Source: Alviniconcha marisindica (lineage: Eukaryota > Mollusca > Gastropoda > Provannidae). From it: DNA of 64,000 nucleotides. Of this stretch, positions 1 to 64,000 are shown piece after piece (within the stretch, counting starts at the first letter, position 1; each line of letters begins with the position of its first letter). The notes below the pieces were generated by a model. The model was not told the DNA's origin. It did no database searches and saw only the letters and a program-made list of their open reading frames with translations. A program made the position numbers and the translations under genes. The stretch covers positions 147,501 through 211,500 of the forward strand of contig JABMCL010002542.1 of the NCBI GenBank assembly GCA_018857735.1. Direction: 5' to 3'.

Positions 1-583
1 TGCACACATTCTCTCTCTCTGCCCCTCTCTCGCTCTCATATGCACAAATACTCTCTCTCTCTGCCCCTCTCTCGCTCACATATGCACACATACTCTCTCT
101 CTCTCTCTCTCTCTCTGCCCCTCTCTCGCTCTCATATGCACACGTACTCTCTCTGTCTCTCTCTCTGTGCCCCTCTCTCGCTCTCACATGCACACATTCT
201 CTCTCTCTGCCCCTCTCTCACTCTCCTATCTCTCTCTCTCTCTCCTCTCTCTCTATGCACAAGTACTCTCTCTCTCTGCCCCTCTCTCGCTCTCACATGC
301 ACACATACTCTCTCTTCTCTCTCTCCCTCCTCTTCGCTCTCACATGCACACATACTCTCTCTGTCTCTCTCTGTGCCCCTCTCTCGCTCTCATATGCACA
401 AATACTCTCTCTCTCTGCCCCTCTCTCGCTCTCACATGCACACATACTCTCTCTCTCTCTGCCCCTCTCTCGCTCTCACATGCACACATACTCTCTCTGT
501 CTCTCTCTCTCTGCCCCTCTCTCGCTCTCACATGCACACATACTCTCTCTTACTCTCCCCCTCCTCTCCCCATAAGAGACTAA
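1..583. repeat. CT-rich minisatellite (intron 25)
   Basis: Imperfect units of about 40-50 bases alternate CT runs with the phrase GCTCTCACATGCACACATAC. The open frames across it only reflect the repeat. It lies in the partial intron after exon 25. Confidence 0.9.
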
Positions 584-1145
584 AGAGTAAGTAAGTTCCT
601 GTTTTATGCCCATCTCCCCAGTAAGGTTCTATCAGGGCGATAAAGACTAAAGAAAATTTCCAAAAACAGAGGGAAGAGGGTCTGCAAAGTAGGTGGACCA
701 AACTATAAGTTTTTCCATTTTATCACGTACTCTTTTTTTTATAGTTTTGTTTTGTTTTGGTTTCCATCTCATTTTTCAACATTTTTTTCACCATGTAAGT
801 GTTGTTTTGTGGCTTGATAAAGGGGATTACCCCGAAAATTTACAGGCTGTCTTTTGGCCTAATAAACAGCGTTCTTTTGAACCTTTTAGTTTTACACGTT
901 TGGATCTTATCGTGTACCCTTTCATCAGATTAATCAGAACAATCAAAAAAAATACGTCAATTTCCTTCATAAAATACAAGGATATCTATTTGCCAGTGAC
1001 ATTACAATGTGCGCAGGAATTCGTCTTGGAGACGTTCCACTCATGCAGTGCATTAACAAACAGGCATGACATTGCAATTAGTCAAGTATAGAACTGAAAC
1101 ATATTTAAAAAAAAAAAAAAAAAAAAAGAATAAAAAGAGACTGAC
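584..1145. other. Intron 25 remainder
   Basis: Bases 594-650 are a fragment of a dispersed repeat also found near 13,925-13,990 (inverted) and 25,045-25,120 (TTTTATGCCCA...GTAAGGTT...ATCAGGGCGA). Poly-A lies at about 1,104-1,127. I see no exon in the rest; a 132-codon plus-strand frame at 693-1,091 has no recognisable feature. Confidence 0.6.
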
Positions 1146-1276
1146 CTCGTCTTCCAGGGGTTCATAGTCATGGTAGCGGAACTTGTACTGTCGACAGTGG
1201 CGGGCACCAGCCAACTGCTCCACAAGGTACACAACAGCGTTGTGGCCAACGCCAAACATCTGCACTCCGTTAAGCC
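1146..1276 (-). CDS. KMT2A: Exon 25: FYRC end
   Basis: A 131-base exon, acceptor tgtttcag|GGCTTA, donor GACGAG|gtcagt, phase 1 in and 0 out. It encodes GLNGVQMFGVGHNAVVYLVE then QLAGARHCRQYKFRYHDYE (human GVNGLRMLGILHDAVVFLIE then QLSGAKHCRNYKFRFHKPE). It is the last exon visible; the WIN motif and SET domain must follow further left, outside the window. Confidence 0.95.
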
Positions 1277-3194
1277 CTGAAACAAGAACACACAAGTCTT
1301 GCATACATTTTAAAAAATATTATATTTTAACTAGCTTTTCTTACAAGTGTATCTAGGTTATACTTCTTGTTCTGTGTTTTCATGCCTGCTGTAAAATTTC
1401 ACCAACATTGTGTTTGTTGTCAGCAAAAAATTTGTATTAAGTATATCTAGGTTATACTTCTTGTTCTGTATTTTCATGCCTGCTGTAAAACGTCACCCCA
1501 TTGTGTTTGCTGTCAGCAAAAAAATGGTTATAAGTATATATCTAGGTTATACTTCTTGTTCTGTATTTTCATGCCTGCTGTAAAATGTCACCACATTGTG
1601 TTCATTGTTAGCAAATTTTTGTAATAAGTATATATCTAGGTTATACTTGTTCTGTATTTTCATGCTTGCTGTAAAATGTCACCGACATCGTGTTTGTTGT
1701 CAGCAAAAAGACAACGTACCATCGTAAGACAGCTGCTTCATCCTGGCAGCGGCTCTGGCATCCTGGACTTTGTCCGTCACTTGTCTCCATGCCTCTGCAA
1801 ACAAAAAATATTCCATAGCTTCATGAAACAGCTGAAAGCCGATGCCATGCGGGGCAGACAATTGAGCCTACTGCAAGATAGAATTTTCATTCTGTTCAAT
1901 GCAAAGTCAATCAAATATCCTTGCTACACACCTCCGTGTTGTCAGTTCCTTGAAGGTTAGGCTTGGAGGTAATTCTGACATCCTCCGACATGATCTCAAA
2001 AGCCAGTCAGGGCATGCTGACACTTTACCTTTCATCGACTGGGTCCGACAGCAGAATCCGTCCTCGGACGTGATCTCAAAGGCCAGTCAAAGCATGTCCT
2101 TGATGAAAGAACCAGTCCTAGTCTTACCTGCCATCGACTGGGCCCAGAGGAACTCGTCCTCGGACGTGATCTCAAAGGCCAGCGAATGCATGTCCTTGAT
2201 GAAAGAACCAGCACTCTTACCTTTCCACTGACTGGGCCCCGACAGGAGAACCCGTCCTTGGACATGACCTCAAAGGCAAGTCAATGCACGTCTTTGATAA
2301 CAGAACCAGTCCTAGTCTTTCCTCCAACTGACTGGGCACTGACAGAGGAACCCATCCTCAATCATCACCTCAAAGGCCAGTCAGTGCAGGTTACTGATAA
2401 AAGAACCAGCACTCGTACCTTCCATTGACTGGGCCCACAAAGGCCTGTCAATGCCTTGATAAAAGAACCAGCACTCGTACCTTCCATTGGCTGGGTCCCA
2501 CAGGAGAACCTGTCCCTGGACGTGATCTCAAAGGCCTGTCATTGTCAATGCCTTGATAAAAGAACCAGCACTCGTACCTTCCACTGGCTGGGTCGGACAG
2601 GAGAACCCGTCCTTGGACGTGATCTCAAAGGCCAGTCAATGCACATCCTTGATAAAAGAACCAGCGCTCGTACCTTCCACTGGCTGGGTCCGACAGGAGA
2701 ACCTGTCCCTGGACGTGATCTCAAAGGCCAGTCAATGCGCATCCTTAATGAAAGAACCCACACTCTTACCTTCCATCGTCTGGGCCCGACAGGAGAACCC
2801 GTCCTCGGACATGATCTCGAAGGCCAGCCGCGGCATGTCCTTGGGCCAGGCGCCAGGAGCGACACTGGTCTGCTGAGCGGAGGGCAGGACCTGGGTGTAT
2901 CGCAGAGGGGTGTCTCGGATCTCCTCCTCCACCTCCGCCTGAGGCAGAATGGCGCCGGCTTGGTGGGAGAGGTGCACTATGGGATGGCTGAGCGGCCCTC
3001 CTGAAACACAGCATGCTATATGCATGTATTCTGTCCGACGGATGAGTGGGTGGCTCTGTATCAACATGCGTACAATAAGCGGGTCGTAAACATATGAGCA
3101 GGGCATCTGAAACTCTTATATTTATATATATACACACTCTCCCATACACCGTCTACCAAGTCACACACATGTATACACACTCGCACACAAGGCC

Positions 3195-3225
<31 letters not shown>

Positions 3226-3323
3226 ACACTGGTGTAGCACATTCACATTCTTTCTCAACAACACTCTCCCATACACTCTCAAAGTCTCAAGTCACACACA
3301 TACACACTCGCACACAAGGCCCC

Positions 3324-3355
<32 letters not shown>

Positions 3356-6300
3356 GGTGTAACACATTCACATTCTTTCTCAACAAAAACAGTCCCTCCC
3401 ATACACTCTCAAGTCATACACATACACACTTGCACACAAGCTCACCCCCCCCCCCCCCCCCCCCCCCCCCACCCCCAACACACACACACACACACCCAAC
3501 CTCACGCATACACGCACTCACCTTTCGGCTTCCTCCCGGGCTTCTTTTTCAAAGGGATCCGGACAGCCTTGGGCTTGGCCTTGGCCTTGGCCTTTTTGGC
3601 CGCGCCGGCACCGGCGGACTTCACCTCCTTCCGCATCAGCACGCTCTGCTTCCGGGCGTGGGAAGGCAAGTGGTGCTTCAGCAGGTTTCTCACCCCGGCC
3701 AGCGCGCTGTTGGCCTGCTCGCGGCTGAGCGCCACTCCCTGCTCTTTCCCCAGCATCTCCCTCAGGTGAGACCCGGACAGCGACGCCTGGCGGGGGGCAC
3801 TCTGGTGGGCGGACGCCGAGGCCGAGGCCGAGGCCGAGGCCGAGGCCGGGGCCGCCGCCGGCTGAATCATCTTGTCTTGCAGGCAGGAGGGCTGCACGAG
3901 GTCTCCGAACCGCCCTTGGATGATGCCGTTCTTCTCCACCGGCAGCATCAAGGCTCGCTTCAGCGGGGGGGCGACGAAGGCGGGCGGGGTCGCCGAGGCG
4001 GTCCGTTTCCGCATCGCAACTGCGGGCAAGGAGCTCTGCGGCACGAGGCCGCCGCCCCTGGACAGGCCGAACCCGGCCACGCTCCCCTGGCTCGCGGCGG
4101 ACGGCAGCAGCGAAGAGAGAGCGGGGGGAGGGGGGAGGGGGGCAACCGTCGGCGCTGCCACCGCAGCCGCTGCCGCCGGGGGACCGGAAGACGAGACCTG
4201 CACGATCCTGACCAGGGGCTGCATGGTCCCGGCGGCCAACCTGGCGGCCAGGTTCTGGCCGGGTTGCAGGGGCTTGTCCAGCACCACGCGGATCACCCGT
4301 GGCTGCTGCTGCTGCTGCTGCTGCTGCGAGGGCGTTGCGTAGGGCGCCGCGCAGCCCCCTGCCACCGACACCAGCGCGCTGGGCACGGAAGTCTGCAAGG
4401 CGCTGCAGGACGAGGCCATGGCACCCTGGATCAGAGACAGGAGCTGCAGCCGCGCCTTCTCGTCCTCCTGGTTCTCCGCGGCCGGCTTGGTGGGGTCGAA
4501 GAGGAAGCTGCCCATGTAGCCCACGGGCTGAGGGCCGGCGGCAGCAGACACGGGCTGGCGGGGCAGACCGCCCAGCACCGCCGGCGGCGGGCACAGGATG
4601 GAACCCTGCGCTTGCGGCGTCATCAGCCCGGCAGCCAGGGAGCCTGGGGCTCTGCCGTCCAGGGCGGGGAGACCTGGGCCCAGCGGGCTGGGCATTCCTG
4701 CAGGGCCGGGGGCGAACTGGGCCTGGGGCGCCAGGGAGGTGACCGGGGCTAAGGGCATCAAGGGCTGCCTCACCACCAGGCCGGGGTGCTGCTGGTGGTG
4801 GACGACCTGCACGGCTGCCTGCGGTGGTTGCGGTGGTGGCGGTGGTTGTGGTGGTTGTGGTGGTGGTGGTGGTGGTTGTGGTGGTGGGGGTGCCTGGGGC
4901 AGGAACGTGGTCTGGAGGGCGTGCGGCTGCGGGACGAGGACGCTGCTGTCCTGCTGGGGGAAAATGGCCAGCTGCCCCGCCGCGGCGCCCAGACCGGACG
5001 GCGTGCTGACGAACCTCAACGCCGAGGTGCTGGGAATCAGCGACGGGCCCGGCCCTGGGCCCACGAACCGGCCCTGGGCCCCGTCAACCACCACCGGCTT
5101 CGGCGGCTGAAAAACGGTGCCGGCGGTCAGGGTCATGTGCGGGGCCATGCCGCCAGACTGCCGCAGCCGGGACCGTTCCTCGGACTCCTCGATGCTGAGG
5201 GCGCCCGTTTTGAGGAGCTGTTGCGTCAGGACCACCTTCTGGTCCGGGGAGAGTTTCTCCAGGAGGGCCAGCAGCTGGTTGGCTTGCACCTGCTCCGGGG
5301 TTCGGGGGCATCCTATTCTCGCGCTCTCCGCCAGCGGAGGAGGCGTGGCGGTGTCGACAGTAACCCTGACCTGGGATTCCAGGGATCTGGAGGGCGCAAC
5401 AGGAGATGTGTCCATGGTCATTTCTTCGTCTTCGCTGTCTGTAAAGCTCAGATCGTCGCTGTCGATGTCAGCCTGAACGTTGGCAGAGGACAGCAGCAGC
5501 GACGACTGCGACTTGTAGCTGTCCGCGAAAGGAAGAGAACTGGACGTGTACGGGAGAGCACCGGACGTGTACGGGAGAGAACTGGGCGCGTAAGGGAGAG
5601 AACTGGCTGCACAAGGGAGAGAACTGGGTGCGTAAGGGAGAGAACTGGGCGTACAAGGGAGAGAACTGGCTGTACAAGGGAGAGAACTAGGGGTACAGGG
5701 GACAGAAATGGACGTAGAAGGGAGGGAACCGGGTGACAGCAACTGCGTAGCGCTGGCCGTGCCCGATGGAGCGGGCGCCGCGGTCGGCTGCGATGTCTGC
5801 GGCGCCTGCGATTTGATCAGGATTTCCACTTTCCTGTCCGTTCTGCCGGTGACGTTGATGTGCAGAGGTGTCTGTTCCGGTCTGACGGGCGTCGGCGTCG
5901 ATGAGAGGGAGGTGGCCAAACGGGAAAGGATCGGGGACGTGGTTCTGTGCTTGTCCGCCGTGCTGCCGATTCTGCTCTGGCTCTGGCACGCAGCACCTCG
6001 CGGGGCGCCCTCTGCAGCTGGCAAGGATTTCGTCAGGTGCGGGGGGGCTGGTGGCTCACCAGACGCCGGTGCCTTCTTGGCACTGCCATCCGCACCAGAC
6101 ACGGGTGGTCTGTCAGCCGGAGGAGCGGGATCTTCGTCCAGGAAAATCACGTCGCTGTCGTGGTCAGAGTCATCAAGGCACGAGTTCTTCTCCGCAGGAT
6201 TCTCACAGGAGATCGGGCTGGTGGTGCCGGTAGGGTCCGTTTCTGCTCTGCCCGAAACAGGGCCTGAAGAGTCCATCAACTCTGTCGCCGCGCTGCTGAA

Positions 6301-7723
6301 GCCACTCCCCGCCCGCGGGCTTTCCTTGGGACCAGCGGACTCCTTAGGCTCAGTTTTGTGAGCGCTGTTCACGACCGTTTCAGGTACTTCGGGCGTTTCA
6401 GACACTTCGGGCGTTTCAGACACTTTGGGCGTTTCAGACACTTCGGGCGTTTCGGACATTTCCGGTATTTCCGATACTTCAGGTGTTTCAGGCACTTTAG
6501 GCGTCGGCAACTCTAGCTCGGTACCTCGCGTAACGTCAGGCTGGCTGTCCGACATCTTCCCCGATTCCGCAGTTTGGTTACTGCCGACCAGAGACAGGAG
6601 AGAATCGAACTCCTCAACACTTTTTGACTCCTTCTCCCCAAGCTGCGTCTGATCGCCAGCGACGTTCGCCTCCTGGCCTTCCGAAGCCTGCGACGACTCC
6701 CTCCGTCTGCACCTGCGCACGACAGACGAAGGCGAAAGAGCGGAGAGCCTCTGACCGCGGCCCTTCTGCGTTGATAGCTTGGCGCCGCTCGCCTGCCCTT
6801 CCAGACAGTTCTTGCTGATGAGGCCCACTGCTCCAAGCATGGACTGCTTGGGCGACAGCTGCTCGGAGGGTCTCTCGCCGTCCAACCGGTCCTGCGGGGA
6901 CGGCTGCTGCGACAGCTTGCGGGGTCTCCCTCGCCCGCGTTTGACGGTGAGAGGCTCCATTTCATGCTGGACAGCGTGGTGCTCGCCGGCAGCCGGAAGG
7001 AGCAACAGCTTCCTGGGTCGGCCGCGCCGGGTTCTGTGTCCGTCCGATTCCAGGTGGTTCTTCTCCGCGGCCAGGAAGGACGGCCTCCCGGGTCGGCTGC
7101 GTCCGCGAAGAGCCGGGGCCTCCCCCGAGGCCTCCTCCGGGCCGTGAGCGGTTCTGGGCGACTTTCCCGAGCCCAGCAGGGTGACCTTCTCGGCGGCCTG
7201 CTGAGCGAGCTGCTGCTGGCTGGACTCCATGGCTTTTCGCTGCGTCAGCGTGCTCTGGCGAAGGCTGGTTCTCAGGCCCTTGCTGCCGTCACTGCTCTCC
7301 TTCCCCTCCCCCTCCTCCTCCTCCCCCTCCTCCTCCTCCTCCTCCTCCTCCTCCTCCTCTTCCCCCCGTTTGCCGTCCTCTTCCCCCTCGTCTTCCCCTT
7401 CCTCGTCTTCGTCGCTCGTGCTGAGGTCGAAGTCGCAGGACTGGGCGTGCGCCTGGAAGCTGTCCACCGTGCGGTACAGGCGCTTGCAGGTCGGGCACTT
7501 GAACGGGCCGCTCTCGCCCGGGCTACTGCGGGCCAGGCTCTCCGCTTTGATCCGCAGGGCGATCTCGGTGTGGAGCGGAAGGCATTCCCCCTCCCCTTCC
7601 TCCCCCTCCTCCTCCTCCTTGATCCTCTCGGCACCTGCTTCTTCCGGCAGCGGCGGCGCTTGGGGAGAGGCCGGCGAACGCTGGGCGGGGCCCCGCTGTC
7701 CGGGGTTGGGGGCTAAACGCTCC

Positions 7724-7754
<31 letters not shown>

Positions 7755-10125
7755 AGGAGGAGGATTCCGAGTCACTCTGGCCGGTCAGGGAGTCGGCGTC
7801 CCCTCCTCCTCCTCCTTCTTCCTGGGCATCTGCTCCTCGCGGGCGACCTTGACTCGGGGGGGACGAATCCTTCAGGAAGTCCATGAAGCTGCGGTTGAAA
7901 GAGTGGGGCGGGTCTGCCGCCTTCGTGGAAGAAGCCGCGCTGGACGGGGCAGCACCGGACGCCTCCGGCTGGGCGCCGTTTTGACAGTGAGCGCCGTTGC
8001 TGGAACGCAGCGAGGCGGCGTTGCCGGCCGCGGGGCGATGCTGCGCGAGGGGGCGGCGGGACGAGGAGCCGCCGGGCTGGGAGCCGCCGCGGAGGGCGCT
8101 GCCTTCAGGGTCGTCTTGCGAAGGCTGGGGGGCCGCGTCGTCACCGCCGTACTGCCTCTTGACGGCGCTGGGCAGCCTCTCCACGCTCACCCGGCACTCC
8201 ACGGTCCGGAGACACTCCGCGATGGCCTTGTCGACGGAGGGAGGGGGGTGCAGGGCCAGGTCCACCAAGCGATCCTTGTCCGAGCGGCTGTTCTTCAGCA
8301 GGGCCTCGCTCTTGTCTAAACCGTTGCACAGAGGCTTTCCGCTCGCGGACGACGTCACCACCTCGGCGTCACGGCCCGTCTCTGCTGCAGTAGCAGCAGC
8401 AGCAGCACTGCCGGACTGGCTCAAGCCCACCAGGTTGCGCAGCTCGCTGGAAGGGTCGGCCTTCATCAAGCCCCGCCTCAGGTCTTTCAGCTCCACGGGC
8501 TCGGCGCTCACCAGGCCCTTGCCCGCCGCACCCGGATTCTGCCTGCTCTCCAGGCCGGCCGCGCTGTCCGACCGCCTGGGGGTTTCAGAGGCTGCGGCGA
8601 CAGGGGCGTCCTCGTCCTGTCCGCCTTCAGCCGAGGGATCAGCCGGGAGCCCGACGTCCTTTCCTCCGACACCTTCCTCGGCCTTCGCTTCCGCCGAGGC
8701 TTTCGGAACCACGCCTTCAGACAGCGAGGTACCGGCGCCTTTGGAGCCCGAGCTTCTGTCCCAGCGCGTTTCCGCCGCGGCGCAGCTCACGCCGCGGCGC
8801 CCACGCAGGTCCTGCACGCTGACCGAGCTGCTGAGCTCGCTGAGGCGCAGCTTGTGAACGTTCACGGAACACCGCAGCTTCTTGGCGTCCAGGTTCCGCG
8901 GAAGCCTGATCCTGGGGTCGACAACGCCCGCCGCCAGGGACGAGCCGTCCCCGAGACGTCGGGGCCGCAGCTCCTCCGGAGCCGTCCCGGAGTCCCCCAG
9001 GCGCGGGGCCTCGTCCGCACAGTCCTCGCCGTCAGACGCGGCTTCCAGGAACTCCAGGCCGGCGGCAGACTCGCGGGCATCGGCGGCAGCACGCTCCGCG
9101 CTGACGCCGGTTTCGCCGCAGTCGGCGACGGCGTCCGAAGCCTCTGGGTCGGTGTGACCGCCTTCCACGCGGGCGTGGTCCGCTTCCACGCCGCTTTCCG
9201 CTTCAGCGATGCCCCACGACTCGGTCGCGGCCGACCGAGCTGCGAAACTGGCACAGCCTTCCGGCTGCAGGGGTGGAGCGACGGAACCGCCGCCGCCGCC
9301 CTTCTCACGCAGGGACGCCGCTGGGGGCGGCGGCGCGCCCTTCTCCGAGTCGCCATCGGCACCGCGGCCGACTTCAGCGGCGGCGGCAGCTGCCCGAGGC
9401 AAGGGAAGTCTGAAATGCTCCGTCGGAACCTTCCCGCTCCGCGGTGCCAGCTTGCCCGGGTCGCGCCGGATGTCGATGGAGCTGCCCGTGGTTTTCACCG
9501 TCTCCACCACGTAGGGGCGGTGCTTCCGCTGACCGATCAGGTTGCCCAGCTTGTCGTAAACGGGCGCCACTTCCAGCATGTCGGCCATCTTCAGCGTGCT
9601 GGTGCTGGATTCGCTGACGCTCTGATCCCGCCCTTCGGGCTGGCTGGTGCTTGAAACGAGGCCTTGGGGCTGGCCGACGGAGCTCTGCGAATGGCTGCCG
9701 GTAGCTGCTGAAGGCGGGGCGGCAGCTTCCGGACGGGCTGAACCCGTCGCCGGCCGGCCGCCGCCCGAAGCCGCCTTGTCCGCAGCGACCGGGAGATTCG
9801 TCGTCGTCGTCGTCCTCCGTCAGGAGCTCCTGCTTGACCTCCTTGCAGTGACTCACCAGCCGCTCGGCAGCTCTGCCCTTCCGCGGGCGAGGCTCCAACA
9901 TGACGCACTTGGTGATGACGCAGTCTTCATCCGCCGTCGCCGGCGCCCTCCCCTCCTCTCCAGCGGCTCTGTCGGCGTCAGCGTCAGCGCCAGCGCCACC
10001 CGAGGCAGCTGGGCTTAAAGAGTCTGCCGCGCCTTTGCCCCCGGCTTCCGCCGGCAGAGGGCCGGTCACTGCGTCTTCGGAGCTGCCCTCCCCTTGCCCA
10101 GCAGTTGCCTGCTCCTCCTGGGGCT

Positions 10126-10165
<40 letters not shown>

Positions 10166-10390
10166 CAGCAGAGCTTCCCGGGCCAGACGGACGGCTTCTC
10201 CTTCGGGGACGTTCCCGGGCACCGTGAGGACCTTCACCTCCGACCCTTCCAGGCTTTCCCCGGGCGCGCTCTGCAGGACCTGCCGCGCCAGCGTCACGTC
10301 TCCACCCACGTCCGCCGGCCCCGCCTCCTCGCCGCCGTCGCCCGCCTTGCTTCCGGCCTCGCCCTTCCGGACCGGGGCGGCGGAGCCGGG

Positions 10391-10426
<36 letters not shown>

Positions 10427-13400
10427 CGCCGTCAGGTCCACGAACTCTTCCCTGGGCGGCGGGGCGGAAGACGGCCGCCTGCGTTTTTTCGAGGGGGCCG
10501 GCGGCGCGGACGGGCTTTCCGCGGGGTCCCTCTCGCAAAGCTCGATCTCCAGCTGCTCCAGTATGGGCGTGACGGTCGGGGCTTTGCGCACGTGCGCGCC
10601 GCCGGGCCCCGGGAGCGACGCGTCGGGCAGGGACAGGGACCGCTTGAGGGGGAGGGGGGGCGGGGAAGCGGCGGCGGCGGCCGCGAGGGGGCGGAAGGGA
10701 CTCGGCGGCCGAGGGTCGGCGGCGGCGGCGAAGCCCAGCGGGGAGAGAGAGGCGGAGCGCTTGGGGTGAGCCAGCCCGGGGGCCGACGCCGGGGTCCAGC
10801 GGTCCACGCTGCTGCACCTCTTGCCGCGCAGCGGCCCGGCGGGGCTTCGCTCGCTCCTCTTCTCTCCGCCTCCGCCGCCGCCTCCGCCGCCGCTTCTGCT
10901 GCGCATGGCCGCGCTGTTCAGTCGCTCGATCATGCCGGTCAGGTTCCCGAACTCCCCGCCCCTGCCACCGGACGCCGGCAGCGTGGGAGGAGGCTGGGGG
11001 AGGGAGGGCGCCCGCTTCGGGTCCGAAATGTTCAGCATCTTCAGCGTGCTGGAGGAGAGCCGGGAGTAGTCGAACGCCGGCTGCGCAGGTGCCGCAGCTT
11101 TCCTGGGCACGCCGGACTCCTTCGCGGCGGCGGCGGCGGCGGGGCACAGCCCGACGCCAGGGGCGGGTCGAGGTACGCCAGGCGCCTCGGCAACAGCGGC
11201 GGGCTTCGGCGAGGGGTTCGCGCCGCTGCCCACTCCGCTCTCCGGACCATCCGAGGGCTTCGCGTCCGCGCTGCCGGACGGGTCCCCCGCGCCGGCCGCC
11301 CCGGAAGCCTTGACGGCAGATCCTCCGCTTCCGGCAGCGGAGTCCTGCGAGGATTGCGGACCGGTCAGCGCCGGGCGCAGGAGGCCGGGGCCGCTTCCTG
11401 GCGACGCCTGCGAAACGAAGACGACGTCGTCGCTCGGCGGCAGCAAGTGCGCCAGGCCCATCGACGGCAGGTCCAAGGAGTCGAGGGGCAGGTAATCAGG
11501 GTGCTGCTCGTCGTGAACCACACGCACGTCTCGCAGGGCCAGTTCCGGCGTGGGCGGCGTGGGCCGGACCTCGGTGATGCGGCACGTGTACACCGTGCGT
11601 CGTCTGGCGTCCACCGTGCTCCAGTACACGCGCGTGCATCTGAAGCAACAAACATGTGGACGTATAAAGTACACAGCACAGCACTGGAACCGGTGGGGGG
11701 CTTTTCACACTTTTCCTTGTTTCTAAGACGTGGGGCTTTTTTTTGATGATGATGAAGCGATGCTTAATGTCCTGGGATGTCGGTTGACATATTAGGGACA
11801 GGCTGAGACCGATGCCGAAGCACGGTTCAGTATAGCTTTACGTCCACGGAAACCAGGAGGCTCGTCGTTAGGACGTGCAGACAGCCCAGGACGGCCACCT
11901 CGACTCTCACACAGCTCCTGAACTATGCTTTTTGATGGTGATGATGATGAAGTGATGCTTAATGTCCTCAGATGTCAGTTGACATATTAGGGACAAGTTG
12001 TAACCAATGCCGAAGCACGGTGCAATAAATCTTTACGTCCACGGAAACCAGAAGGCTCGTTAGGACGGACAGCCCAGGACGGCCACCTCTACTCTCACAC
12101 AGCTCCTGAACTATGCTTTTTGACGGTGATAGTGATGGCTTTTATATAGCGCTATTCTTCGCTCTCGAGCAGACTCACTGCGCTCGCATGTGATTCTACA
12201 TGAGTGAATAGCTATTTATAGCGCGTTTTTGAACATCCACCGAAGTGGTGTGGATGAAGAAAAAAAGAAGAAAAAAATGGATGACGGTGTCGCTAGGTTC
12301 TTCACTCGCTTCGGAGGGAATTTGTTTATTTGTTGACAGCGCTGGCATGGCTGGTGCTGCTGAAACTGCATTATTTTGAACCTTTTCTGTGCCTGGGTCT
12401 TTCTTTCTAAGACTTGTTACTTTTTTTGTGGGGGGGGGGGGGGGGGGGGGGTGTAGTCTCCCCTTCGAACTGTGTGCACAGTTCAGCACCATTACAAAAC
12501 TGTTCTGATGCTTGGTGAGACTACAGTGTGCTGCACGCAACAGAACACAGAAACTGGACACAGAAATGTGCGTACTGACTGTAATTTTATGCAGTCAGTA
12601 GACAAAATTTCTATGTCCTCACACACAGACAAGAAAGACTGTATTCTGCAACACAGCCTAAAGCCCGTTCTTAATTGGGCGAATGTTTCTTCGCGAACCT
12701 TGTTGAAAGTATTCGGCGAAGCTAGTTGGTTCTTAATTGGGCGAATGTTTCTTCGCGAACCTAGCTGGAAGTATTCGGCGAAGCTAGTTGGTTCTTAATT
12801 GGGCGAATGTTTCTTCGCGAACCCAGTTGGAAGTATTCCGCGAAGCTAGTTGGTTCTTAAATGGGCGAATGTTTCTTCGCGAACCTAGTTGGAAGTATCC
12901 CGCGAAGCTAGTCGGTTCTTAATTGGGCGAATGTTTCTTCGCGAACCTAGCTGGAAGTATCCCGCGAAGCTAGTTGGTTCTTAATTGGGCCAACTGTTCT
13001 TCGCGAACCTAGTTGGAAGTATTCGGCGAAGCTATATTCGGGGTCCAAAAAGCTTCGCTCAACATGTTCTGGGAACATTCGCCCTATTCGATTGGCTGAG
13101 AGCAGAGCTCTCTGTGGATGACGAAAAAATAAAAAATAAAAATGGATGACGGTGTCGCTAGGTTCTTCACTCGCTTCGGAGGGAATTTGTTGATTTGTTG
13201 ACTCGTGGGAGGCGCAGCCTTGTCTCGGGGACCCAGAATGAGATAGTAGTTAGTTGAATTACCCTGTGAGGGATGAGGAAAGTATACTTGACTTGACTTG
13301 ACTTTAGCCTACATTTTCGATCATGCTGTCTGCTGCGCGTCTGCCGCAAGTTCGGGCCGAAGCTTGCATCTCATTACGAGCCAGTTGAGAACGAAGTAAA

Positions 13401-16306
13401 GTTTGGACTGTCCGAACCATATTCGGCGAAGTAAAACTAAAAGTTCAATTAAGAAACGAATCATAGTTCGTCGAACTGCCCGAAGCATGTTCGGCGAACA
13501 AACAATCGCCCAGTTAAGAACGGGCTTTAGGAAGGGTCACAAACAGCAGTAATCAAGTGCCGACTGTTCTGTCGTCAAAACCGTATTACAAGCAAGGTTC
13601 GTCACCTTCTGCATAAAGGTACCCTCTGCTGTGCGCCTAGTCACAGCGTTGTGTGCGCCTGACCTGCTTCTTTGTAACTGTACATCACCACAACACCACA
13701 TCTGGTTTTGTTGCAAACAGATCAGTGGAACAAGAGCCTACGGGAACAACGAACAGTCAGTCCAGCTTTGACCTTTCGCTGTGACCCTGACACTGAACTC
13801 TGCCATCCAATCTTTTCACGAAATGCTCAGACTTATAACGATGTACCATCAAACTAAATGGTTCACGTGTCTTTAGAAGATATCGTCGAAACAGTCATGT
13901 TTCGATTATACGATCCCTTCCCGGGACTCACCCTGATATAACCGCCCTGGTTGACTGGGCGTAAAACACCAAGTTACTTACTGAACTTACTCCCTGGGAC
14001 TTTGACCTTCAAAACGACCACCTGACAGTTTTGAACGACGCTCTGGCTCATGACAATGCACCGCCATACGTTTAGTTACATAGTTCAGGAGCTGTGTGAG
14101 AGTCGAGGTGGCCGTCCTGGGCTGTCCGTCCCAACGAGCCTTCTGGTTTCCGTGGACGTAAAGCTATACTGAACCCTGCTTCGGCATTGGTCTCAGCTTG
14201 TCCCTAATATGTCAACTGACGTCTGAGGACATTAAGCAACACTACCTACCTACCTACGTTTAGTTACAAGTCGTTGCACTCTTCAAAAGATATTCTCCAG
14301 AAAAAGCCTGGCCACACAGACAGATGGATGCACAGTGACTTGACCCCCCCCCCCTTCCTCCCACCCCAACCCATTACTGAATGTATAATTACAGTGATGC
14401 GAAGTACAACAAACGTGACCAGAACAAGACCAGTTTTGATTAATTTTTAAAGTCCTGCCAGCTGCAACCGGTTATCTCAGGATGACACGATTTCTCACCA
14501 AAGACAACAGAGGCACAGAGAATGTGATCACACCTACACCCACGTGCACACTCACACGTCACTCGAATGCCAGGCGATACAAGAGCACAACGCAGTGAAA
14601 GCCCTTCCAGGCAAAGTTGTTGGACCCACCAGGTTTCAATGCAAGTGTTATGGAAACAACCCCCCCCCCCCCCCCCCCCACGACAACAGAGGCACAAAGC
14701 ACGTGATCACACCTACACACCCACAGGAATGCCAGGTGATACAAGAGCACAACGCAGTGAAAGCCCTTCGAGGCAAAGTTGTGGACCAACCAGGTTTCAA
14801 TGCAAGTATCACGACATAACACTCCCCCCCCCCCCCCCCCATTACACAGAAGTGTCAATGCACACAACCTAAACTTGGGCATGTTTCAAAGCAAAAAACC
14901 CACACACTGCATAACTGTCAGCACACTAACCTAAAGTCTCCCCACACATTACATAACACTGTCAGCACACTAACCTAAACTTTCCCCACACACTACATAA
15001 CTGTCAGCACACTAACCTAAACTCTCCCTACACACTACATAACACTGTCAGCACACTAACCTACACTACATAACACTGTCAGCACACTAACCTACACTAC
15101 ATAACACTGTCAGCACACTAACCTACACTACATAACACTGTCAGCACACTAACCTACACTACATAACACTGTCAGCACACTAATCTACACTACATAACAC
15201 TGTCAGCACACTAATCTACACTACATAACACTGTCAGCACACTAACCTACACTACATGACACTGTCAGCACACTAACCTACATTACATTACACTGTCAGC
15301 ACACTAACCTACATTACACTGTCAGTACACTAACCTACATTACATTACACTGTCAGTACACTAACCTCAACTCTCCCCACACGCTACATAACACTGTCAG
15401 CACACTAACCTACATTACATTACACTGTCAGTACACTAACCTCAACTCTCCCCACACGCTACATAACACTGTCGGCACACTAACCTACATTACATTACAC
15501 TGTCAGTACACTAACCTCAACTCTCCCCACACGCTACATAACACTGTCGGCACACTAACCTACATTACATACACTGCACACACTACTACAACTGTCACAC
15601 CTAACCTACATACATTACACTGTCAGACACTAACCTAACTCTCCACAACTACATAACACTGTCGGCACACTAACCTACATTACATTACACTGTCAGTACA
15701 CTAACCTCAACTCTCCCCACACACTACATAACACTGTCGGCACACTAACCTACATTACATTACACTGTCAGTACACTAACCTCAACTCTCCCCACACACT
15801 ACATAACACTGTCAGCACACTAACCTACATTACATTACACTGTCAGTACACTAACCTCAACTCTAGCCACACACTACATAACACTGTCAGCACACTAACC
15901 TACATTACATAACACTGTCAGCACACTAACCTACATTACATTACACTGTCAGTACACTAACCTCAACTCTCAGCCACACACGACATAACACTGTCGGCAC
16001 ACTAACCTACATTACATTACACTGTCAGTACACTAACCTCAACTCTAGCCACACACTACATAACACTGTCGGCACACTAACCTACATTACATTACACTGT
16101 CAGTACACTAACCTCAACTCTCCCCACACACGACATAACACTGTCGGCACACTAACCTAAACTCCAGCGGCAGCAGGCATCCCTTACAGTCGGACAAAGG
16201 CGCCAGAGACCCAAGGCTCTCCACCGTGCAAGAACCTGTGTGGATCATAACCAACAATCTCATCACCACTGACACGGCAACAGCGCAAGCAGCACACACA
16301 CACACA

Positions 16307-16349
<43 letters not shown>

Positions 16350-19300
16350 GCTAACAACGTGACCATCCCCACGGAAAGGAAGCACAGCACACTGCCAGGA
16401 ATAGGAAACCAGTGCTGAAAATATAAAATTAGTGCTGAAATAGTAAACTCGTGCTGAAAAAGAGTTCAAAACATTAAGCTTGTGCAGAAAAAGCACTGAA
16501 AATATTACGCTTTTGCTGAAAAAAAAGCTACAGGACTAAACCGGTGCTGAAAACACAAAACCGGTGCTGAAAATACAAAACCAGCACTGCAAACATGAAA
16601 CTGGCACTGGAAACCATGAAAAAAACCCACTGAAAACATGAAACCAGTGCTGGAAACCAGAAACCAGAAATGGAAACACAAAAGCAGTGCTGGAAACAGA
16701 AAACTGCTGCTGGAATCCTGAACCCAGAAACCAGTGCTGAAAACAAGAAACTGGTGTTGGAAACACAAAACCAGTGCTGAAAACATAAAACTGGTGCTGG
16801 AAACACAAAACCGGTGCTGGAAACATAAAACTGGTCCTGGAAACATGAAAACACTGCTGGAAACACTAAACCAGTGCTGGAAACATGAAACTGGTGCTGG
16901 AAACATGAAACTGGTGCTGGAAACATGAACCCAGAAACCAGTGCTGGAAACACTAAACCAGTGCTGGAAACATGTTACCAGGATATTTTGCATCAAGCTG
17001 TGTAAGGACATTTTGTATCATGCTGTGTCAGGATATTTTGCATCAAGCTGTGTAAGGACATTTTGCATCATGCTGTGTCAGGATATTTTGCATCAAGCTC
17101 TGTAAGGACATTTTGTATCATGCTGAGTCAGGACATTTTGCATCATGCTGTGTCAGGACATTTTGCATCATGCTGTGTCAGGACATTTTGCATCATGCTG
17201 TGTCAGGATACTTAAGCTGGATGGTCACAGCCCAGCGTTCTGTACAGCCAGGGTCCGGTGTTTGATTCAGCACTAAACCTTGCCTTCTAATCCACTGGGG
17301 AAACCACATGGAGAGTCCAGTCGCTCCAATACAGACACGAAACACAGCATGCCCTGAGACCCATTTAACTACTCTCCATCTCTCAACTCCCCCCCCCCCC
17401 TCCCCCCCCCCATATCTTTCTTCCCTTCTCTCTCAACATACAAAACACATGGACAGCTAGCAAAGCCAAGCTCAGGTCCCCTACAGTACATGTGCTATGA
17501 CTGTGTTATACAAAAACAACACACAACCAAAAAGCCAGAAACCTGCAGCTCCCAGCAACGTACCGAACAGGATGTTGACAAACTCGGCATCCAGGCCCCG
17601 CGCCCAGGACTTCTTCATGCAACGAACGTCAGCCATGTCCACGCACAGGCGTCGCTTAACGGCAAAGACCCGCTGGTTATCCACCTGGAACCAGACAATT
17701 CGTCATGCAGTGTACACCGGCAACATCTGCATAGATGTGCTCACAGTCACACGCATGTCTACAGACAACCACAATTCATCATGTGCCTTGCACTGGTCAT
17801 GTTTACAGACATCCACAATTCCTCATGTTCACACACTGGTCATGTCTACAGGCATCCATAATTCATGTTCACACTACATCACCAGTCACATCACGTCTAC
17901 AGACATCTACAATTATTAATCATGTTTATGCACTGGTCATATTCACAGACAGCCACAATTCACATTCACACACTGGTCATGTCTACAGACATCCATAATT
18001 CATGTTCACACTACATCATGTCTACACACATCCACAGTCCATCATGTTCACATCCACAGACATTCAGAATTCATCATGTTCACACAATGGTCATGTTTAC
18101 ACACATCCACAATTCATCATGTTCACATTGACAGACATCCACAATTCATCATGTTCACATTGTCAGACATCCACAATTCATCATGTTCACATGCTGGCCA
18201 TATCTACAGACATCCACAATTCATCATGTTCACACACTGGTCAGGTTTACAGACATCCACAATTCATCATGTTCACACACTGGTCAGGTTTACAGACATC
18301 CACAGTTCACCATGATCACATGCTGACCATGTCTACAGACATCGCTGAACACAAAATACCCTGTGTTCTGACCAAAAATGTTCACCTTTCCACATTTTGA
18401 CCAGAAGTTCCACCTTCCAGGGGGAATGAATATCACGAGATCTGTCACTTTACGCCAAGCTTTCAGACTGTAACATGTGGTGCCGCTTTCTTACACACTT
18501 CTTTAGGAGTCCAGCTGACATATAGCAGCCATGTTCTTCCCTCTTAAAGATGCAGTGCTGGCTTACCTGACTGTTAGCCCACTCTCTGTTCATAGCAGTA
18601 GACAGTCTTGTCCTCCTTAAAGATGCAGTGCTGGCTTACCTGACTGTTACCTGCTCCCTGTGTTCATAGCAGTAGACAGTCTTGTCCTCCTTAAAGATGC
18701 AGTGCTGGCTTACCTGACTGTTAGACTGCTCCCTCTGTTCATAGCAGTTGACGGTCTTGACCTCCTTAAAGATGCAGTGCTGGCTTACCTGACTGTTAGC
18801 CTGCTCCCTATGTTCATAGCAGTATAGTCTTGTCCTTCTTAAAGATGCAGTGCTGGCTTACCTGGCTGTTAGCCTGCTCCCTATGTTCATAGCAGTATAG
18901 TCTTGTCCTCCTTAAAGATGCAGTGCTGGCTTACCTGACTGTTAGCCTGCTCCCTATGTTCATAGCAGTATAGTCTTGTCCTCCTTAAAGATGCGGTGCT
19001 GGCTTACCTGGCTGTTAGCCTGCTCCCTGTGTTCATAGCAGTAGGCAGTCTTGTCCTCCTTAAAGATGCAGTGCTGACTTACCTGACTGTTAGCCTGCTC
19101 CCTGTGTTCATAGCAGTAGACGGTCTTGTCCTCTTTAAAGATGCTGTGCTGGCTTACCTGACTGTTAGCCTGCTCCCTGTGTTCATAGCAGTAGACTGTC
19201 TTGTCCTCCTTAAAGATGCAGTGCTGGCGGCGGGCGCACAGAAAGTGGTAGTTGGCTGGGCAGCCTCTCATGCAGCAGCCTACAGTTGCTCCCTGATTTC

Positions 19301-21990
19301 GACACCTGTCACAGCGCTGAGAACAAAAGCAAGGCCGTTCATTGAGAGCACCTTCCTCACAACTTATTTTGATATCCGTTCCACCCCTGTGTTTTCACAG
19401 TAACACGTAAAAGATCCTGGTCATTCTGACAAAAGTGCAGGTGGCAGGTTACGGCTAGACACGCACACACCTTACGTATGTGGCTTTGCATGAAGTGACA
19501 TGGTGCATGGTTGTATGGTGTACACAGAATTTGCGCCGAGACAGCAGCAGTTTCCTGTGGTTCCAGCCATGCCAGCACTGTAAGTACACCACTTCAGTGG
19601 ATATTTAAAAACGCGCTGTAAAAAGCTGGTCACTCATGTAGAATCACAGTGAGTCTGCTCGAGAGTGGAGAGTAGCGCTATATAAAAGTAATCATCAACA
19701 ACTGATGCCCTGTCTCAGTTCTGTAGGGATTTGAACCATCACCGCAAAAGTTCAACGGTGCAGAAGAAGTTCCATGGCGAGGGGTTGTTTTACTGTTTTA
19801 CACATAAATACTGAGGGAAAGCTTTCAGAAGAAGCAAGCTTAAATTTTTATTTTTTTAAAGCGAGACCTCCTTGAAGAGAGGTTTATTTACATAAACACT
19901 GGGAAGGGGAAGGTTTTAAAAGAATCAGGCTTTCAAAAAAAAAAGACACACAAAAAAGAAGACATTCCTTGGTGAGAGGTTTATTTACAAGAACATTGTC
20001 AAAGGAAAGGTTTCAGAACAATCAGGCTTAAAAATATAAAACACAAACATTATTGGTGAGAGGTTTATTCACATAAACATTGTGAAGGGTAAATTTTCAG
20101 CACCAGCAGGCTTAAAATAATAAAAAGAGAGACGTTCCTTAGTGAAGGGTTGTTACACACAGAAATACAAAGGAAAAGGTTTCAGCAAAAGGTAGTCTTA
20201 AAAGAGGGTAGTCTCATGCCAGAGGTTCCACTGTATTAAACAAATCAACCCCCCCCCCCCCCCCACCCCCCAGAAAAGGTAAGCAAAGGAATGAATTACT
20301 CTCTGCAACAATCGTAACCACTCACCATCTGTCTCCCTCGCACCATGGCAACGTGGACGTTCTGCAGAGATCCGTCCGCTTCTTCAAACACTTCCGCTGA
20401 CCACAGGGCGCAGTTGACATGGACCCAGTCATCCTGGCCTGCGTACAGAAGCCTGCCCGCCTCCTGAAGTTGACAACAACAAAAACAGAGTTACAACACC
20501 CGTAACATCACACAGTTAATATGGACCCAGTCATCCTGGCCTGCGTACAGAAGCCTGCCCGCCTCCTGAAGTTGACAACAACAAAAACAGAGTTACAACA
20601 CCTGTAACACCACAGAGCACAGTTAATATGGACCCAGTCATCCTGGCCTGCGTACAGAAGCCTGCCCGCCTCCTGAAGTTGACAACAACAAAAACAGAGT
20701 TACAACACCCGTAACATCACACAGTTAATATGGACCCAGTCATCCTGGCTTGCGTACAGAAGCCTGCCCGCCTCCTTATGTTGACAAAGAAAACAGAGTT
20801 ACAACACCTGTAACATCACAGGGCACAGTTGACATGGACCCAGTCATCCTGGCCTGCGTACAGAAGCCTGCCTGCCTCCTGAAGTTGACAACAACAAAAA
20901 CAGAGTTACAACACCCGTAACACCACAGAGCACAGTTAATACGGACCCAGTCATCCTGGCCTGCGTACAGAAACCTGCCTGCCTCCTGAAGTTGACAATG
21001 AAAACTGACAGTTACAACACCTGTAACATCACAGGGCACACTTAATATGGACCCAGTCATCCTGGCTTGCGTACAGAAGTATGCCCGCCTCCTGAAGTTA
21101 CAATGAAAACAGTTACAACACCCATAACACCACAGAGCACAGTTGGCATGGACACAGTCATCCTGGCTTGCGTACACAAGTATGCCCGCCTCCTGAAGTT
21201 ACAATGAAAACAGTTACAACACCCATAACACCACAGAGCACAGTTGGCATGGACACAGTCATCCTGGCCTGCATACAGAAGCCTGCCCGCCTCCTGAAGT
21301 TGACAATGAAAACTGACAGTTACAACACCTGTAACATCACAAGGCACAGCTGATGTGGATCCGGTCATCCTGGCCTGCATACACAAGCCTGTCTGCCTCC
21401 TGAGGTTGACTAAGAAAACTGAGTCACAAAACCCATAACATCACAGGGCACGCTTGACAAGGACTCAGTGAACACGGACCCATTTTGATACCGAATTTTT
21501 GGCTTACCCTGAAAATTTGCATGTGTTTTATATTGTCATATTAAATTATCATTCTTTTAAACAGTTTATGTGTTTGGATCTTGTCTCAGAATGCTAGCAG
21601 TCATCCTTGTTTCAGATTTTTTGTCATTTCCCACAGCAATCCAGTGGAGAGTGTAACTATTTGACTGCTTCCATTTCCGCTGTCACAGTGGATCGCATGA
21701 CCTTGTACTAGCTATAGGGTACACTGCCTTCCTGGTGGAGGCACCTTGCTTTACAGTGAAGCCCCTCCCTGACAGGCCTTTTGTGCCCGAGCCATCTCTG
21801 TACACTGTGAGATCAAGTATTCATATCAAATAGAATGACTGAATTTAACACAGATGAAAACTACAAAGGGATCGAAAAAGGAAACAGTATCAAACTTCAC
21901 ACACACAAACTGTATCAAACCTCACATACACAAAACTGTTTGCATCAGAATGTGAAACTGCGGAGCTATTGTGAAACTTGCACACACACA

Positions 21991-22036
<46 letters not shown>

Positions 22037-25000
22037 CCACCTGTTCACGGCATTTGAAACAAGCGAACAGAGAAAAGCAAGTGTGAAACTCACATCTGGA
22101 TAATCGTCACCAACTTCCAAACACAGCACACACTGACGCAGATCCTCACACACATAGTGGGTTTCAGTGGTCGCTGAAACGAAACAAAAGAACAAAACTC
22201 ATCCACTGCACTTTTCACTACGAGTACAAATACGACCCCTCTAAACCCCTACAGAGACACCTACAGTCAGAAAAACAGGTTACAAAGGTACAGTCAGAAC
22301 GACTGGTTACAAAGACACAGTCAGAGCAACTGGTTAAAATGATACAGCCAGAATGACTGGTTACAAAGACACAGTCAGGACAACAGGTTACCATAGTCAG
22401 AACTGGTTACAAAGATTGCCAGAACAACTGGTTATAAAGATACAGATTGACTGGTTACAAAGACACTTACAGTCAACACAACTGGTTACAATAATACAGT
22501 CAGAACAACTGGTTACAAAGACACAGAACTGATTACAATGATACAGTCAGAATGACTGGCTACAAAAACAGAACTGGTTACAATGATAGTCAGAACTGGC
22601 TACAAAGACACTTACAGTCAGAATAACTGGCTGAAAAGACTCTTACAGTCAGAATGAAAACACTTACATAACAACTGGCTACAAAGACACTTACAGTCAG
22701 AACCACTGGCTACAAAGACACTTACAGTCAGAACCACTGGCTACAAAGACACTTACAGTCAGAACCACTGGCTACAAAGACACTTACAGTCAGAACCACT
22801 GGCTACAAAGACACTTACAGTCAGAACCACTGGCTACAAAGACACTTACAGTCAGAACCACTGGCTACAAAGACACTTTTCAGTCAGAACCACTGGCTAC
22901 AAAGACACTTAGTCAGAACCACTGGCTACAAAGACACTTACAGTCAGAACCACTGGCTACAAAGACACTTACAGTCAGAACCACTGGCTACAAAGACACT
23001 TACAGTCAGAACCACTGGCTACAAACACACTTACAGTCAGAACCACTGGCTACAAAGACACTTACAGTCAGAACCACTGGCTACAAACACACTTACAGTC
23101 AGAACCACTGGCTACAAAGACACTTACAGTCAGAACCACTGGCTACAAAGACACTTACAGTCAGAACCACTGGCTACAAAGACACTTACAGTCAGAACCA
23201 CTGGCTACAAAGACACTTACAGTCAGAACCACTGGCTACAAACACACTTACAGTCAGAACCACTGGCTACAAAGACACTTACAGTCAGAACCACTGGCTA
23301 CAAAGACACTTACAGTCAGAACCACTGGCTACAAAGACACTTACAGTCAGAACCACTGGCTACAAACACACTTACAGTCAGAACCACTGGCTACAAACAC
23401 ACTTACAGCTCATGGTGTCATGTGGGCTTGTCCCCAACGGCTTGAAGGGAGACAACTGTGGGGAGGACAGAGTGGTCTCCCTTTCCAGCCACTGAGCGTA
23501 GGTGTGGTCACTGTAAGGGGGGACCACCGCGTCTGGCAGCATGCCCCTGTTGTCGAACAAAAGAATACGTGTTAGGCTTTCATGCTAAGGAAGAAAGCTT
23601 TATTTCCTTTTTCTTACCTGAAAATAAATACCACAAAAGACCATAACAAAGCGACAGACAGGTATACCTACGGGTGGGAATAGCTCATTTGGTAGAGCGG
23701 TCCGACTGAAAAGCCGGGCGAAATGCTGGTGCGGGTTTGAGTCCCCGGTGCGGCAAGGGATTTTCCTCCCAGTCAACTTTCAGTGCAGACTATCTTACGG
23801 TGTCCGTACAGCCCCCGTGTGCAATCGCATGCATCAACATCTGTGCCCACGTTAAAAATCCCAAACTCTGGCAGCCATACCAGCATTTCGACACATGAAA
23901 GTACTGCACACTCTTGCAGGAATGGGTCGCGCTGCTCTTGTGGCTGCTGTGCCTTAGCCAGGTAAATGACCCCAATTTCCCACAAGGGACAATAAAGTAT
24001 GAAAATAAATAAATATTAAAAAAAAAAAAAATGTACTCACTGGGGCAAGGCCTGGTTGTGCTGCCATAGTCGACACGTCTTGACGCTGAACCACGGAAAC
24101 ACTCGCTCCATTTGCTGTACAAACCAGGGACAAGTATTCATCATCATGATGTCGCTTTAGTTTAAACACGTCATATTAGGACGACTACAAGGGCTGCTAC
24201 TACACTACGGCTACCACTGCTCCTATAAGCAATTTCTACAAGGTCGAGCAAGCAGTAAAACCTACAATTAAATTATTGTCAAAGGTAGTCATGGTAACTA
24301 CCTCAGCTTGGGGAAAGACTAAGTAACATGTCTATGCATCATTCTCCATATTTATGTCCAGACACATTGCAAAACATCTGTGAATTTTTACTCTCCCCAA
24401 CCCCAACCCTTTTATATTGTAAAGCATGTAGACCGTTGAAGCTTCTAAGGATTTTGCACTGGGGAAAAAACCCTCTCTTTTAGTTTTTTAGTTGTTTTTC
24501 TTAAAGGCACAATAATTATTTCCCTGCGCAATAACACCGCACCCACCATTTCTGGGTAGTGGGGGGAGAGAGAGAGCTCGTTTCTCAATAATAATAATAA
24601 CAGGGAACTTTTAGAGCGCTTTCGGAATCTCAAAGCGCTTTACAACTTAAAGAAAAAACATACACTGCACAAACACCCGTAATTATACAAACCAACAGTA
24701 TACAAGCGTACAGTGGTATACAGGCTTCACTGTAGTTTCTGTGCAAATGCTATAATTTGTATTCCCCACTAAAGGCCACTCCACTTCAAACGACTGCCAG
24801 TACCACTGGCTTATTTCTGCGGAAGGCTTTTATCACCCACACTGCTGCTGTGGCTGAAGAAATAATACTGCTGTTAGAACTGTAACTGTGAAGGCTGGGG
24901 AAAATCGAAGAAGAAGAAGAAGAAAGAAAGAAAAAAAGTGGAATAGGGGGAGAGGGGAGGGGAAGAAAGAGAGAGAGAAACAAAAGAATGGAAAGAAAAA

Positions 25001-28000
25001 AGAAGAAGAAGAAAAAAAAACGGCAATGAAAGGAAGGAACAAAAAGGCAGTCAGTAACCTGTAACTTGCTGTTTTACGCCCAGTCAACCATTACGGTTAT
25101 ATCGGGGTGAAGGCACTGCAGCAGGGTTGAAAGAAAGGAAAAAAGAAAGCAAACAAGAAAGAAAAAGGAAAAATACAGAAGAAAGAAAGAGGAAGATGAA
25201 CAATAAACGGGCGACGAGAAAGTAGATCAAGCCCAAAGAAACGGACAAGACGTACAACAGGAACAAGGAAGCGAACTCTGTACATACCCTGATGAAAATA
25301 GACCTGACGGAGTTGCTGTATTTTCTCCGTGTAGGAAATTCTTCGTCATTGCTGAGCGCTGTCTGGATGATGTGAACCATGTCCTCGTTAAACTCACCCT
25401 GTTTTAAACAAACATGATAATGTCCTTGTTAACAAACTGTGTTTAAAACAAGACAAATAGCCTTCTCAAACCTCATTACCCCATCTCCATAACAACAGAA
25501 CCAAGCGACAAAGTCATGACACTGGTGTGCTACCCATCAGAACCAAGCAACAAAGCCACGATTCAGAACACAGGTGTGCTGTCTATCAGTACCAAGCGAC
25601 AAAGCCACGATTCAGAACACTGGTGTATCCAAGTGACAAAGCCACAACTCAGAACACTGCTGTGCTATCTATCAGAACCAAGCAACAAAGCCACGATTGA
25701 GAACACTGGTGTATCCAAGTGACAAAGCCACAACTCAGAACACTGCTGTGCTATCTATCAGAACCAAGTGACAAAGCTACGATTCAGAACACTGGTGTAT
25801 CCAAGTGACAAAGCCACGACTCAAAACACTGCTGTGCTATCTATCAGAACCAAGCGACAAAGCTGCGATTCAGAACTCTGGTGTATCCAAGTGACAAAGC
25901 CACAACTCAGAACACTGCTGTGCTATCTATCAGAACCAAGCGACAAAGCCACGATTCAGAACACTGGTGTATCCAAGTGACAAAGCCACAACTCAGAACA
26001 CTGCTGTGCTATCTATCAGAACCAAGCGACACAGCCACGATTCAGAACAATGGTGTATCCAGGTTACAAAGCCACAACTCAGAACACTGCTGTGCTATCT
26101 ATCAGAACCAAGCGACAAAGCCATGATTCAGAACAATGGTGTATCCAAGTGACAAAGCCACAACTCAGAACACTGCTGTGCTATCTATCAGAACCAAGCG
26201 ACAAAACCACGACTCAAAACACTGCTGTGCTATCTATCAGAACCAAGTGACAAAGCCACGACTCAGAGCGCTGGCGTGCTACCTATCAGAACCAAGCGAC
26301 AAAGCCACGACTCAGAACACAAAGCCACGACTCAGAACACCCACCACACTGGTGTATTATCTCTCAGAACCAAGCGACAAAACCATGACTCAGAACACTG
26401 CTGTGTTATCTCTCAGAACCAAGCGACAAAACCATGACTCACCATGCTGGTGTATTCTGTCACAACCAAGCGACAAAGCCACAACTCACTACACTGGAGC
26501 ATGATCTATCAGAAAGAAACAAAAAAGCCACCACTCACCACTTCTCTGAAATATCTATCAGAACAAAGTGACAATGCCACAACTCACCACACTGGCATAT
26601 TACCAAGTAACAGAGCCATGATTCACCACAATGGTATATTACCAAGCAACAAAGCCACGACTCACCACACGGGTATATTACCAAGCAGCAAAGCCACGAC
26701 TCACCACACGGGTATATTACCAAGCAGCAAAGCCACGACTCACCACACGGGTATATTACCAAGCAACAAAGCCACGACTCACCACACTGGCGTATTACCA
26801 AGCACCAAAGCCACGACTCACCACACTGGCGTATTACCAAGCAGCAAAGCCACGACTCACCACACGGGTATATTACCAAGCAACAAAGCCACGACTCACC
26901 ACGCGGGTGTATTACCAAGCACCAAAGCCACGACTCACCACGCTGGTGTATTACCGTATTACCAAGCACCAGAGCCACGACTGACCACGCTGGTGTATTA
27001 CCAAGCACCAGAGCCACGACTGACCACGCTGGTGTATTACCAAGCACCAGAGCCACGACTGACCACGCTGGCGTATTACCAAGCACCAAAGCCACGACTG
27101 ACCACGCTGGCGTATTACCAAGCACCAAAGCCACGACTGACCACACTGGCGTATTACCAAGCACCAAAGCCACGACTGACCACACTGGCGTATTACCAAG
27201 CACCAAAGCCACGACTGACCACACTGGCGTATTACCAAGCACCAAAGCCACGACTGACCACACTGGCGTATTACCAAGCACCAAAGCCACGACTGACCAC
27301 ACTGGCGTATTACCAAGCACCAAAACCACGACTGACCACACTGGCGTATTACCAAGCACCAAAACCACGACTGACCACACTGGCGTATTACCAAGCACCA
27401 AAGCCACGACTGACCACACTGGCGTATTACCAAGCACCAAAGCCACGACTGACCACACGGGCGTATTACCAAGCAACAAAGCCACGACTCACCACACTGG
27501 TGTACTTGTCAGCCTCCAGCTTCATGCGGATGGTGTTGAAGTCGCGAGGGAAGGGACGCTCATAGCACGGCACCACGGCCCTCGAATCCGCCTCCCCTGG
27601 ACCCGAGCTGACAGAGACGCTCACGTGCCTCTCGGTTCTCCTCTGTATGACCCCAGACGCACTGTCCCTTTCAGTCGCAGCGCTCCCTTCAGGACTCCCC
27701 CCTGTGGAGGCGCTCCTCAACGGACTGCCGCTCTGAACGGAAACGCTCCTGCCCACGAGAGCGGCTGCTTCTCCGTCTGCTGTGGCAGTGGCGTTGTCAC
27801 CGCCAGAACTCGAAGCGGGCACAGGAGCGCTGTCCCTGGGCGCCCCATCACCAGAAGCACCTCCATCAACAGCTGCCCCCCTGGAAGCGCTCGTGCCACC
27901 ATCTTCATGAGAGGAGCCTGTGCTTTCCGAAGGGCCACAGCCCAATCTCTGAGCAACTCCCTCCGCCGCTGTCTCTGAGTTTGAAGATTCCCCAGACGTT

Positions 28001-31000
28001 GGCTGTCGCACATTTACATCTCGCAAGCATCCGTCACCGGCATTACCGGTGTGAACATCACCTGCGTCACCGGAACGCTCCACAAGCGGCCGCTCGTCTT
28101 CTCCCTCATCTTGGCTCTGATCTTCACTCTGCGATATGGCGAGGAAAGTTTCAAAGAGATTCCTGGAAACGCTGGATGGACTCCGGATGCTGGGAGAGAC
28201 TGAGGGACTTTTCGGTGAAAAATCGCTGCCTGTGGAGGTTTTCGTCGCCTGCGAAGCTGCTGTGGAACTCGTCACTTGGAGGGATGGAAGAGTGGAGTCA
28301 GCTGGTTGAAGAGATGATGATTCACCACCACCCAAGTCTTGTCCAGCGCCAGAACTATGCTGCGCAGAGTCGGGAGAAGCTGAACACTTTGCGCTCGCGT
28401 CCTTATTGTCTGCGGAGCATCTTGCCTCTCTGTCACTGGACGAACACAGCTCCGGTGGTTTGTCTGCTGCCTCTTCTGTTTCTGAAGCTGGTTGGTCAGT
28501 ATGTTCTGAAGCACTCGCACAACCGTGACTAAACCTTTCAAAAATGCCAACCTCGGACATCCTGGCAGCCTTGACCTGCGAACCTCGACCTGAACACCAG
28601 AGGTCATCCCCTGACCTTGGAGATTTAGGACCGCCATGAGATTCAGGAGAACGGGAGTCGGTGTCAGAGATGATCATCACGTCAGCAGCACCTTCCTCTT
28701 TCTGATCGCACGTGTGTGTCGGAGGAGAAGGTTGCGGCTCCTTTTCCGGCTCACCACCAGGTGGAGTATTCTGTGAAGCGTCTGTCCCTTTTTCTGCATC
28801 CGATTCTGAAGCAGATTTCTCGGGCGTGTTAGACTGACTAGTGCGAGGGCGTCGCTGCACTCGGGGACTTGTTCGCACAGCCTCGCTGTTGCCGATAGCC
28901 AGCAGAGGTTTCTTCCTGTGCTGAACTCTTTGGTGACGCTCTTTTTCTTTCTGGAACAGGCAGCGCCAAAAGCCCAGCGTGAGGTTACAATAGCAAGACT
29001 AGGTCTGAAAAGTTCTGGGCTCGTATGAGATGGGGTGCCATAAACAATCTATTATTATTATTAAAAGTCAACTACACACTTGTTTCAAAACGAGATGGGG
29101 CACCATAAATAATCTATTATTGTTACTATTAAAAAATTCAACTACCCATTTGTTTCGAAACAGACTGAATTCAGGCAGGTCTCTAAAACGAAGTCAGAAA
29201 CGGACCCATGCCTGAAAGCTGTCAACACACTCATCACAAGGGACTCCAAAAATGGAGATCTCTCAGGCCAGTAATCAACACGTCATCAGGGGAGAGAAAC
29301 CTGTGCCCACTGCTCCAAAAGATTTGTAATTAAGAAGCATGGTGGTGACAGGAAGTTGAAAGCTCGATCTAAGTGAAAATTTAGTTTTACTTGCCCTGTC
29401 AAACAATCATTACAGTAAGGCTGTGCCAGAGAGTGGGTTGAATGCAAGTGGATTGCAATAATTTTTGTCACCGACTGTTTTTATCTCTGTGGCGTGAACA
29501 TTTGATAACGTACTACAGCATTCTAGCTGTCCACAACAGAAGGTGTGGTCCGCTGCTTTTTAACCCCAGTCTATTTTTAACTCATAACAGATGGCCATTC
29601 TTTGGTAAAATTAGCCAGCAGATGAAACAAAAGAATGAACTGACAATCACGAGTAAAAAAACAAAACAAAAACAATCACAAAAAAAAAAAAAAATCACCA
29701 AATCTGAGGAGGCTATTTCCTTTTTAAAGGCCAGTTTTTTGGTTCGGGTGGTCTTAACAGAAAGGTTCAACTCAACCAGCACTGAGAACTCACCGCCTCA
29801 TCGATGACCAGGAGGTGGTGGGAGCATTTGAAGGACAGGAGCCCTGTCAGCACGCTGCGAAGGCCCGAGAGCAGTTCTTCCCGAAGTATTGTCTGCCACT
29901 CAGGCGGATCCGTGGGAGAGCACACGCGACACCTGTACTGAATGTCTTCCGGCAGGTAAGAGAACAGCTGATACATCTCATCTGTAACCATAGAAACAAG
30001 CCTGTTGAGCACACAACACCCGTAAGGACTGTTTCCCCAACAGGCAGGAAAACAGCTGACGACACAGACGTCAAGACTGGCAGACGCACAAAGTAAACCG
30101 GACGTGACACAGGGGTCAAGACTAGCAGACAAAGTAAACTGGACGTGATACCAGGGGTCAAGACTAGCAGACAAAGTACACTGGACATGACACACAAGTC
30201 AAGGCTGGCAGACAAAGTACACTGGACATGACACACAAGTCAAGACTGGCAGAAGTAAACTAGACATGACAATGGAGTTGAAACTGGCAGACATACAAAG
30301 TTGACTGAGGACGCCAACACAGAGGCCAAGATTGGCAGGCACAAAGTGGACAATGGAGTCAAGACAGGCAGACACACAAAGTAAAGTGGACATGACACAG
30401 GGGTCAAGACTGGCAAACACACAAAGTAGAGTGGACATGACACAGGAGTCAAGACTGGCAAACACACAAAGTAGAGTGGACATGACACAGGGGTCAAGAC
30501 TGGCAAACACACAAAATAGAGTGGACATGACACAGGGGTCAAGACTGGCAAACACACAAAGTAAAGTGGACATGACACAGGGGTCAAGACTGGCAAACAC
30601 ACAAAGTAAAGTGGACATGACACAGGGGTCAAGACTGGCAAACACACAAAGTAAAGTGGACATGACACAGGAGTCAAGAATGGCAGACACACAAAGTAAA
30701 CGGAACACAAGGGTCAAGATGAGCAGACACACAAAGTAAGCTGAACATGGCACAGAAGTAAAGACTGGGAGACACACAAAATGGAAAAAGGGGTCAAGAC
30801 TGGCAAACACACAAACTGGACATCACACAGACGTCAAGACTGGCAAACACACAAACTGGACATCACACAGAAGTCAAGACTGGCAAACACACAAACTGGA
30901 CATCACACAGACATCAAGACTGGCAGACACACAAAGTAAACTGGGCATCACACAGACGTCAAGACTGGCAAACACACAAAGTAAACTGGACATGACACAG

Positions 31001-32284
31001 GGATCAAGACTGACAGACACACAAAGTGGAGTGGACACAACACAAGGGTCAAGATGAGCAGACACACAAAGTAAACTGAACATGATACAGAAGTAAAGAC
31101 TGGCAGTCAGATGAAGTAAACTGGACATGACACAGGATTCAAGACTGGCAGAGACAAAGTAAACTGGACACAACACAAAAGTCAAGACTTGCAGACGGCC
31201 AAAGTAAACTGGACACAACACAAAAAGTCAAGACTGGCAGAGACAAAGTAAACTGGACACAATACAAAAGTCAAGACTGGCAGACGGCCAAAGTAAACTG
31301 GACACAACACAAAAGTCAAGATTTGCAGACACACAAAGTAAACTGGACACAACACAAAAAGTCAAGACTGGCAGAGACAAAGTAAACTGGACACAACACA
31401 AAAGTCAAGACTGGCAGAGACAAAGTAAACTGGACACAACACAAAAGTCAAGACTGGCAGAGACAAAGTAAACTGGACACAATACAAAAGTCAAGACTGG
31501 CAGATGGCCAAAGTAAACTGGACACAATACAAAAGTCAAGACTGGCAGAGACAAAGTAAACTGGACACAATACAAAAGTCAAGACTGGCAGAGACAAAGT
31601 AAACTGGACACAATACAAAAGTCAAGACTGGCAGAGACAAAGTAAACTGGACACAATACAAAAGTCAAGACTGGCAGAGACAAAGTAAACTGGACACAAC
31701 ACAAAAAGTCAAGACTGGCAGAGACAAAGTAAACTGGACACAATACAAAAGTCAAGACTGGCAGAGACAAAGTAAACTGGACACAACACAAAAAGTCAAG
31801 ACTGGCAGATGGGCAAAGTAAACTGGACACAATACAAAAAGTCAAGACTGGCAGAAGGGCAAAGTAAACTGGACACAATACAAAAAGTCAAGACTGGCAG
31901 AGACAAAGTAAACTGGACACGACACTGGGGTCAAGACCAGCAGATGGACAAAGTAAACTGGACACAATACAAAAGTCAAGACTAGCAGATGGCCAAAGTA
32001 AACTGGACACGACACAGGGGTCAAGACCGGCAGACAGACCGCACAGAGGTCAGGAGGCCCAACAAGAACGTTCACCACCAACCTGTCAACCCTTCACAGC
32101 GAGCGTGGACCCAGCTCTCGCACAGCGAGCACTGCACCATCTTGGACTCCCAGTCGTCATCCGTGTAGCACTTGCGACAGATGGGGCAAAAGTTCCCTGC
32201 CAACACATCAATCAGTTGCAAACAAAGCTGATTAAAAGGTTGTTGGTTTTCAGCCTGGCACAAATGAAATCTAGTATACTTCAG

Positions 32285-32357
<73 letters not shown>

Positions 32358-32439
32358 TCGTTACAGAGGAGGGAACCGTGCTAATTAAATTGCATACTTT
32401 CAGATGAAATCTAGTATACTTCAGAGAAAACACACACAC

Positions 32440-32503
<64 letters not shown>

Positions 32504-32579
32504 TCACTACAGAGGAGGGAACCTTGCTAATTAAGTTGCATACTTTCAGATGAAATCTAGTATACTTCAGAGAAAACAC

Positions 32580-32614
<35 letters not shown>

Positions 32615-32709
32615 CACACACAGTAATTCGTTACAGAGGAGAGAACCGTGCTAATTAAGTTGCATACTTTCAGATGAAATCTAGTATACTTCAGAGAAAA
32701 CACACACAC

Positions 32710-32765
<56 letters not shown>

Positions 32766-32848
32766 TCATTACAGAGGAGCGAACCTTGCTAATTAAGTTG
32801 CATACTTTCAGATGAAATCTAGTATACTTCAGAGAAAACACACACACC

Positions 32849-32881
<33 letters not shown>

Positions 32882-32983
32882 TCATTACAGAGGAGCGAAC
32901 CTTGCTAATTAAGTTGCATACTTTCAGATGAAATCTAGTATACTTCAGAGAAAACACACACCACCACCACCACCACCACCACC

Positions 32984-33017
<34 letters not shown>

Positions 33018-34853
33018 TCAGTGGCTGACCTTTGTCCATGAGCTTGCCACACTCGAAGCAGAGGGAAAAGTCATAGGTCCAGGTGGCGTTGTGGCCCTTG
33101 CCCGGTGTGGTGGCCCCGCACGACTTGCACTTGACGCACTTGGTGCACACCCAAACGTTCCGGCATGACGGCTGTTTTGGGTACGCTGGGCCCAGACACT
33201 CAGGATGGTAAGTGTCCTGAAAGCATCGTGCGAGTCACGCTCATCAAAACAGTTTTTTTGGTTGTTGTTTTTTAAACAATAACAAAAAAACGTCCTGTGT
33301 TGTTTCTGAGAGGGCTGGGAATATATAGCTCTGTGGTTTGATCCCCAGCAGTAAACTGGTGGATGGAAGGGCGGAAGGCTTTGGTGCGTTTAACATCATC
33401 ATCATCATCATCACCATCGTCACATACCTGACAACAGCCACACTGCAGCAGACCAGTCTGCAGACCACAGACGTGACAGAACTGACAGCACACAGACATG
33501 ACAGCAACAGCAGCACCAGTTCTCAACAATGCATCTTTCCGTCATCAACATCATCCTCGTCAATATCACCATCGCCACAATCAGCACATACCTGACAACG
33601 GTCACACTGCAGCAGACCAGTCTGCAGACCACAGACGTGGCAGAACTGTCAGCAACAGCAGCACCAGTTCTCAACAATACACCCTTCTATCATCATCATC
33701 ATCATCAACAATCATCATCATCACATCCCTGACAACAGTCACGCTGCAGCAGACCAGTCTGCAGACCACAGACGTGGCAGAACTGTCAGCAACAGCAGCA
33801 CCAGCAACAGCAGCACCAGTTCTCAACAATACATCCTTCAATCATTATCATCATCATCACATACCTGACAATGGTCACACTGCAGCAGACCAGTCTGCAG
33901 ACCACAGACGTGGCAGAACTGACAGCAACAGCAACACCAGTTCTCAACAATACACCCTTCAATCATTATCATCATCATCACATACCTGACAACAGTCACA
34001 CTGCAGCAGACCAGTCTGCAGACCACAGACGTGGCAGAACTGACAGCGACGGCAGCACCAGTTCTCCACACTATGTCCTTCCATCATTATCATCACCATT
34101 ATCACCATAATCATCATCATCACATACCTGACAACAGTCACGCTGCAGCAGACCGGTCTGCAGACCACAGACGTGGCAGAACTGACAGCGACGGCAGCAC
34201 CAGTTCTCCACAATATGTCCTTCCATCATTATCATCACCATTATCACCATAATCATCATCATCACATACCTGACAACAGTCACGCTGCAGCAGACCGGTC
34301 TGCAGACCACAGACGTGGCAGAACTGACAGCGACGGCAGCACCAGTTCTCCACAATACATCCTTCAATCATTATCATCATCATCACATACCTGACAACGG
34401 TCACACTGCAGCAGACCAGTCTGCAGACCACAGACATGGCAGAACTGACAGCGACGGCAGCACCAGTTCTCAACAATACATCCTTCAATCATTATCATCA
34501 TCATCACATACCTGACAACGGTCACACTGCAGCAGACCGGTCTGCAGACCACAGACGTGGCAGAACTGACAGCGACGGCAGCACCAGTTCTCCACAATGC
34601 ATCCCTCCAATGGCCGGTCCTCTTCCTCCAGACAAAACCAGTGGAAGGGCTCGCAGCAAATGCTGCAGTACATGAGCTGCAACGATACAAAAATTGAAAG
34701 TAAAAAAAAAAAAAATTAAAAGAGAGAGAGAGAGAGAGAGAGAGATAAAAGGCAGGTAGGGATGGTGGGGTGGTTGGGAGAATGGCATTTCCAATTCCTG
34801 TCTTTTTTTCACAGCAAAAAAAGGTCCTACTTCTTTTTTCTTTTCTTTTTAAG

Positions 34854-34914
<61 letters not shown>

Positions 34915-37189
34915 CTTCAATAAAGTGAAAGAAAGAAAAAACATGCTAATTCATGATAAATTCATGATAAAAACATGATAAATTCACATAATCCTCCTTG
35001 CCTCAGTTCCTTTAATAATCTTTCTCTCCACCACCACCACCCCCGTCCCCACTTCCCCAACACAACTACACATGCAGTGCACACAAACTGCCACAGTACA
35101 CATCACCCACACAGCAGACTGGGCGTTAACCAGCAGTGACAAACAAACGACTGGTCACTAGCACAGTAGAAGTCACAATCTGAGGGACCACAGAGGGACA
35201 TGATTTGTCCATGCATCAAAACAGTTGCAGTGTCTGATAAATTCGTTCACACAGTCACTACATTCCTTCCTCTTTGAAGACAAATTTTTGATCCTGTAGG
35301 AGTTGCATGTCTAAAGCCCGTTCTTAACTGGGCGAATGTTTGTTTGCCGAACATACTTTGGACAGTTTGATGAACTATGATTTGTTTTTTAATTGAACTT
35401 TTAGTTCGCCGAATATGGTTCGGACAGTTCGAAGAATTTACTTGTTCTCAACTGGCTTGTAATGAGATGCAAGCTTCGGCCCGAACTTGCAGCAGAAGCG
35501 CAGGAGACAGCATGATCGAAAATGTCAAGTCAATATACTTTAATCATCCCTAACAGGGTAATTCAACTAACTACTAACTCATTCTGGGTCTCCGAGACAA
35601 GGCTGGCCTCCCACAAGTCAACAAATAAACAAATTCCCTCCGAAGCGAGTGAAGAACCTAGCGACACTGTCATCCATTTTTATTGTTATTTTTCTTCATT
35701 CACAGGAGAGCTCTGCTCTCAGCCAATCAGAGGCAATGTTCGTGAATAGGGCAAATGTTCCCAGAACATGTGAGTGAAGCTTTTTGGACCCCGAATATAA
35801 CTTCGACGAATACTTCCAACTAGGTTCGCAAAGAAAAGTTTGCCCAATTAAGAACCAACTAGGTTCGCCAAATACTTCCAACTAGGTTCGCGAACAAACA
35901 TTCGCCCAATTAAGAACGGCCTTAACAGTTGCAGTTTCTGATCAAGTCAAACAATCACTACATTCCTCCGGGAAGTAGTCACACATGCCCTCTGCTGGCT
36001 TGCCCCGAGAGGTGACAATCAGACCACACATGCCACCATCCTCACAGATTCAATGAGCTCGCTAAAAACAACAACTTTAAAATAATTGAAAAAATGGAAA
36101 GTGGAACGGGAAGTCCAGATTGGCATGTGTCAATGTTTGACATCCACCTCTGAAAACTCATGCATGAAGTGACACGGTGCATGGTTGTATGGTGTACGCA
36201 GAACCTGCTCAGAGACGGCTGCAGTTTCATGTGGCACCAGCCATGCCAGCGCTGTAAGTACACCACTTTGGTGGATATTCAAAAAACGCGCTATAAAAAG
36301 CTAGTCACTCATGTAGAACCACATGCGAGCGCAGTGAGTCTGCTCAAGAGAGCGAAGAATAGCGCTATATAAGCGATCATCAATCAAAAATATTGACATG
36401 TGCATGTAATGCCCTGAATATGTTGGTGAGTTACATGCGTGCACGTATGGGTGTGTGTGGGTGGGTGTGATGTAGGTCTTGCTGTTTAGCTTTCTGTGGT
36501 TTGAACTCCATGTAATCACTGTTGTTGTCGGTTTCCGCTTGTGGTGTCTCAACATGGGTGCTAAACTTGCCCTCTGCACAGCACGCCAAGCTCTAATTCT
36601 ATTTTATATTAGAGCTTCGCACTTCACGAGTATTACATTACGAAATACTGAGGAGAGGAAACATTCATCTAAGCAGAGAACTAAACAAAGAAGAACAAAA
36701 ATACAGTGGGTGCAGGATGGAGGAGGGTCGCAACCTTTTCTCTGCCTGCAGACCCGCAGAGGAAGCAGACGGCACGCATGCAGGTGGGTCCAGCCAAGGT
36801 CAGCGCCAGCCCCCGCCTCCAAGCCATTTCAATGTCCAGACAATCCTGCGTCACACATAAGCAGACCGGTCTACACTCAAATGCATACAAGAGCACACTT
36901 TTTAAAAACTGTAGAGTCTTTAGTCAGATATTTAGCAAACCTTCTTGTCTGCCCAGGCCTTCCTGTAGAATCTGAAGGAAACTGTGTCTGTGTGTGGCAG
37001 TTGAATGTAGATGGATGCATATGGATAGGGAGAGGGGAAGGGAAGGGGGGGGGGCGAGAGGCAGGGTAGAGAGAAGGAGGCACGGTTGGGTGGGTGAAAA
37101 GACAGATTCAAATTGGTGTTGTTGTTTGAGATCATTAAGTTAATATTGTGTTAATTGAGTGGACGAGCGGAGACTGGTGTGCACATGTC

Positions 37190-37225
<36 letters not shown>

Positions 37226-40200
37226 GTTGTTGTTGGTGTTGTTGTTGTTGTTGTTGTTGTTGTTGTGTGTGTGTGTCTAATGTTCGATAGGGGATAATGG
37301 TAATTTAAGCTACAATAATTAAGGTTTTGTTTGCTGAAATGTATGCTAATGTAGTTTTTGTGATAAGATGTTTGTATAGCACAGTGAGTTTAACTCTGGT
37401 TAAAGAATAGCGCTTTATAAGAATTATTTATTATTATGATTAGATATTTGTGGTGGTGGTGGGGGGGGGGGGGGGGGGTCCTTTTCATTTTGTTCTCAGT
37501 AAAACTAATCTGAAAATAATTTCAACATGACTTTCAGAAAAAAAATGGCAAACCCTTGTACTTTTCAGCAGAAACAGAAGCCACGCTTCGACTTGCCCGA
37601 GAATTCAGTGCTGAGACTGCACAAAACGCAATACAGAAACCGACACTACGGCAGTGAGATGTCGCGAGACTTACACACGTGCCACCAAAAACCCAGAACT
37701 GAGCGTATTCCTGACTGGAAAACAAACGAACCACAAAACATGTCAGGAAATATTTATCATAATTTGTTTTTCTTTTTTTTCTTTTTTTCATTCGTGTTTT
37801 TGTATCTTGAAAATGCAGGTGTAAAAAATACGCCAAAATCGAACCTGTCACGTATGTGCCGCCCAAATCATACAAGTAAACAGGTCTGCACAAGCAACCT
37901 CACATCTCATGCTCAACAGGAAAGGCAAGGAAATGATAATAAGGAACATTTACAGTGCTTCTAAATTAGCTAAGACAGTATCACTGCAAAGTGCTTACAC
38001 TGATAATACACATTAGAGCAAGACCGCAGCCCACTCAATGACTGACTAATTCACAACGCACACACAAAACAAAAACTTTCATGCAAGACTATTCATGTTC
38101 ACAGAGCAGGGGCCAGGGACAAAGAAGCATACATTTTCATACATGCATACCAGAAGAAACACAATAAATGAAAGCCACACAAAAACACAGTGTAGAGGTA
38201 ATGTGGGTAGGACAATTAGGAGCTACAGTGACAGAAGTGTGCCTGGAAAACAGACTGGACAGAATGAATAGAAAACAGACTGGACAGAATGAATAGAGTC
38301 TGACTCCATGATGTTCCTGGGCAGGGCATTCCACTGGGAAGGGGCGATACAGCTGAAGGCTCGCTGGCCATATCGCTTTGTCTTATAAATTACAGTCCTT
38401 GGGGTGAGTAACATCAAGAAATAACTATACTGTCATATGTAAGTAACACTAACAGCTCTGCTCACTCGACGTCACCACCCCTTCCCACACTCTCTCTCAC
38501 AGTCACACACACATGCACACAAACACATGCACACACACACACACACGCACGCACACATGCCAAGAAACACACGCAAGCACGCACACAACACACATATCCA
38601 CAAATTTTCACATGCCCTACATCTTATTTTTCAAAGACTTGCACAGGTCCTACACAGCAAGATGGAGGAGAGGCACAACAACTGTCAAGACACTCTATGT
38701 CACAGTACCACAATCTCAATTTTTAAGACACTCTACGTTACAGTGCCACAATCTCAATTTTCAAGGGCCTTTAAGCACTGAGCCCAGTAAGTGTTTACTG
38801 ATTTTCAAGGACTTTCAAGGCATTTTAAGGCCCCAATGAAATGTAAAAAAAAAAAAAACTGCACTCACTTTCAGCTCAGTGTGCACAATGCTGCGTGTGT
38901 TGGGGGGAACAGACCACAACATGGATGCGCCCATCAACGGCTGTGGTTCTGGGACAACTGCTGGCTGTTGCATGCGTACCCCCGCCTGCACAGTTACAAT
39001 GCACATCATGACATGCTTCCCGTCACAGAATATTGTTAGACTGAAAGACAGGACACATGCAGTATGCAAGCGTGTATATGTATGTTTATGTTAAAAAATA
39101 AAAATAAAACTGAACCTGGACCAAATTAACCAACACACACTGTGCCAGAATTGAACCTGAACACACACTGTCAAGCCAGAATTGAACCTGGAACACACTG
39201 TCAAGCCAGAATTGAACCTGGAACACACACTGTCAGCCAGAATTGAACCTGGAACACACACTGTCAAGCCAGAATTGAACCTGGAACACACACTGTCAGG
39301 CCAGAATTGAACCTGGAACACACACTGTCAAGCCAGAATTGAACCTGGAACACACACTGTCAAGCCAGAATTGAACCTGGAACACACACTGTCAAGCCAG
39401 AATTGAACCTGGAACACACACTGTCAGACCAGAATTGAACCTGGAACACACACTGTCAAGCCAGAATTGAACCGGGAAACACACACTGTCAAGCCAGAAT
39501 TGAACCTGGAACACACACTGTCAAGCCAGAATTGAACCTGGAACACACACTGTCAAGCCAGAATTGAACCTGGAACACACACTGTCAAGCCAGAACTGAA
39601 CCTGGAACACACACCTGTCAAGCCAGAATTGAACCGGGAAACCCACACACTGTCAAGCCAGAATTGAACCTGGAACACACACTGTCAAGCCAGAATTGAA
39701 CCTGGAACACACACTGTCAAGCCAGAACTGAACCTGGAACACACCCCGGGTTAAGCCAAATTGAACCTGGAACACACATGTCAAGCCCAGAATTGAACCT
39801 GGAACACCACTGTAAACCAATTGCCGGAAAACACTGCAACCAAAATTGAACTGGAACACAATTTTGGGCAAAAACCGGGGGAGAAAACACAAACGTTTCA
39901 ATCATTCTAAACAGGACAAACAGAAAGCGTCAGGCTGAAGACCCCTTGGCCACTTCGCCCCCACTCTTGACACTAGGATGCAAAGCAAGCTGTTGCAGAG
40001 CTGGGCCGAGACTGAGGGAGAAACAAATGTTTCAATAAATTTTAAACAGACAACAATCCCCCCCCCCCCCCCCCACCCCACCCTTTGCGCTCAGTACTGC
40101 AGCGGTGGCGCCACGCCGACATGACCCAGCCCCCCCCCCCCCCCCCCCAAACCCCATTATCACCTACCTTCTTTTTGCGCTTCAGTATCTGTCGAGCGGT

Positions 40201-42521
40201 GTGCGTCCTCACAGCCGACATGATCTCCAGCCCCCCCTCGCTGTTCATCACCCCGATCCGCTCCTCCATCCGCCGCGGGATGGCCGCGACCATCCTCTGC
40301 TGCGGGCGGTCCAGAGCGGGAGGCGGGGCGTGGGTCTGCCCCGCCCCTTCCCCCTCCCCCTCGTCCTGCGTTCCCTCCTCCTGGTTCTGGTCCCCCATGG
40401 CGGAGAAGTAGGCGGCCGAGGGGCGGGCCAGGCGGGAGGGGCCCTGGCGCACCTGAGGGGAGTCCACTTCGTCCCCCTCCCGGCCCAACTTGGGCTGGAT
40501 GAAGGCGCTGGTGCCCTGCTTGGAGTACATGGGGCGCTGGCAGGTGCGGTTGCTGGAACGGCAGAGCAGACCGCTTGATTGGATAGGTCTGAGGCCGCGG
40601 TGAGGTTTCCGCGCGCGCAGCCAAATTGTCAAATAATGAAACCTTTGAGCGCTGCGCCTTGTGTGATCTGAATGGAGTGACTTAGTCGCTGCAGAAACTG
40701 TGATCTGAATGAAGTGTTGCTGCAGAAACTGTGATCTGGACGAAATGTTGCTGCAGAAACTGTGATCTGAATAAAGTGTTGCTGCAGAAACTGTGATCTG
40801 AATGAAGAGTTGCTGCAGAAACTGTGATCTGAATGTGTCTGCAGAAACGTGTCGAATGAAGTGTTGCTGCAGAAACTGTGATCTGAATAAAGTGTTGCTG
40901 CAGAAACTGTGATCTGAATGAAGAGTTGCTGCAGAAATTGTGATCTGAATGAAGTGTCATTGCAGAAACTGTGAATGAAGTGTTGCTGCAGAAACTGTGA
41001 TCTGAATAGTGTTGCTGCAGAAACTGTGATCTGGACGAAATGTTGCTGCAGAAACTGTGATCTGAATGAAGTGTCGCTGCAGAAACTGTGATCTGAATAG
41101 TGTGCTGCAGAAACTGTGATCTGAATGAAATGTTGCAGAAACTGTGATCTGAATGAAGTGTTGCTGCAGAAACTGCGATCTGAATGAAGTGTTGCTGCAG
41201 AAACTGTGATCTGAATGAAATGTTGCTGCAGAAACTGTGCTGATAAATTTCATGGAAACTTGAAAGTGTTGCTGCAGAAACTGTGATCTGAATGAAGTGT
41301 CGCTGCAGAAACTGTGATCTGAATAAAGTGTTGCTGCAGAAACTGTGATCTGAATGAAATGTTGCTGCAGAAACTGTGATCTGAATGAAGTGTCGCTGCA
41401 GAAACTGTGATCTAATGAAGTGTTGCTGCAGAAACTGATCTAATGAAGTGTTGCTGCAGAAACTGTGATCTGAATGAAGTGTCGCTGCAGAAACTGTGAT
41501 CTGAATGAAGGTTGTGCAGAAATGTGATCTGATGAAGTGTCTTGCAGAAACTGTGAATGAAGTGTTGCTGCAGAAACTGTGATCTGAATAGTGTTGCTGC
41601 AGAAACTGTGATCTGAATAGTGTCGCAGCAGAAACTGTGATCTGAATGAAGTGTTGCTGCAGAAACTGATCTAAATGAAGTGTCGCAGCAGAAACTGTGA
41701 TCTGAATGAAGTGTCGCTGCAGAAACTGTGATCTGGACGAAGTGTCGCTGCAGAAACTGTGATCTGAATGAAGTGTCATTGCAGAAACTGTGTTTGCTGA
41801 GTCAGGAAACCTTGAAAGCGTTCCTGAGCATAGACAAGAACGTGGACGGTTACACAAAAGGCGGAACAGACCATCTAACAGTTCTGCGGCCACAGCGAAA
41901 CCGATCGTTACTTTCTGCTTCAGTTACTCACCTGCAACAACCCCCCCCCCCCCCCCCCCCCAAGGTAACTGACACTACACTGGCGTCATATCAAGAGGGA
42001 GCGTGGCTCTTGCCAGCCCTCACCAACCTATGCCAACGAAAACGGTTAGCACCTGTTCCATGAGCCTGCTCGTGACTCACAAAAGTTTAGTTTTTTTGTG
42101 TTTTTTTTGTCGTTTTCTCATTTCAAGTCTCACAACACGCAACCTGGAACAGCCACAAACAAAAATAGTGTGAATACTTACACGCAAGCCTTCTTCAGAA
42201 TGTTCTTCCCACCAAACTTTTTGCTGTCTCTGCAAAAGCAAATTCGCTCACGTTAAACATCATGGAAATCTGCGCTGATTTTTGCGGACCCAAAAAACAT
42301 CTTTGTTTTTCTTTCCTAGCAGATGCAGCTGACTGGATGTGTCGTGGTCTCTGACGGTCACCTTAGGTGAGCCATTTTGCTGCCATATGTTTCCGCTTTC
42401 GCTATCTCTGTTAATAATGTTTTACCATTTTCCCTGCATATAAACTCTGTCTGTCTGGAGTTTGTTTGTTTTTCTCACTTTGTTTCCTTTTTCTATCAGC
42501 TTTTTACAACAGTTTTCCACC

Positions 42522-42578
<57 letters not shown>

Positions 42579-45500
42579 CATGTGACCCTCCTTCTGAAAA
42601 TACACTGAGGTTTCAAAATGATAGCAAAGACAAGTTCAACAATGAAGTTTTGAACCTCCACTGTGACCCTGACCTTGAACACAGCATAGCAATCTTTTCA
42701 CTACACACTCCAGCTTATAATGATGTACCATCAAAAAGGTTTGGTCGCGAAAGGATCCAAAGGCCTGAAGATATAATGGAAACAGTCATATTTTGATTGC
42801 ATGCACTGTGACCTTAACCTTGACAATAGCAATCCATTTTTTTTGCATGACTACTACAACACTAACAGGTTTTATTACAAAAGGTTCAGCAGTTCAGAAG
42901 ATATCATCCAGACAAACATTAACTGAAATTGTGAATGTCCACACTCCAGAGTCCACTCACAAAGGCACACTCTCAAAGTCTCACTCTCAGTCTCCACTCT
43001 CAGACAGAGACACTCTCCACTCTCAGACAGAGACACTCTCCACTTCTCAGTCTCCACTCTCAGACAGAGACACTCTCCACTCTCCACTCTCAGTCTCCAC
43101 TCTCAGACAGAGACACTCTCCACTCTCAGTCTCCACTCTCAGACAGAGACACTCTCCACTCCACTCTCAGTCTCCACTCTCAGACAGAGACACTCTCCAC
43201 TCTCAAAAGCTCACTCCCCACTCTCAGACAGAGACACTCTCCATTCTCAGACAGAGACACTCTCCACTCTCCACTCTCAGACAGAGACACTCTCCACTCT
43301 CACTCTCAGTCTCCACTCTCAGACAGAGACACTCTCCACTCTCAGACAGAAGCCCACTCCCCACTCTCAGACAGAGACACTCTCCATTCTCAGACAGAGA
43401 CACTCTCCACTCTCCACTCTCAGTCTCCACACTCAGACAGAGACACTCTCCACTCTCAGACAGAACCTCTCCCCTCTCCCCCACCCACAGACAGAAACCC
43501 ACTCTCCACCCACGCAAAACCCACTCTCCACCCACAGACAGAAACACCCAGAGCACCCCTCTCCACTCTCAAACAGAAACACTCTCCTCTCAGTCTCCAC
43601 TCCCGACAGAGACACTCTCCACCTCACTCTCAGTCTCCACTCTCAGACAGAGACACTCTCCACTCTCAGACAGAAGCCCACTCTCCACCCACAGACAGAA
43701 GCCCACTCTCCACCCACAGACAGAAGCCCACTCTCCACCCACAGACAGAAGCACAGAAGCACACTCTCCCCAGAAGCACACTCTCCACTCTCAAACAGAA
43801 GCACTCTCTCCACTCTCATCTCAGACAGAAGCACACTCTCCACTCTCAGACAGAAGCCACACTCTCCACCCTACAACAGACAGAAGCACACTCTCCACTC
43901 TCAAGACAGAAGCACACTCTCCACTCTACAGACAGAAGCACACTCTCCACCTCTATGTCTCAGACAGAAGCACACTCTCCACTCAAGCAGACAGAAGCAC
44001 ACTCTCCACTCATTGTCTCAGACAGAAGCCACTCTCCACTCACAGACAGAAGCACTCTCTCCACTCTCGCAGACAGAAGCACACTCTCCACTCTATATGT
44101 CTCAGACAGAAGCACACTCTCCACTCTATATGTCTCAGACAGAAGCACACTCTCCACTCTATATGTCTCAGACAGAAGCACACTCTCCACTCACAGACAG
44201 AAGCACCTCTCCACTCTCGTCTCAGACAGAAGCACACTCTCCACTCTACCAGACAGAACCCTCACTCTCCCCCTCACAGACAGAAGCACTCTCTCCACTC
44301 TCTGTCTCAGACAAAAGCACACTCTCCACTTTTTCCAGACAGAAGCCCACTCTCCACTCAAACCAGACAGAAGCACACTCTCCACCCACCAGACAGAAGC
44401 CCACTCTCCACCACAGACAGAAGCACTCTCTCCACTCCCCCAGACAGAAGCACACTCTCCACTCAAACCAGACAGAAGCACACTCTCCACCCAAGCAGAC
44501 AGAAGCACACTCTCCACTCTCAGACAGAAGCACACTCTCCACCCACAGACAGAAGCACACTCTCCACCCACAGACAGAAGCCCCACATCTCCACCCACAG
44601 ACAGAAGCCCACTCTCCACCCACAGACAGAAGCACAGAAGCACACTCTCCACTCTCAGACAGAAGCCCACTCTCCACCCACAGACAGAAGCACATTCTCC
44701 ACCCACAGACAGAAGCCCACTCTCCATCCACAGACAGAAGCACACTCTCCACTCTATCTCAGACAGAAGCACACTCTCCACTCTATGCAGACAGAAGCAC
44801 ACTCTCCACCCACGAGACAGAAGCACACTCTCCACCCACAGACAGAAGCCCACTCTCCACCCACAGACAGAAGCACACTCTCCACTCTATATGTCTCAGA
44901 CAGAAGCACACTCTCCACCCACAGACAGAAGCACACTCTCCACCCAAGCTAGACAGAAGCACACTCTCCACTCTGTCCAGACAGAAGCCACTCTCCACTC
45001 CACAGACAGAAGCACATCTCTCCACGTCTCAGACAGAAGCACACTCTCCACTCACAGACAGAAGCACACTCTCCACTCTTAGTCTCAGACAGAAGCACAC
45101 TCTCCACTCTACATGTCTCACACAGAAAGCACACCTCCCCACCTCAGACAGAAGCACACTCTCCACTCTATGTCTCAGACAGAAGCACACTCTCCACTCT
45201 ATATGTCTCAGACAGAAGCCACTCTCCACTCACAGACAGAAGCACCTCTCCACTCTTGTCTCAGACAGAAGCACACTCTCCACTCTATATGTCTCAGACA
45301 GAAGCACACTCTCCACTCTATATGTCTCAGACAGAAGCACACTCTCCACTCTATATGTCTCAGACAGAAGCACACTCTCCACTCACAGACAGAAGCACCT
45401 CTCCACTCTTGTCTCAGACAGAAGCACACTCTCCACTCTATATGTCTCAGACAGAAGCACACTCTCCACTCAAGTCTCAGACAGAAGCACCTCTCCACTC

Positions 45501-48500
45501 TATATGTCTCAGACAGAAGCACACTCTCCACTCTATATGTCTCAGACAGAAGCACACTCTCCACTCTATATGTCTCAGACAGAAGCACACTCTCCACTCT
45601 ATATGTCTCAGACAGAAGCCACTCTCCACTCTATATGTCTCAGACAGAAGCACACTCTCCACTCTTGTCTCAGACAGAAGCACACTCTCCACTCTATATG
45701 TCTCAGACAGAAGCACACTCTCCACTCTATATGTCTCAGACAGAAGCACACTCTCCACTCTAAAAGAAGCACCTCTCCACTCTTGTCTCAGACAGAAGCA
45801 CACTCTCCACTCATCAGACAGAAGCACCTCTCCACTCTCTGTCTCAGACAGAAGCACACTCTCCACTCTATATGTCTCAGACAGAAGCACACTCTCCACT
45901 CTATATGTCTCAGACAGAAGCACACTCTCCACTCTATATGTCTCAGACAGAAGCACACTCTCCACTCTATATGTCTCAGACAGAAGCACACTCTCCACTC
46001 TATATGTCTCAGACAGAAGCCACTCTCCACTCACAGACAGAAGCACTACTCTCCACTCTCTGTCTCAGACAGAAGCACACTCTCCACTCTATATGTCTCA
46101 GACAGAAGCACACTCTCCACTCTATATGTCTCAGACAGAAGCACACCTCTCCACTCTATATGTCTCAGACAGAAGCACACTCTCCACTCTATATGTCTCA
46201 AGTTGACAGAAGCACACTCTCCACTCTATATGTCTCAGACAGAAGCACACTCTCCACTCTATTGTCCAGACAGAAGCACACTCTCCACTCTTGTCTCAGA
46301 CAGAAGCACACTCTCCACTCTATATGTCTCAGACAGAAGCACACTCTCCACTCTATATGTCTCAGACAGAAGCACACTCTCCACTCTATATAGTCTCAGA
46401 CAGAAGCACACTCTCCACTCTATATGTCTCAGACAGAAGCACACTCTCCACTCTATATGTCTCAGACAGAAGCACACTCTCCACTCTATATGTCTCAGAC
46501 AGAAGCACACTCTCCACTCTATATGTCTCAGACAGAAGCACACTCTCCACTCTATATGTCTCAGACAGAAGCACACTCTCCACTCTATATGTCTCAGACA
46601 GAAGCACACTCCCACTCTATATGTCTCAGACAGAAGCACACTCTCCACTCTATATGTCTCAGACAGAAGCACACTCTCCACTCTATATGTCTCAGACAGA
46701 AGCACACTCTCCACTCTATATGTCTCAGACAGAAGCTCACTCTCCACTCACAGACAGAAGCACTCTCTCCACTCTCTGTCTCAGACAGAAGCACACTCTC
46801 CACTCTATATGTCTCAGACAGAAGCACACTCTCCACTCTATATGTCTCAGACAGAAGCACACTCCCCACTCTATATGTCTCAGACAGAAGCACACTCTCC
46901 ACTCTATATGTCTCAGACAGAAGCACACTCTCCACTCTATATGTCTCAGACAGAAGCACACTCTCCACTCTATATGTCTCAGACAGAAGCACACTCTCCA
47001 CTCTTGTCTCAGACAGAAGCACACTCTCCACTCTATATGTCTCAGACAGAAGCACACTCTCCACTCTATATGTCTCAGACAGAAGCACACTCTCCACTCT
47101 ATATGTCTCAGACAGAAGCACACTCTCCACTCTATATGTCTCAGACAGAAGCACACTCTCCACTCTATATGTCTCAGACAGAAGCCACTCTCCACCTCCA
47201 GACAGAAGCACTCTCTCCACTCTTGTCTCAGACAGAAGCACACTCTCCACTCTATATGTCTCAGACAGAAGCACACTCTCCACTCTCATGTCTCAGACAG
47301 AAGCACACTCTCCACTCTATATGTCTCAGACAGAAGCACACTCTCCACTCTATATGTCTCAGACAGAAGCACACTCTCCACTCTATATGTCTCAGACAGA
47401 AGCACACTCTCCACTCTATATGTCTCAGACAGAAGCACACTCTCCACTCTATATGTCTCAGACAGAAGCACACTCTCCACTCTATATGTCTCAGACAGAA
47501 GCACACTCTCCACTCTATATGTCTCAGACAGAAGCACACTCTCCACTCTATATGTCTCAGACAGAAGCACACTCTCCACTCTATATGTCTCAGACAGAAG
47601 CACACTCTCCACTCTATATGTCTCAGACAGAAGCACACTCTCCACTCTATATGTCTCAGACAGAAGCACACTCTCCACTCTCAAAAAGAAGCACGCTCTC
47701 CGCTCTCTGTTCCAGACAAACGCAAGCACGCTCTCCGCTCACAGACAAGAAGCACACTCCCCACGTTCCACTTACCGGCAGTAGACACACTTCCCACAGT
47801 TTGGCGCCAGACACCCCGAGCACTCGCGGCATCGGCCTTTCCGTCTGCGCAATCGATTCAGCCGTGACCTCATCTTCTTCATTCCCGCAGGACGAATCAC
47901 TGTACTTCGCTTGGACGGCGACGCCACCTCCTCATCCGAAGAGTCTGAAATTTAAGAGACAGAGAACCGTTAGCGTAGTCAGACCATGCAATAAATAGCC
48001 TGGCTGTACCAGCGATAGACATGGCTCAGGAGCTGTGTGAGAGTCGAGGTGGCCATCCTGGGCTGTCCGTCCTAACGAGCCTTCTGGTTTCCGTGGACGT
48101 AAAGCTATACTGAACCGTGCTTCGGCACTGGTCTCAGCTTGTCCCTAATGTGTGTCAGCCGACATCTGAGGGCATTAAGCATCACTTCATCAGTGATAGT
48201 GCTGCTGATAGACATTTTCCAAACTGGTGTGACGTGTGTAAGATAGCGAAAGTGGTTCACGGAAACCGGTCAGACAATCACTGTAACCGGTCAAATACTC
48301 TGCCATCTATAGATCTACTACAAGAGCTCTACCAGCAAACATCATGTTCCCTTCCCTGTCCCTCCATCCCAGATGCACTCTCTCTGTGTGCCGCGGCTCT
48401 TTTTTTCTTCTTCTTTTTTTTGTGAGGTGGGGGGCATTGGGGGGGAGTTATTTGGGAATCGGTCAAGCTAAATAACAGCCAGTATTTCTGATCCACTGCC

Positions 48501-48821
48501 AAGTTGGTTTCCGGCATATGCTGATCTTAACCGATAAAATACCAAAAATGACCAGTTAACATGAACCCTGTGTACGCTTATAAAGTTATATACCAACCTG
48601 TTTCCCAAGGCTTCAAGACACATCACAATGACGCCCCACTGTAGTTCATCAAAAAACAGGTAATAACTGTATGCACTACAGTGACAAGCTGAGACAACCT
48701 GCACAGGTGCCCATCTGTCTTCGCTAAGGTTTACGTACTAGTAAATCTCAACTACTAACTCAAGACAATTCTCTTCTCAGAATATTTTAGAACACTGTCC
48801 TTCCTATACAGCTGTCTGTGC

Positions 48822-48904
<83 letters not shown>

Positions 48905-48930
48905 TGTGTGTGTGTGTGGGTGGTGTGTGT

Positions 48931-48989
<59 letters not shown>

Positions 48990-51900
48990 TGTGTGCGTGT
49001 GTGCATCTTGTACATAGTTATGCTTGGAACCCTTGTTGATGTGTACATTATGTGTTAGCACTTGTTAAACTGCAGATAACATTTTCTATTTCAATGTACA
49101 TTATGTGTGTCATGTTTGTTCAGTACTCTGAGCCTCTGAGGGGTAGGCACTTTACAAATTTCCATTCCGATGATTATTCTTATTCTTATTAAATCTCAAC
49201 TCTACTTCATCAAAACGAAACAAAACGATGTCATAAAAGAAGAATAAAAATAATAAAATAAAAGAAGCGGGTTTTAATGATGCCCAGACAGGCAGACACA
49301 ACCCGTATCACTACCCACCTCTTCTCTCCGCTCGGCTGGCCGCCTGACTCTGCAAAAGCCGCTCCTTCTCAGGGGAGGGGAGAGCACTCAAGGTGGGTGA
49401 CCCGGACCGTTCTGGGGGAGCAGGAAAAGTGGCGAGGGGTTTGGGCAGCACCACTGCCGCGCGGCGACACACGTGTTTGATTCGCGGACCGCCAGACTCC
49501 CTCTTCACAGATGCGGTCTCTCTGGATTTCTCTGCAGTTGTCTCCCCTGGTTCTTTCTTGCTAGGCAGCGAGATCGGGGAGAGGGATGAGACAATTCTTG
49601 GTGGCGAAGCTAGAACAAACAATTTTTACGGTAAATTTATGTTGTGTTTGTACAGGGAAACATTGTTTAATGGTGGGTTCACAGGATTGCAGAAGTTTGC
49701 AACTTTCCAAAAGTTGCATATCTTTGCAACTTTTTGAAATAACAAACGGATGACAAAAAGATCGAGTTGAATCAAGCGTAGAAATGTGCCCCCAAGCAGA
49801 ACAGTAGCTTCACAGAGTAAAATTATTTTTTTCATGGAATTATGTTTTGTATGCGCAGGATGGTGCTTTTTACTGCCTTTTATGCACTTCTTTCACTCGA
49901 CAGCCTGTTTTGGGTCGGTCTTTTTTAGATTCAAACCGATCAGACAACCCAGGTAAGCACACAGTCCACGATAAAATATTAAAGTTATCGAAACGGGCAA
50001 AGGACAGAAAGTAAAGGCAAAATAACTGAAACAAAGACCTACCTGTCACCACAACTACTTGTATACCTGCCCATAGATGTACCTATTCATGACCCTACCT
50101 GTTCATTTTCACTTTCATTCTGATAACCATTATGATCGACCCGTCAACGTTTCTACTGTTCTACATGTCCACATATGTACCTGTTCATCACTATACCTGT
50201 TCAGTTTATTTCTTCTTTTTCGGCATAACCTGCACAGTGACCTTTCAACTCATCTACTGGGGTACCTACACACAATCCACCCAAAAATAAATTTACCTGT
50301 TTACCCTCATGCTTCTCATTCGTCTAACCATAAAGACCTACCTGTTTCCACAACTACTTGTGTACCTGCCCATAGATGTACCTGTTCACGACCCAACCTG
50401 TTCATTTTCACTTTCATTCTGATAACCATTATGATCGACCCGTCAACGTTTCTACTGTTCTACATGTCCACATATGTACCTGTTCATCACTATACCTGTT
50501 CAGTTTATTTCTTCTTTTTCGGCATAACCTGCACAGTGACCTTTCAACTCATCTACTGGGGTACCTACACACAAATCCACCCAAAAATAAATTTACCTGT
50601 TTATCCTCATGCTTCTCTTTTATCTTTACAACAAAGACCTACCTGTCACCACAATTACTTGTATACCTGCACATAGATGTACCCGTTCATGACCCTATGT
50701 GTTAATTTTCAGACTTTCATTCCACACAGATCCACCTGAAAATAAATTTACCTGTTTATCCTCATGCTTCTCTTTCGTCTTTACAACAAAGACCTTCCTG
50801 TCACCTCAACTACTTGTATACCTGCCCACAGATGTACTCATCCAACTTGATATGTAAACTTACCTGTCCACTTACAGTTACAGACCCGTCTATATACCCA
50901 CCGATCATGTTCATCTTGATCCTTTCTTTCCGGTTAACCACGAAAATTTACCTCTACGCTCACCATCCTAGTCCAAAGATACTATTACCTTAGTGGAAAT
51001 GTACGTGGACAGATGAGAAGATTCCACAGGTGTATTAATCATCAAAACTATTTGTGGGTAGGGAGAGGCATAACTGTGCCGACATGTTTGCAGTGAGCCG
51101 TCAAGAACAGCAAGAAAATGCTTGTGTGGATAAACGGGTAGTTTTGTGACTATTCCCAGGCAGGAAACCCTAGCTCGTTAAAATTTTTTTTTTCACCCAT
51201 TAACTGACGGGTAGGTCTGTGGTTTGGGGAGACAATACCCCAAATTTGGGCATGTATGTGGTGCCAGTTGTATTTAATAAAAAGGGCAATTTTTGTCGGT
51301 CGGGAAAACCAAAAGGGTTAAATGCGTCGAAAAACTTTTACATTTTAAATTGAAACGATTTGGTTTTTTTGGGGCAGGGGGGTTTATGGCCATCAGGGGG
51401 CACCAATCATAGGGGTTTGTAGGGGGGTAGCCCAATAGCTTTGTGGTTTCCTACCCAAAATTTTTTGGGAAAAGGAAAAATTAATTTTTTGAATTTTTTC
51501 TTTGACAAGAAAGGTAGATCAATTATCATTCATATGTGTGGTAAGGTAGGTTCATACATAACCATGGTGGTAGAATAAAACACATTAATTACTGTTATGT
51601 AGATGTATAATAGTAGCCGGTAGATCTGTAGTTAGGGGCAAGCCTCGTGCCCCGCCCAAAGTTTACTACTTTTAATTTTTTGATTAGATCTAGACACTTT
51701 CTTCTGTATGATTACAGACTCGACTAAATAAATTTTAGTAGACTCGATGTGCTGTCTTGACAATGAAAAGTATTCATATTCTGCCAATGTAGGCGCAGGT
51801 GTGTTTACGATATTATTTCTGATGCAGCTGTGACCAGTAATAAACTGAATCAACACATCAAACAGGCTGCACTATCATAAAAATGCGATCAACTGAATAA

Positions 51901-53332
51901 TATTGGTAGTAGATTCGGTGTGCCAGTTCCAAGTTGCGTAAGTTTGAAAACTAGGGTTCAGACAATCCCAGAACTTTGCAACTTGTCGCAGATCTTTGCA
52001 ACTCGGTCTGGTGGGATGAAACCACACCGAACGGTAAATAAATCAACATGGATGTGCAGAGTATAGATTACCTTTCCATCTTTTATCTGTTGTCATTATT
52101 ATATTTTTATGTGCTGCAGTTATTTAATGCCAGCCTATTTCATGATGTATGTGACGATGAAATTCGAGGCAGTAATTTCCGACACTGACTGAAAACTTTC
52201 ACATCTTTTACGACTATGCAACATGGAAAGGTATGGTCAAACCGCACAGTACATGAAACTGATAGGAAATCAATCTCTCTTTCATATGGTATGGTTAAAA
52301 TTTACGGTGGTGTTGTATATATTCACCAGTTAGACAGTTCATGACGGTACCCCTTTTGTTGGTAAAACCCTTTTAAAATTTCCCTTCCAAAACGCTGTTT
52401 TTCGCAAAGTTTTCAACACGGGCTGGTGTGGTTTAATTAAAAAAAAACAGAATAATCTGAACCCGAAGGAAACATATAGAAAAAAAAACCCTTTTTTCTT
52501 TCTGGTGGTACCAAATTTCCCTTAAATTTTTAAAGCCCTAGGTTTTTTAGCAGTAATCCAGTTTCTGAAGCAAGTGACAACAAAAAGTTGCATAAGTATG
52601 CAACTTTTTAAATGTTTAAAATTTAGAGTTAGGGAGATAAAGGGGGGTGTTTTAAAAAAAAGGGAAAATTAAACCGTTATGAAATAAGGAAATTTCCCCC
52701 ACTTTTACCTTTTCAATTTTCCCTTTTCCCCCCACTCCATTTTTAAACGGTAGGGCCCTGGGGAAACCAACAAAACCCACCCAAAAAACGCTGAAGAAAA
52801 GGTGGCCAAAACAAAAGTTTTCCAAAATTTTCCCGTGGCAAAATGAACTGATTTCAAATGTAAAAACAGGTAGAACAATTTTTTTTTCACGTGGTACCAC
52901 TCTTTAAAATTTTTCCCTGCTCTAGAATTTTTTTTAATAACCCAACCCCCAAATGGCTTCAAAAAGTTGCATAAGAAAGCAACTTTTTGGCCTTTTGAAA
53001 TTTTTTAAAAATTTTTGACACTTGGGCCAGAAGTTTGAAACGGGCTTTTGGGTTTTTTCAAAATAAACAAAATTGGGAATTACATAGGGTAAAGGGCTCG
53101 TAGAAAAAAAAAACTTTCATTAATTTTTTCTTTAAAGGTGTTGGGTTTTTTTTTTTAACATACAGGCTGTGGTTTTTTAACAGCAACGTCGTTTCTGACC
53201 CCAAGGGGCGACGCGTAGTAATACATTTTTGGGGGAAACTTTGCAACCCTTCTTTCAAACGGTTAAACCCCCCATAAATGTATTTTGTTTTTTTTAAAAG
53301 GGAAAAATTGTTTTTTAAATTACCAAAACCTA

Positions 53333-53380
<48 letters not shown>

Positions 53381-53666
53381 TGGGGCCCCCCCCCCCCCCC
53401 CCTTTATCAGTCTAAAACCCAAGATTTAAATCCCCTGAAGCCCTCTCGCCCCCACCCCCCCCCCAAATCTATCTTTTGATCCCACCCAAAAACAAAAAAA
53501 ATCCCAAAAACCAAAGAGCCTCCCCCCCCAAACCCCGGGTACCCAAAACTTCCCCCCCCACCCCCACCCCCCCAACCCCCCCCCACACACCCCCCAACTT
53601 GTAAAAGTGTTATATTTCCCCCCCCTTCCCCCAAAAACCCTTTTGAAAAGGACCAAAAACCCCCTT

Positions 53667-53721
<55 letters not shown>

Positions 53722-54150
53722 CCCATCCCCATCAATCTACCCAAAGACAAACTCACCAAATACCCCCAACCCCCACCCCTTAAAAAAAACCTGCTAAAAC
53801 TAATAAAAGTGCTTGCATGAATCCACCCAAAGACAAGAAAAGACCACACCAAAGAAACCCCCACCCCCAACCCTGCTACCAATCCACCCAAAGGCAAAGA
53901 CAAACTCACCAAAGACCCCCACCCACCAAAACAAAACAAAAACAACCACCCTGCTGTCATTAATCATACTCAAAGTATCATCAATCCACATAGACTGATA
54001 GAGACAAAAAACACCAAAAAACACCACACCAAAAAATCACCACCACCACCCAAACCCTGCTATCAATCTATAGATCTACCTTGAGACAAACTCACTAGAC
54101 ACCCCTCCACCCATAATACTTTGTATCAAAGACAAACTCACCAAACTCAC

Positions 54151-54182
<32 letters not shown>

Positions 54183-54342
54183 ACCCACTGCTATCAATCT
54201 ATCTACTAAAAACAAATAACTACAAAAACAAACTCACCAACTCCCCCCCCCCCCCACCCCCACCATCCACTAATTGTATCAAAAGACAAACTCACCAAAG
54301 ACACCCCCCTTCACGCATAATACCTTCTATCACTCACCAAAG

Positions 54343-54378
<36 letters not shown>

Positions 54379-57300
54379 AATGAATCCCTACTATCAAAAG
54401 ACAAACTCACCAAGGACACCCCTTCACCCATAATGATAACACCTTCTATCAAAGATAAACTCACCAAAGGCCCCCACCCCCCCATTAATCCCTACTATTA
54501 AAATACAAACTCACCAAAGACACCCCAACAAACTCACCAAAGACCCCACACCTCACCCCCACCAATTAATCCCTACTATCAAAAGACAAACTCACCCCAT
54601 CACCCATAATACCTTCTATCAAAAGACAAACTCACCAAAGACACCCTTTCAGTTTCACCCATAATACCTTCTATCAAAGACAAACTCACCAGACACCCAT
54701 TCACCCATAATACCTTCTATCAAAAGACAAACTCACCAAAGACACCCATAATACCTTCTATCAAAGACAAACTCACCAGACACCCCTTCACCCATGATAC
54801 CTTCTATCAAAGACAAACTCACCAAAGACCACCCACCAAAGACCCCCCCCTCCCAATAATAAATCCCTACTATCAAAACACAAACTCACCAAAGACACCC
54901 CTTCACCCATAATACCTTCTATCAAAGACCCCCCCACCCCCACCAAAGACCCTCCCCCCCAATAATAAATCCCTACTATCAAAAGACAAACTCAAAGACA
55001 CCCCTTCACCCATAATACCTTCTATCAAAGACAAACTCACCAAAGACACCCTTTCACCCATAATACCTTCTATCAAAGACAAACTCACCAGACACCCCTT
55101 CACCCATGATACCTTCTATCAAAAAACAAACTCACCAAAGACACCACTGCACCCATAATACCTTCTATCAAAGACAAACTCACCAAAGACACCCATAATA
55201 CCTTTTATCAAAGACAAACTCACCAAAGACACCCCTTCACCCATGATACCTTCTATCAAAGACAAACTCACCAAAGACACCCATAATACCTTTTATCAAA
55301 GACAAACTCACCAAAGACACCCCTCCCCATATACCTCTATCAAAACACAAACTCAAAGACCCCCCACCCCCACCAAAGACCCCCCCCCCAATAATAAATC
55401 CCTACTATCAAAAGACAAACTCACCAAAGACACCCCTTCACCACAATACCTTCTATCAGACAAACTCACCAGACACCCCCCCTACACCCTAATACCTTTT
55501 ATCAAAGACAAACTCACCAAAGACACCCCTTCACCCTAATACCTTCTATCAAAGACAAACTCACTTACCTTCTATCAAAGACAAACTCACCAAAGATACC
55601 CCTTCACCCTAATACCTTCTATCAAAGACAAACTCACCAAAGACACCCATTCACCCATGATACCTTCTATCAAAGACAAACTCACCAAAGACCTCCCCCA
55701 CCTCCACTAATGAATCCCTACTATCAAAAGACAAACTCACCAAAGCCCCCCCCCCCTTAATTCCTACTATCATTGTATCAAACTTTAGACAAATTCACCA
55801 AAGACACCCCTTCACCCTTAATACCTTCTATCAAACTCACCAAAGCCCCCCCCCCAATACTTTAATCCCTAAATCAAAAGACAAACTCACCAAAGACACC
55901 CCTTCACCCACAATACCTTCTATCAAAGACAAACTCACCAAAGACCCCCCACACCCCCCTTCCCTGACCATTACTGTCAAAGACCAACTCACCAAATCCT
56001 CCCTGGCTACCCGGCGACACGCTGGCCATGAGCGGCGACGGCTGGCTGTTGGGCGAGTCAAACGGGTGGAGGGCGCCCGACCCAAGCACCGAGATGGACA
56101 AGGGGCTGGTCACTCCGGGCCTCGGAGAGTGGCGCTGCGGCTCACACCTCCTGCCCTTCTGCTTCGCCTCCCGTTTGAGCTGCGCTTTCAGCGACCGGGC
56201 CAGCGCCGCCTTGGAGCGGTTCAGAGCCGTGCGGTTTAGCTGCAGCTTGGCTTTGCGCAGCATGATCTGGCCGCTGCGCTTGGTGAGAATGGATTCCTTC
56301 CCGTCTTTGTCCCGGCGCGGGAGCTTCATCGGGCCCGCCCGGTTGAACGTTTTTGGGGCGGAGGACGGAGCCTTGGGGAACAGGGTGAACTTTTCCTTCT
56401 TGGATCCGTTGGGCTTGAGCGGGTCGCCCTTGAACGAGGAAGCGTCCCCGCCGCCATTTTCACTCTCGGACCCGGGCGTGAGGTCCTCAGACTGACGTTT
56501 GATCATCCTCACTTTGAGGCTGGGGACGCGCTGGCGTTTACCTTCCACGATCAGCGGCTGCTCCAGCAGGCCTTTTCTGAACGGGGACATCTCGGCCATC
56601 ATCAGCAGGTCCGAGCTGCCGCCGGCCGCTTCCGGCGTCTCCAGCTTGTGCTGAGTCACAGCCACTGTGGGGGACACGTCGAGCTGCTGCAGCTGCTTGG
56701 CTGACGGCGCAGCTTCCTGGGCACTTTTAGAATCCGCCTTGGCCAAAGACTTAGCAGTCACTGTCGACTCGGCTTTAAACAACGCTTTCTCAGTCCTTCT
56801 GCTCGCACTCTGGGGAGTGACACCGGCGGCTGGGGTGTGTTTGGGGGCTCTCTGAGGAGTAGAGCAGGAGACCGGAGCCTGTCCGGACACTGCGTTCTGT
56901 TTCCGGGCTCTTTGGGAAGTAGAACCGGGGGTGGCTGAATTCACTTTCTGCCCCCTCTGGGCAGCCGGGCTCGGTGCTGGAGTCTGCTTAAGGGTTCTCT
57001 GGGAAGAAGAAGAACTGGCGGCTGGAGCCTGCTTCTGGCCCCTTTGGGGAGCGGAACTACAGTTAGGAGTCAGCTTCTGGCATCTCCTGCTCGCACTAGA
57101 GCAGGATGGGACAGATGACGTGCTCGGTGTTGCAGCACTGGACTCGGCCGCCTTGTCCCCTTCACAGTCAGCACCAGGGGACGGGGGCGCAGAAGGGGGG
57201 GTAAACTCCACCCGAGGGCGTTTGATCAACAGGGCGGAAGGTATGGGGTCATCCTCGATGAAGCGCTTGTTCGGAATGATGGCACGACGGGACCGGGAAA

Positions 57301-60300
57301 ACTTGGGCAAAACGAAGGTGTGGGCGAACCTTTTCTGCGGAGTTGTCTGACCCGTCCCTTGACCTTCCACCTTGACCTTGGGCAAAGGTCGACTGCCGCC
57401 TTGCTTGGCTTTCTGAAGAAGCTGCTTGACGACAGATTTGGATTTGTCCTTGGCAAGCCTGACTTGTTTTGATTCTGTCTCCTGGCGCTGTTTCTTCTTC
57501 ACTCTCTGCCACTTCAGTTTCACCTGCTCAGCTACATTGGCTTTGGAAGACTTCTCTGCACTCCGCAAACAAGGTGCCGTCGGACTCTCAGACGCGGGCA
57601 TCAGTCTGGTCAAACTCCGTCTCTCAGCTCTCTTCGACACAAGTTTTTTCTTCAGCTTTTCAGCAGTCGCCGGCGACACCGCCTGGTGCGGCGTCGGATG
57701 CAGCTTCCTGTCTGCCACTTTCTTCACGGACCCCTCAGACGGCACCGGATGCTTCCGCGGGCGACCCACCTTGTTCTGCACCACACGACCTTGAAGAGCG
57801 TGCTTGTGCTTGGCCTTCAGGGAGGCCAGGAGCTGCTTAGCAGCCAACGCCTTTTGCAAAAGCTCGTCTCGTGACAGCGGCCGCACCCCACTGGCCTCAC
57901 CGCAGGTTCCGAAGATCCCAGGTAGGCTAACTGACGTGTGGGCAGCGAGTGGAGGCGGCTCAAGGGTCGAGGACTTGTGGCTCGATGCCTTGAGGCCGGC
58001 GTGACGTTCTGCTTCAGTGGCCCTGCTTGGTCTGGAGTGAATCCCTTGAAGTTTCTGTTCAGCTCGGATGGCTGCTCGCAGCTTCTTGCTAGAGAGACGC
58101 ACATCCTCCTCTGAGAATCCATGAAATTCCTCATCCTGCCAAATCAAATCAAAGCCACTGATCAAATAAATACAGCTTAGTCGTGTGGGGTGGGGAGAGA
58201 AGCGGTGCATTTTTTTTTTATTCATTTAAAACTGTAAGTGTATTGCTGTTGCTTTTGTTAGAGCTAGACTGGTGGTTTAGTTTCTCACCCGCCCCCGCCC
58301 CCAATTTTTTTTGGTTTTTTTTGGTTTTTGCATGGGACATTAGGAGTTTTTGCTTTTTACCATTGAACTAGAACTCGCAGGGTCATCGGGCAGGACACTA
58401 GGATTAGGTTTTCAAATACTAGTACCAATGCAACTATTAGTTATGTTGCAAACTTGCAATGTCCAATTAGTAATATTACTAAGATTACGTCTTAATAATA
58501 AATAAATAAATAAATAATAAAAACAAAGATTTCTATGGCATTCCAATTGCAATGAATAAAATGCGCTTCACAGTAGCTGTACATGACCCCCCCTCCCCCC
58601 CCAAAAAAAAAATCAAGGTATAACTATAACTAGTATTTAAGCTATTAAAAAATTTTAAAAAAAAGAGAAGTATAATGTTAAAAGATGGGGGGGGGGGGGG
58701 AAGAAGGGTAAACAAACTTGTCACAACAAAAACACAACACAAACACACATCATATAATCTTAAGCAACAAAATCCATAGTTCAATTATCACTTATGAGTA
58801 TGACAATGACGACAACGCATGAACTAAGTCAGCCATGCATAAATTGAAAATTCGCTCAAATTGTATTACTGCTAACTCAGTAACCGCACACACTCATACT
58901 GAGTCACTGAGTCAAAGTCCATGCTCAACAACAGTGGCAAATGTTTTAAAAACAAACATTTCACCATACACTCATAGAGTCATACAGTCAGCTGCATTCC
59001 ATCCTCTGTGATACTAAAAATAACTCTTTCATGGTCCAGCTGGGACCATCTGTATAATTACTTTTTCAAAGACGAAGGCCACACTGACTGTCACCTTTTC
59101 ATGGTTTATGCACAGCATAGAACATAATACATCATCATAGTGCATAAGAAACAAATGTCATGTACACAAGCATCTTTTTATTTAGCTTTTTTTTTTTTTA
59201 CTGTCACCAAATGCTAGTGTCAGATAGTGAGTCACATTACTTAAACTAGTTACTTAAAGTCACAAGGAAACCATGTGACCAGTCAGGACATAATGGCAAT
59301 ACATAATATTAAATCAGGGCAAGTAAACACAATACCTCCATTGTTTCAGTCACAAGTAAAAAGTCTCATTCACTTCAGGGATTAGGCGTGATGCAAATTT
59401 TATTTTCTGCGAGCCAACGGCAGCGCAGTAGGGGGAGGATTTGGACAAAAACGAAGGCAGACGGACCGAGAAGGTAGAATTACAAAAGCAGAAGGAAGAC
59501 ATTTCTGGCAGTGGGGGAAGCATGCGTGGCTACTATTAATTAGTATGACCTACTCCAGGCTTCAATGGGGAGAACACCTGTTCACTCTGGGTTCTCAACA
59601 GTGGGAGAGACCCGAATTTCTGTGTCCCAACTACCCCCACAGTGGGTAATGACTACAGGAAGTTCCAACACATTAAACTGAAATAAGACACGGTAGTTTA
59701 CAGGAACAATCTGGCTTATGATCCCACCTTTGAATCTGTCCAGTCCCACATGTCCAAATCCACATTACTGGTACACTAAAACTAGTTACTTTTTATATCA
59801 TACTTACAATGGTACATATAACCTTTTAGTTTTAATAGATTACTGGTACACTAATACTAGTTACTTTTTATATCATACTTACAATGATACATATATAACC
59901 TTTTAGTTTTAGTAGATCTATTTAGTTCCCCCCCCCCCCCAATCTTGTGTTTATGATCTTCAAAGTTCAGTTTATAATTTTATTTGATGGGTTCATGTCA
60001 ATAATTAACTAATATAAAGTCTGGTGAAACACAGACTGATTTAAAAATAAAATGCTTGAAAGATCAGTGGTAACAACCGAAAAACATTTTCACTAGCTAG
60101 TAGCTAATTAAAAAGTAATTTTACAAGTAGCCGACCCTATACCTCATAGGCTATACAGAGTTTCTCTATAATATCAGCCACCTAATTTAAAAACATCAAC
60201 CAGCAGCCAGCAGATCTAATAACTGGAGAAAAACGGATGAGGCTGAAGCTATGGTGCAAAAAGGACACTTAGGAAGCTGCATTTGCTATCTGGAGGTAAA

Positions 60301-60952
60301 AAACTAAAACTGTGTAAAAATGTTGTACATGTATGCCTGTGAAAAGTACAAACTACCAGGTGGCCCCTACCAAACAGAGTACCTGAAATGAACTTGTGCA
60401 GGAGAGGCCAAACCTAGGCAAAGCAGGTGGTGAAATCAACTTTTTTTAAGTGCTCCCTTTTGACTAATTAATCACAGTTAATGCATCATGCTTTTTCAGA
60501 GAGCTAACTGACACTGTATCATGCTTTTTCAGAGAGCTAACCAACTGAGTAAATGAAAGGAAAAGGGCTAAATTTTGAATGCTGGGTTAGTTCAAAGGGG
60601 AAGGTAGCAATCATGAATCAGTGAATCACTACTTCTCATTGTCTTGGAGAAGGCTGGCAAAGTAGCCAGTGACCAATACACCACAGACATTGAAGTTCAT
60701 TCTTGGATTTTAACATTATGTGCACAGGGTTGATCACCTCAGGGTCATGTATTGAAGATGGTTGAGCTCTACCCAGTAACAGCACTAACACAGAACTAAA
60801 ACGAACCTTACAGTTACACTTACAGTGAATTTTTGCGCAGGGCCAGTGGGTGTGCTAATTCTTTTTCTGACATAACATTAAACAACCATCAGCGAGACCA
60901 TTATTTATCACACATAATGCAATTTTGAAAAGGTGTAAAGCTGGTGATGATG

Positions 60953-60994
<42 letters not shown>

Positions 60995-61798
60995 CCTAGA
61001 TAAAATCAAAATAATGAAATTAATCACAATGCAGTCGTAGCAACTTCTGATTTCCATCTTCCTCGGATTACGGTGATACTATGGTACTGTGCTCTTAACT
61101 AGTTTGATTACAGAGCCTGTTACAAATCTGTGTTCAAAAACTGATGGAAAAATACCACAACAAAACAACATGTATTCAGACTAGACCAGAGAATTACACT
61201 TCAGGTCATCCAAAGTCAGTTACATGCCCATCTGGGGCTAAGATCAGAGTTCAAATCACAGTGATATGTCCAGTACAAACTTCAAACATTTTGCCAGATT
61301 GCTAGCTCGGGTAAACAGCGCAATGCCGAAGTGAACTAATCACCAGCTAACCTCCACGCAACTACTTGGTTGGGTTACGTCAAAGCGGGTGTCAGAGCAT
61401 GCATAGTACTTGTACATGGCCGACAAAGATTTCCGGCCAAATGTAGCATGTTAGTCCTTTAGAGCATGATCAACCCCAATATTACTCTGTTTAGCACCTT
61501 GTTCTTATTCAATTCTGCGATGTATAGACATGGCACCGTAAATACAACGAAATCGTCGTTTATTTTTTTGCCGAAGAAAGCTTCCTCGAAGGCAGCCATT
61601 TTGATTTGTGAGGGTTACAACCAAGCGATTTACCTCGGATTCTCCGCAAAGTTGCCTGAATTCTTGCAATCCTCTGCGTAAATTTGCAACAAATTGTAGT
61701 GCAGGATCTGAAGATTCATTAACATCGTCGGCGCAATACGGAATCCCCACTCTATCGACTCTACATCCCGGCCGACCAGGGAACCGCAACCGCGCCAT
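1146..61798 (-). CDS. KMT2A: KMT2A/KMT2B-like (MLL/trithorax) histone H3K4 methyltransferase, 25 exons, 3' end outside the window
   Basis: The product is a nuclear chromatin regulator of the MLL1/2 (trithorax) family, which methylates histone H3 lysine 4 through a C-terminal SET domain in a WDR5/RBBP5/ASH2L complex. Seen here, in order: a menin-binding-like motif (RFPGRPG), an FxGF motif (DEEFHGF), an AT-hook, a CXXC finger, PHD1-3, a bromodomain, an ePHD, FYRN, a very long linker and FYRC. Exon phases agree across all 24 introns in the window and all donors are GT and acceptors AG. The summed coding length is about 15.0 kb (about 5,000 codons). The order and motif identities match human KMT2A end to end; one gene that resembles both vertebrate paralogues is expected in invertebrates. 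The SET domain is not in the window and must lie to the left. Two anomalies: an indel-like frame change inside exon 22, and splice-site copies in many introns. Coordinates were derived by reading the sequence, without RNA evidence. Confidence 0.96.
1290..1715. repeat. Four-copy tandem repeat of about 85-90 bp (intron 24)
   Basis: Each unit has the phrase ATCTAGGTTATACTTCTTGT followed by TTTTCATGCCTGCTGTAAAA and a GTTGTCAGCAAAAA end. The array starts about 9 bases after the exon 24 donor and fills the intron. Units do not contain exon sequence. Confidence 0.9.
1720..1794 (-). CDS. KMT2A: Exon 24: FYRC middle
   Basis: A 75-base exon, acceptor ttgcag|AGGCAT, donor CGATG|gtacgt, phase 1 on both sides. 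It encodes EAWRQVTDKVQDARAAARMK then QLSYDG, nearly identical to human DAWKSLTDKVQEARSNARLK then QLSFAG. Too short for ORF finders. Confidence 0.95.
1960..2769. repeat. Junction-copy array at the exon 23 donor (intron 23)
   Basis: About eight units of roughly 95-105 bp (one internally deleted, at about 2,412-2,473). On the minus strand each unit carries the end of exon 23 (GCCTTTGAGATCACGTCC... encoding FEITSxDGFSCR), a GAAG|gta donor-like site, and about 45 bases of following intron. Reading past the real donor in the exon frame meets a stop at about 2,732. Confidence 0.93.
2770..3000 (-). CDS. KMT2A: Exon 23: start of FYRC
   Basis: Residues about 4854-4931, acceptor gtttcag|GAGGGC, donor GGAAG|gtaaga, phase 1 on both sides. 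The first half is a Gln/Pro/Glu linker; the end, PRLAFEIMSEDGFSCRAQTM, matches human LVFEISSDDGFQICAESI at the start of FYRC. The last about 55 bases with the donor are copied about eight times downstream. Confidence 0.95.
3005..3521. repeat. Intron 22: C runs, CA repeats and three copies of a about 120-bp unit
   Basis: Runs of C (about 3,192-3,210, 3,321-3,340, 3,444-3,470) and (CA)n sit inside three copies of a unit with CACACTCGCACACAAG and CACATTCACATTCTTTCTCA. The array begins about 20 bases after the exon 22 donor. Confidence 0.85.
3522..11639 (-). CDS. KMT2A: Exon 22: giant exon, end of FYRN plus FYRN-FYRC linker (apparent frameshift inside)
   Basis: An 8,118-base exon, acceptor gcttcag|ATGCAC, donor GAAAG|gtgagt. 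It opens CTRVYWSTVDARRRTVYTCR (human CSRVYWSTTDARKRCVYTCK) and is the equivalent of the large exon of mammalian KMT2A between FYRN and FYRC, but nearly twice as long. The first about 610 codons read in one frame (to about 9,815); the rest, from about 9,815/9,660 down to 3,522, reads in another. Inside are two clear AT-hooks (GRGRPRKL about 6,911-6,951; RRGRPRKL about 6,994-7,037), a third related one (SRPGRPSF), a terminal KKKPGRKPK, a C2HC finger (CPTCKRLYRTVDSFQAHAQSC, minus-strand about 7,430-7,510), acidic and polyAla/Ser/Gln/Asp/Glu tracts, and Pro-rich stretches. No canonical taspase-1 site (QxDGxDD) was found by eye. Confidence 0.92.
11757..12115 (-). repeat. Dispersed repeat family R1, two adjacent copies
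   Basis: Two copies (about 11,757-11,935 and 11,940-12,115) of a about 165-bp element, inverted relative to copies at 14,087 and 48,025. Diagnostic phrase on the minus strand: GGAGCTGTGTGAGAGTCGAG; the end carries ATGATGATGAAG. Probably a short non-autonomous element (SINE or MITE); no coding capacity. Confidence 0.85.
12120..12255 (-). repeat. Dispersed repeat family R2, partial inverted copy
   Basis: Matches on the opposite strand the ends of elements at 19,455-19,695 and 36,150-36,390 (phrase ACTCATGTAGAATCACATGC, end ATAGCGCTATATAAAAG). Confidence 0.85.
12661..13527. mobile_element. MITE-like inverted-repeat element, copy 1 (867 bp)
   Basis: It begins AAGCCCGTTCTTAATTGGGC and ends with the inverse (GCCCAGTTAAGAACGGGCTT), giving terminal inverted repeats of about 25-30 bases, flanked on both sides by TA (12,659-12,660; 13,528-13,529), as expected for a TA target-site duplication. 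No transposase frame. The left 370 bases are about six tandem copies of a about 62-bp unit that includes the terminal repeat (TTCTTAATTGGGCGAATGTT). The middle matches the second copy at 35,314-35,922 in inverse orientation. Confidence 0.88.
13770..14080. repeat. Dispersed repeat fragments R3 and R4 (intron 21)
   Basis: About 13,770-13,910 resembles 42,655-42,800 (shared phrases CTGTGACCCTGAC, AATCTTTTCAC, ATGTACCATCAAA, GAAACAGTCAT). About 13,925-13,990 is the inverse of R4 (ACTGGGCGTAAAAC...). Confidence 0.75.
14087..14250 (+). repeat. Dispersed repeat family R1
   Basis: Copy in plus orientation with GAGCTGTGTGAGAGTCGAGG and TTTCCGTGGACGTAAAGC, ending near ATTAAGCAACACT. About 85-90% like the other copies by eye. 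Confidence 0.85.
14500..14850. repeat. Two-copy tandem repeat of about 165 bp with poly-C
   Basis: Both copies contain GATACAAGAGCACAACGCAG and CCAGGTTTCAATGCAAGT and end in C runs (14,661-14,679; 14,824-14,840). Confidence 0.85.
14895..16156. repeat. Junction-copy array at the exon 21 donor (intron 21)
   Basis: Two alternating sub-units of about 31 and 44 bp. On the minus strand each begins with AG|GTTAGTGTGCTGACAGTG or a near version, which is the real exon 21 donor context (TTTAG|gttagtgtgccgacag). There are roughly 45 GTTAGT copies. Bases 15,568-15,650 have many single-base losses, suggesting sequence error. Confidence 0.93.
16157..16235 (-). CDS. KMT2A: Exon 21: FYRN domain, first part
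   Basis: Residues about 2122-2148, acceptor cacacag|GTTCTT, donor TTTAG|gttagt, phase 1 in and 2 out. It encodes GSCTVESLGSLAPLSDCKGC then LLPLEFR (human GSMTIDCLGILNDLSDCEDK then LFPIGYQ). It splices in frame to RCTRVYWS of exon 22, which completes the FYRN motif. The donor gttagt and flanking bases are copied dozens of times in intron 21. Confidence 0.93.
16290..16347. repeat. (CA)n microsatellite
   Basis: CA run with one interruption, 55 bases upstream of the exon 21 acceptor (in transcript sense, just before it). Confidence 0.95.
16415..17215. repeat. Two minisatellites in intron 20
   Basis: About 16,415-16,975: about 20-bp units of the form CCAGTGCTGGAAACATGAAA. About 16,976-17,205: about 24-32-bp units with CAGGACATTTTGCATCATGC. 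No exon sequence in them. Bases 17,215-17,563 show nothing recognised apart from C runs at 17,391-17,411. Confidence 0.9.
17564..17684 (-). CDS. KMT2A: Exon 20: region between ePHD and FYRN
   Basis: Residues about 2082-2122, acceptor ggttccag|GTGGAT, donor GTTCG|gtacgt, phase 0 in and 1 out. It encodes VFAVKRRLCVDMADVRCMKK followed by LDAEFVNILFG, aligning with human FEVFRRVFVDFEGISLRRKF and LEPENIHMMIG. Confidence 0.93.
17745..18335. repeat. About 43-bp minisatellite (intron 19)
   Basis: About 13 imperfect units with ACAGACATCCACAATTCATC and ATGTTCACACACTGGTCATG. No exon copies seen. Bases 18,340-18,545 are plain intron. Confidence 0.9.
18547..19157. repeat. Junction-copy array at the exon 19 donor, 75-bp in-frame unit (intron 19)
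   Basis: Eight further copies of the exon 19 end. On the minus strand each has CACTGCATCTTTAAGGAGGA, ...TATGAACA(C/T)AGGGAGCAGGC and AGTCAG|gtaagc. Most units are 75 bp (25 codons); two-base deletions occur in the outer copies. In the exon frame the reading stays open through about three units and then stops at about 18,960. Confidence 0.95.
19158..19316 (-). CDS. KMT2A: Exon 19: ePHD end with serially duplicated donor
   Basis: A 53-codon exon, acceptor tgttctcag|CGCTGT, first donor AGTCAG|gtaagc, phase 0 on both sides. It encodes RCDRCRNQGATVGCCMRGCP and ANYHFLCARRQHCIFKEDKT then VYCYEHRE (human CEFCQKPGATVGCCLTSCTS, NYHFMCSRAKNCVFLDDKKV, YCQRHRD), so the C4HC2H ligands are present. Eight more copies of the last about 22 codons plus donor follow. 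The first donor (19,158) is chosen because it gives the family's normal length; donors at about 19,083 and 19,008 remain in frame. Confidence 0.93.
19455..19695 (+). repeat. Dispersed repeat family R2 (SINE-like tail)
   Basis: About 240 bp, paired with 36,150-36,390 and an inverted partial copy at 12,120-12,255. Shared phrases: GCATGAAGTGACA(T/C)GGTGCA, GCCATGCCAGC, TGTAAGTACACCACTT, and the end AGCGCTATATAA. No coding capacity. Confidence 0.85.
19790..20260. repeat. Degenerate about 95-bp tandem repeat (intron 18)
   Basis: Five imperfect units with GTGAGAGGTTTATTTACA and AAGGTTTCAGAA...CAGGCTTAAAA. It begins about 75 bases after the exon 18 donor. A C run lies at 20,251-20,270. Confidence 0.8.
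20326..20463 (-). CDS. KMT2A: Exon 18: ePHD middle
   Basis: A 46-codon exon, acceptor aacttcag|GAGGCG, donor CAGATG|gtgagt, phase 0 on both sides. It encodes EAGRLLYAGQDDWVHVNCAL and WSAEVFEEADGSLQNVHVAM, the counterpart of human DAGRLLYIGQNEWTHVNCAL and WSAEVFEDDDGSLKNVHMAV. The first about 60 bases and the acceptor are copied about nine times upstream in intron 17; the innermost copy is taken as the real exon because only it continues into WSAEVFEE. Confidence 0.96.
20464..21470. repeat. Junction-copy array at the exon 18 acceptor (intron 17)
   Basis: About nine units of roughly 100-110 bp. On the minus strand each carries the intron end (TTGTTGTCAACTTCAG), then about 55-60 bases of exon 18 (GAGGCGGGCAGGCTTCTGTA, encoding EAGRLLYAGQDDW) and a short tail GTGTTACGGGTGTTGTAAC. 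This is the only array that copies a 3' splice site. In transcript order all the copies precede the real acceptor. Confidence 0.95.
21471..22093. other. Intron 17 remainder
   Basis: Plain AT-rich intron without a recognised element, ending in a (CA)n tract at about 21,980-22,036, 58 bases from the exon 17 donor. Confidence 0.7.
22094..22173 (-). CDS. KMT2A: Exon 17: start of ePHD
   Basis: Residues about 1956-1982, acceptor cgtttcag|CGACCA, donor CCAGAT|gtgagt, phase 1 in and 0 out. It encodes EDLRQCVLCLEVGDDYPD, matching human EDNRQCALCLTYGDD, the first C-x2-C of the extended PHD finger. Confidence 0.95.
22260..23406. repeat. Junction-copy array at the exon 16 donor, 31-bp unit (intron 16)
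   Basis: On the minus strand the unit is CTGTAAGTGTCTTTGTAGCC then AGTGGTTCTGA; the real junction reads AGCT|gtaagtgtgtttgtagcc. About 36 copies; those from 22,260 to 22,680 are degenerate, those near the exon almost identical, as expected if the newest copies lie next to the exon. Confidence 0.95.
23407..23546 (-). CDS. KMT2A: Exon 16: post-bromodomain, HCF-1-type DHTY motif
   Basis: Residues about 1909-1956, acceptor cgacaacag|GGGCATG, donor GAGCT|gtaagt, phase 2 in and 1 out. It encodes GMLPDAVVPPYSDHTYAQWLERE (human GMLPNAVLPPSLDHNYAQWQERE). DHTY fits the [D/E]HxY HCF-1 binding motif. Its donor hexamer gtaagt and the bases after it recur in about 36 copies in intron 16. Confidence 0.96.
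23668..24031 (+). mobile_element. tRNA-derived SINE (intron 15)
   Basis: A tRNA-like head has an A box (TAGCTCATTTGGTAGAGCG) and a B box (GGTTTGAGTCC). It is followed by a about 250-bp unrelated body (with GTGCCCACGTTAAAAATCCC) and a 3' end ACAATAAAGTATG...AAATATTA(A)13. Head, body and poly-A tail fit a Pol III SINE inserted antisense to the gene. It is not a functional tRNA: the acceptor stem does not close. Confidence 0.85.
24041..24114 (-). CDS. KMT2A: Exon 15: end of bromodomain
   Basis: Residues about 1885-1909, acceptor ttgtacag|CAAATG, donor CCCCA|gtgagt, phase 0 in and 2 out. It encodes QMERVFPWFSVKTCRLW, almost identical to human QMERVFPWFSVKKSRFW. A SINE lies immediately downstream in intron 15. 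Confidence 0.96.
24115..25287. other. Intron 14: mostly unique, SINE-type tail and purine-rich tract
   Basis: Bases 24,585-24,655 resemble the end of a short dispersed element (ATAATAATAATAACAGGGAA and AGCGCTTTCGG). Bases 24,898-25,260 are GA-rich (GAAGAAGAAG, AAAGAAAG). A copy of R4 lies at 25,045-25,120. No exon. Confidence 0.65.
25288..25398 (-). CDS. KMT2A: Exon 14: bromodomain helix segment
   Basis: A 37-codon exon, acceptor aaaacag|GGTGAG, donor ATCAGG|gtatgt, phase 0 on both sides. It encodes GEFNEDMVHIIQTALSND...SNSVRSIFIR, matching human LEFSDDIVKIIQAAINSD...NSMVKSFFIR. As in MLL1, the canonical acetyl-lysine-binding Asn context is not evident, so this bromodomain may not read acetyl-lysine. 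Confidence 0.95.
25500..26570. repeat. Outer tandem array of intron 13 (about 86-bp unit)
   Basis: About ten units of the form ATCAGAACCAAGCGACAAAG...CACGATTCAGAACACTGGTG. They share the core ACAAAGCCACGACTC with the 39-bp array next to the exon, so both probably have one origin. Confidence 0.88.
26571..27492. repeat. Junction-copy array at the exon 13 donor, 39-bp unit (intron 13)
   Basis: The unit is GTATTACCAAGCACCAAAGC then CACGACTGACCACACTGGC. On the minus strand this contains CCAGTGTG|GT(G/C)AGTCGTGGCT; the real junction is CCAGTGTG|gtgagtcgtggct. About 23 copies. The 39-bp period (13 codons) creates long open frames on both strands that are not genes. Confidence 0.95.
27493..28950 (-). 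CDS. KMT2A: Exon 13: long insertion inside the bromodomain
   Basis: A 486-codon exon (residues 1362-1847), acceptor gttccag|AAAGAA, donor GTGTG|gtgagt, phase 0 on both sides. Only the last 30 residues (FPRDFNTIRMKLEADKYTSV) match human LDLEGVKRKMDQGNYTSV. The preceding roughly 455 residues are Ser/Gly/Glu/Asp-rich, low-complexity and not conserved; human has about 50 residues at this place. A SUMO-interacting-like stretch DVMIISDTDS lies at about 28,654-28,683. The insertion separates the first bromodomain helix from the rest of the fold and is presumably a disordered loop. Confidence 0.93.
28951..29793. other. Intron 12
   Basis: Two near copies of about 75 bp at 29,025-29,165 (ATGGGG(T/C)(G/A)CCATAAA..AATCTATTATT, then CAACTAC(A/C)CA(C/T)TTGTTTC). 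The rest is unique AT-rich intron with an A run at about 29,680-29,694. Confidence 0.7.
29794..29981 (-). CDS. KMT2A: Exon 12: end of PHD3 and start of bromodomain
   Basis: Residues about 1299-1361, acceptor gttacag|ATGAGA, donor GAGGCG|gtgagt, phase 1 in and 0 out. It encodes DEMYQLFSYLPEDIQYRCRVC (human DEMYEILSNLPESVAYTCVNC), which closes PHD3, then EWQTILREELLSGLRSVLTGLL, the first bromodomain helix (human EWRLALEKELQISLKQVLTALL). Confidence 0.96.
30040..32045. repeat. About 43-bp minisatellite (intron 11)
   Basis: About 45 units of the form AAAGTAAACTGGACACAACA then CAAAAGTCAAGACTGGCAGAGAC with local variants (blocks of identical variants). It starts about 40 bases after the exon 11 donor and runs to within about 60 bases of the exon 12 acceptor. 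No exon copies seen. Confidence 0.93.
32083..32196 (-). CDS. KMT2A: Exon 11: PHD3 core
   Basis: Residues about 1261-1299, acceptor gttggcag|GGAACT, donor GACAG|gttggt, phase 1 on both sides. It encodes NFCPICRKCYTDDDWESKM, VQCSLCESWVHARCEGL, the counterpart of human NFCPLCDKCYDDDDYESKM, MQCGKCDRWVHSKCENL. PHD3 of MLL1 reads H3K4me3 and binds CYP33; the aromatic cage Tyr and Trp positions (CYTDDD, SWVH) are present. Confidence 0.97.
32285..33020. repeat. Compound CA / about 145-bp tandem repeat and trinucleotide tract (intron 10)
   Basis: Six units combine a (CA)n stretch with GTAATTCATTACAGAGGAG, TTGCTAATTAAGTTGCATAC and TTTCAGATGAAATCTAGTAT. Next to the exon 10 donor is (CCA)n(CAT)n at 32,961-33,020. 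Confidence 0.93.
33030..33216 (-). CDS. KMT2A: Exon 10: PHD2 and start of PHD3
   Basis: Residues about 1199-1261, acceptor ctttcag|GACACT, donor CAAAG|gtcagc, phase 0 in and 1 out. It encodes DTYHPECLGPAYP, VWVCTKCVKCKSCG, TTPGKG and WTYDFSLCFECGKLMDKG, closely matching human YHPECLGPNYP, VWICTKCVRCKSCG, TTPGKG and WSHDFSLCHDCAKLFAKG. PHD2 of MLL1 recruits a ubiquitin ligase complex in mammals; that role here is inference. Confidence 0.97.
33380..34511. repeat. Junction-copy array at the exon 9 (PHD1) donor (intron 9)
   Basis: About eight units of roughly 120-140 bp. On the minus strand each encodes part of GELVLP or VENWCCRRCQFCHVCGLQTG and LLQCD(R/H)CQ, then CAG|gtatgtgatgatgatgat. One copy (about 33,728) has ggatgt instead of gtatgt. 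The exon frame closes shortly after the real donor, so the copies are not simple exon extensions. Confidence 0.95.
34512..34676 (-). CDS. KMT2A: Exon 9: PHD1 core and start of PHD2
   Basis: A 55-codon exon, acceptor cgttgcag|CTCATG, donor TGTCAG|gtatgt, phase 0 on both sides. It encodes CSICCEPFHWFCLEEEDRP, NWCCRRCQFCHVCG and LLQCDRCQ, which correspond to human CQVCCEPFHKFCLEENERP, NWCCRRCKFCHVCG and LLECNKCR. PHD zinc ligands are all present. Its 3' half together with the donor is copied about eight times in the next 1.1 kb of intron. Confidence 0.97.
34677..35310. other. Intron 8, first part
   Basis: (GA)n at 34,722-34,745 and (CA)n at 34,857-34,911; the rest is unique, no exon. Confidence 0.7.
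35314..35922. mobile_element. MITE-like inverted-repeat element, copy 2 (about 609 bp)
   Basis: It starts AAGCCCGTTCTTAACTGGGC and ends CGCCCAATTAAGAACGGCCT(T), terminal inverted repeats of about 28 bases, with TA on each side. It is the inverse of copy 1 (12,661-13,527) through the middle (for example CTCCGAAGCGAGTGAAGAAC). It has only about two of the end-proximal tandem units, against about six in copy 1. Confidence 0.88.
36150..36390 (+). repeat. Dispersed repeat family R2
   Basis: About 240 bp, closely similar to 19,455-19,695, ending ATAGCGCTATATAAGCGATC. Confidence 0.85.
36735..36845 (-). CDS. KMT2A: Exon 8: PHD1, first zinc-ligand pair
   Basis: A 37-codon exon, acceptor gacgcag|GATTGT, donor AAAAG|gttgcg, phase 0 on both sides. 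It encodes DCLDIEMAWRRGLALT...RAVCFLCGSAGREK, matching human DCEAENVWEMGGLGILT...RVVCFLCASSGHVE, with the first C-x2-C of PHD1. The donor is weaker than the others (gttgcg). Confidence 0.9.
36846..38225. other. Intron 7, first part
   Basis: A (GT)n(GTT)n tract at about 37,193-37,277, a short-element tail at 37,365-37,425 (AGAATAGCGCTTTATAAGAA), and a G run at 37,460-37,478. The plus-strand frame at 37,527-37,964 shows no recognised domain. No exon needed here by phase. Confidence 0.65.
38230..38417 (-). pseudogene. Fragment of non-LTR retrotransposon ORF2 C-terminus
   Basis: Minus-strand frame TVIYKTKRYGQRAFSCIAPS then QWNALPRNIMESDSIHS resembles the C-terminal end of reverse transcriptases of the CR1/Jockey/Rex type (pattern YGxRxFSxxxPxxWNxLPxxIRxxxS). 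The frame is broken just after it, and a 24-base phrase (GACAGAATGAATAGA) is duplicated. A dead fragment. Confidence 0.75.
38869..38985 (-). CDS. KMT2A: Exon 7: linker between CXXC and PHD1
   Basis: A 39-codon exon with acceptor ctgtgcag|GCGGGG and donor CTGAAA|gtgagt, phase 0 on both sides. It ends RSIVHTELK, which aligns with human HRIRVDFKED just before the PHD1 leader, and joins in frame to exon 8 (DCLDIEMAW). The body (Gln/Pro/Val-rich) is not conserved, so the exon is supported by phase, splice sites and position more than by motif. Confidence 0.8.
39115..39870. repeat. 32-bp minisatellite (intron 6)
   Basis: About 22 units of CCAGAATTGAACCTGGAACA then CACACTGTCAAG. Units from about 39,740 onward are eroded by scattered single-base changes and losses, in a way that looks like base-call error. 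Confidence 0.92.
40050..40167. repeat. C runs next to the exon 6 donor
   Basis: Runs of C at about 40,058-40,074 and 40,129-40,148; otherwise unique. Confidence 0.85.
40168..40552 (-). CDS. KMT2A: Exon 6: end of CXXC and following linker
   Basis: Residues about 939-1067, acceptor gttccag|CAACCGC, donor AGAAG|gtaggt, phase 2 in and 0 out. It begins NRTCQRPMYSKQ, completing the CXXC finger with the last cysteine (human KMRKCQNLQWMPSK). The remainder is a linker rich in Pro, Gln, Glu and Arg, ending ARQILKRKKK. The exon is very GC-rich and bordered by runs of C in the downstream intron. Confidence 0.92.
40680..41800. repeat. 31-bp minisatellite (intron 5)
   Basis: About 35 units of GCTGCAGAAACTGTGATCTG then AATGAAGTGTT. 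On the minus strand each has a 3' splice-site-like phrase ACAGTTTCTGCAG|CAAC. The real acceptor of exon 6 (gttccag|CAAC) lies 130 bases downstream but no exon 6 codons are copied. Units at 40,845-40,870 and 41,415-41,560 have many base losses. Confidence 0.92.
42182..42229 (-). CDS. KMT2A: Exon 5: CXXC zinc finger, KFGG segment
   Basis: A 48-base exon (residues about 923-939) with acceptor tttgcag|AGACAGC and donor GCGT|gtaagt, phase 2 in and out. It encodes RDSKKFGGKNILKKACV, the KFGG DNA-contact loop and the seventh cysteine of the CXXC domain (human CLDKPKFGGRNIKKQCC). It is too short for ORF finders; it was recognised from the motif and the flanking splice sites. Confidence 0.93.
42360..42860. 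repeat. Intron 4: CT tract and R3 element
   Basis: (CT)n at 42,526-42,573. About 42,640-42,860 carries R3 phrases twice (CACTGTGACC(C/T)T(G/A)AC, AGCAATC), related to 13,770-13,910. Confidence 0.75.
42950..47765. repeat. 4.8-kb minisatellite (intron 4), 33-bp core unit
   Basis: More than 130 units. Near the exon 4 donor they are almost identical (CAGACAGAAGCACACTCTCC then ACTCTATATGTCT, 33 bp); farther away they shorten to 21-23 bp (CAGACAGAAGCCCACTCTCC then ACCCA) and then to about 19-24 bp (CAGACAGAGACACTCTCCAC). The array starts about 12 bases after the donor. Frames of up to 1,284 codons across it are repeat artefacts. Confidence 0.95.
47776..47944 (-). CDS. KMT2A: Exon 4: CXXC zinc finger, first half
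   Basis: Residues about 867-923, acceptor atttcag|ACTCTTC, donor TGCCG|gtaagt, phase 1 in and 2 out. After a short acidic stretch and a basic cluster (RLNRLRRRKGRCREC) it encodes C-x2-C-x2-C (CRECSGC) and CGKCVYC, six of the eight zinc ligands of a CXXC domain. CXXC domains of this type bind unmethylated CpG DNA. The usual Asp before the second cluster is Asn (PNCGKC). The 4.8-kb minisatellite of intron 4 begins about 12 bases after the donor. Confidence 0.95.
47945..49318. other. Intron 3: R1 copy and GT microsatellite
   Basis: R1 copy at 48,025-48,190 (plus). Long (GT)n with interruptions at 48,822-49,008. A short-element-like tail at 49,110-49,190. No exon. Confidence 0.8.
49319..49609 (-). 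CDS. KMT2A: Exon 3: conserved block before CXXC
   Basis: Residues about 770-867, acceptor ttctag|CTTCGC, donor AAGAG|gtgggt, phase 1 in and out. It contains GPRIKHVCRRAAVVL and PTLSALPSPEKERLL, almost identical to human RGPRIKHVCRRAAVAL and PTLSALPWEEREKIL, the conserved element just upstream of the CXXC domain. The first 45 residues are Ser/Pro/Lys-rich and not conserved. No enzymatic function is expected; in MLL1 this region lies within the repression/DNA-binding module. Confidence 0.94.
50038..50900. repeat. About 300-bp tandem repeat, 2.5-3 copies (intron 2)
   Basis: Copies at about 50,038-50,337 and 50,337-50,637 are nearly identical (CATTATGATCGACCCGTCAA, GTGACCTTTCAACTCATCTA); a partial, diverged third copy runs to about 50,900. 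Confidence 0.92.
51170..53330. other. Intron 2 stretch with probable low sequence quality
   Basis: Many adjacent short homopolymers (such as AAAAAAACCCTTTTTTC, GGGGGGTAGCCC) and sudden G or C runs appear at 51,170-51,480 and 52,360-53,330, unlike the clean flanks at 51,500-52,300. No gene is visible. Paired GTTGCATAAGTATGCAAC-like phrases recur at about 49,690, 51,960, 52,583 and 52,965. Confidence 0.6.
53335..54260. repeat. C-rich low-complexity tract
   Basis: C runs of up to about 60 bases (53,335-53,402; 53,668-53,719; 54,153-54,182), mixed with CCACCC and AAACTCACC. The outer, eroded part of the exon 2 array lies within it. Confidence 0.85.
54060..55992. repeat. Junction-copy array at the exon 2 donor, about 48-bp unit (intron 2)
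   Basis: More than 30 units. On the minus strand a unit is TTTG|GTGAGTTTGTCTTTGAT then AGAAGGTATTATGGGTGAAG; the real junction is GATTTG|gtgagttggtctttga. The second donor (at 55,939) is 54 bases away and in frame, so use of it would add 18 residues. Confidence 0.93.
55993..58135 (-). CDS. KMT2A: Exon 2: LEDGF-type FxGF motif, AT-hook, basic N-terminal region
   Basis: Residues about 56-770, acceptor ggcag|GATGAG, donor TTTG|gtgagt, phase 0 in and 1 out. It opens with DEEFHGFSEEDVRL, matching human EDEQFLGFGSDEEVRV; the F-x-G-F core is the integrase-binding-domain motif used to bind LEDGF/p75. An AT-hook (VGRPRKHP, about 57,748-57,775) and the conserved blocks KQLLQKAKQGG and NKRFIEDDPIPSALLIKRP (human RRFIEDEDYDPPIKIAR) follow. 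Between about 56,790 and 57,105 there are roughly seven degenerate basic repeats of the type SxxQRxxKxxPA. The rest is Lys/Arg/Ser-rich and probably disordered. The exon end lies directly against a large tandem array whose units copy its donor. Confidence 0.94.
58136..61633. other. Intron 1: mostly unique DNA
   Basis: Contains a two-copy about 75-bp repeat at 59,760-59,920 (TTACTGGTACACTAA(A/T)ACTAG), a two-copy about 38-bp repeat at 60,480-60,545 (ATCATGCTTTTTCAGAGAGC), and a (GT)n tract at 60,955-60,992. No other gene or exon seen. A YY1-like site (AAAATGGCTGCC, minus strand, about 61,596-61,607) lies just inside the intron. Confidence 0.7.
61634..61798 (-). CDS. KMT2A: Exon 1: N-terminus with menin-binding motif
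   Basis: Codons 1-55, phase 0 at the end, donor GAG|gtaaat. The start ATG has A at -3 and G at +4. The protein begins MARLRFPGRPG; human MLL1 begins with RWRFPARPG, the high-affinity menin-binding motif, so the key F-P-x-R-P residues are kept. Further on, ALQFVANLRRGLQEFRQLCGES corresponds to the human segment DAALQ..GTNLRRFRAVFGES. The exon therefore supplies the surface that recruits menin (and, with exon 2, LEDGF). The strong match makes this ATG the likely start. Confidence 0.93.
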
Positions 61799-62000
61799 GA
61801 TGCTTTGGTCACTTCAATTCAACATGGCGCCTTGCGACACTCCCGATGTATTAAAATCGATGTTTGTGGTCTATATTCAGACTACTGCGTTATTTGTGGT
61901 GCGTCTGTGAGGTAAACAGAAATCGGGTATTCACTTTATGGGCATTGCAAGTGCAAAACATGTCTGTTATTCTTTTGGTTTGTAAATATGTGTAGTATTT
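61799..62000 (-). promoter_or_regulatory. Presumed 5' UTR and promoter of the KMT2A-like gene
   Basis: The first 120 bases upstream of the start codon contain an ATGGCGCC phrase (plus strand, about 61,824-61,831) and no TATA box at a useful distance. The transcription start cannot be placed from sequence alone. Region to 62,630 shows no convincing coding frame on either strand. Confidence 0.4.
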
Positions 62001-62629
62001 TTTTCGTTACACATGTTCCGGGCAGGCATTGGACCAATAACTATAACACGATTACCCGCCAAATTTAATGGCTTTCTGTTGACGTTTCTAAAATACTTAT
62101 GAATGACGGGTGTGTTGTCTTCTTTGAAAGGGATACGTAAAAGTGGATTATTGTTCCAAGTAATCAACGTGCATGGTTTTCGCTGTTCAGATCATCACAC
62201 TGCTGTTTCACATTTTCAGCTTTCCGTGGTCCCAAAACACACTGGGCGGCGCATAGTAAAAGGGGCGGGGTTTTACGACAGGCTTGCGTAGTTTGGGGGG
62301 TCACTGGCGAGCTGGCCCGGGGTTTCTTTTTCACAGGACTGGTGGAATGATCACAAAAGACGCCAGCTGGAGGAACGTTCACTGACTTGGATTGCTTTCA
62401 TTCATGCGTATGAGTATGATCGTATATGCCGGGTGGATGTGATTTGTGCCTCACTGAAAATTGCATTCAAATGTAAAGCGTGTGTTTTCTTTTCTTCAGT
62501 TGCCGAACGGAACGATAAATTCAAAACCGTGCTAGTTCGATCTCAACTCGCCGATATGCACCGTCGCCGGCGCAGTCCGTCATCACTGTGGTTCCACGTA
62601 ACTGGCTGGACATGAAAGCGGCCGGTGCA

Positions 62630-63585
62630 TAAGTCACATAAGCGGACTGTCACTACTAGTATCAGTCTCCAGTATGGAATCGGTAAAAGTGCCGACTGAG
62701 GTGCGGAATTGTCTGTAGTAGTGACGCTGACGCATTGGCCTCGGACGGGTAGGCTAACTCGTCAGTTAACCACTGTGAGTGCCGCCGGACCGGACCGGAC
62801 AGCCTACAATGACGGGTAGCCGTAAGTAGGCCTGTTTCAGCAGCACTAGTTGAGACACCGCGGCGCGCAAATCATTACGTAATCAATGACTCCAAGAACA
62901 GCAAGTCTATTATGTATTACTGTCATCCATGCCGGGTTTTTGTTTGTTTTTGTTTTTTTGTCATTTGAAGGGGAAAAAAATTGTGTTGATGTCGCTGTGA
63001 CTGTGTTGCAGTTTCCGCTGACGTTAACTGAAGAGGTCTTATAGAGTTGTGACCACTATATACTATGTGGCTGTAACTGACGGATCAGTGTCTCAGTTTT
63101 CGCCGCTGATCATATTAAGTGACTTCATATATATATATGGCAGTGGCTAACGGGAAGTTTAGTATTAGTTTGCTATAGTCCCGTATAGTAACCCGCTGCT
63201 AAATCAGCCAGCAACGCGTACGATGATCCACTAAGCTGAATTTTTAATCAGTGTTTGTTTCATTTGGTGGAGCATTGTTTTTCTATCTTTCCACTTCTCC
63301 TCCTTCTTCTGTATTTAGTCTGGCACTGAGACTGACTGACACCCGATCGATGAACTCTTCAGCCGTTCAGGGCTAAAGCGGGTGCTTTAAGTTACAGTAG
63401 TGCACTGCATGGTGTGTTTACAGTACTGTCCTGTCATACGGTGTTTACACTAACAGTACTGCCCTGTCGTACGGTGTGTTAGCGGTAGTGCATTGCTGCG
63501 CGGTGTATTTACAGTAGTACCGTCTGTACGGTGTCTTTACGGCGGTGCTACTCAGTGGCTCTTACTGACACTGCGACACTGACCG
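62630..63585. other. Intergenic DNA right of the gene
   Basis: Unique sequence with degenerate repeats at 63,390-63,540 (ACAGTACTG(T/C)CCTGTC, ACGGTGTGTTTAC). No gene recognised. Confidence 0.5.
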
Positions 63586-63930
63586 GGTCTTCAGTACACG
63601 GCGTGGACCGGATCTTACATGACGCGCCGCACTGGATCTTACACGACACTAGACCGGGTCTTCAGTACACGGCGTGGACCGGATCTTACATGACGCGCCG
63701 CACTGGATCTTACGCGACACTAGACCGGGTCTTCAGTACACGGCGTGGACCGGATCTTACAAGACACGTACCGGATTTTATGTGACATGTACCTGGTGGA
63801 TCTTACACGACGTGGACCGGATTTTGCATGACACCTACCGGATCTTACTGACGTACCGTGAGTACCTGTGGATCTTACTATGGCGTGGACCGGATCTTAC
63901 ATGGCGTGGACCGGATCTTACATGACGTGA
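63580..63930. repeat. 71-bp tandem repeat
   Basis: Three good units (GACCGGGTCTTCAGTACACG, GCGTGGACCGGATCTTACAT, GACGCGCCGCACTGGATCTT) followed by shorter variants of GGCGTGGACCGGATCTTACA. Confidence 0.9.
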
Positions 63931-64000
63931 ACTGCCGCTGTTCAGGCTTCCTCGGTCGTCGCTGCAGCCGGAGCCGCCACTGCGGAGATTCTGCTTTAAA

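Follow-up and report, generated by a model that had tools for sequence, protein, structure and literature searches.

The host gene

The window, that is, the whole stretch of 64,000 nucleotides of Alviniconcha marisindica DNA that was analysed, holds a gene of the KMT2A/trithorax type on the minus strand, modelled with 25 exons (Table 1). The predicted protein carries CXXC, PHD fingers, bromodomain, extended PHD, FYRN and FYRC in the order found in KMT2A/B (trithorax). The Pfam cut-offs were exceeded by the CXXC, PHD, extended PHD, FYRN and FYRC domains; the bromodomain scored 19.9 bits, below its Pfam cut-off of 21.7. A PDB match to MLL1 PHD3-Bromo was obtained (E 2e-21), and the top PDB match was a KMT2D chain covering the extended PHD and FYRN (E 2e-37). 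The portion of the gene that would encode a C-terminal SET domain lies beyond the left end of the window.

Exon 1 (61798-61634) was placed by eye. Introns 2-24 (exons 2-25) have GT/AG at each of their 46 borders, which were picked for GT/AG, frame and homology. The reading frame ran unbroken from exon 2 as far as exon 22, where it breaks once between 9819 and 9377, and was continuous throughout exons 23-25. Exons are numbered as in the sequence-only reading of this DNA that was made earlier. Searches of the window for tRNAs and for Rfam families at the gathering threshold found none. A repeated element with the peptide RPRKPEGSLGRTAQDGHLDSHTAPEL presumably resembles the SINE-derived reading frames of gastropods.

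Table 1. The host gene and the tandem arrays discussed in the text, with positions in the window; a slash marks a splice junction.
Feature	Positions	Strand	Description
KMT2A/trithorax-type gene	1146..61798	-	exons 1-25 of the model; gene end lies beyond the left end of the window
Exon 2	55993..58135	-	donor 55993/55992; splice signals; open frame of 714 codons
Intron 2 array	54552..55992	-	~48-nt units with copied donor TTG/GTGAGT, exon share ~11 nt; TRF 54552-55950
Intron 4 array	42942..47707	-	mostly 33-nt units, from 69 nt into the intron; weak likeness to the exon 4 junction
Exon 9 tail and intron 9 array	33397..34604	-	unit ~121 nt = 93 exon + 28 intron; 8 intron copies
Exon 13 tail and intron 13 array	26572..27504	-	39-nt unit = 12 exon + 27 intron
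Second array of intron 13	25543..26496	-	86-nt units
Acceptor of exon 14, weak case	25398..25458	-	single diverged copy just upstream
Intron 16 array	22262..23408	-	31-nt units from the donor onward, GTAAGTG repeated, ~2 exon nt
Acceptor array of exon 18	20400..21469	-	~104-nt spacing; copy = ~40 intron nt + up to 64 exon nt
Exon 19 tail and intron 19 array	18543..19228	-	75-nt unit = 71 exon nt + GTAA; 8 copies
Exon 21 tail and intron 21 array	14899..16159	-	31/75-nt units with TAG/GTTAGT, exon share ~10 nt; 20 donor-crossing matches
Exon 23 tail and intron 23 array	2021..2827	-	unit ~96 nt = 58 exon + 38 intron; 8 donor-crossing matches

Copies of splice junctions in the introns

Tandem arrays were taken from TRF, leaving out rows with a period below 10 or with mono- to trinucleotide-like units. 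They total 22,953 bases against 42,157 intron bases (~54%). Junction tests covered introns 2-24, or 23 of the 24 introns; in intron 1 the TRF arrays (59917-59764 and 58329-58305) lie clear of the donor. When 40-base exon-only queries were compared with their own and the other introns, clear signals came from donors 9, 19 and 23 and from acceptor 18. First rank also went, by small margins, to donor 6 and acceptor 12, whose similarity stopped short of the junction, and donors 2, 13, 16 and 21 were not ranked first by this query. Because the query was too strict where the exon share is short, junction-centred tests were used instead.

Self-BLAST of the 23 introns found units that span the donor repeated in the neighbouring intron at exons 2, 9, 13, 19, 21 and 23. 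For units that span the acceptor this was so at exon 18 only; crossing matches were absent from the remaining 17 donors and 22 acceptors. Donor-crossing matches numbered 29 in intron 2, which also contains 29 exact copies of its donor 9-mer, and 43 in intron 13. Intron 13 has 46 junction copies, some of which should lie in its second array, since by count the first array fits only 23.7 units. Upstream of the true exon 18 acceptor (20464/20463) lie nine copies, all of which keep the AG. Near-identical copies of the own donor 9-mer (at most one mismatch) amounted to 139 in seven introns (2, 9, 13, 16, 19, 21 and 23), with ~5.6 expected; the other 16 donors together had one in their own introns.

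The sequence-only reading had placed junction copies at eight borders. The self-BLAST matches bear this out for the six donors and for acceptor 18. Exon 16 agrees in part: its array begins at the donor with ~2 exon nt and its intron holds 23 near-copies of the donor 9-mer, and none of 34 matches crossed the junction by at least 4 nt. That the copies often include 20-60 bases of exon is true of four of the eight borders (58-93 nt), the other four having ~2-12 nt, and the exons were indeed left intact, with open frames and GT/AG at those affected.

Repeats of this kind can be made by collapsed or stuttered assembly. Assemblies often misstate the length of such arrays, and the frame break in exon 22 would fit such an error, but the copies diverge by scattered substitutions and small indels, the unit is different at each junction, and the frame holds through the 20 introns that lie between exons 2 and 22. 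An assembly artefact is very improbable.

Position of arrays relative to donors and acceptors

Under uniform founding, 1.0-1.2 donor-spanning arrays were expected and six were observed among 22 arrays (P 2-5e-4). This test kept 22 of 32 arrays, those below 100 bp being dropped, and its unit lengths were set by hand; P rises to 0.015 with all units doubled and to 0.07 with all units tripled. In a placement test, an array edge lay within 15 nt of the donor in seven introns (9, 13, 16, 19, 21, 23 and 24) against 1.4 expected (P 1.5e-4), intron 2 having been entered by its TRF edge at +42. When arrays were kept out of the final 65 nt of every intron, a limit picked after the data were seen, 3.0 introns with donor contact were expected against the seven observed (P 0.006). 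Copying of junctions thus exceeds chance, with P values that are optimistic because the window was picked as striking. The earlier description of a process that targets or tolerates splice junctions is a fair one, donor-spanning arrays being about five times the uniform expectation.

These counts bear directly on pure chance, in which introns saturated with minisatellites are founded uniformly, harmless straddlers are kept and donors have zero bias. Arrays amount to about half of the intron length, acceptor-spanning arrays occur at the uniform expectation, and the tripled-unit result is in keeping with it; the donor-spanning count and the donor contact that persists with the acceptor zone barred are against it. 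Chance by itself appears fairly unlikely as the full account.

Acceptor-spanning arrays were at chance level in the founding test (one observed, ~1 expected). Arrays with an edge within 60 nt of the acceptor numbered one against 5.3 expected (P 0.01), and apart from exon 18 no non-simple array ended within 67 nt of an acceptor. The depletion depends on the cut, with four against 6.6 (P 0.12) at 75 nt. A filter against acceptor-spanning arrays is not demonstrated, because exon 18 keeps nine complete acceptors and the count is not below the uniform expectation.

Arrays near the donor, which had been reported for introns 4, 10, 11, 18, 22 and 24, were recovered at offsets of +68, +68, +46, +59 and +10 in introns 4, 10, 11, 22 and 24, respectively; that of intron 18 begins at +200 and does not belong with them. 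Comparison with 300 dinucleotide shuffles per border gave two further weak cases, donor 4 (z 3.7, reached by 1/300) and acceptor 14 (z 4.7, 1/300). At donor 6 (z 3.5, 4/300) the exon similarity ends 6 nt before the junction. Donor-near arrays were richer in G on the coding strand, with a mean skew of 0.35 in 12 arrays against 0.07 in 10 (one-sided P 0.019); the donor motif, being G-rich, confounds this comparison.

Conservation and potential use of copied donors

Selection might be what keeps the copied donors, if they serve as spare or decoy 5' splice sites. In that role they could buffer splicing, retain U1 snRNP over the length of long introns or adjust output by way of isoforms that contain stop codons. 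The number of near-identical donor copies is compatible with such a role. An in-frame stop precedes the first copied donor in five of the seven introns, so that use of a copy would add a stop codon. The frame of exon 19 stays open to intron position +195, and each copy there would add 25 codons in frame, twice, before a stop.

Within the unit, the window with the copied donor was nevertheless no better conserved than the windows making up the rest, all of which were compared (seven arrays, combined P 0.34), in a test whose power is limited by 7-44 copies per array and which dropped low-scoring copies, leaving fewer for exons 2, 13, 21 and 23. Among the exon 13 copies, GT was kept in only 25 of 44, and the stop codons that use of a copy would add in five of the seven introns also weigh against a spare-donor role. 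Selection for spare donors, which the sequence-only reading had offered as one explanation, gains no support from these results, and we consider it improbable.

Proposed origin

The arrays at the six donors and one acceptor probably go back to tandem duplications that were selectively neutral, took in the junction and later expanded; the seventh donor array starts at the junction. They are predicted to be tolerated since the exon-attached donor would still be used, and this is the likely reason for the preference for the donor side.

Intron minisatellites may first have been born at a high rate, as the share of intron length in arrays would suggest. A duplication of exon tail and intron head would leave the first exon and its donor unchanged and would pass selection. 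Duplication of intron tail and exon head would set a complete acceptor ahead of the authentic one, and most such duplications would be eliminated, as would arrays in the branch-point zone. A moderate additional rate at donors may have been contributed by a mutation bias at the intron start, e.g. transcription-coupled R-loops on the G-rich strand, or by arrays extending outward until the exon is met. Growth could then have followed via slippage or unequal exchange.

In each such intron one donor has to be chosen among up to dozens of near-identical copies, and genes of this kind are natural tests of first-donor choice. If the donor excess were true genome-wide, the intron start would be a mutation hot spot and such arrays would be raw material for new introns and exons.

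Comparison with known systems

Tandem repeats spanning exon-intron boundaries are known as mirages from amphioxus Adh3, the globins BflGb6 and BflGb9 and troponin C, and similar repeats were reported for lancelet PGBD5 (PMC3087553, PMC3902484). The same sources report mirage copies without disturbance of regular splicing and propose mirages as raw material for intron gains and for new introns and exons in amphioxus globins. The statement that the present pattern is absent from the literature does not hold, the amphioxus repeats having the same structure (PMC3087553, PMC3902484). As in amphioxus, boundary-containing tandem units lie in the adjoining intron, carry AG/GT and derive from a 5' or a 3' boundary. 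Here the units span the boundary at donors 2, 9, 13, 19, 21 and 23 and at acceptor 18, those of donor 16 reaching the border itself only. The authentic exons and splice sites are intact in a frame-consistent model with GT/AG at the affected exons, and many units keep their signals, as the donor 9-mers and the exon 18 acceptor copies attest.

The authentic exon is still used in amphioxus, and in the present gene, where the exon is intact, its use is predicted. Units measure 10-72 bp in amphioxus Adh3 and 150-160 bp in the globins, and 31-121 bp here. The two systems differ in extent. One or two boundaries per gene are involved in the amphioxus cases considered here, whereas 8 of the 46 borders examined are involved in the KMT2A/trithorax-type gene, together with a measured donor bias. 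Junction repeats as such are already known; neither their density within a single gene nor a bias towards donors is met in the portions of the mirage descriptions available to us. A bolder reading is that donor junctions are hot spots that start tandem duplications, probably through transcription or splicing at intron heads, and that mirages accompany splicing generally, as a by-product, and are not a cephalochordate oddity, with the present gene as the densest case and perhaps the first outside cephalochordates; we hold this to be unlikely.

Intron gain by tandem duplication, as in potato RdRp (PMC4974935), is alike in that a duplication crossing a splice border yields ready-made splice signals. 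It differs in outcome, as no new intron is evident here: the copies lie inside modelled introns and the exon frame is continuous. A minisatellite with a 27-bp unit, whose copy number varies between individuals, occurs in intron 3 of an abalone TSSK1-like gene (PMC6905558). It too is a tandem array in an animal intron; splice-junction content, the distinguishing feature of the present arrays, is not mentioned in the available part of that report.

Gene model

A gene of the KMT2A/trithorax type lies on the minus strand. Its exons were located using pieces of human KMT2A as queries, and their borders were then set by splice signals and reading frame. GT or AG was present at all 46 modelled borders of introns 2–24. 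A single open frame of 2,846 codons extended from exon 2 into exon 22, and exons 23–25 shared one common frame without interruption. The CXXC, PHD, extended PHD, FYRN and FYRC domains exceeded the Pfam cut-offs, with the bromodomain scoring slightly below its own; the SET domain lies outside the window. The top PDB match was a KMT2D chain (E 2e-37) covering the stretch between extended PHD and FYRN inclusive; MLL1 PHD3-Bromo came next (E 2e-21). The CXXC domain and the pairing of PHD3 with a bromodomain suggest a gene of the KMT2A/B type.

The exon 8 donor is far from consensus, although its border is supported by the spacing in human KMT2A. The huge exon 22 contains one frame change, which may reflect an undetected short intron, an error in the sequence or a true frameshift. 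The window also holds two copies of an element encoding the peptide RPRKPEGSLGRTAQDGHLDSHTAPE, which we take to resemble gastropod SINE-derived frames.

Positions and properties of features in the window. Unit lengths are in bases; 9-mer copies are those in the own intron; crossing matches are from self-alignment.
Feature	Position	Strand	Unit	9-mer copies	Crossing matches	Remark
Exon 1	61798-61634	minus				assigned by eye
Exon 8 donor	36735/36734					AAG/GTTGCG
Exon 22, first open frame	11638-9377	minus
Exon 22, second open frame	9819-3523	minus				overlap 9377-9819
Exon 22 tandem repeat	5529-5735		21
Exon 22 tandem repeat	6376-6497		18
Exon 22 tandem repeat	4823-4892		6/9
RPRKPEGSLGRTAQDGHLDSHTAPE element	14075-14203	minus
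RPRKPEGSLGRTAQDGHLDSHTAPE element	about 47935-48144	minus
Exon 2 donor array			about 10-11 exon	36	29
Exon 9 donor array			93 exon + 28 intron	7	8
Exon 13 donor array			12 exon + 27 intron	27	43
Exon 16 donor array				23		begins at junction, repeats intron side
Exon 18 acceptor array					9
Exon 19 donor array	18963-19158	minus	71 exon + 4 intron	8	8	GTAA is the sole intronic part; the position is that of the stretch open in frame
Exon 21 donor array			about 10-11 exon	32	20
Exon 23 donor array			58 exon + 38 intron	6	8

Copied junctions

Donor copies were counted in the own intron using the 9-mer from -3 to +6, with one mismatch tolerated except in GT. The donors of exons 2, 9, 13, 16, 19, 21 and 23 totalled 139 copies against about 5.6 expected at the rate of other introns; the other 16 donors had one copy altogether (about 3.7 expected). 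Against 300 dinucleotide shuffles per junction, the score was reached in 0–1 for each of these seven donors and in none for acceptor 18. Weak excesses were found at donor 4 and acceptor 14 (1/300 each), and at donor 6 (4/300) the similarity ended before the junction.

Every junction (up to 60 exon and 40 intron bases) was also aligned to its own intron and flanks, and a match counted as crossing if it covered 4 or more bases on both sides of the junction. Six donors and one acceptor gave such matches; the remaining 17 donors and 22 acceptors gave none. Seven of the eight junction arrays listed in the sequence-only reading were thus recovered, that of exon 16 being half right. Of six further near-donor arrays it proposed, five were borne out by TRF and that of intron 18 was not.

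TRF identified 32 non-simple arrays in introns 2–24, covering 22,953 bases (a few hundred exonic) relative to 42,157 bases of intron. In introns 10, 11, 16, 22 and 24 the arrays spanned from less than 70 nt past the donor to 67–133 nt short of the acceptor, as if occupying all the room that splicing permits. Tandem repeats lie inside coding exon 22 as well, and therefore tandem duplication affects coding sequence too.

Placement relative to chance

In introns half filled by arrays, contact with borders is partly expected from abundance. An array began within 15 nt of the donor in seven introns (9, 13, 16, 19, 21, 23 and 24; intron 2 was left out, its TRF edge being at +42) against 1.4 by random placement (P 1.5e-4). 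With the final 65 nt of each intron closed to placement, a limit picked after the data were seen, the expectation rose to 3.0 (P 0.006). When the position of each array's original duplication was compared with a uniform expectation, 6 of 22 arrays spanned the donor against 1.0–1.2 expected (P 2-5e-4), weakening to P 0.015 and 0.07 with all units two or three times longer. Three arrays contained at least 58 exon bases (0.5 expected, P 0.011). One array spanned an acceptor, equal to expectation.

By TRF, the array at exon 18 was the only non-simple one in introns 2–24 that ended within 67 nt of an acceptor. Ends within 60 nt numbered 1 against 5.3 expected (P 0.01), and within 75 nt 4 against 6.6 (P 0.12). 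A branch-point and pyrimidine zone intolerant of repetition would fit this gap.

Test for selection on copied donors

The suggestion that selection retains spare donors was examined by ranking the copied donor window among all windows of the unit, and it was not upheld: the seven arrays gave no sign of extra conservation (combined P 0.34), and at exon 13 GT was retained in 25 of 44 copies. Windows at least as conserved as the copied donor ranged from 19% (exon 19, best) to 82% (exon 13, worst). An in-frame stop preceded the first copied donor in five of the seven introns, and stop-free use would be possible only for one copy at exon 2, adding 18 codons, and for two copies at exon 19, each adding 25. 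In the exon 9 tail a cysteine codon was changed from TGT to CGT in 3 of 8 intron copies, which disfavours a coding role. No stop interrupts the frame of the exon 19 array over the 65 codons beyond the donor; read-through or use of a copied donor there would duplicate the final part of the extended PHD domain.

Proposed mechanism

Tandem duplication of an exon tail and intron head would leave the first exon and donor unaltered, with the copies downstream in the existing intron. Duplication of an intron tail and exon head would instead place a complete acceptor upstream of the true one. Given these opposite effects, blind duplication followed by a splicing filter should keep donor mirages (tandem repeats spanning an exon-intron boundary) and lose most acceptor mirages. 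The filter alone predicts acceptors below expectation, which was not seen, and donors that are not raised, so a second factor is needed for the donor excess. R-loop-linked duplication may be that factor, consistent with a coding-strand G skew of 0.35 in near-donor arrays against 0.07 in other arrays (one-sided P 0.019); the skew is only a hint, since G is abundant in the donor motif as such. The excess could just as well stem from arrays that grew outward as far as the exon.

Comparison with known systems

Boundary-spanning repeats are an already known kind, named mirages in amphioxus Adh3 and globin genes (PMC3087553, PMC3902484). Repeats in troponin C and lancelet PGBD5 are further cases in PMC3902484. 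Neither so dense a set within a single gene nor a donor bias such as that measured here had a match in the published passages compared. In an amphioxus host the present gene would be one more case; in a gastropod host, at which the SINE-like element hints, mirages would extend past cephalochordates.
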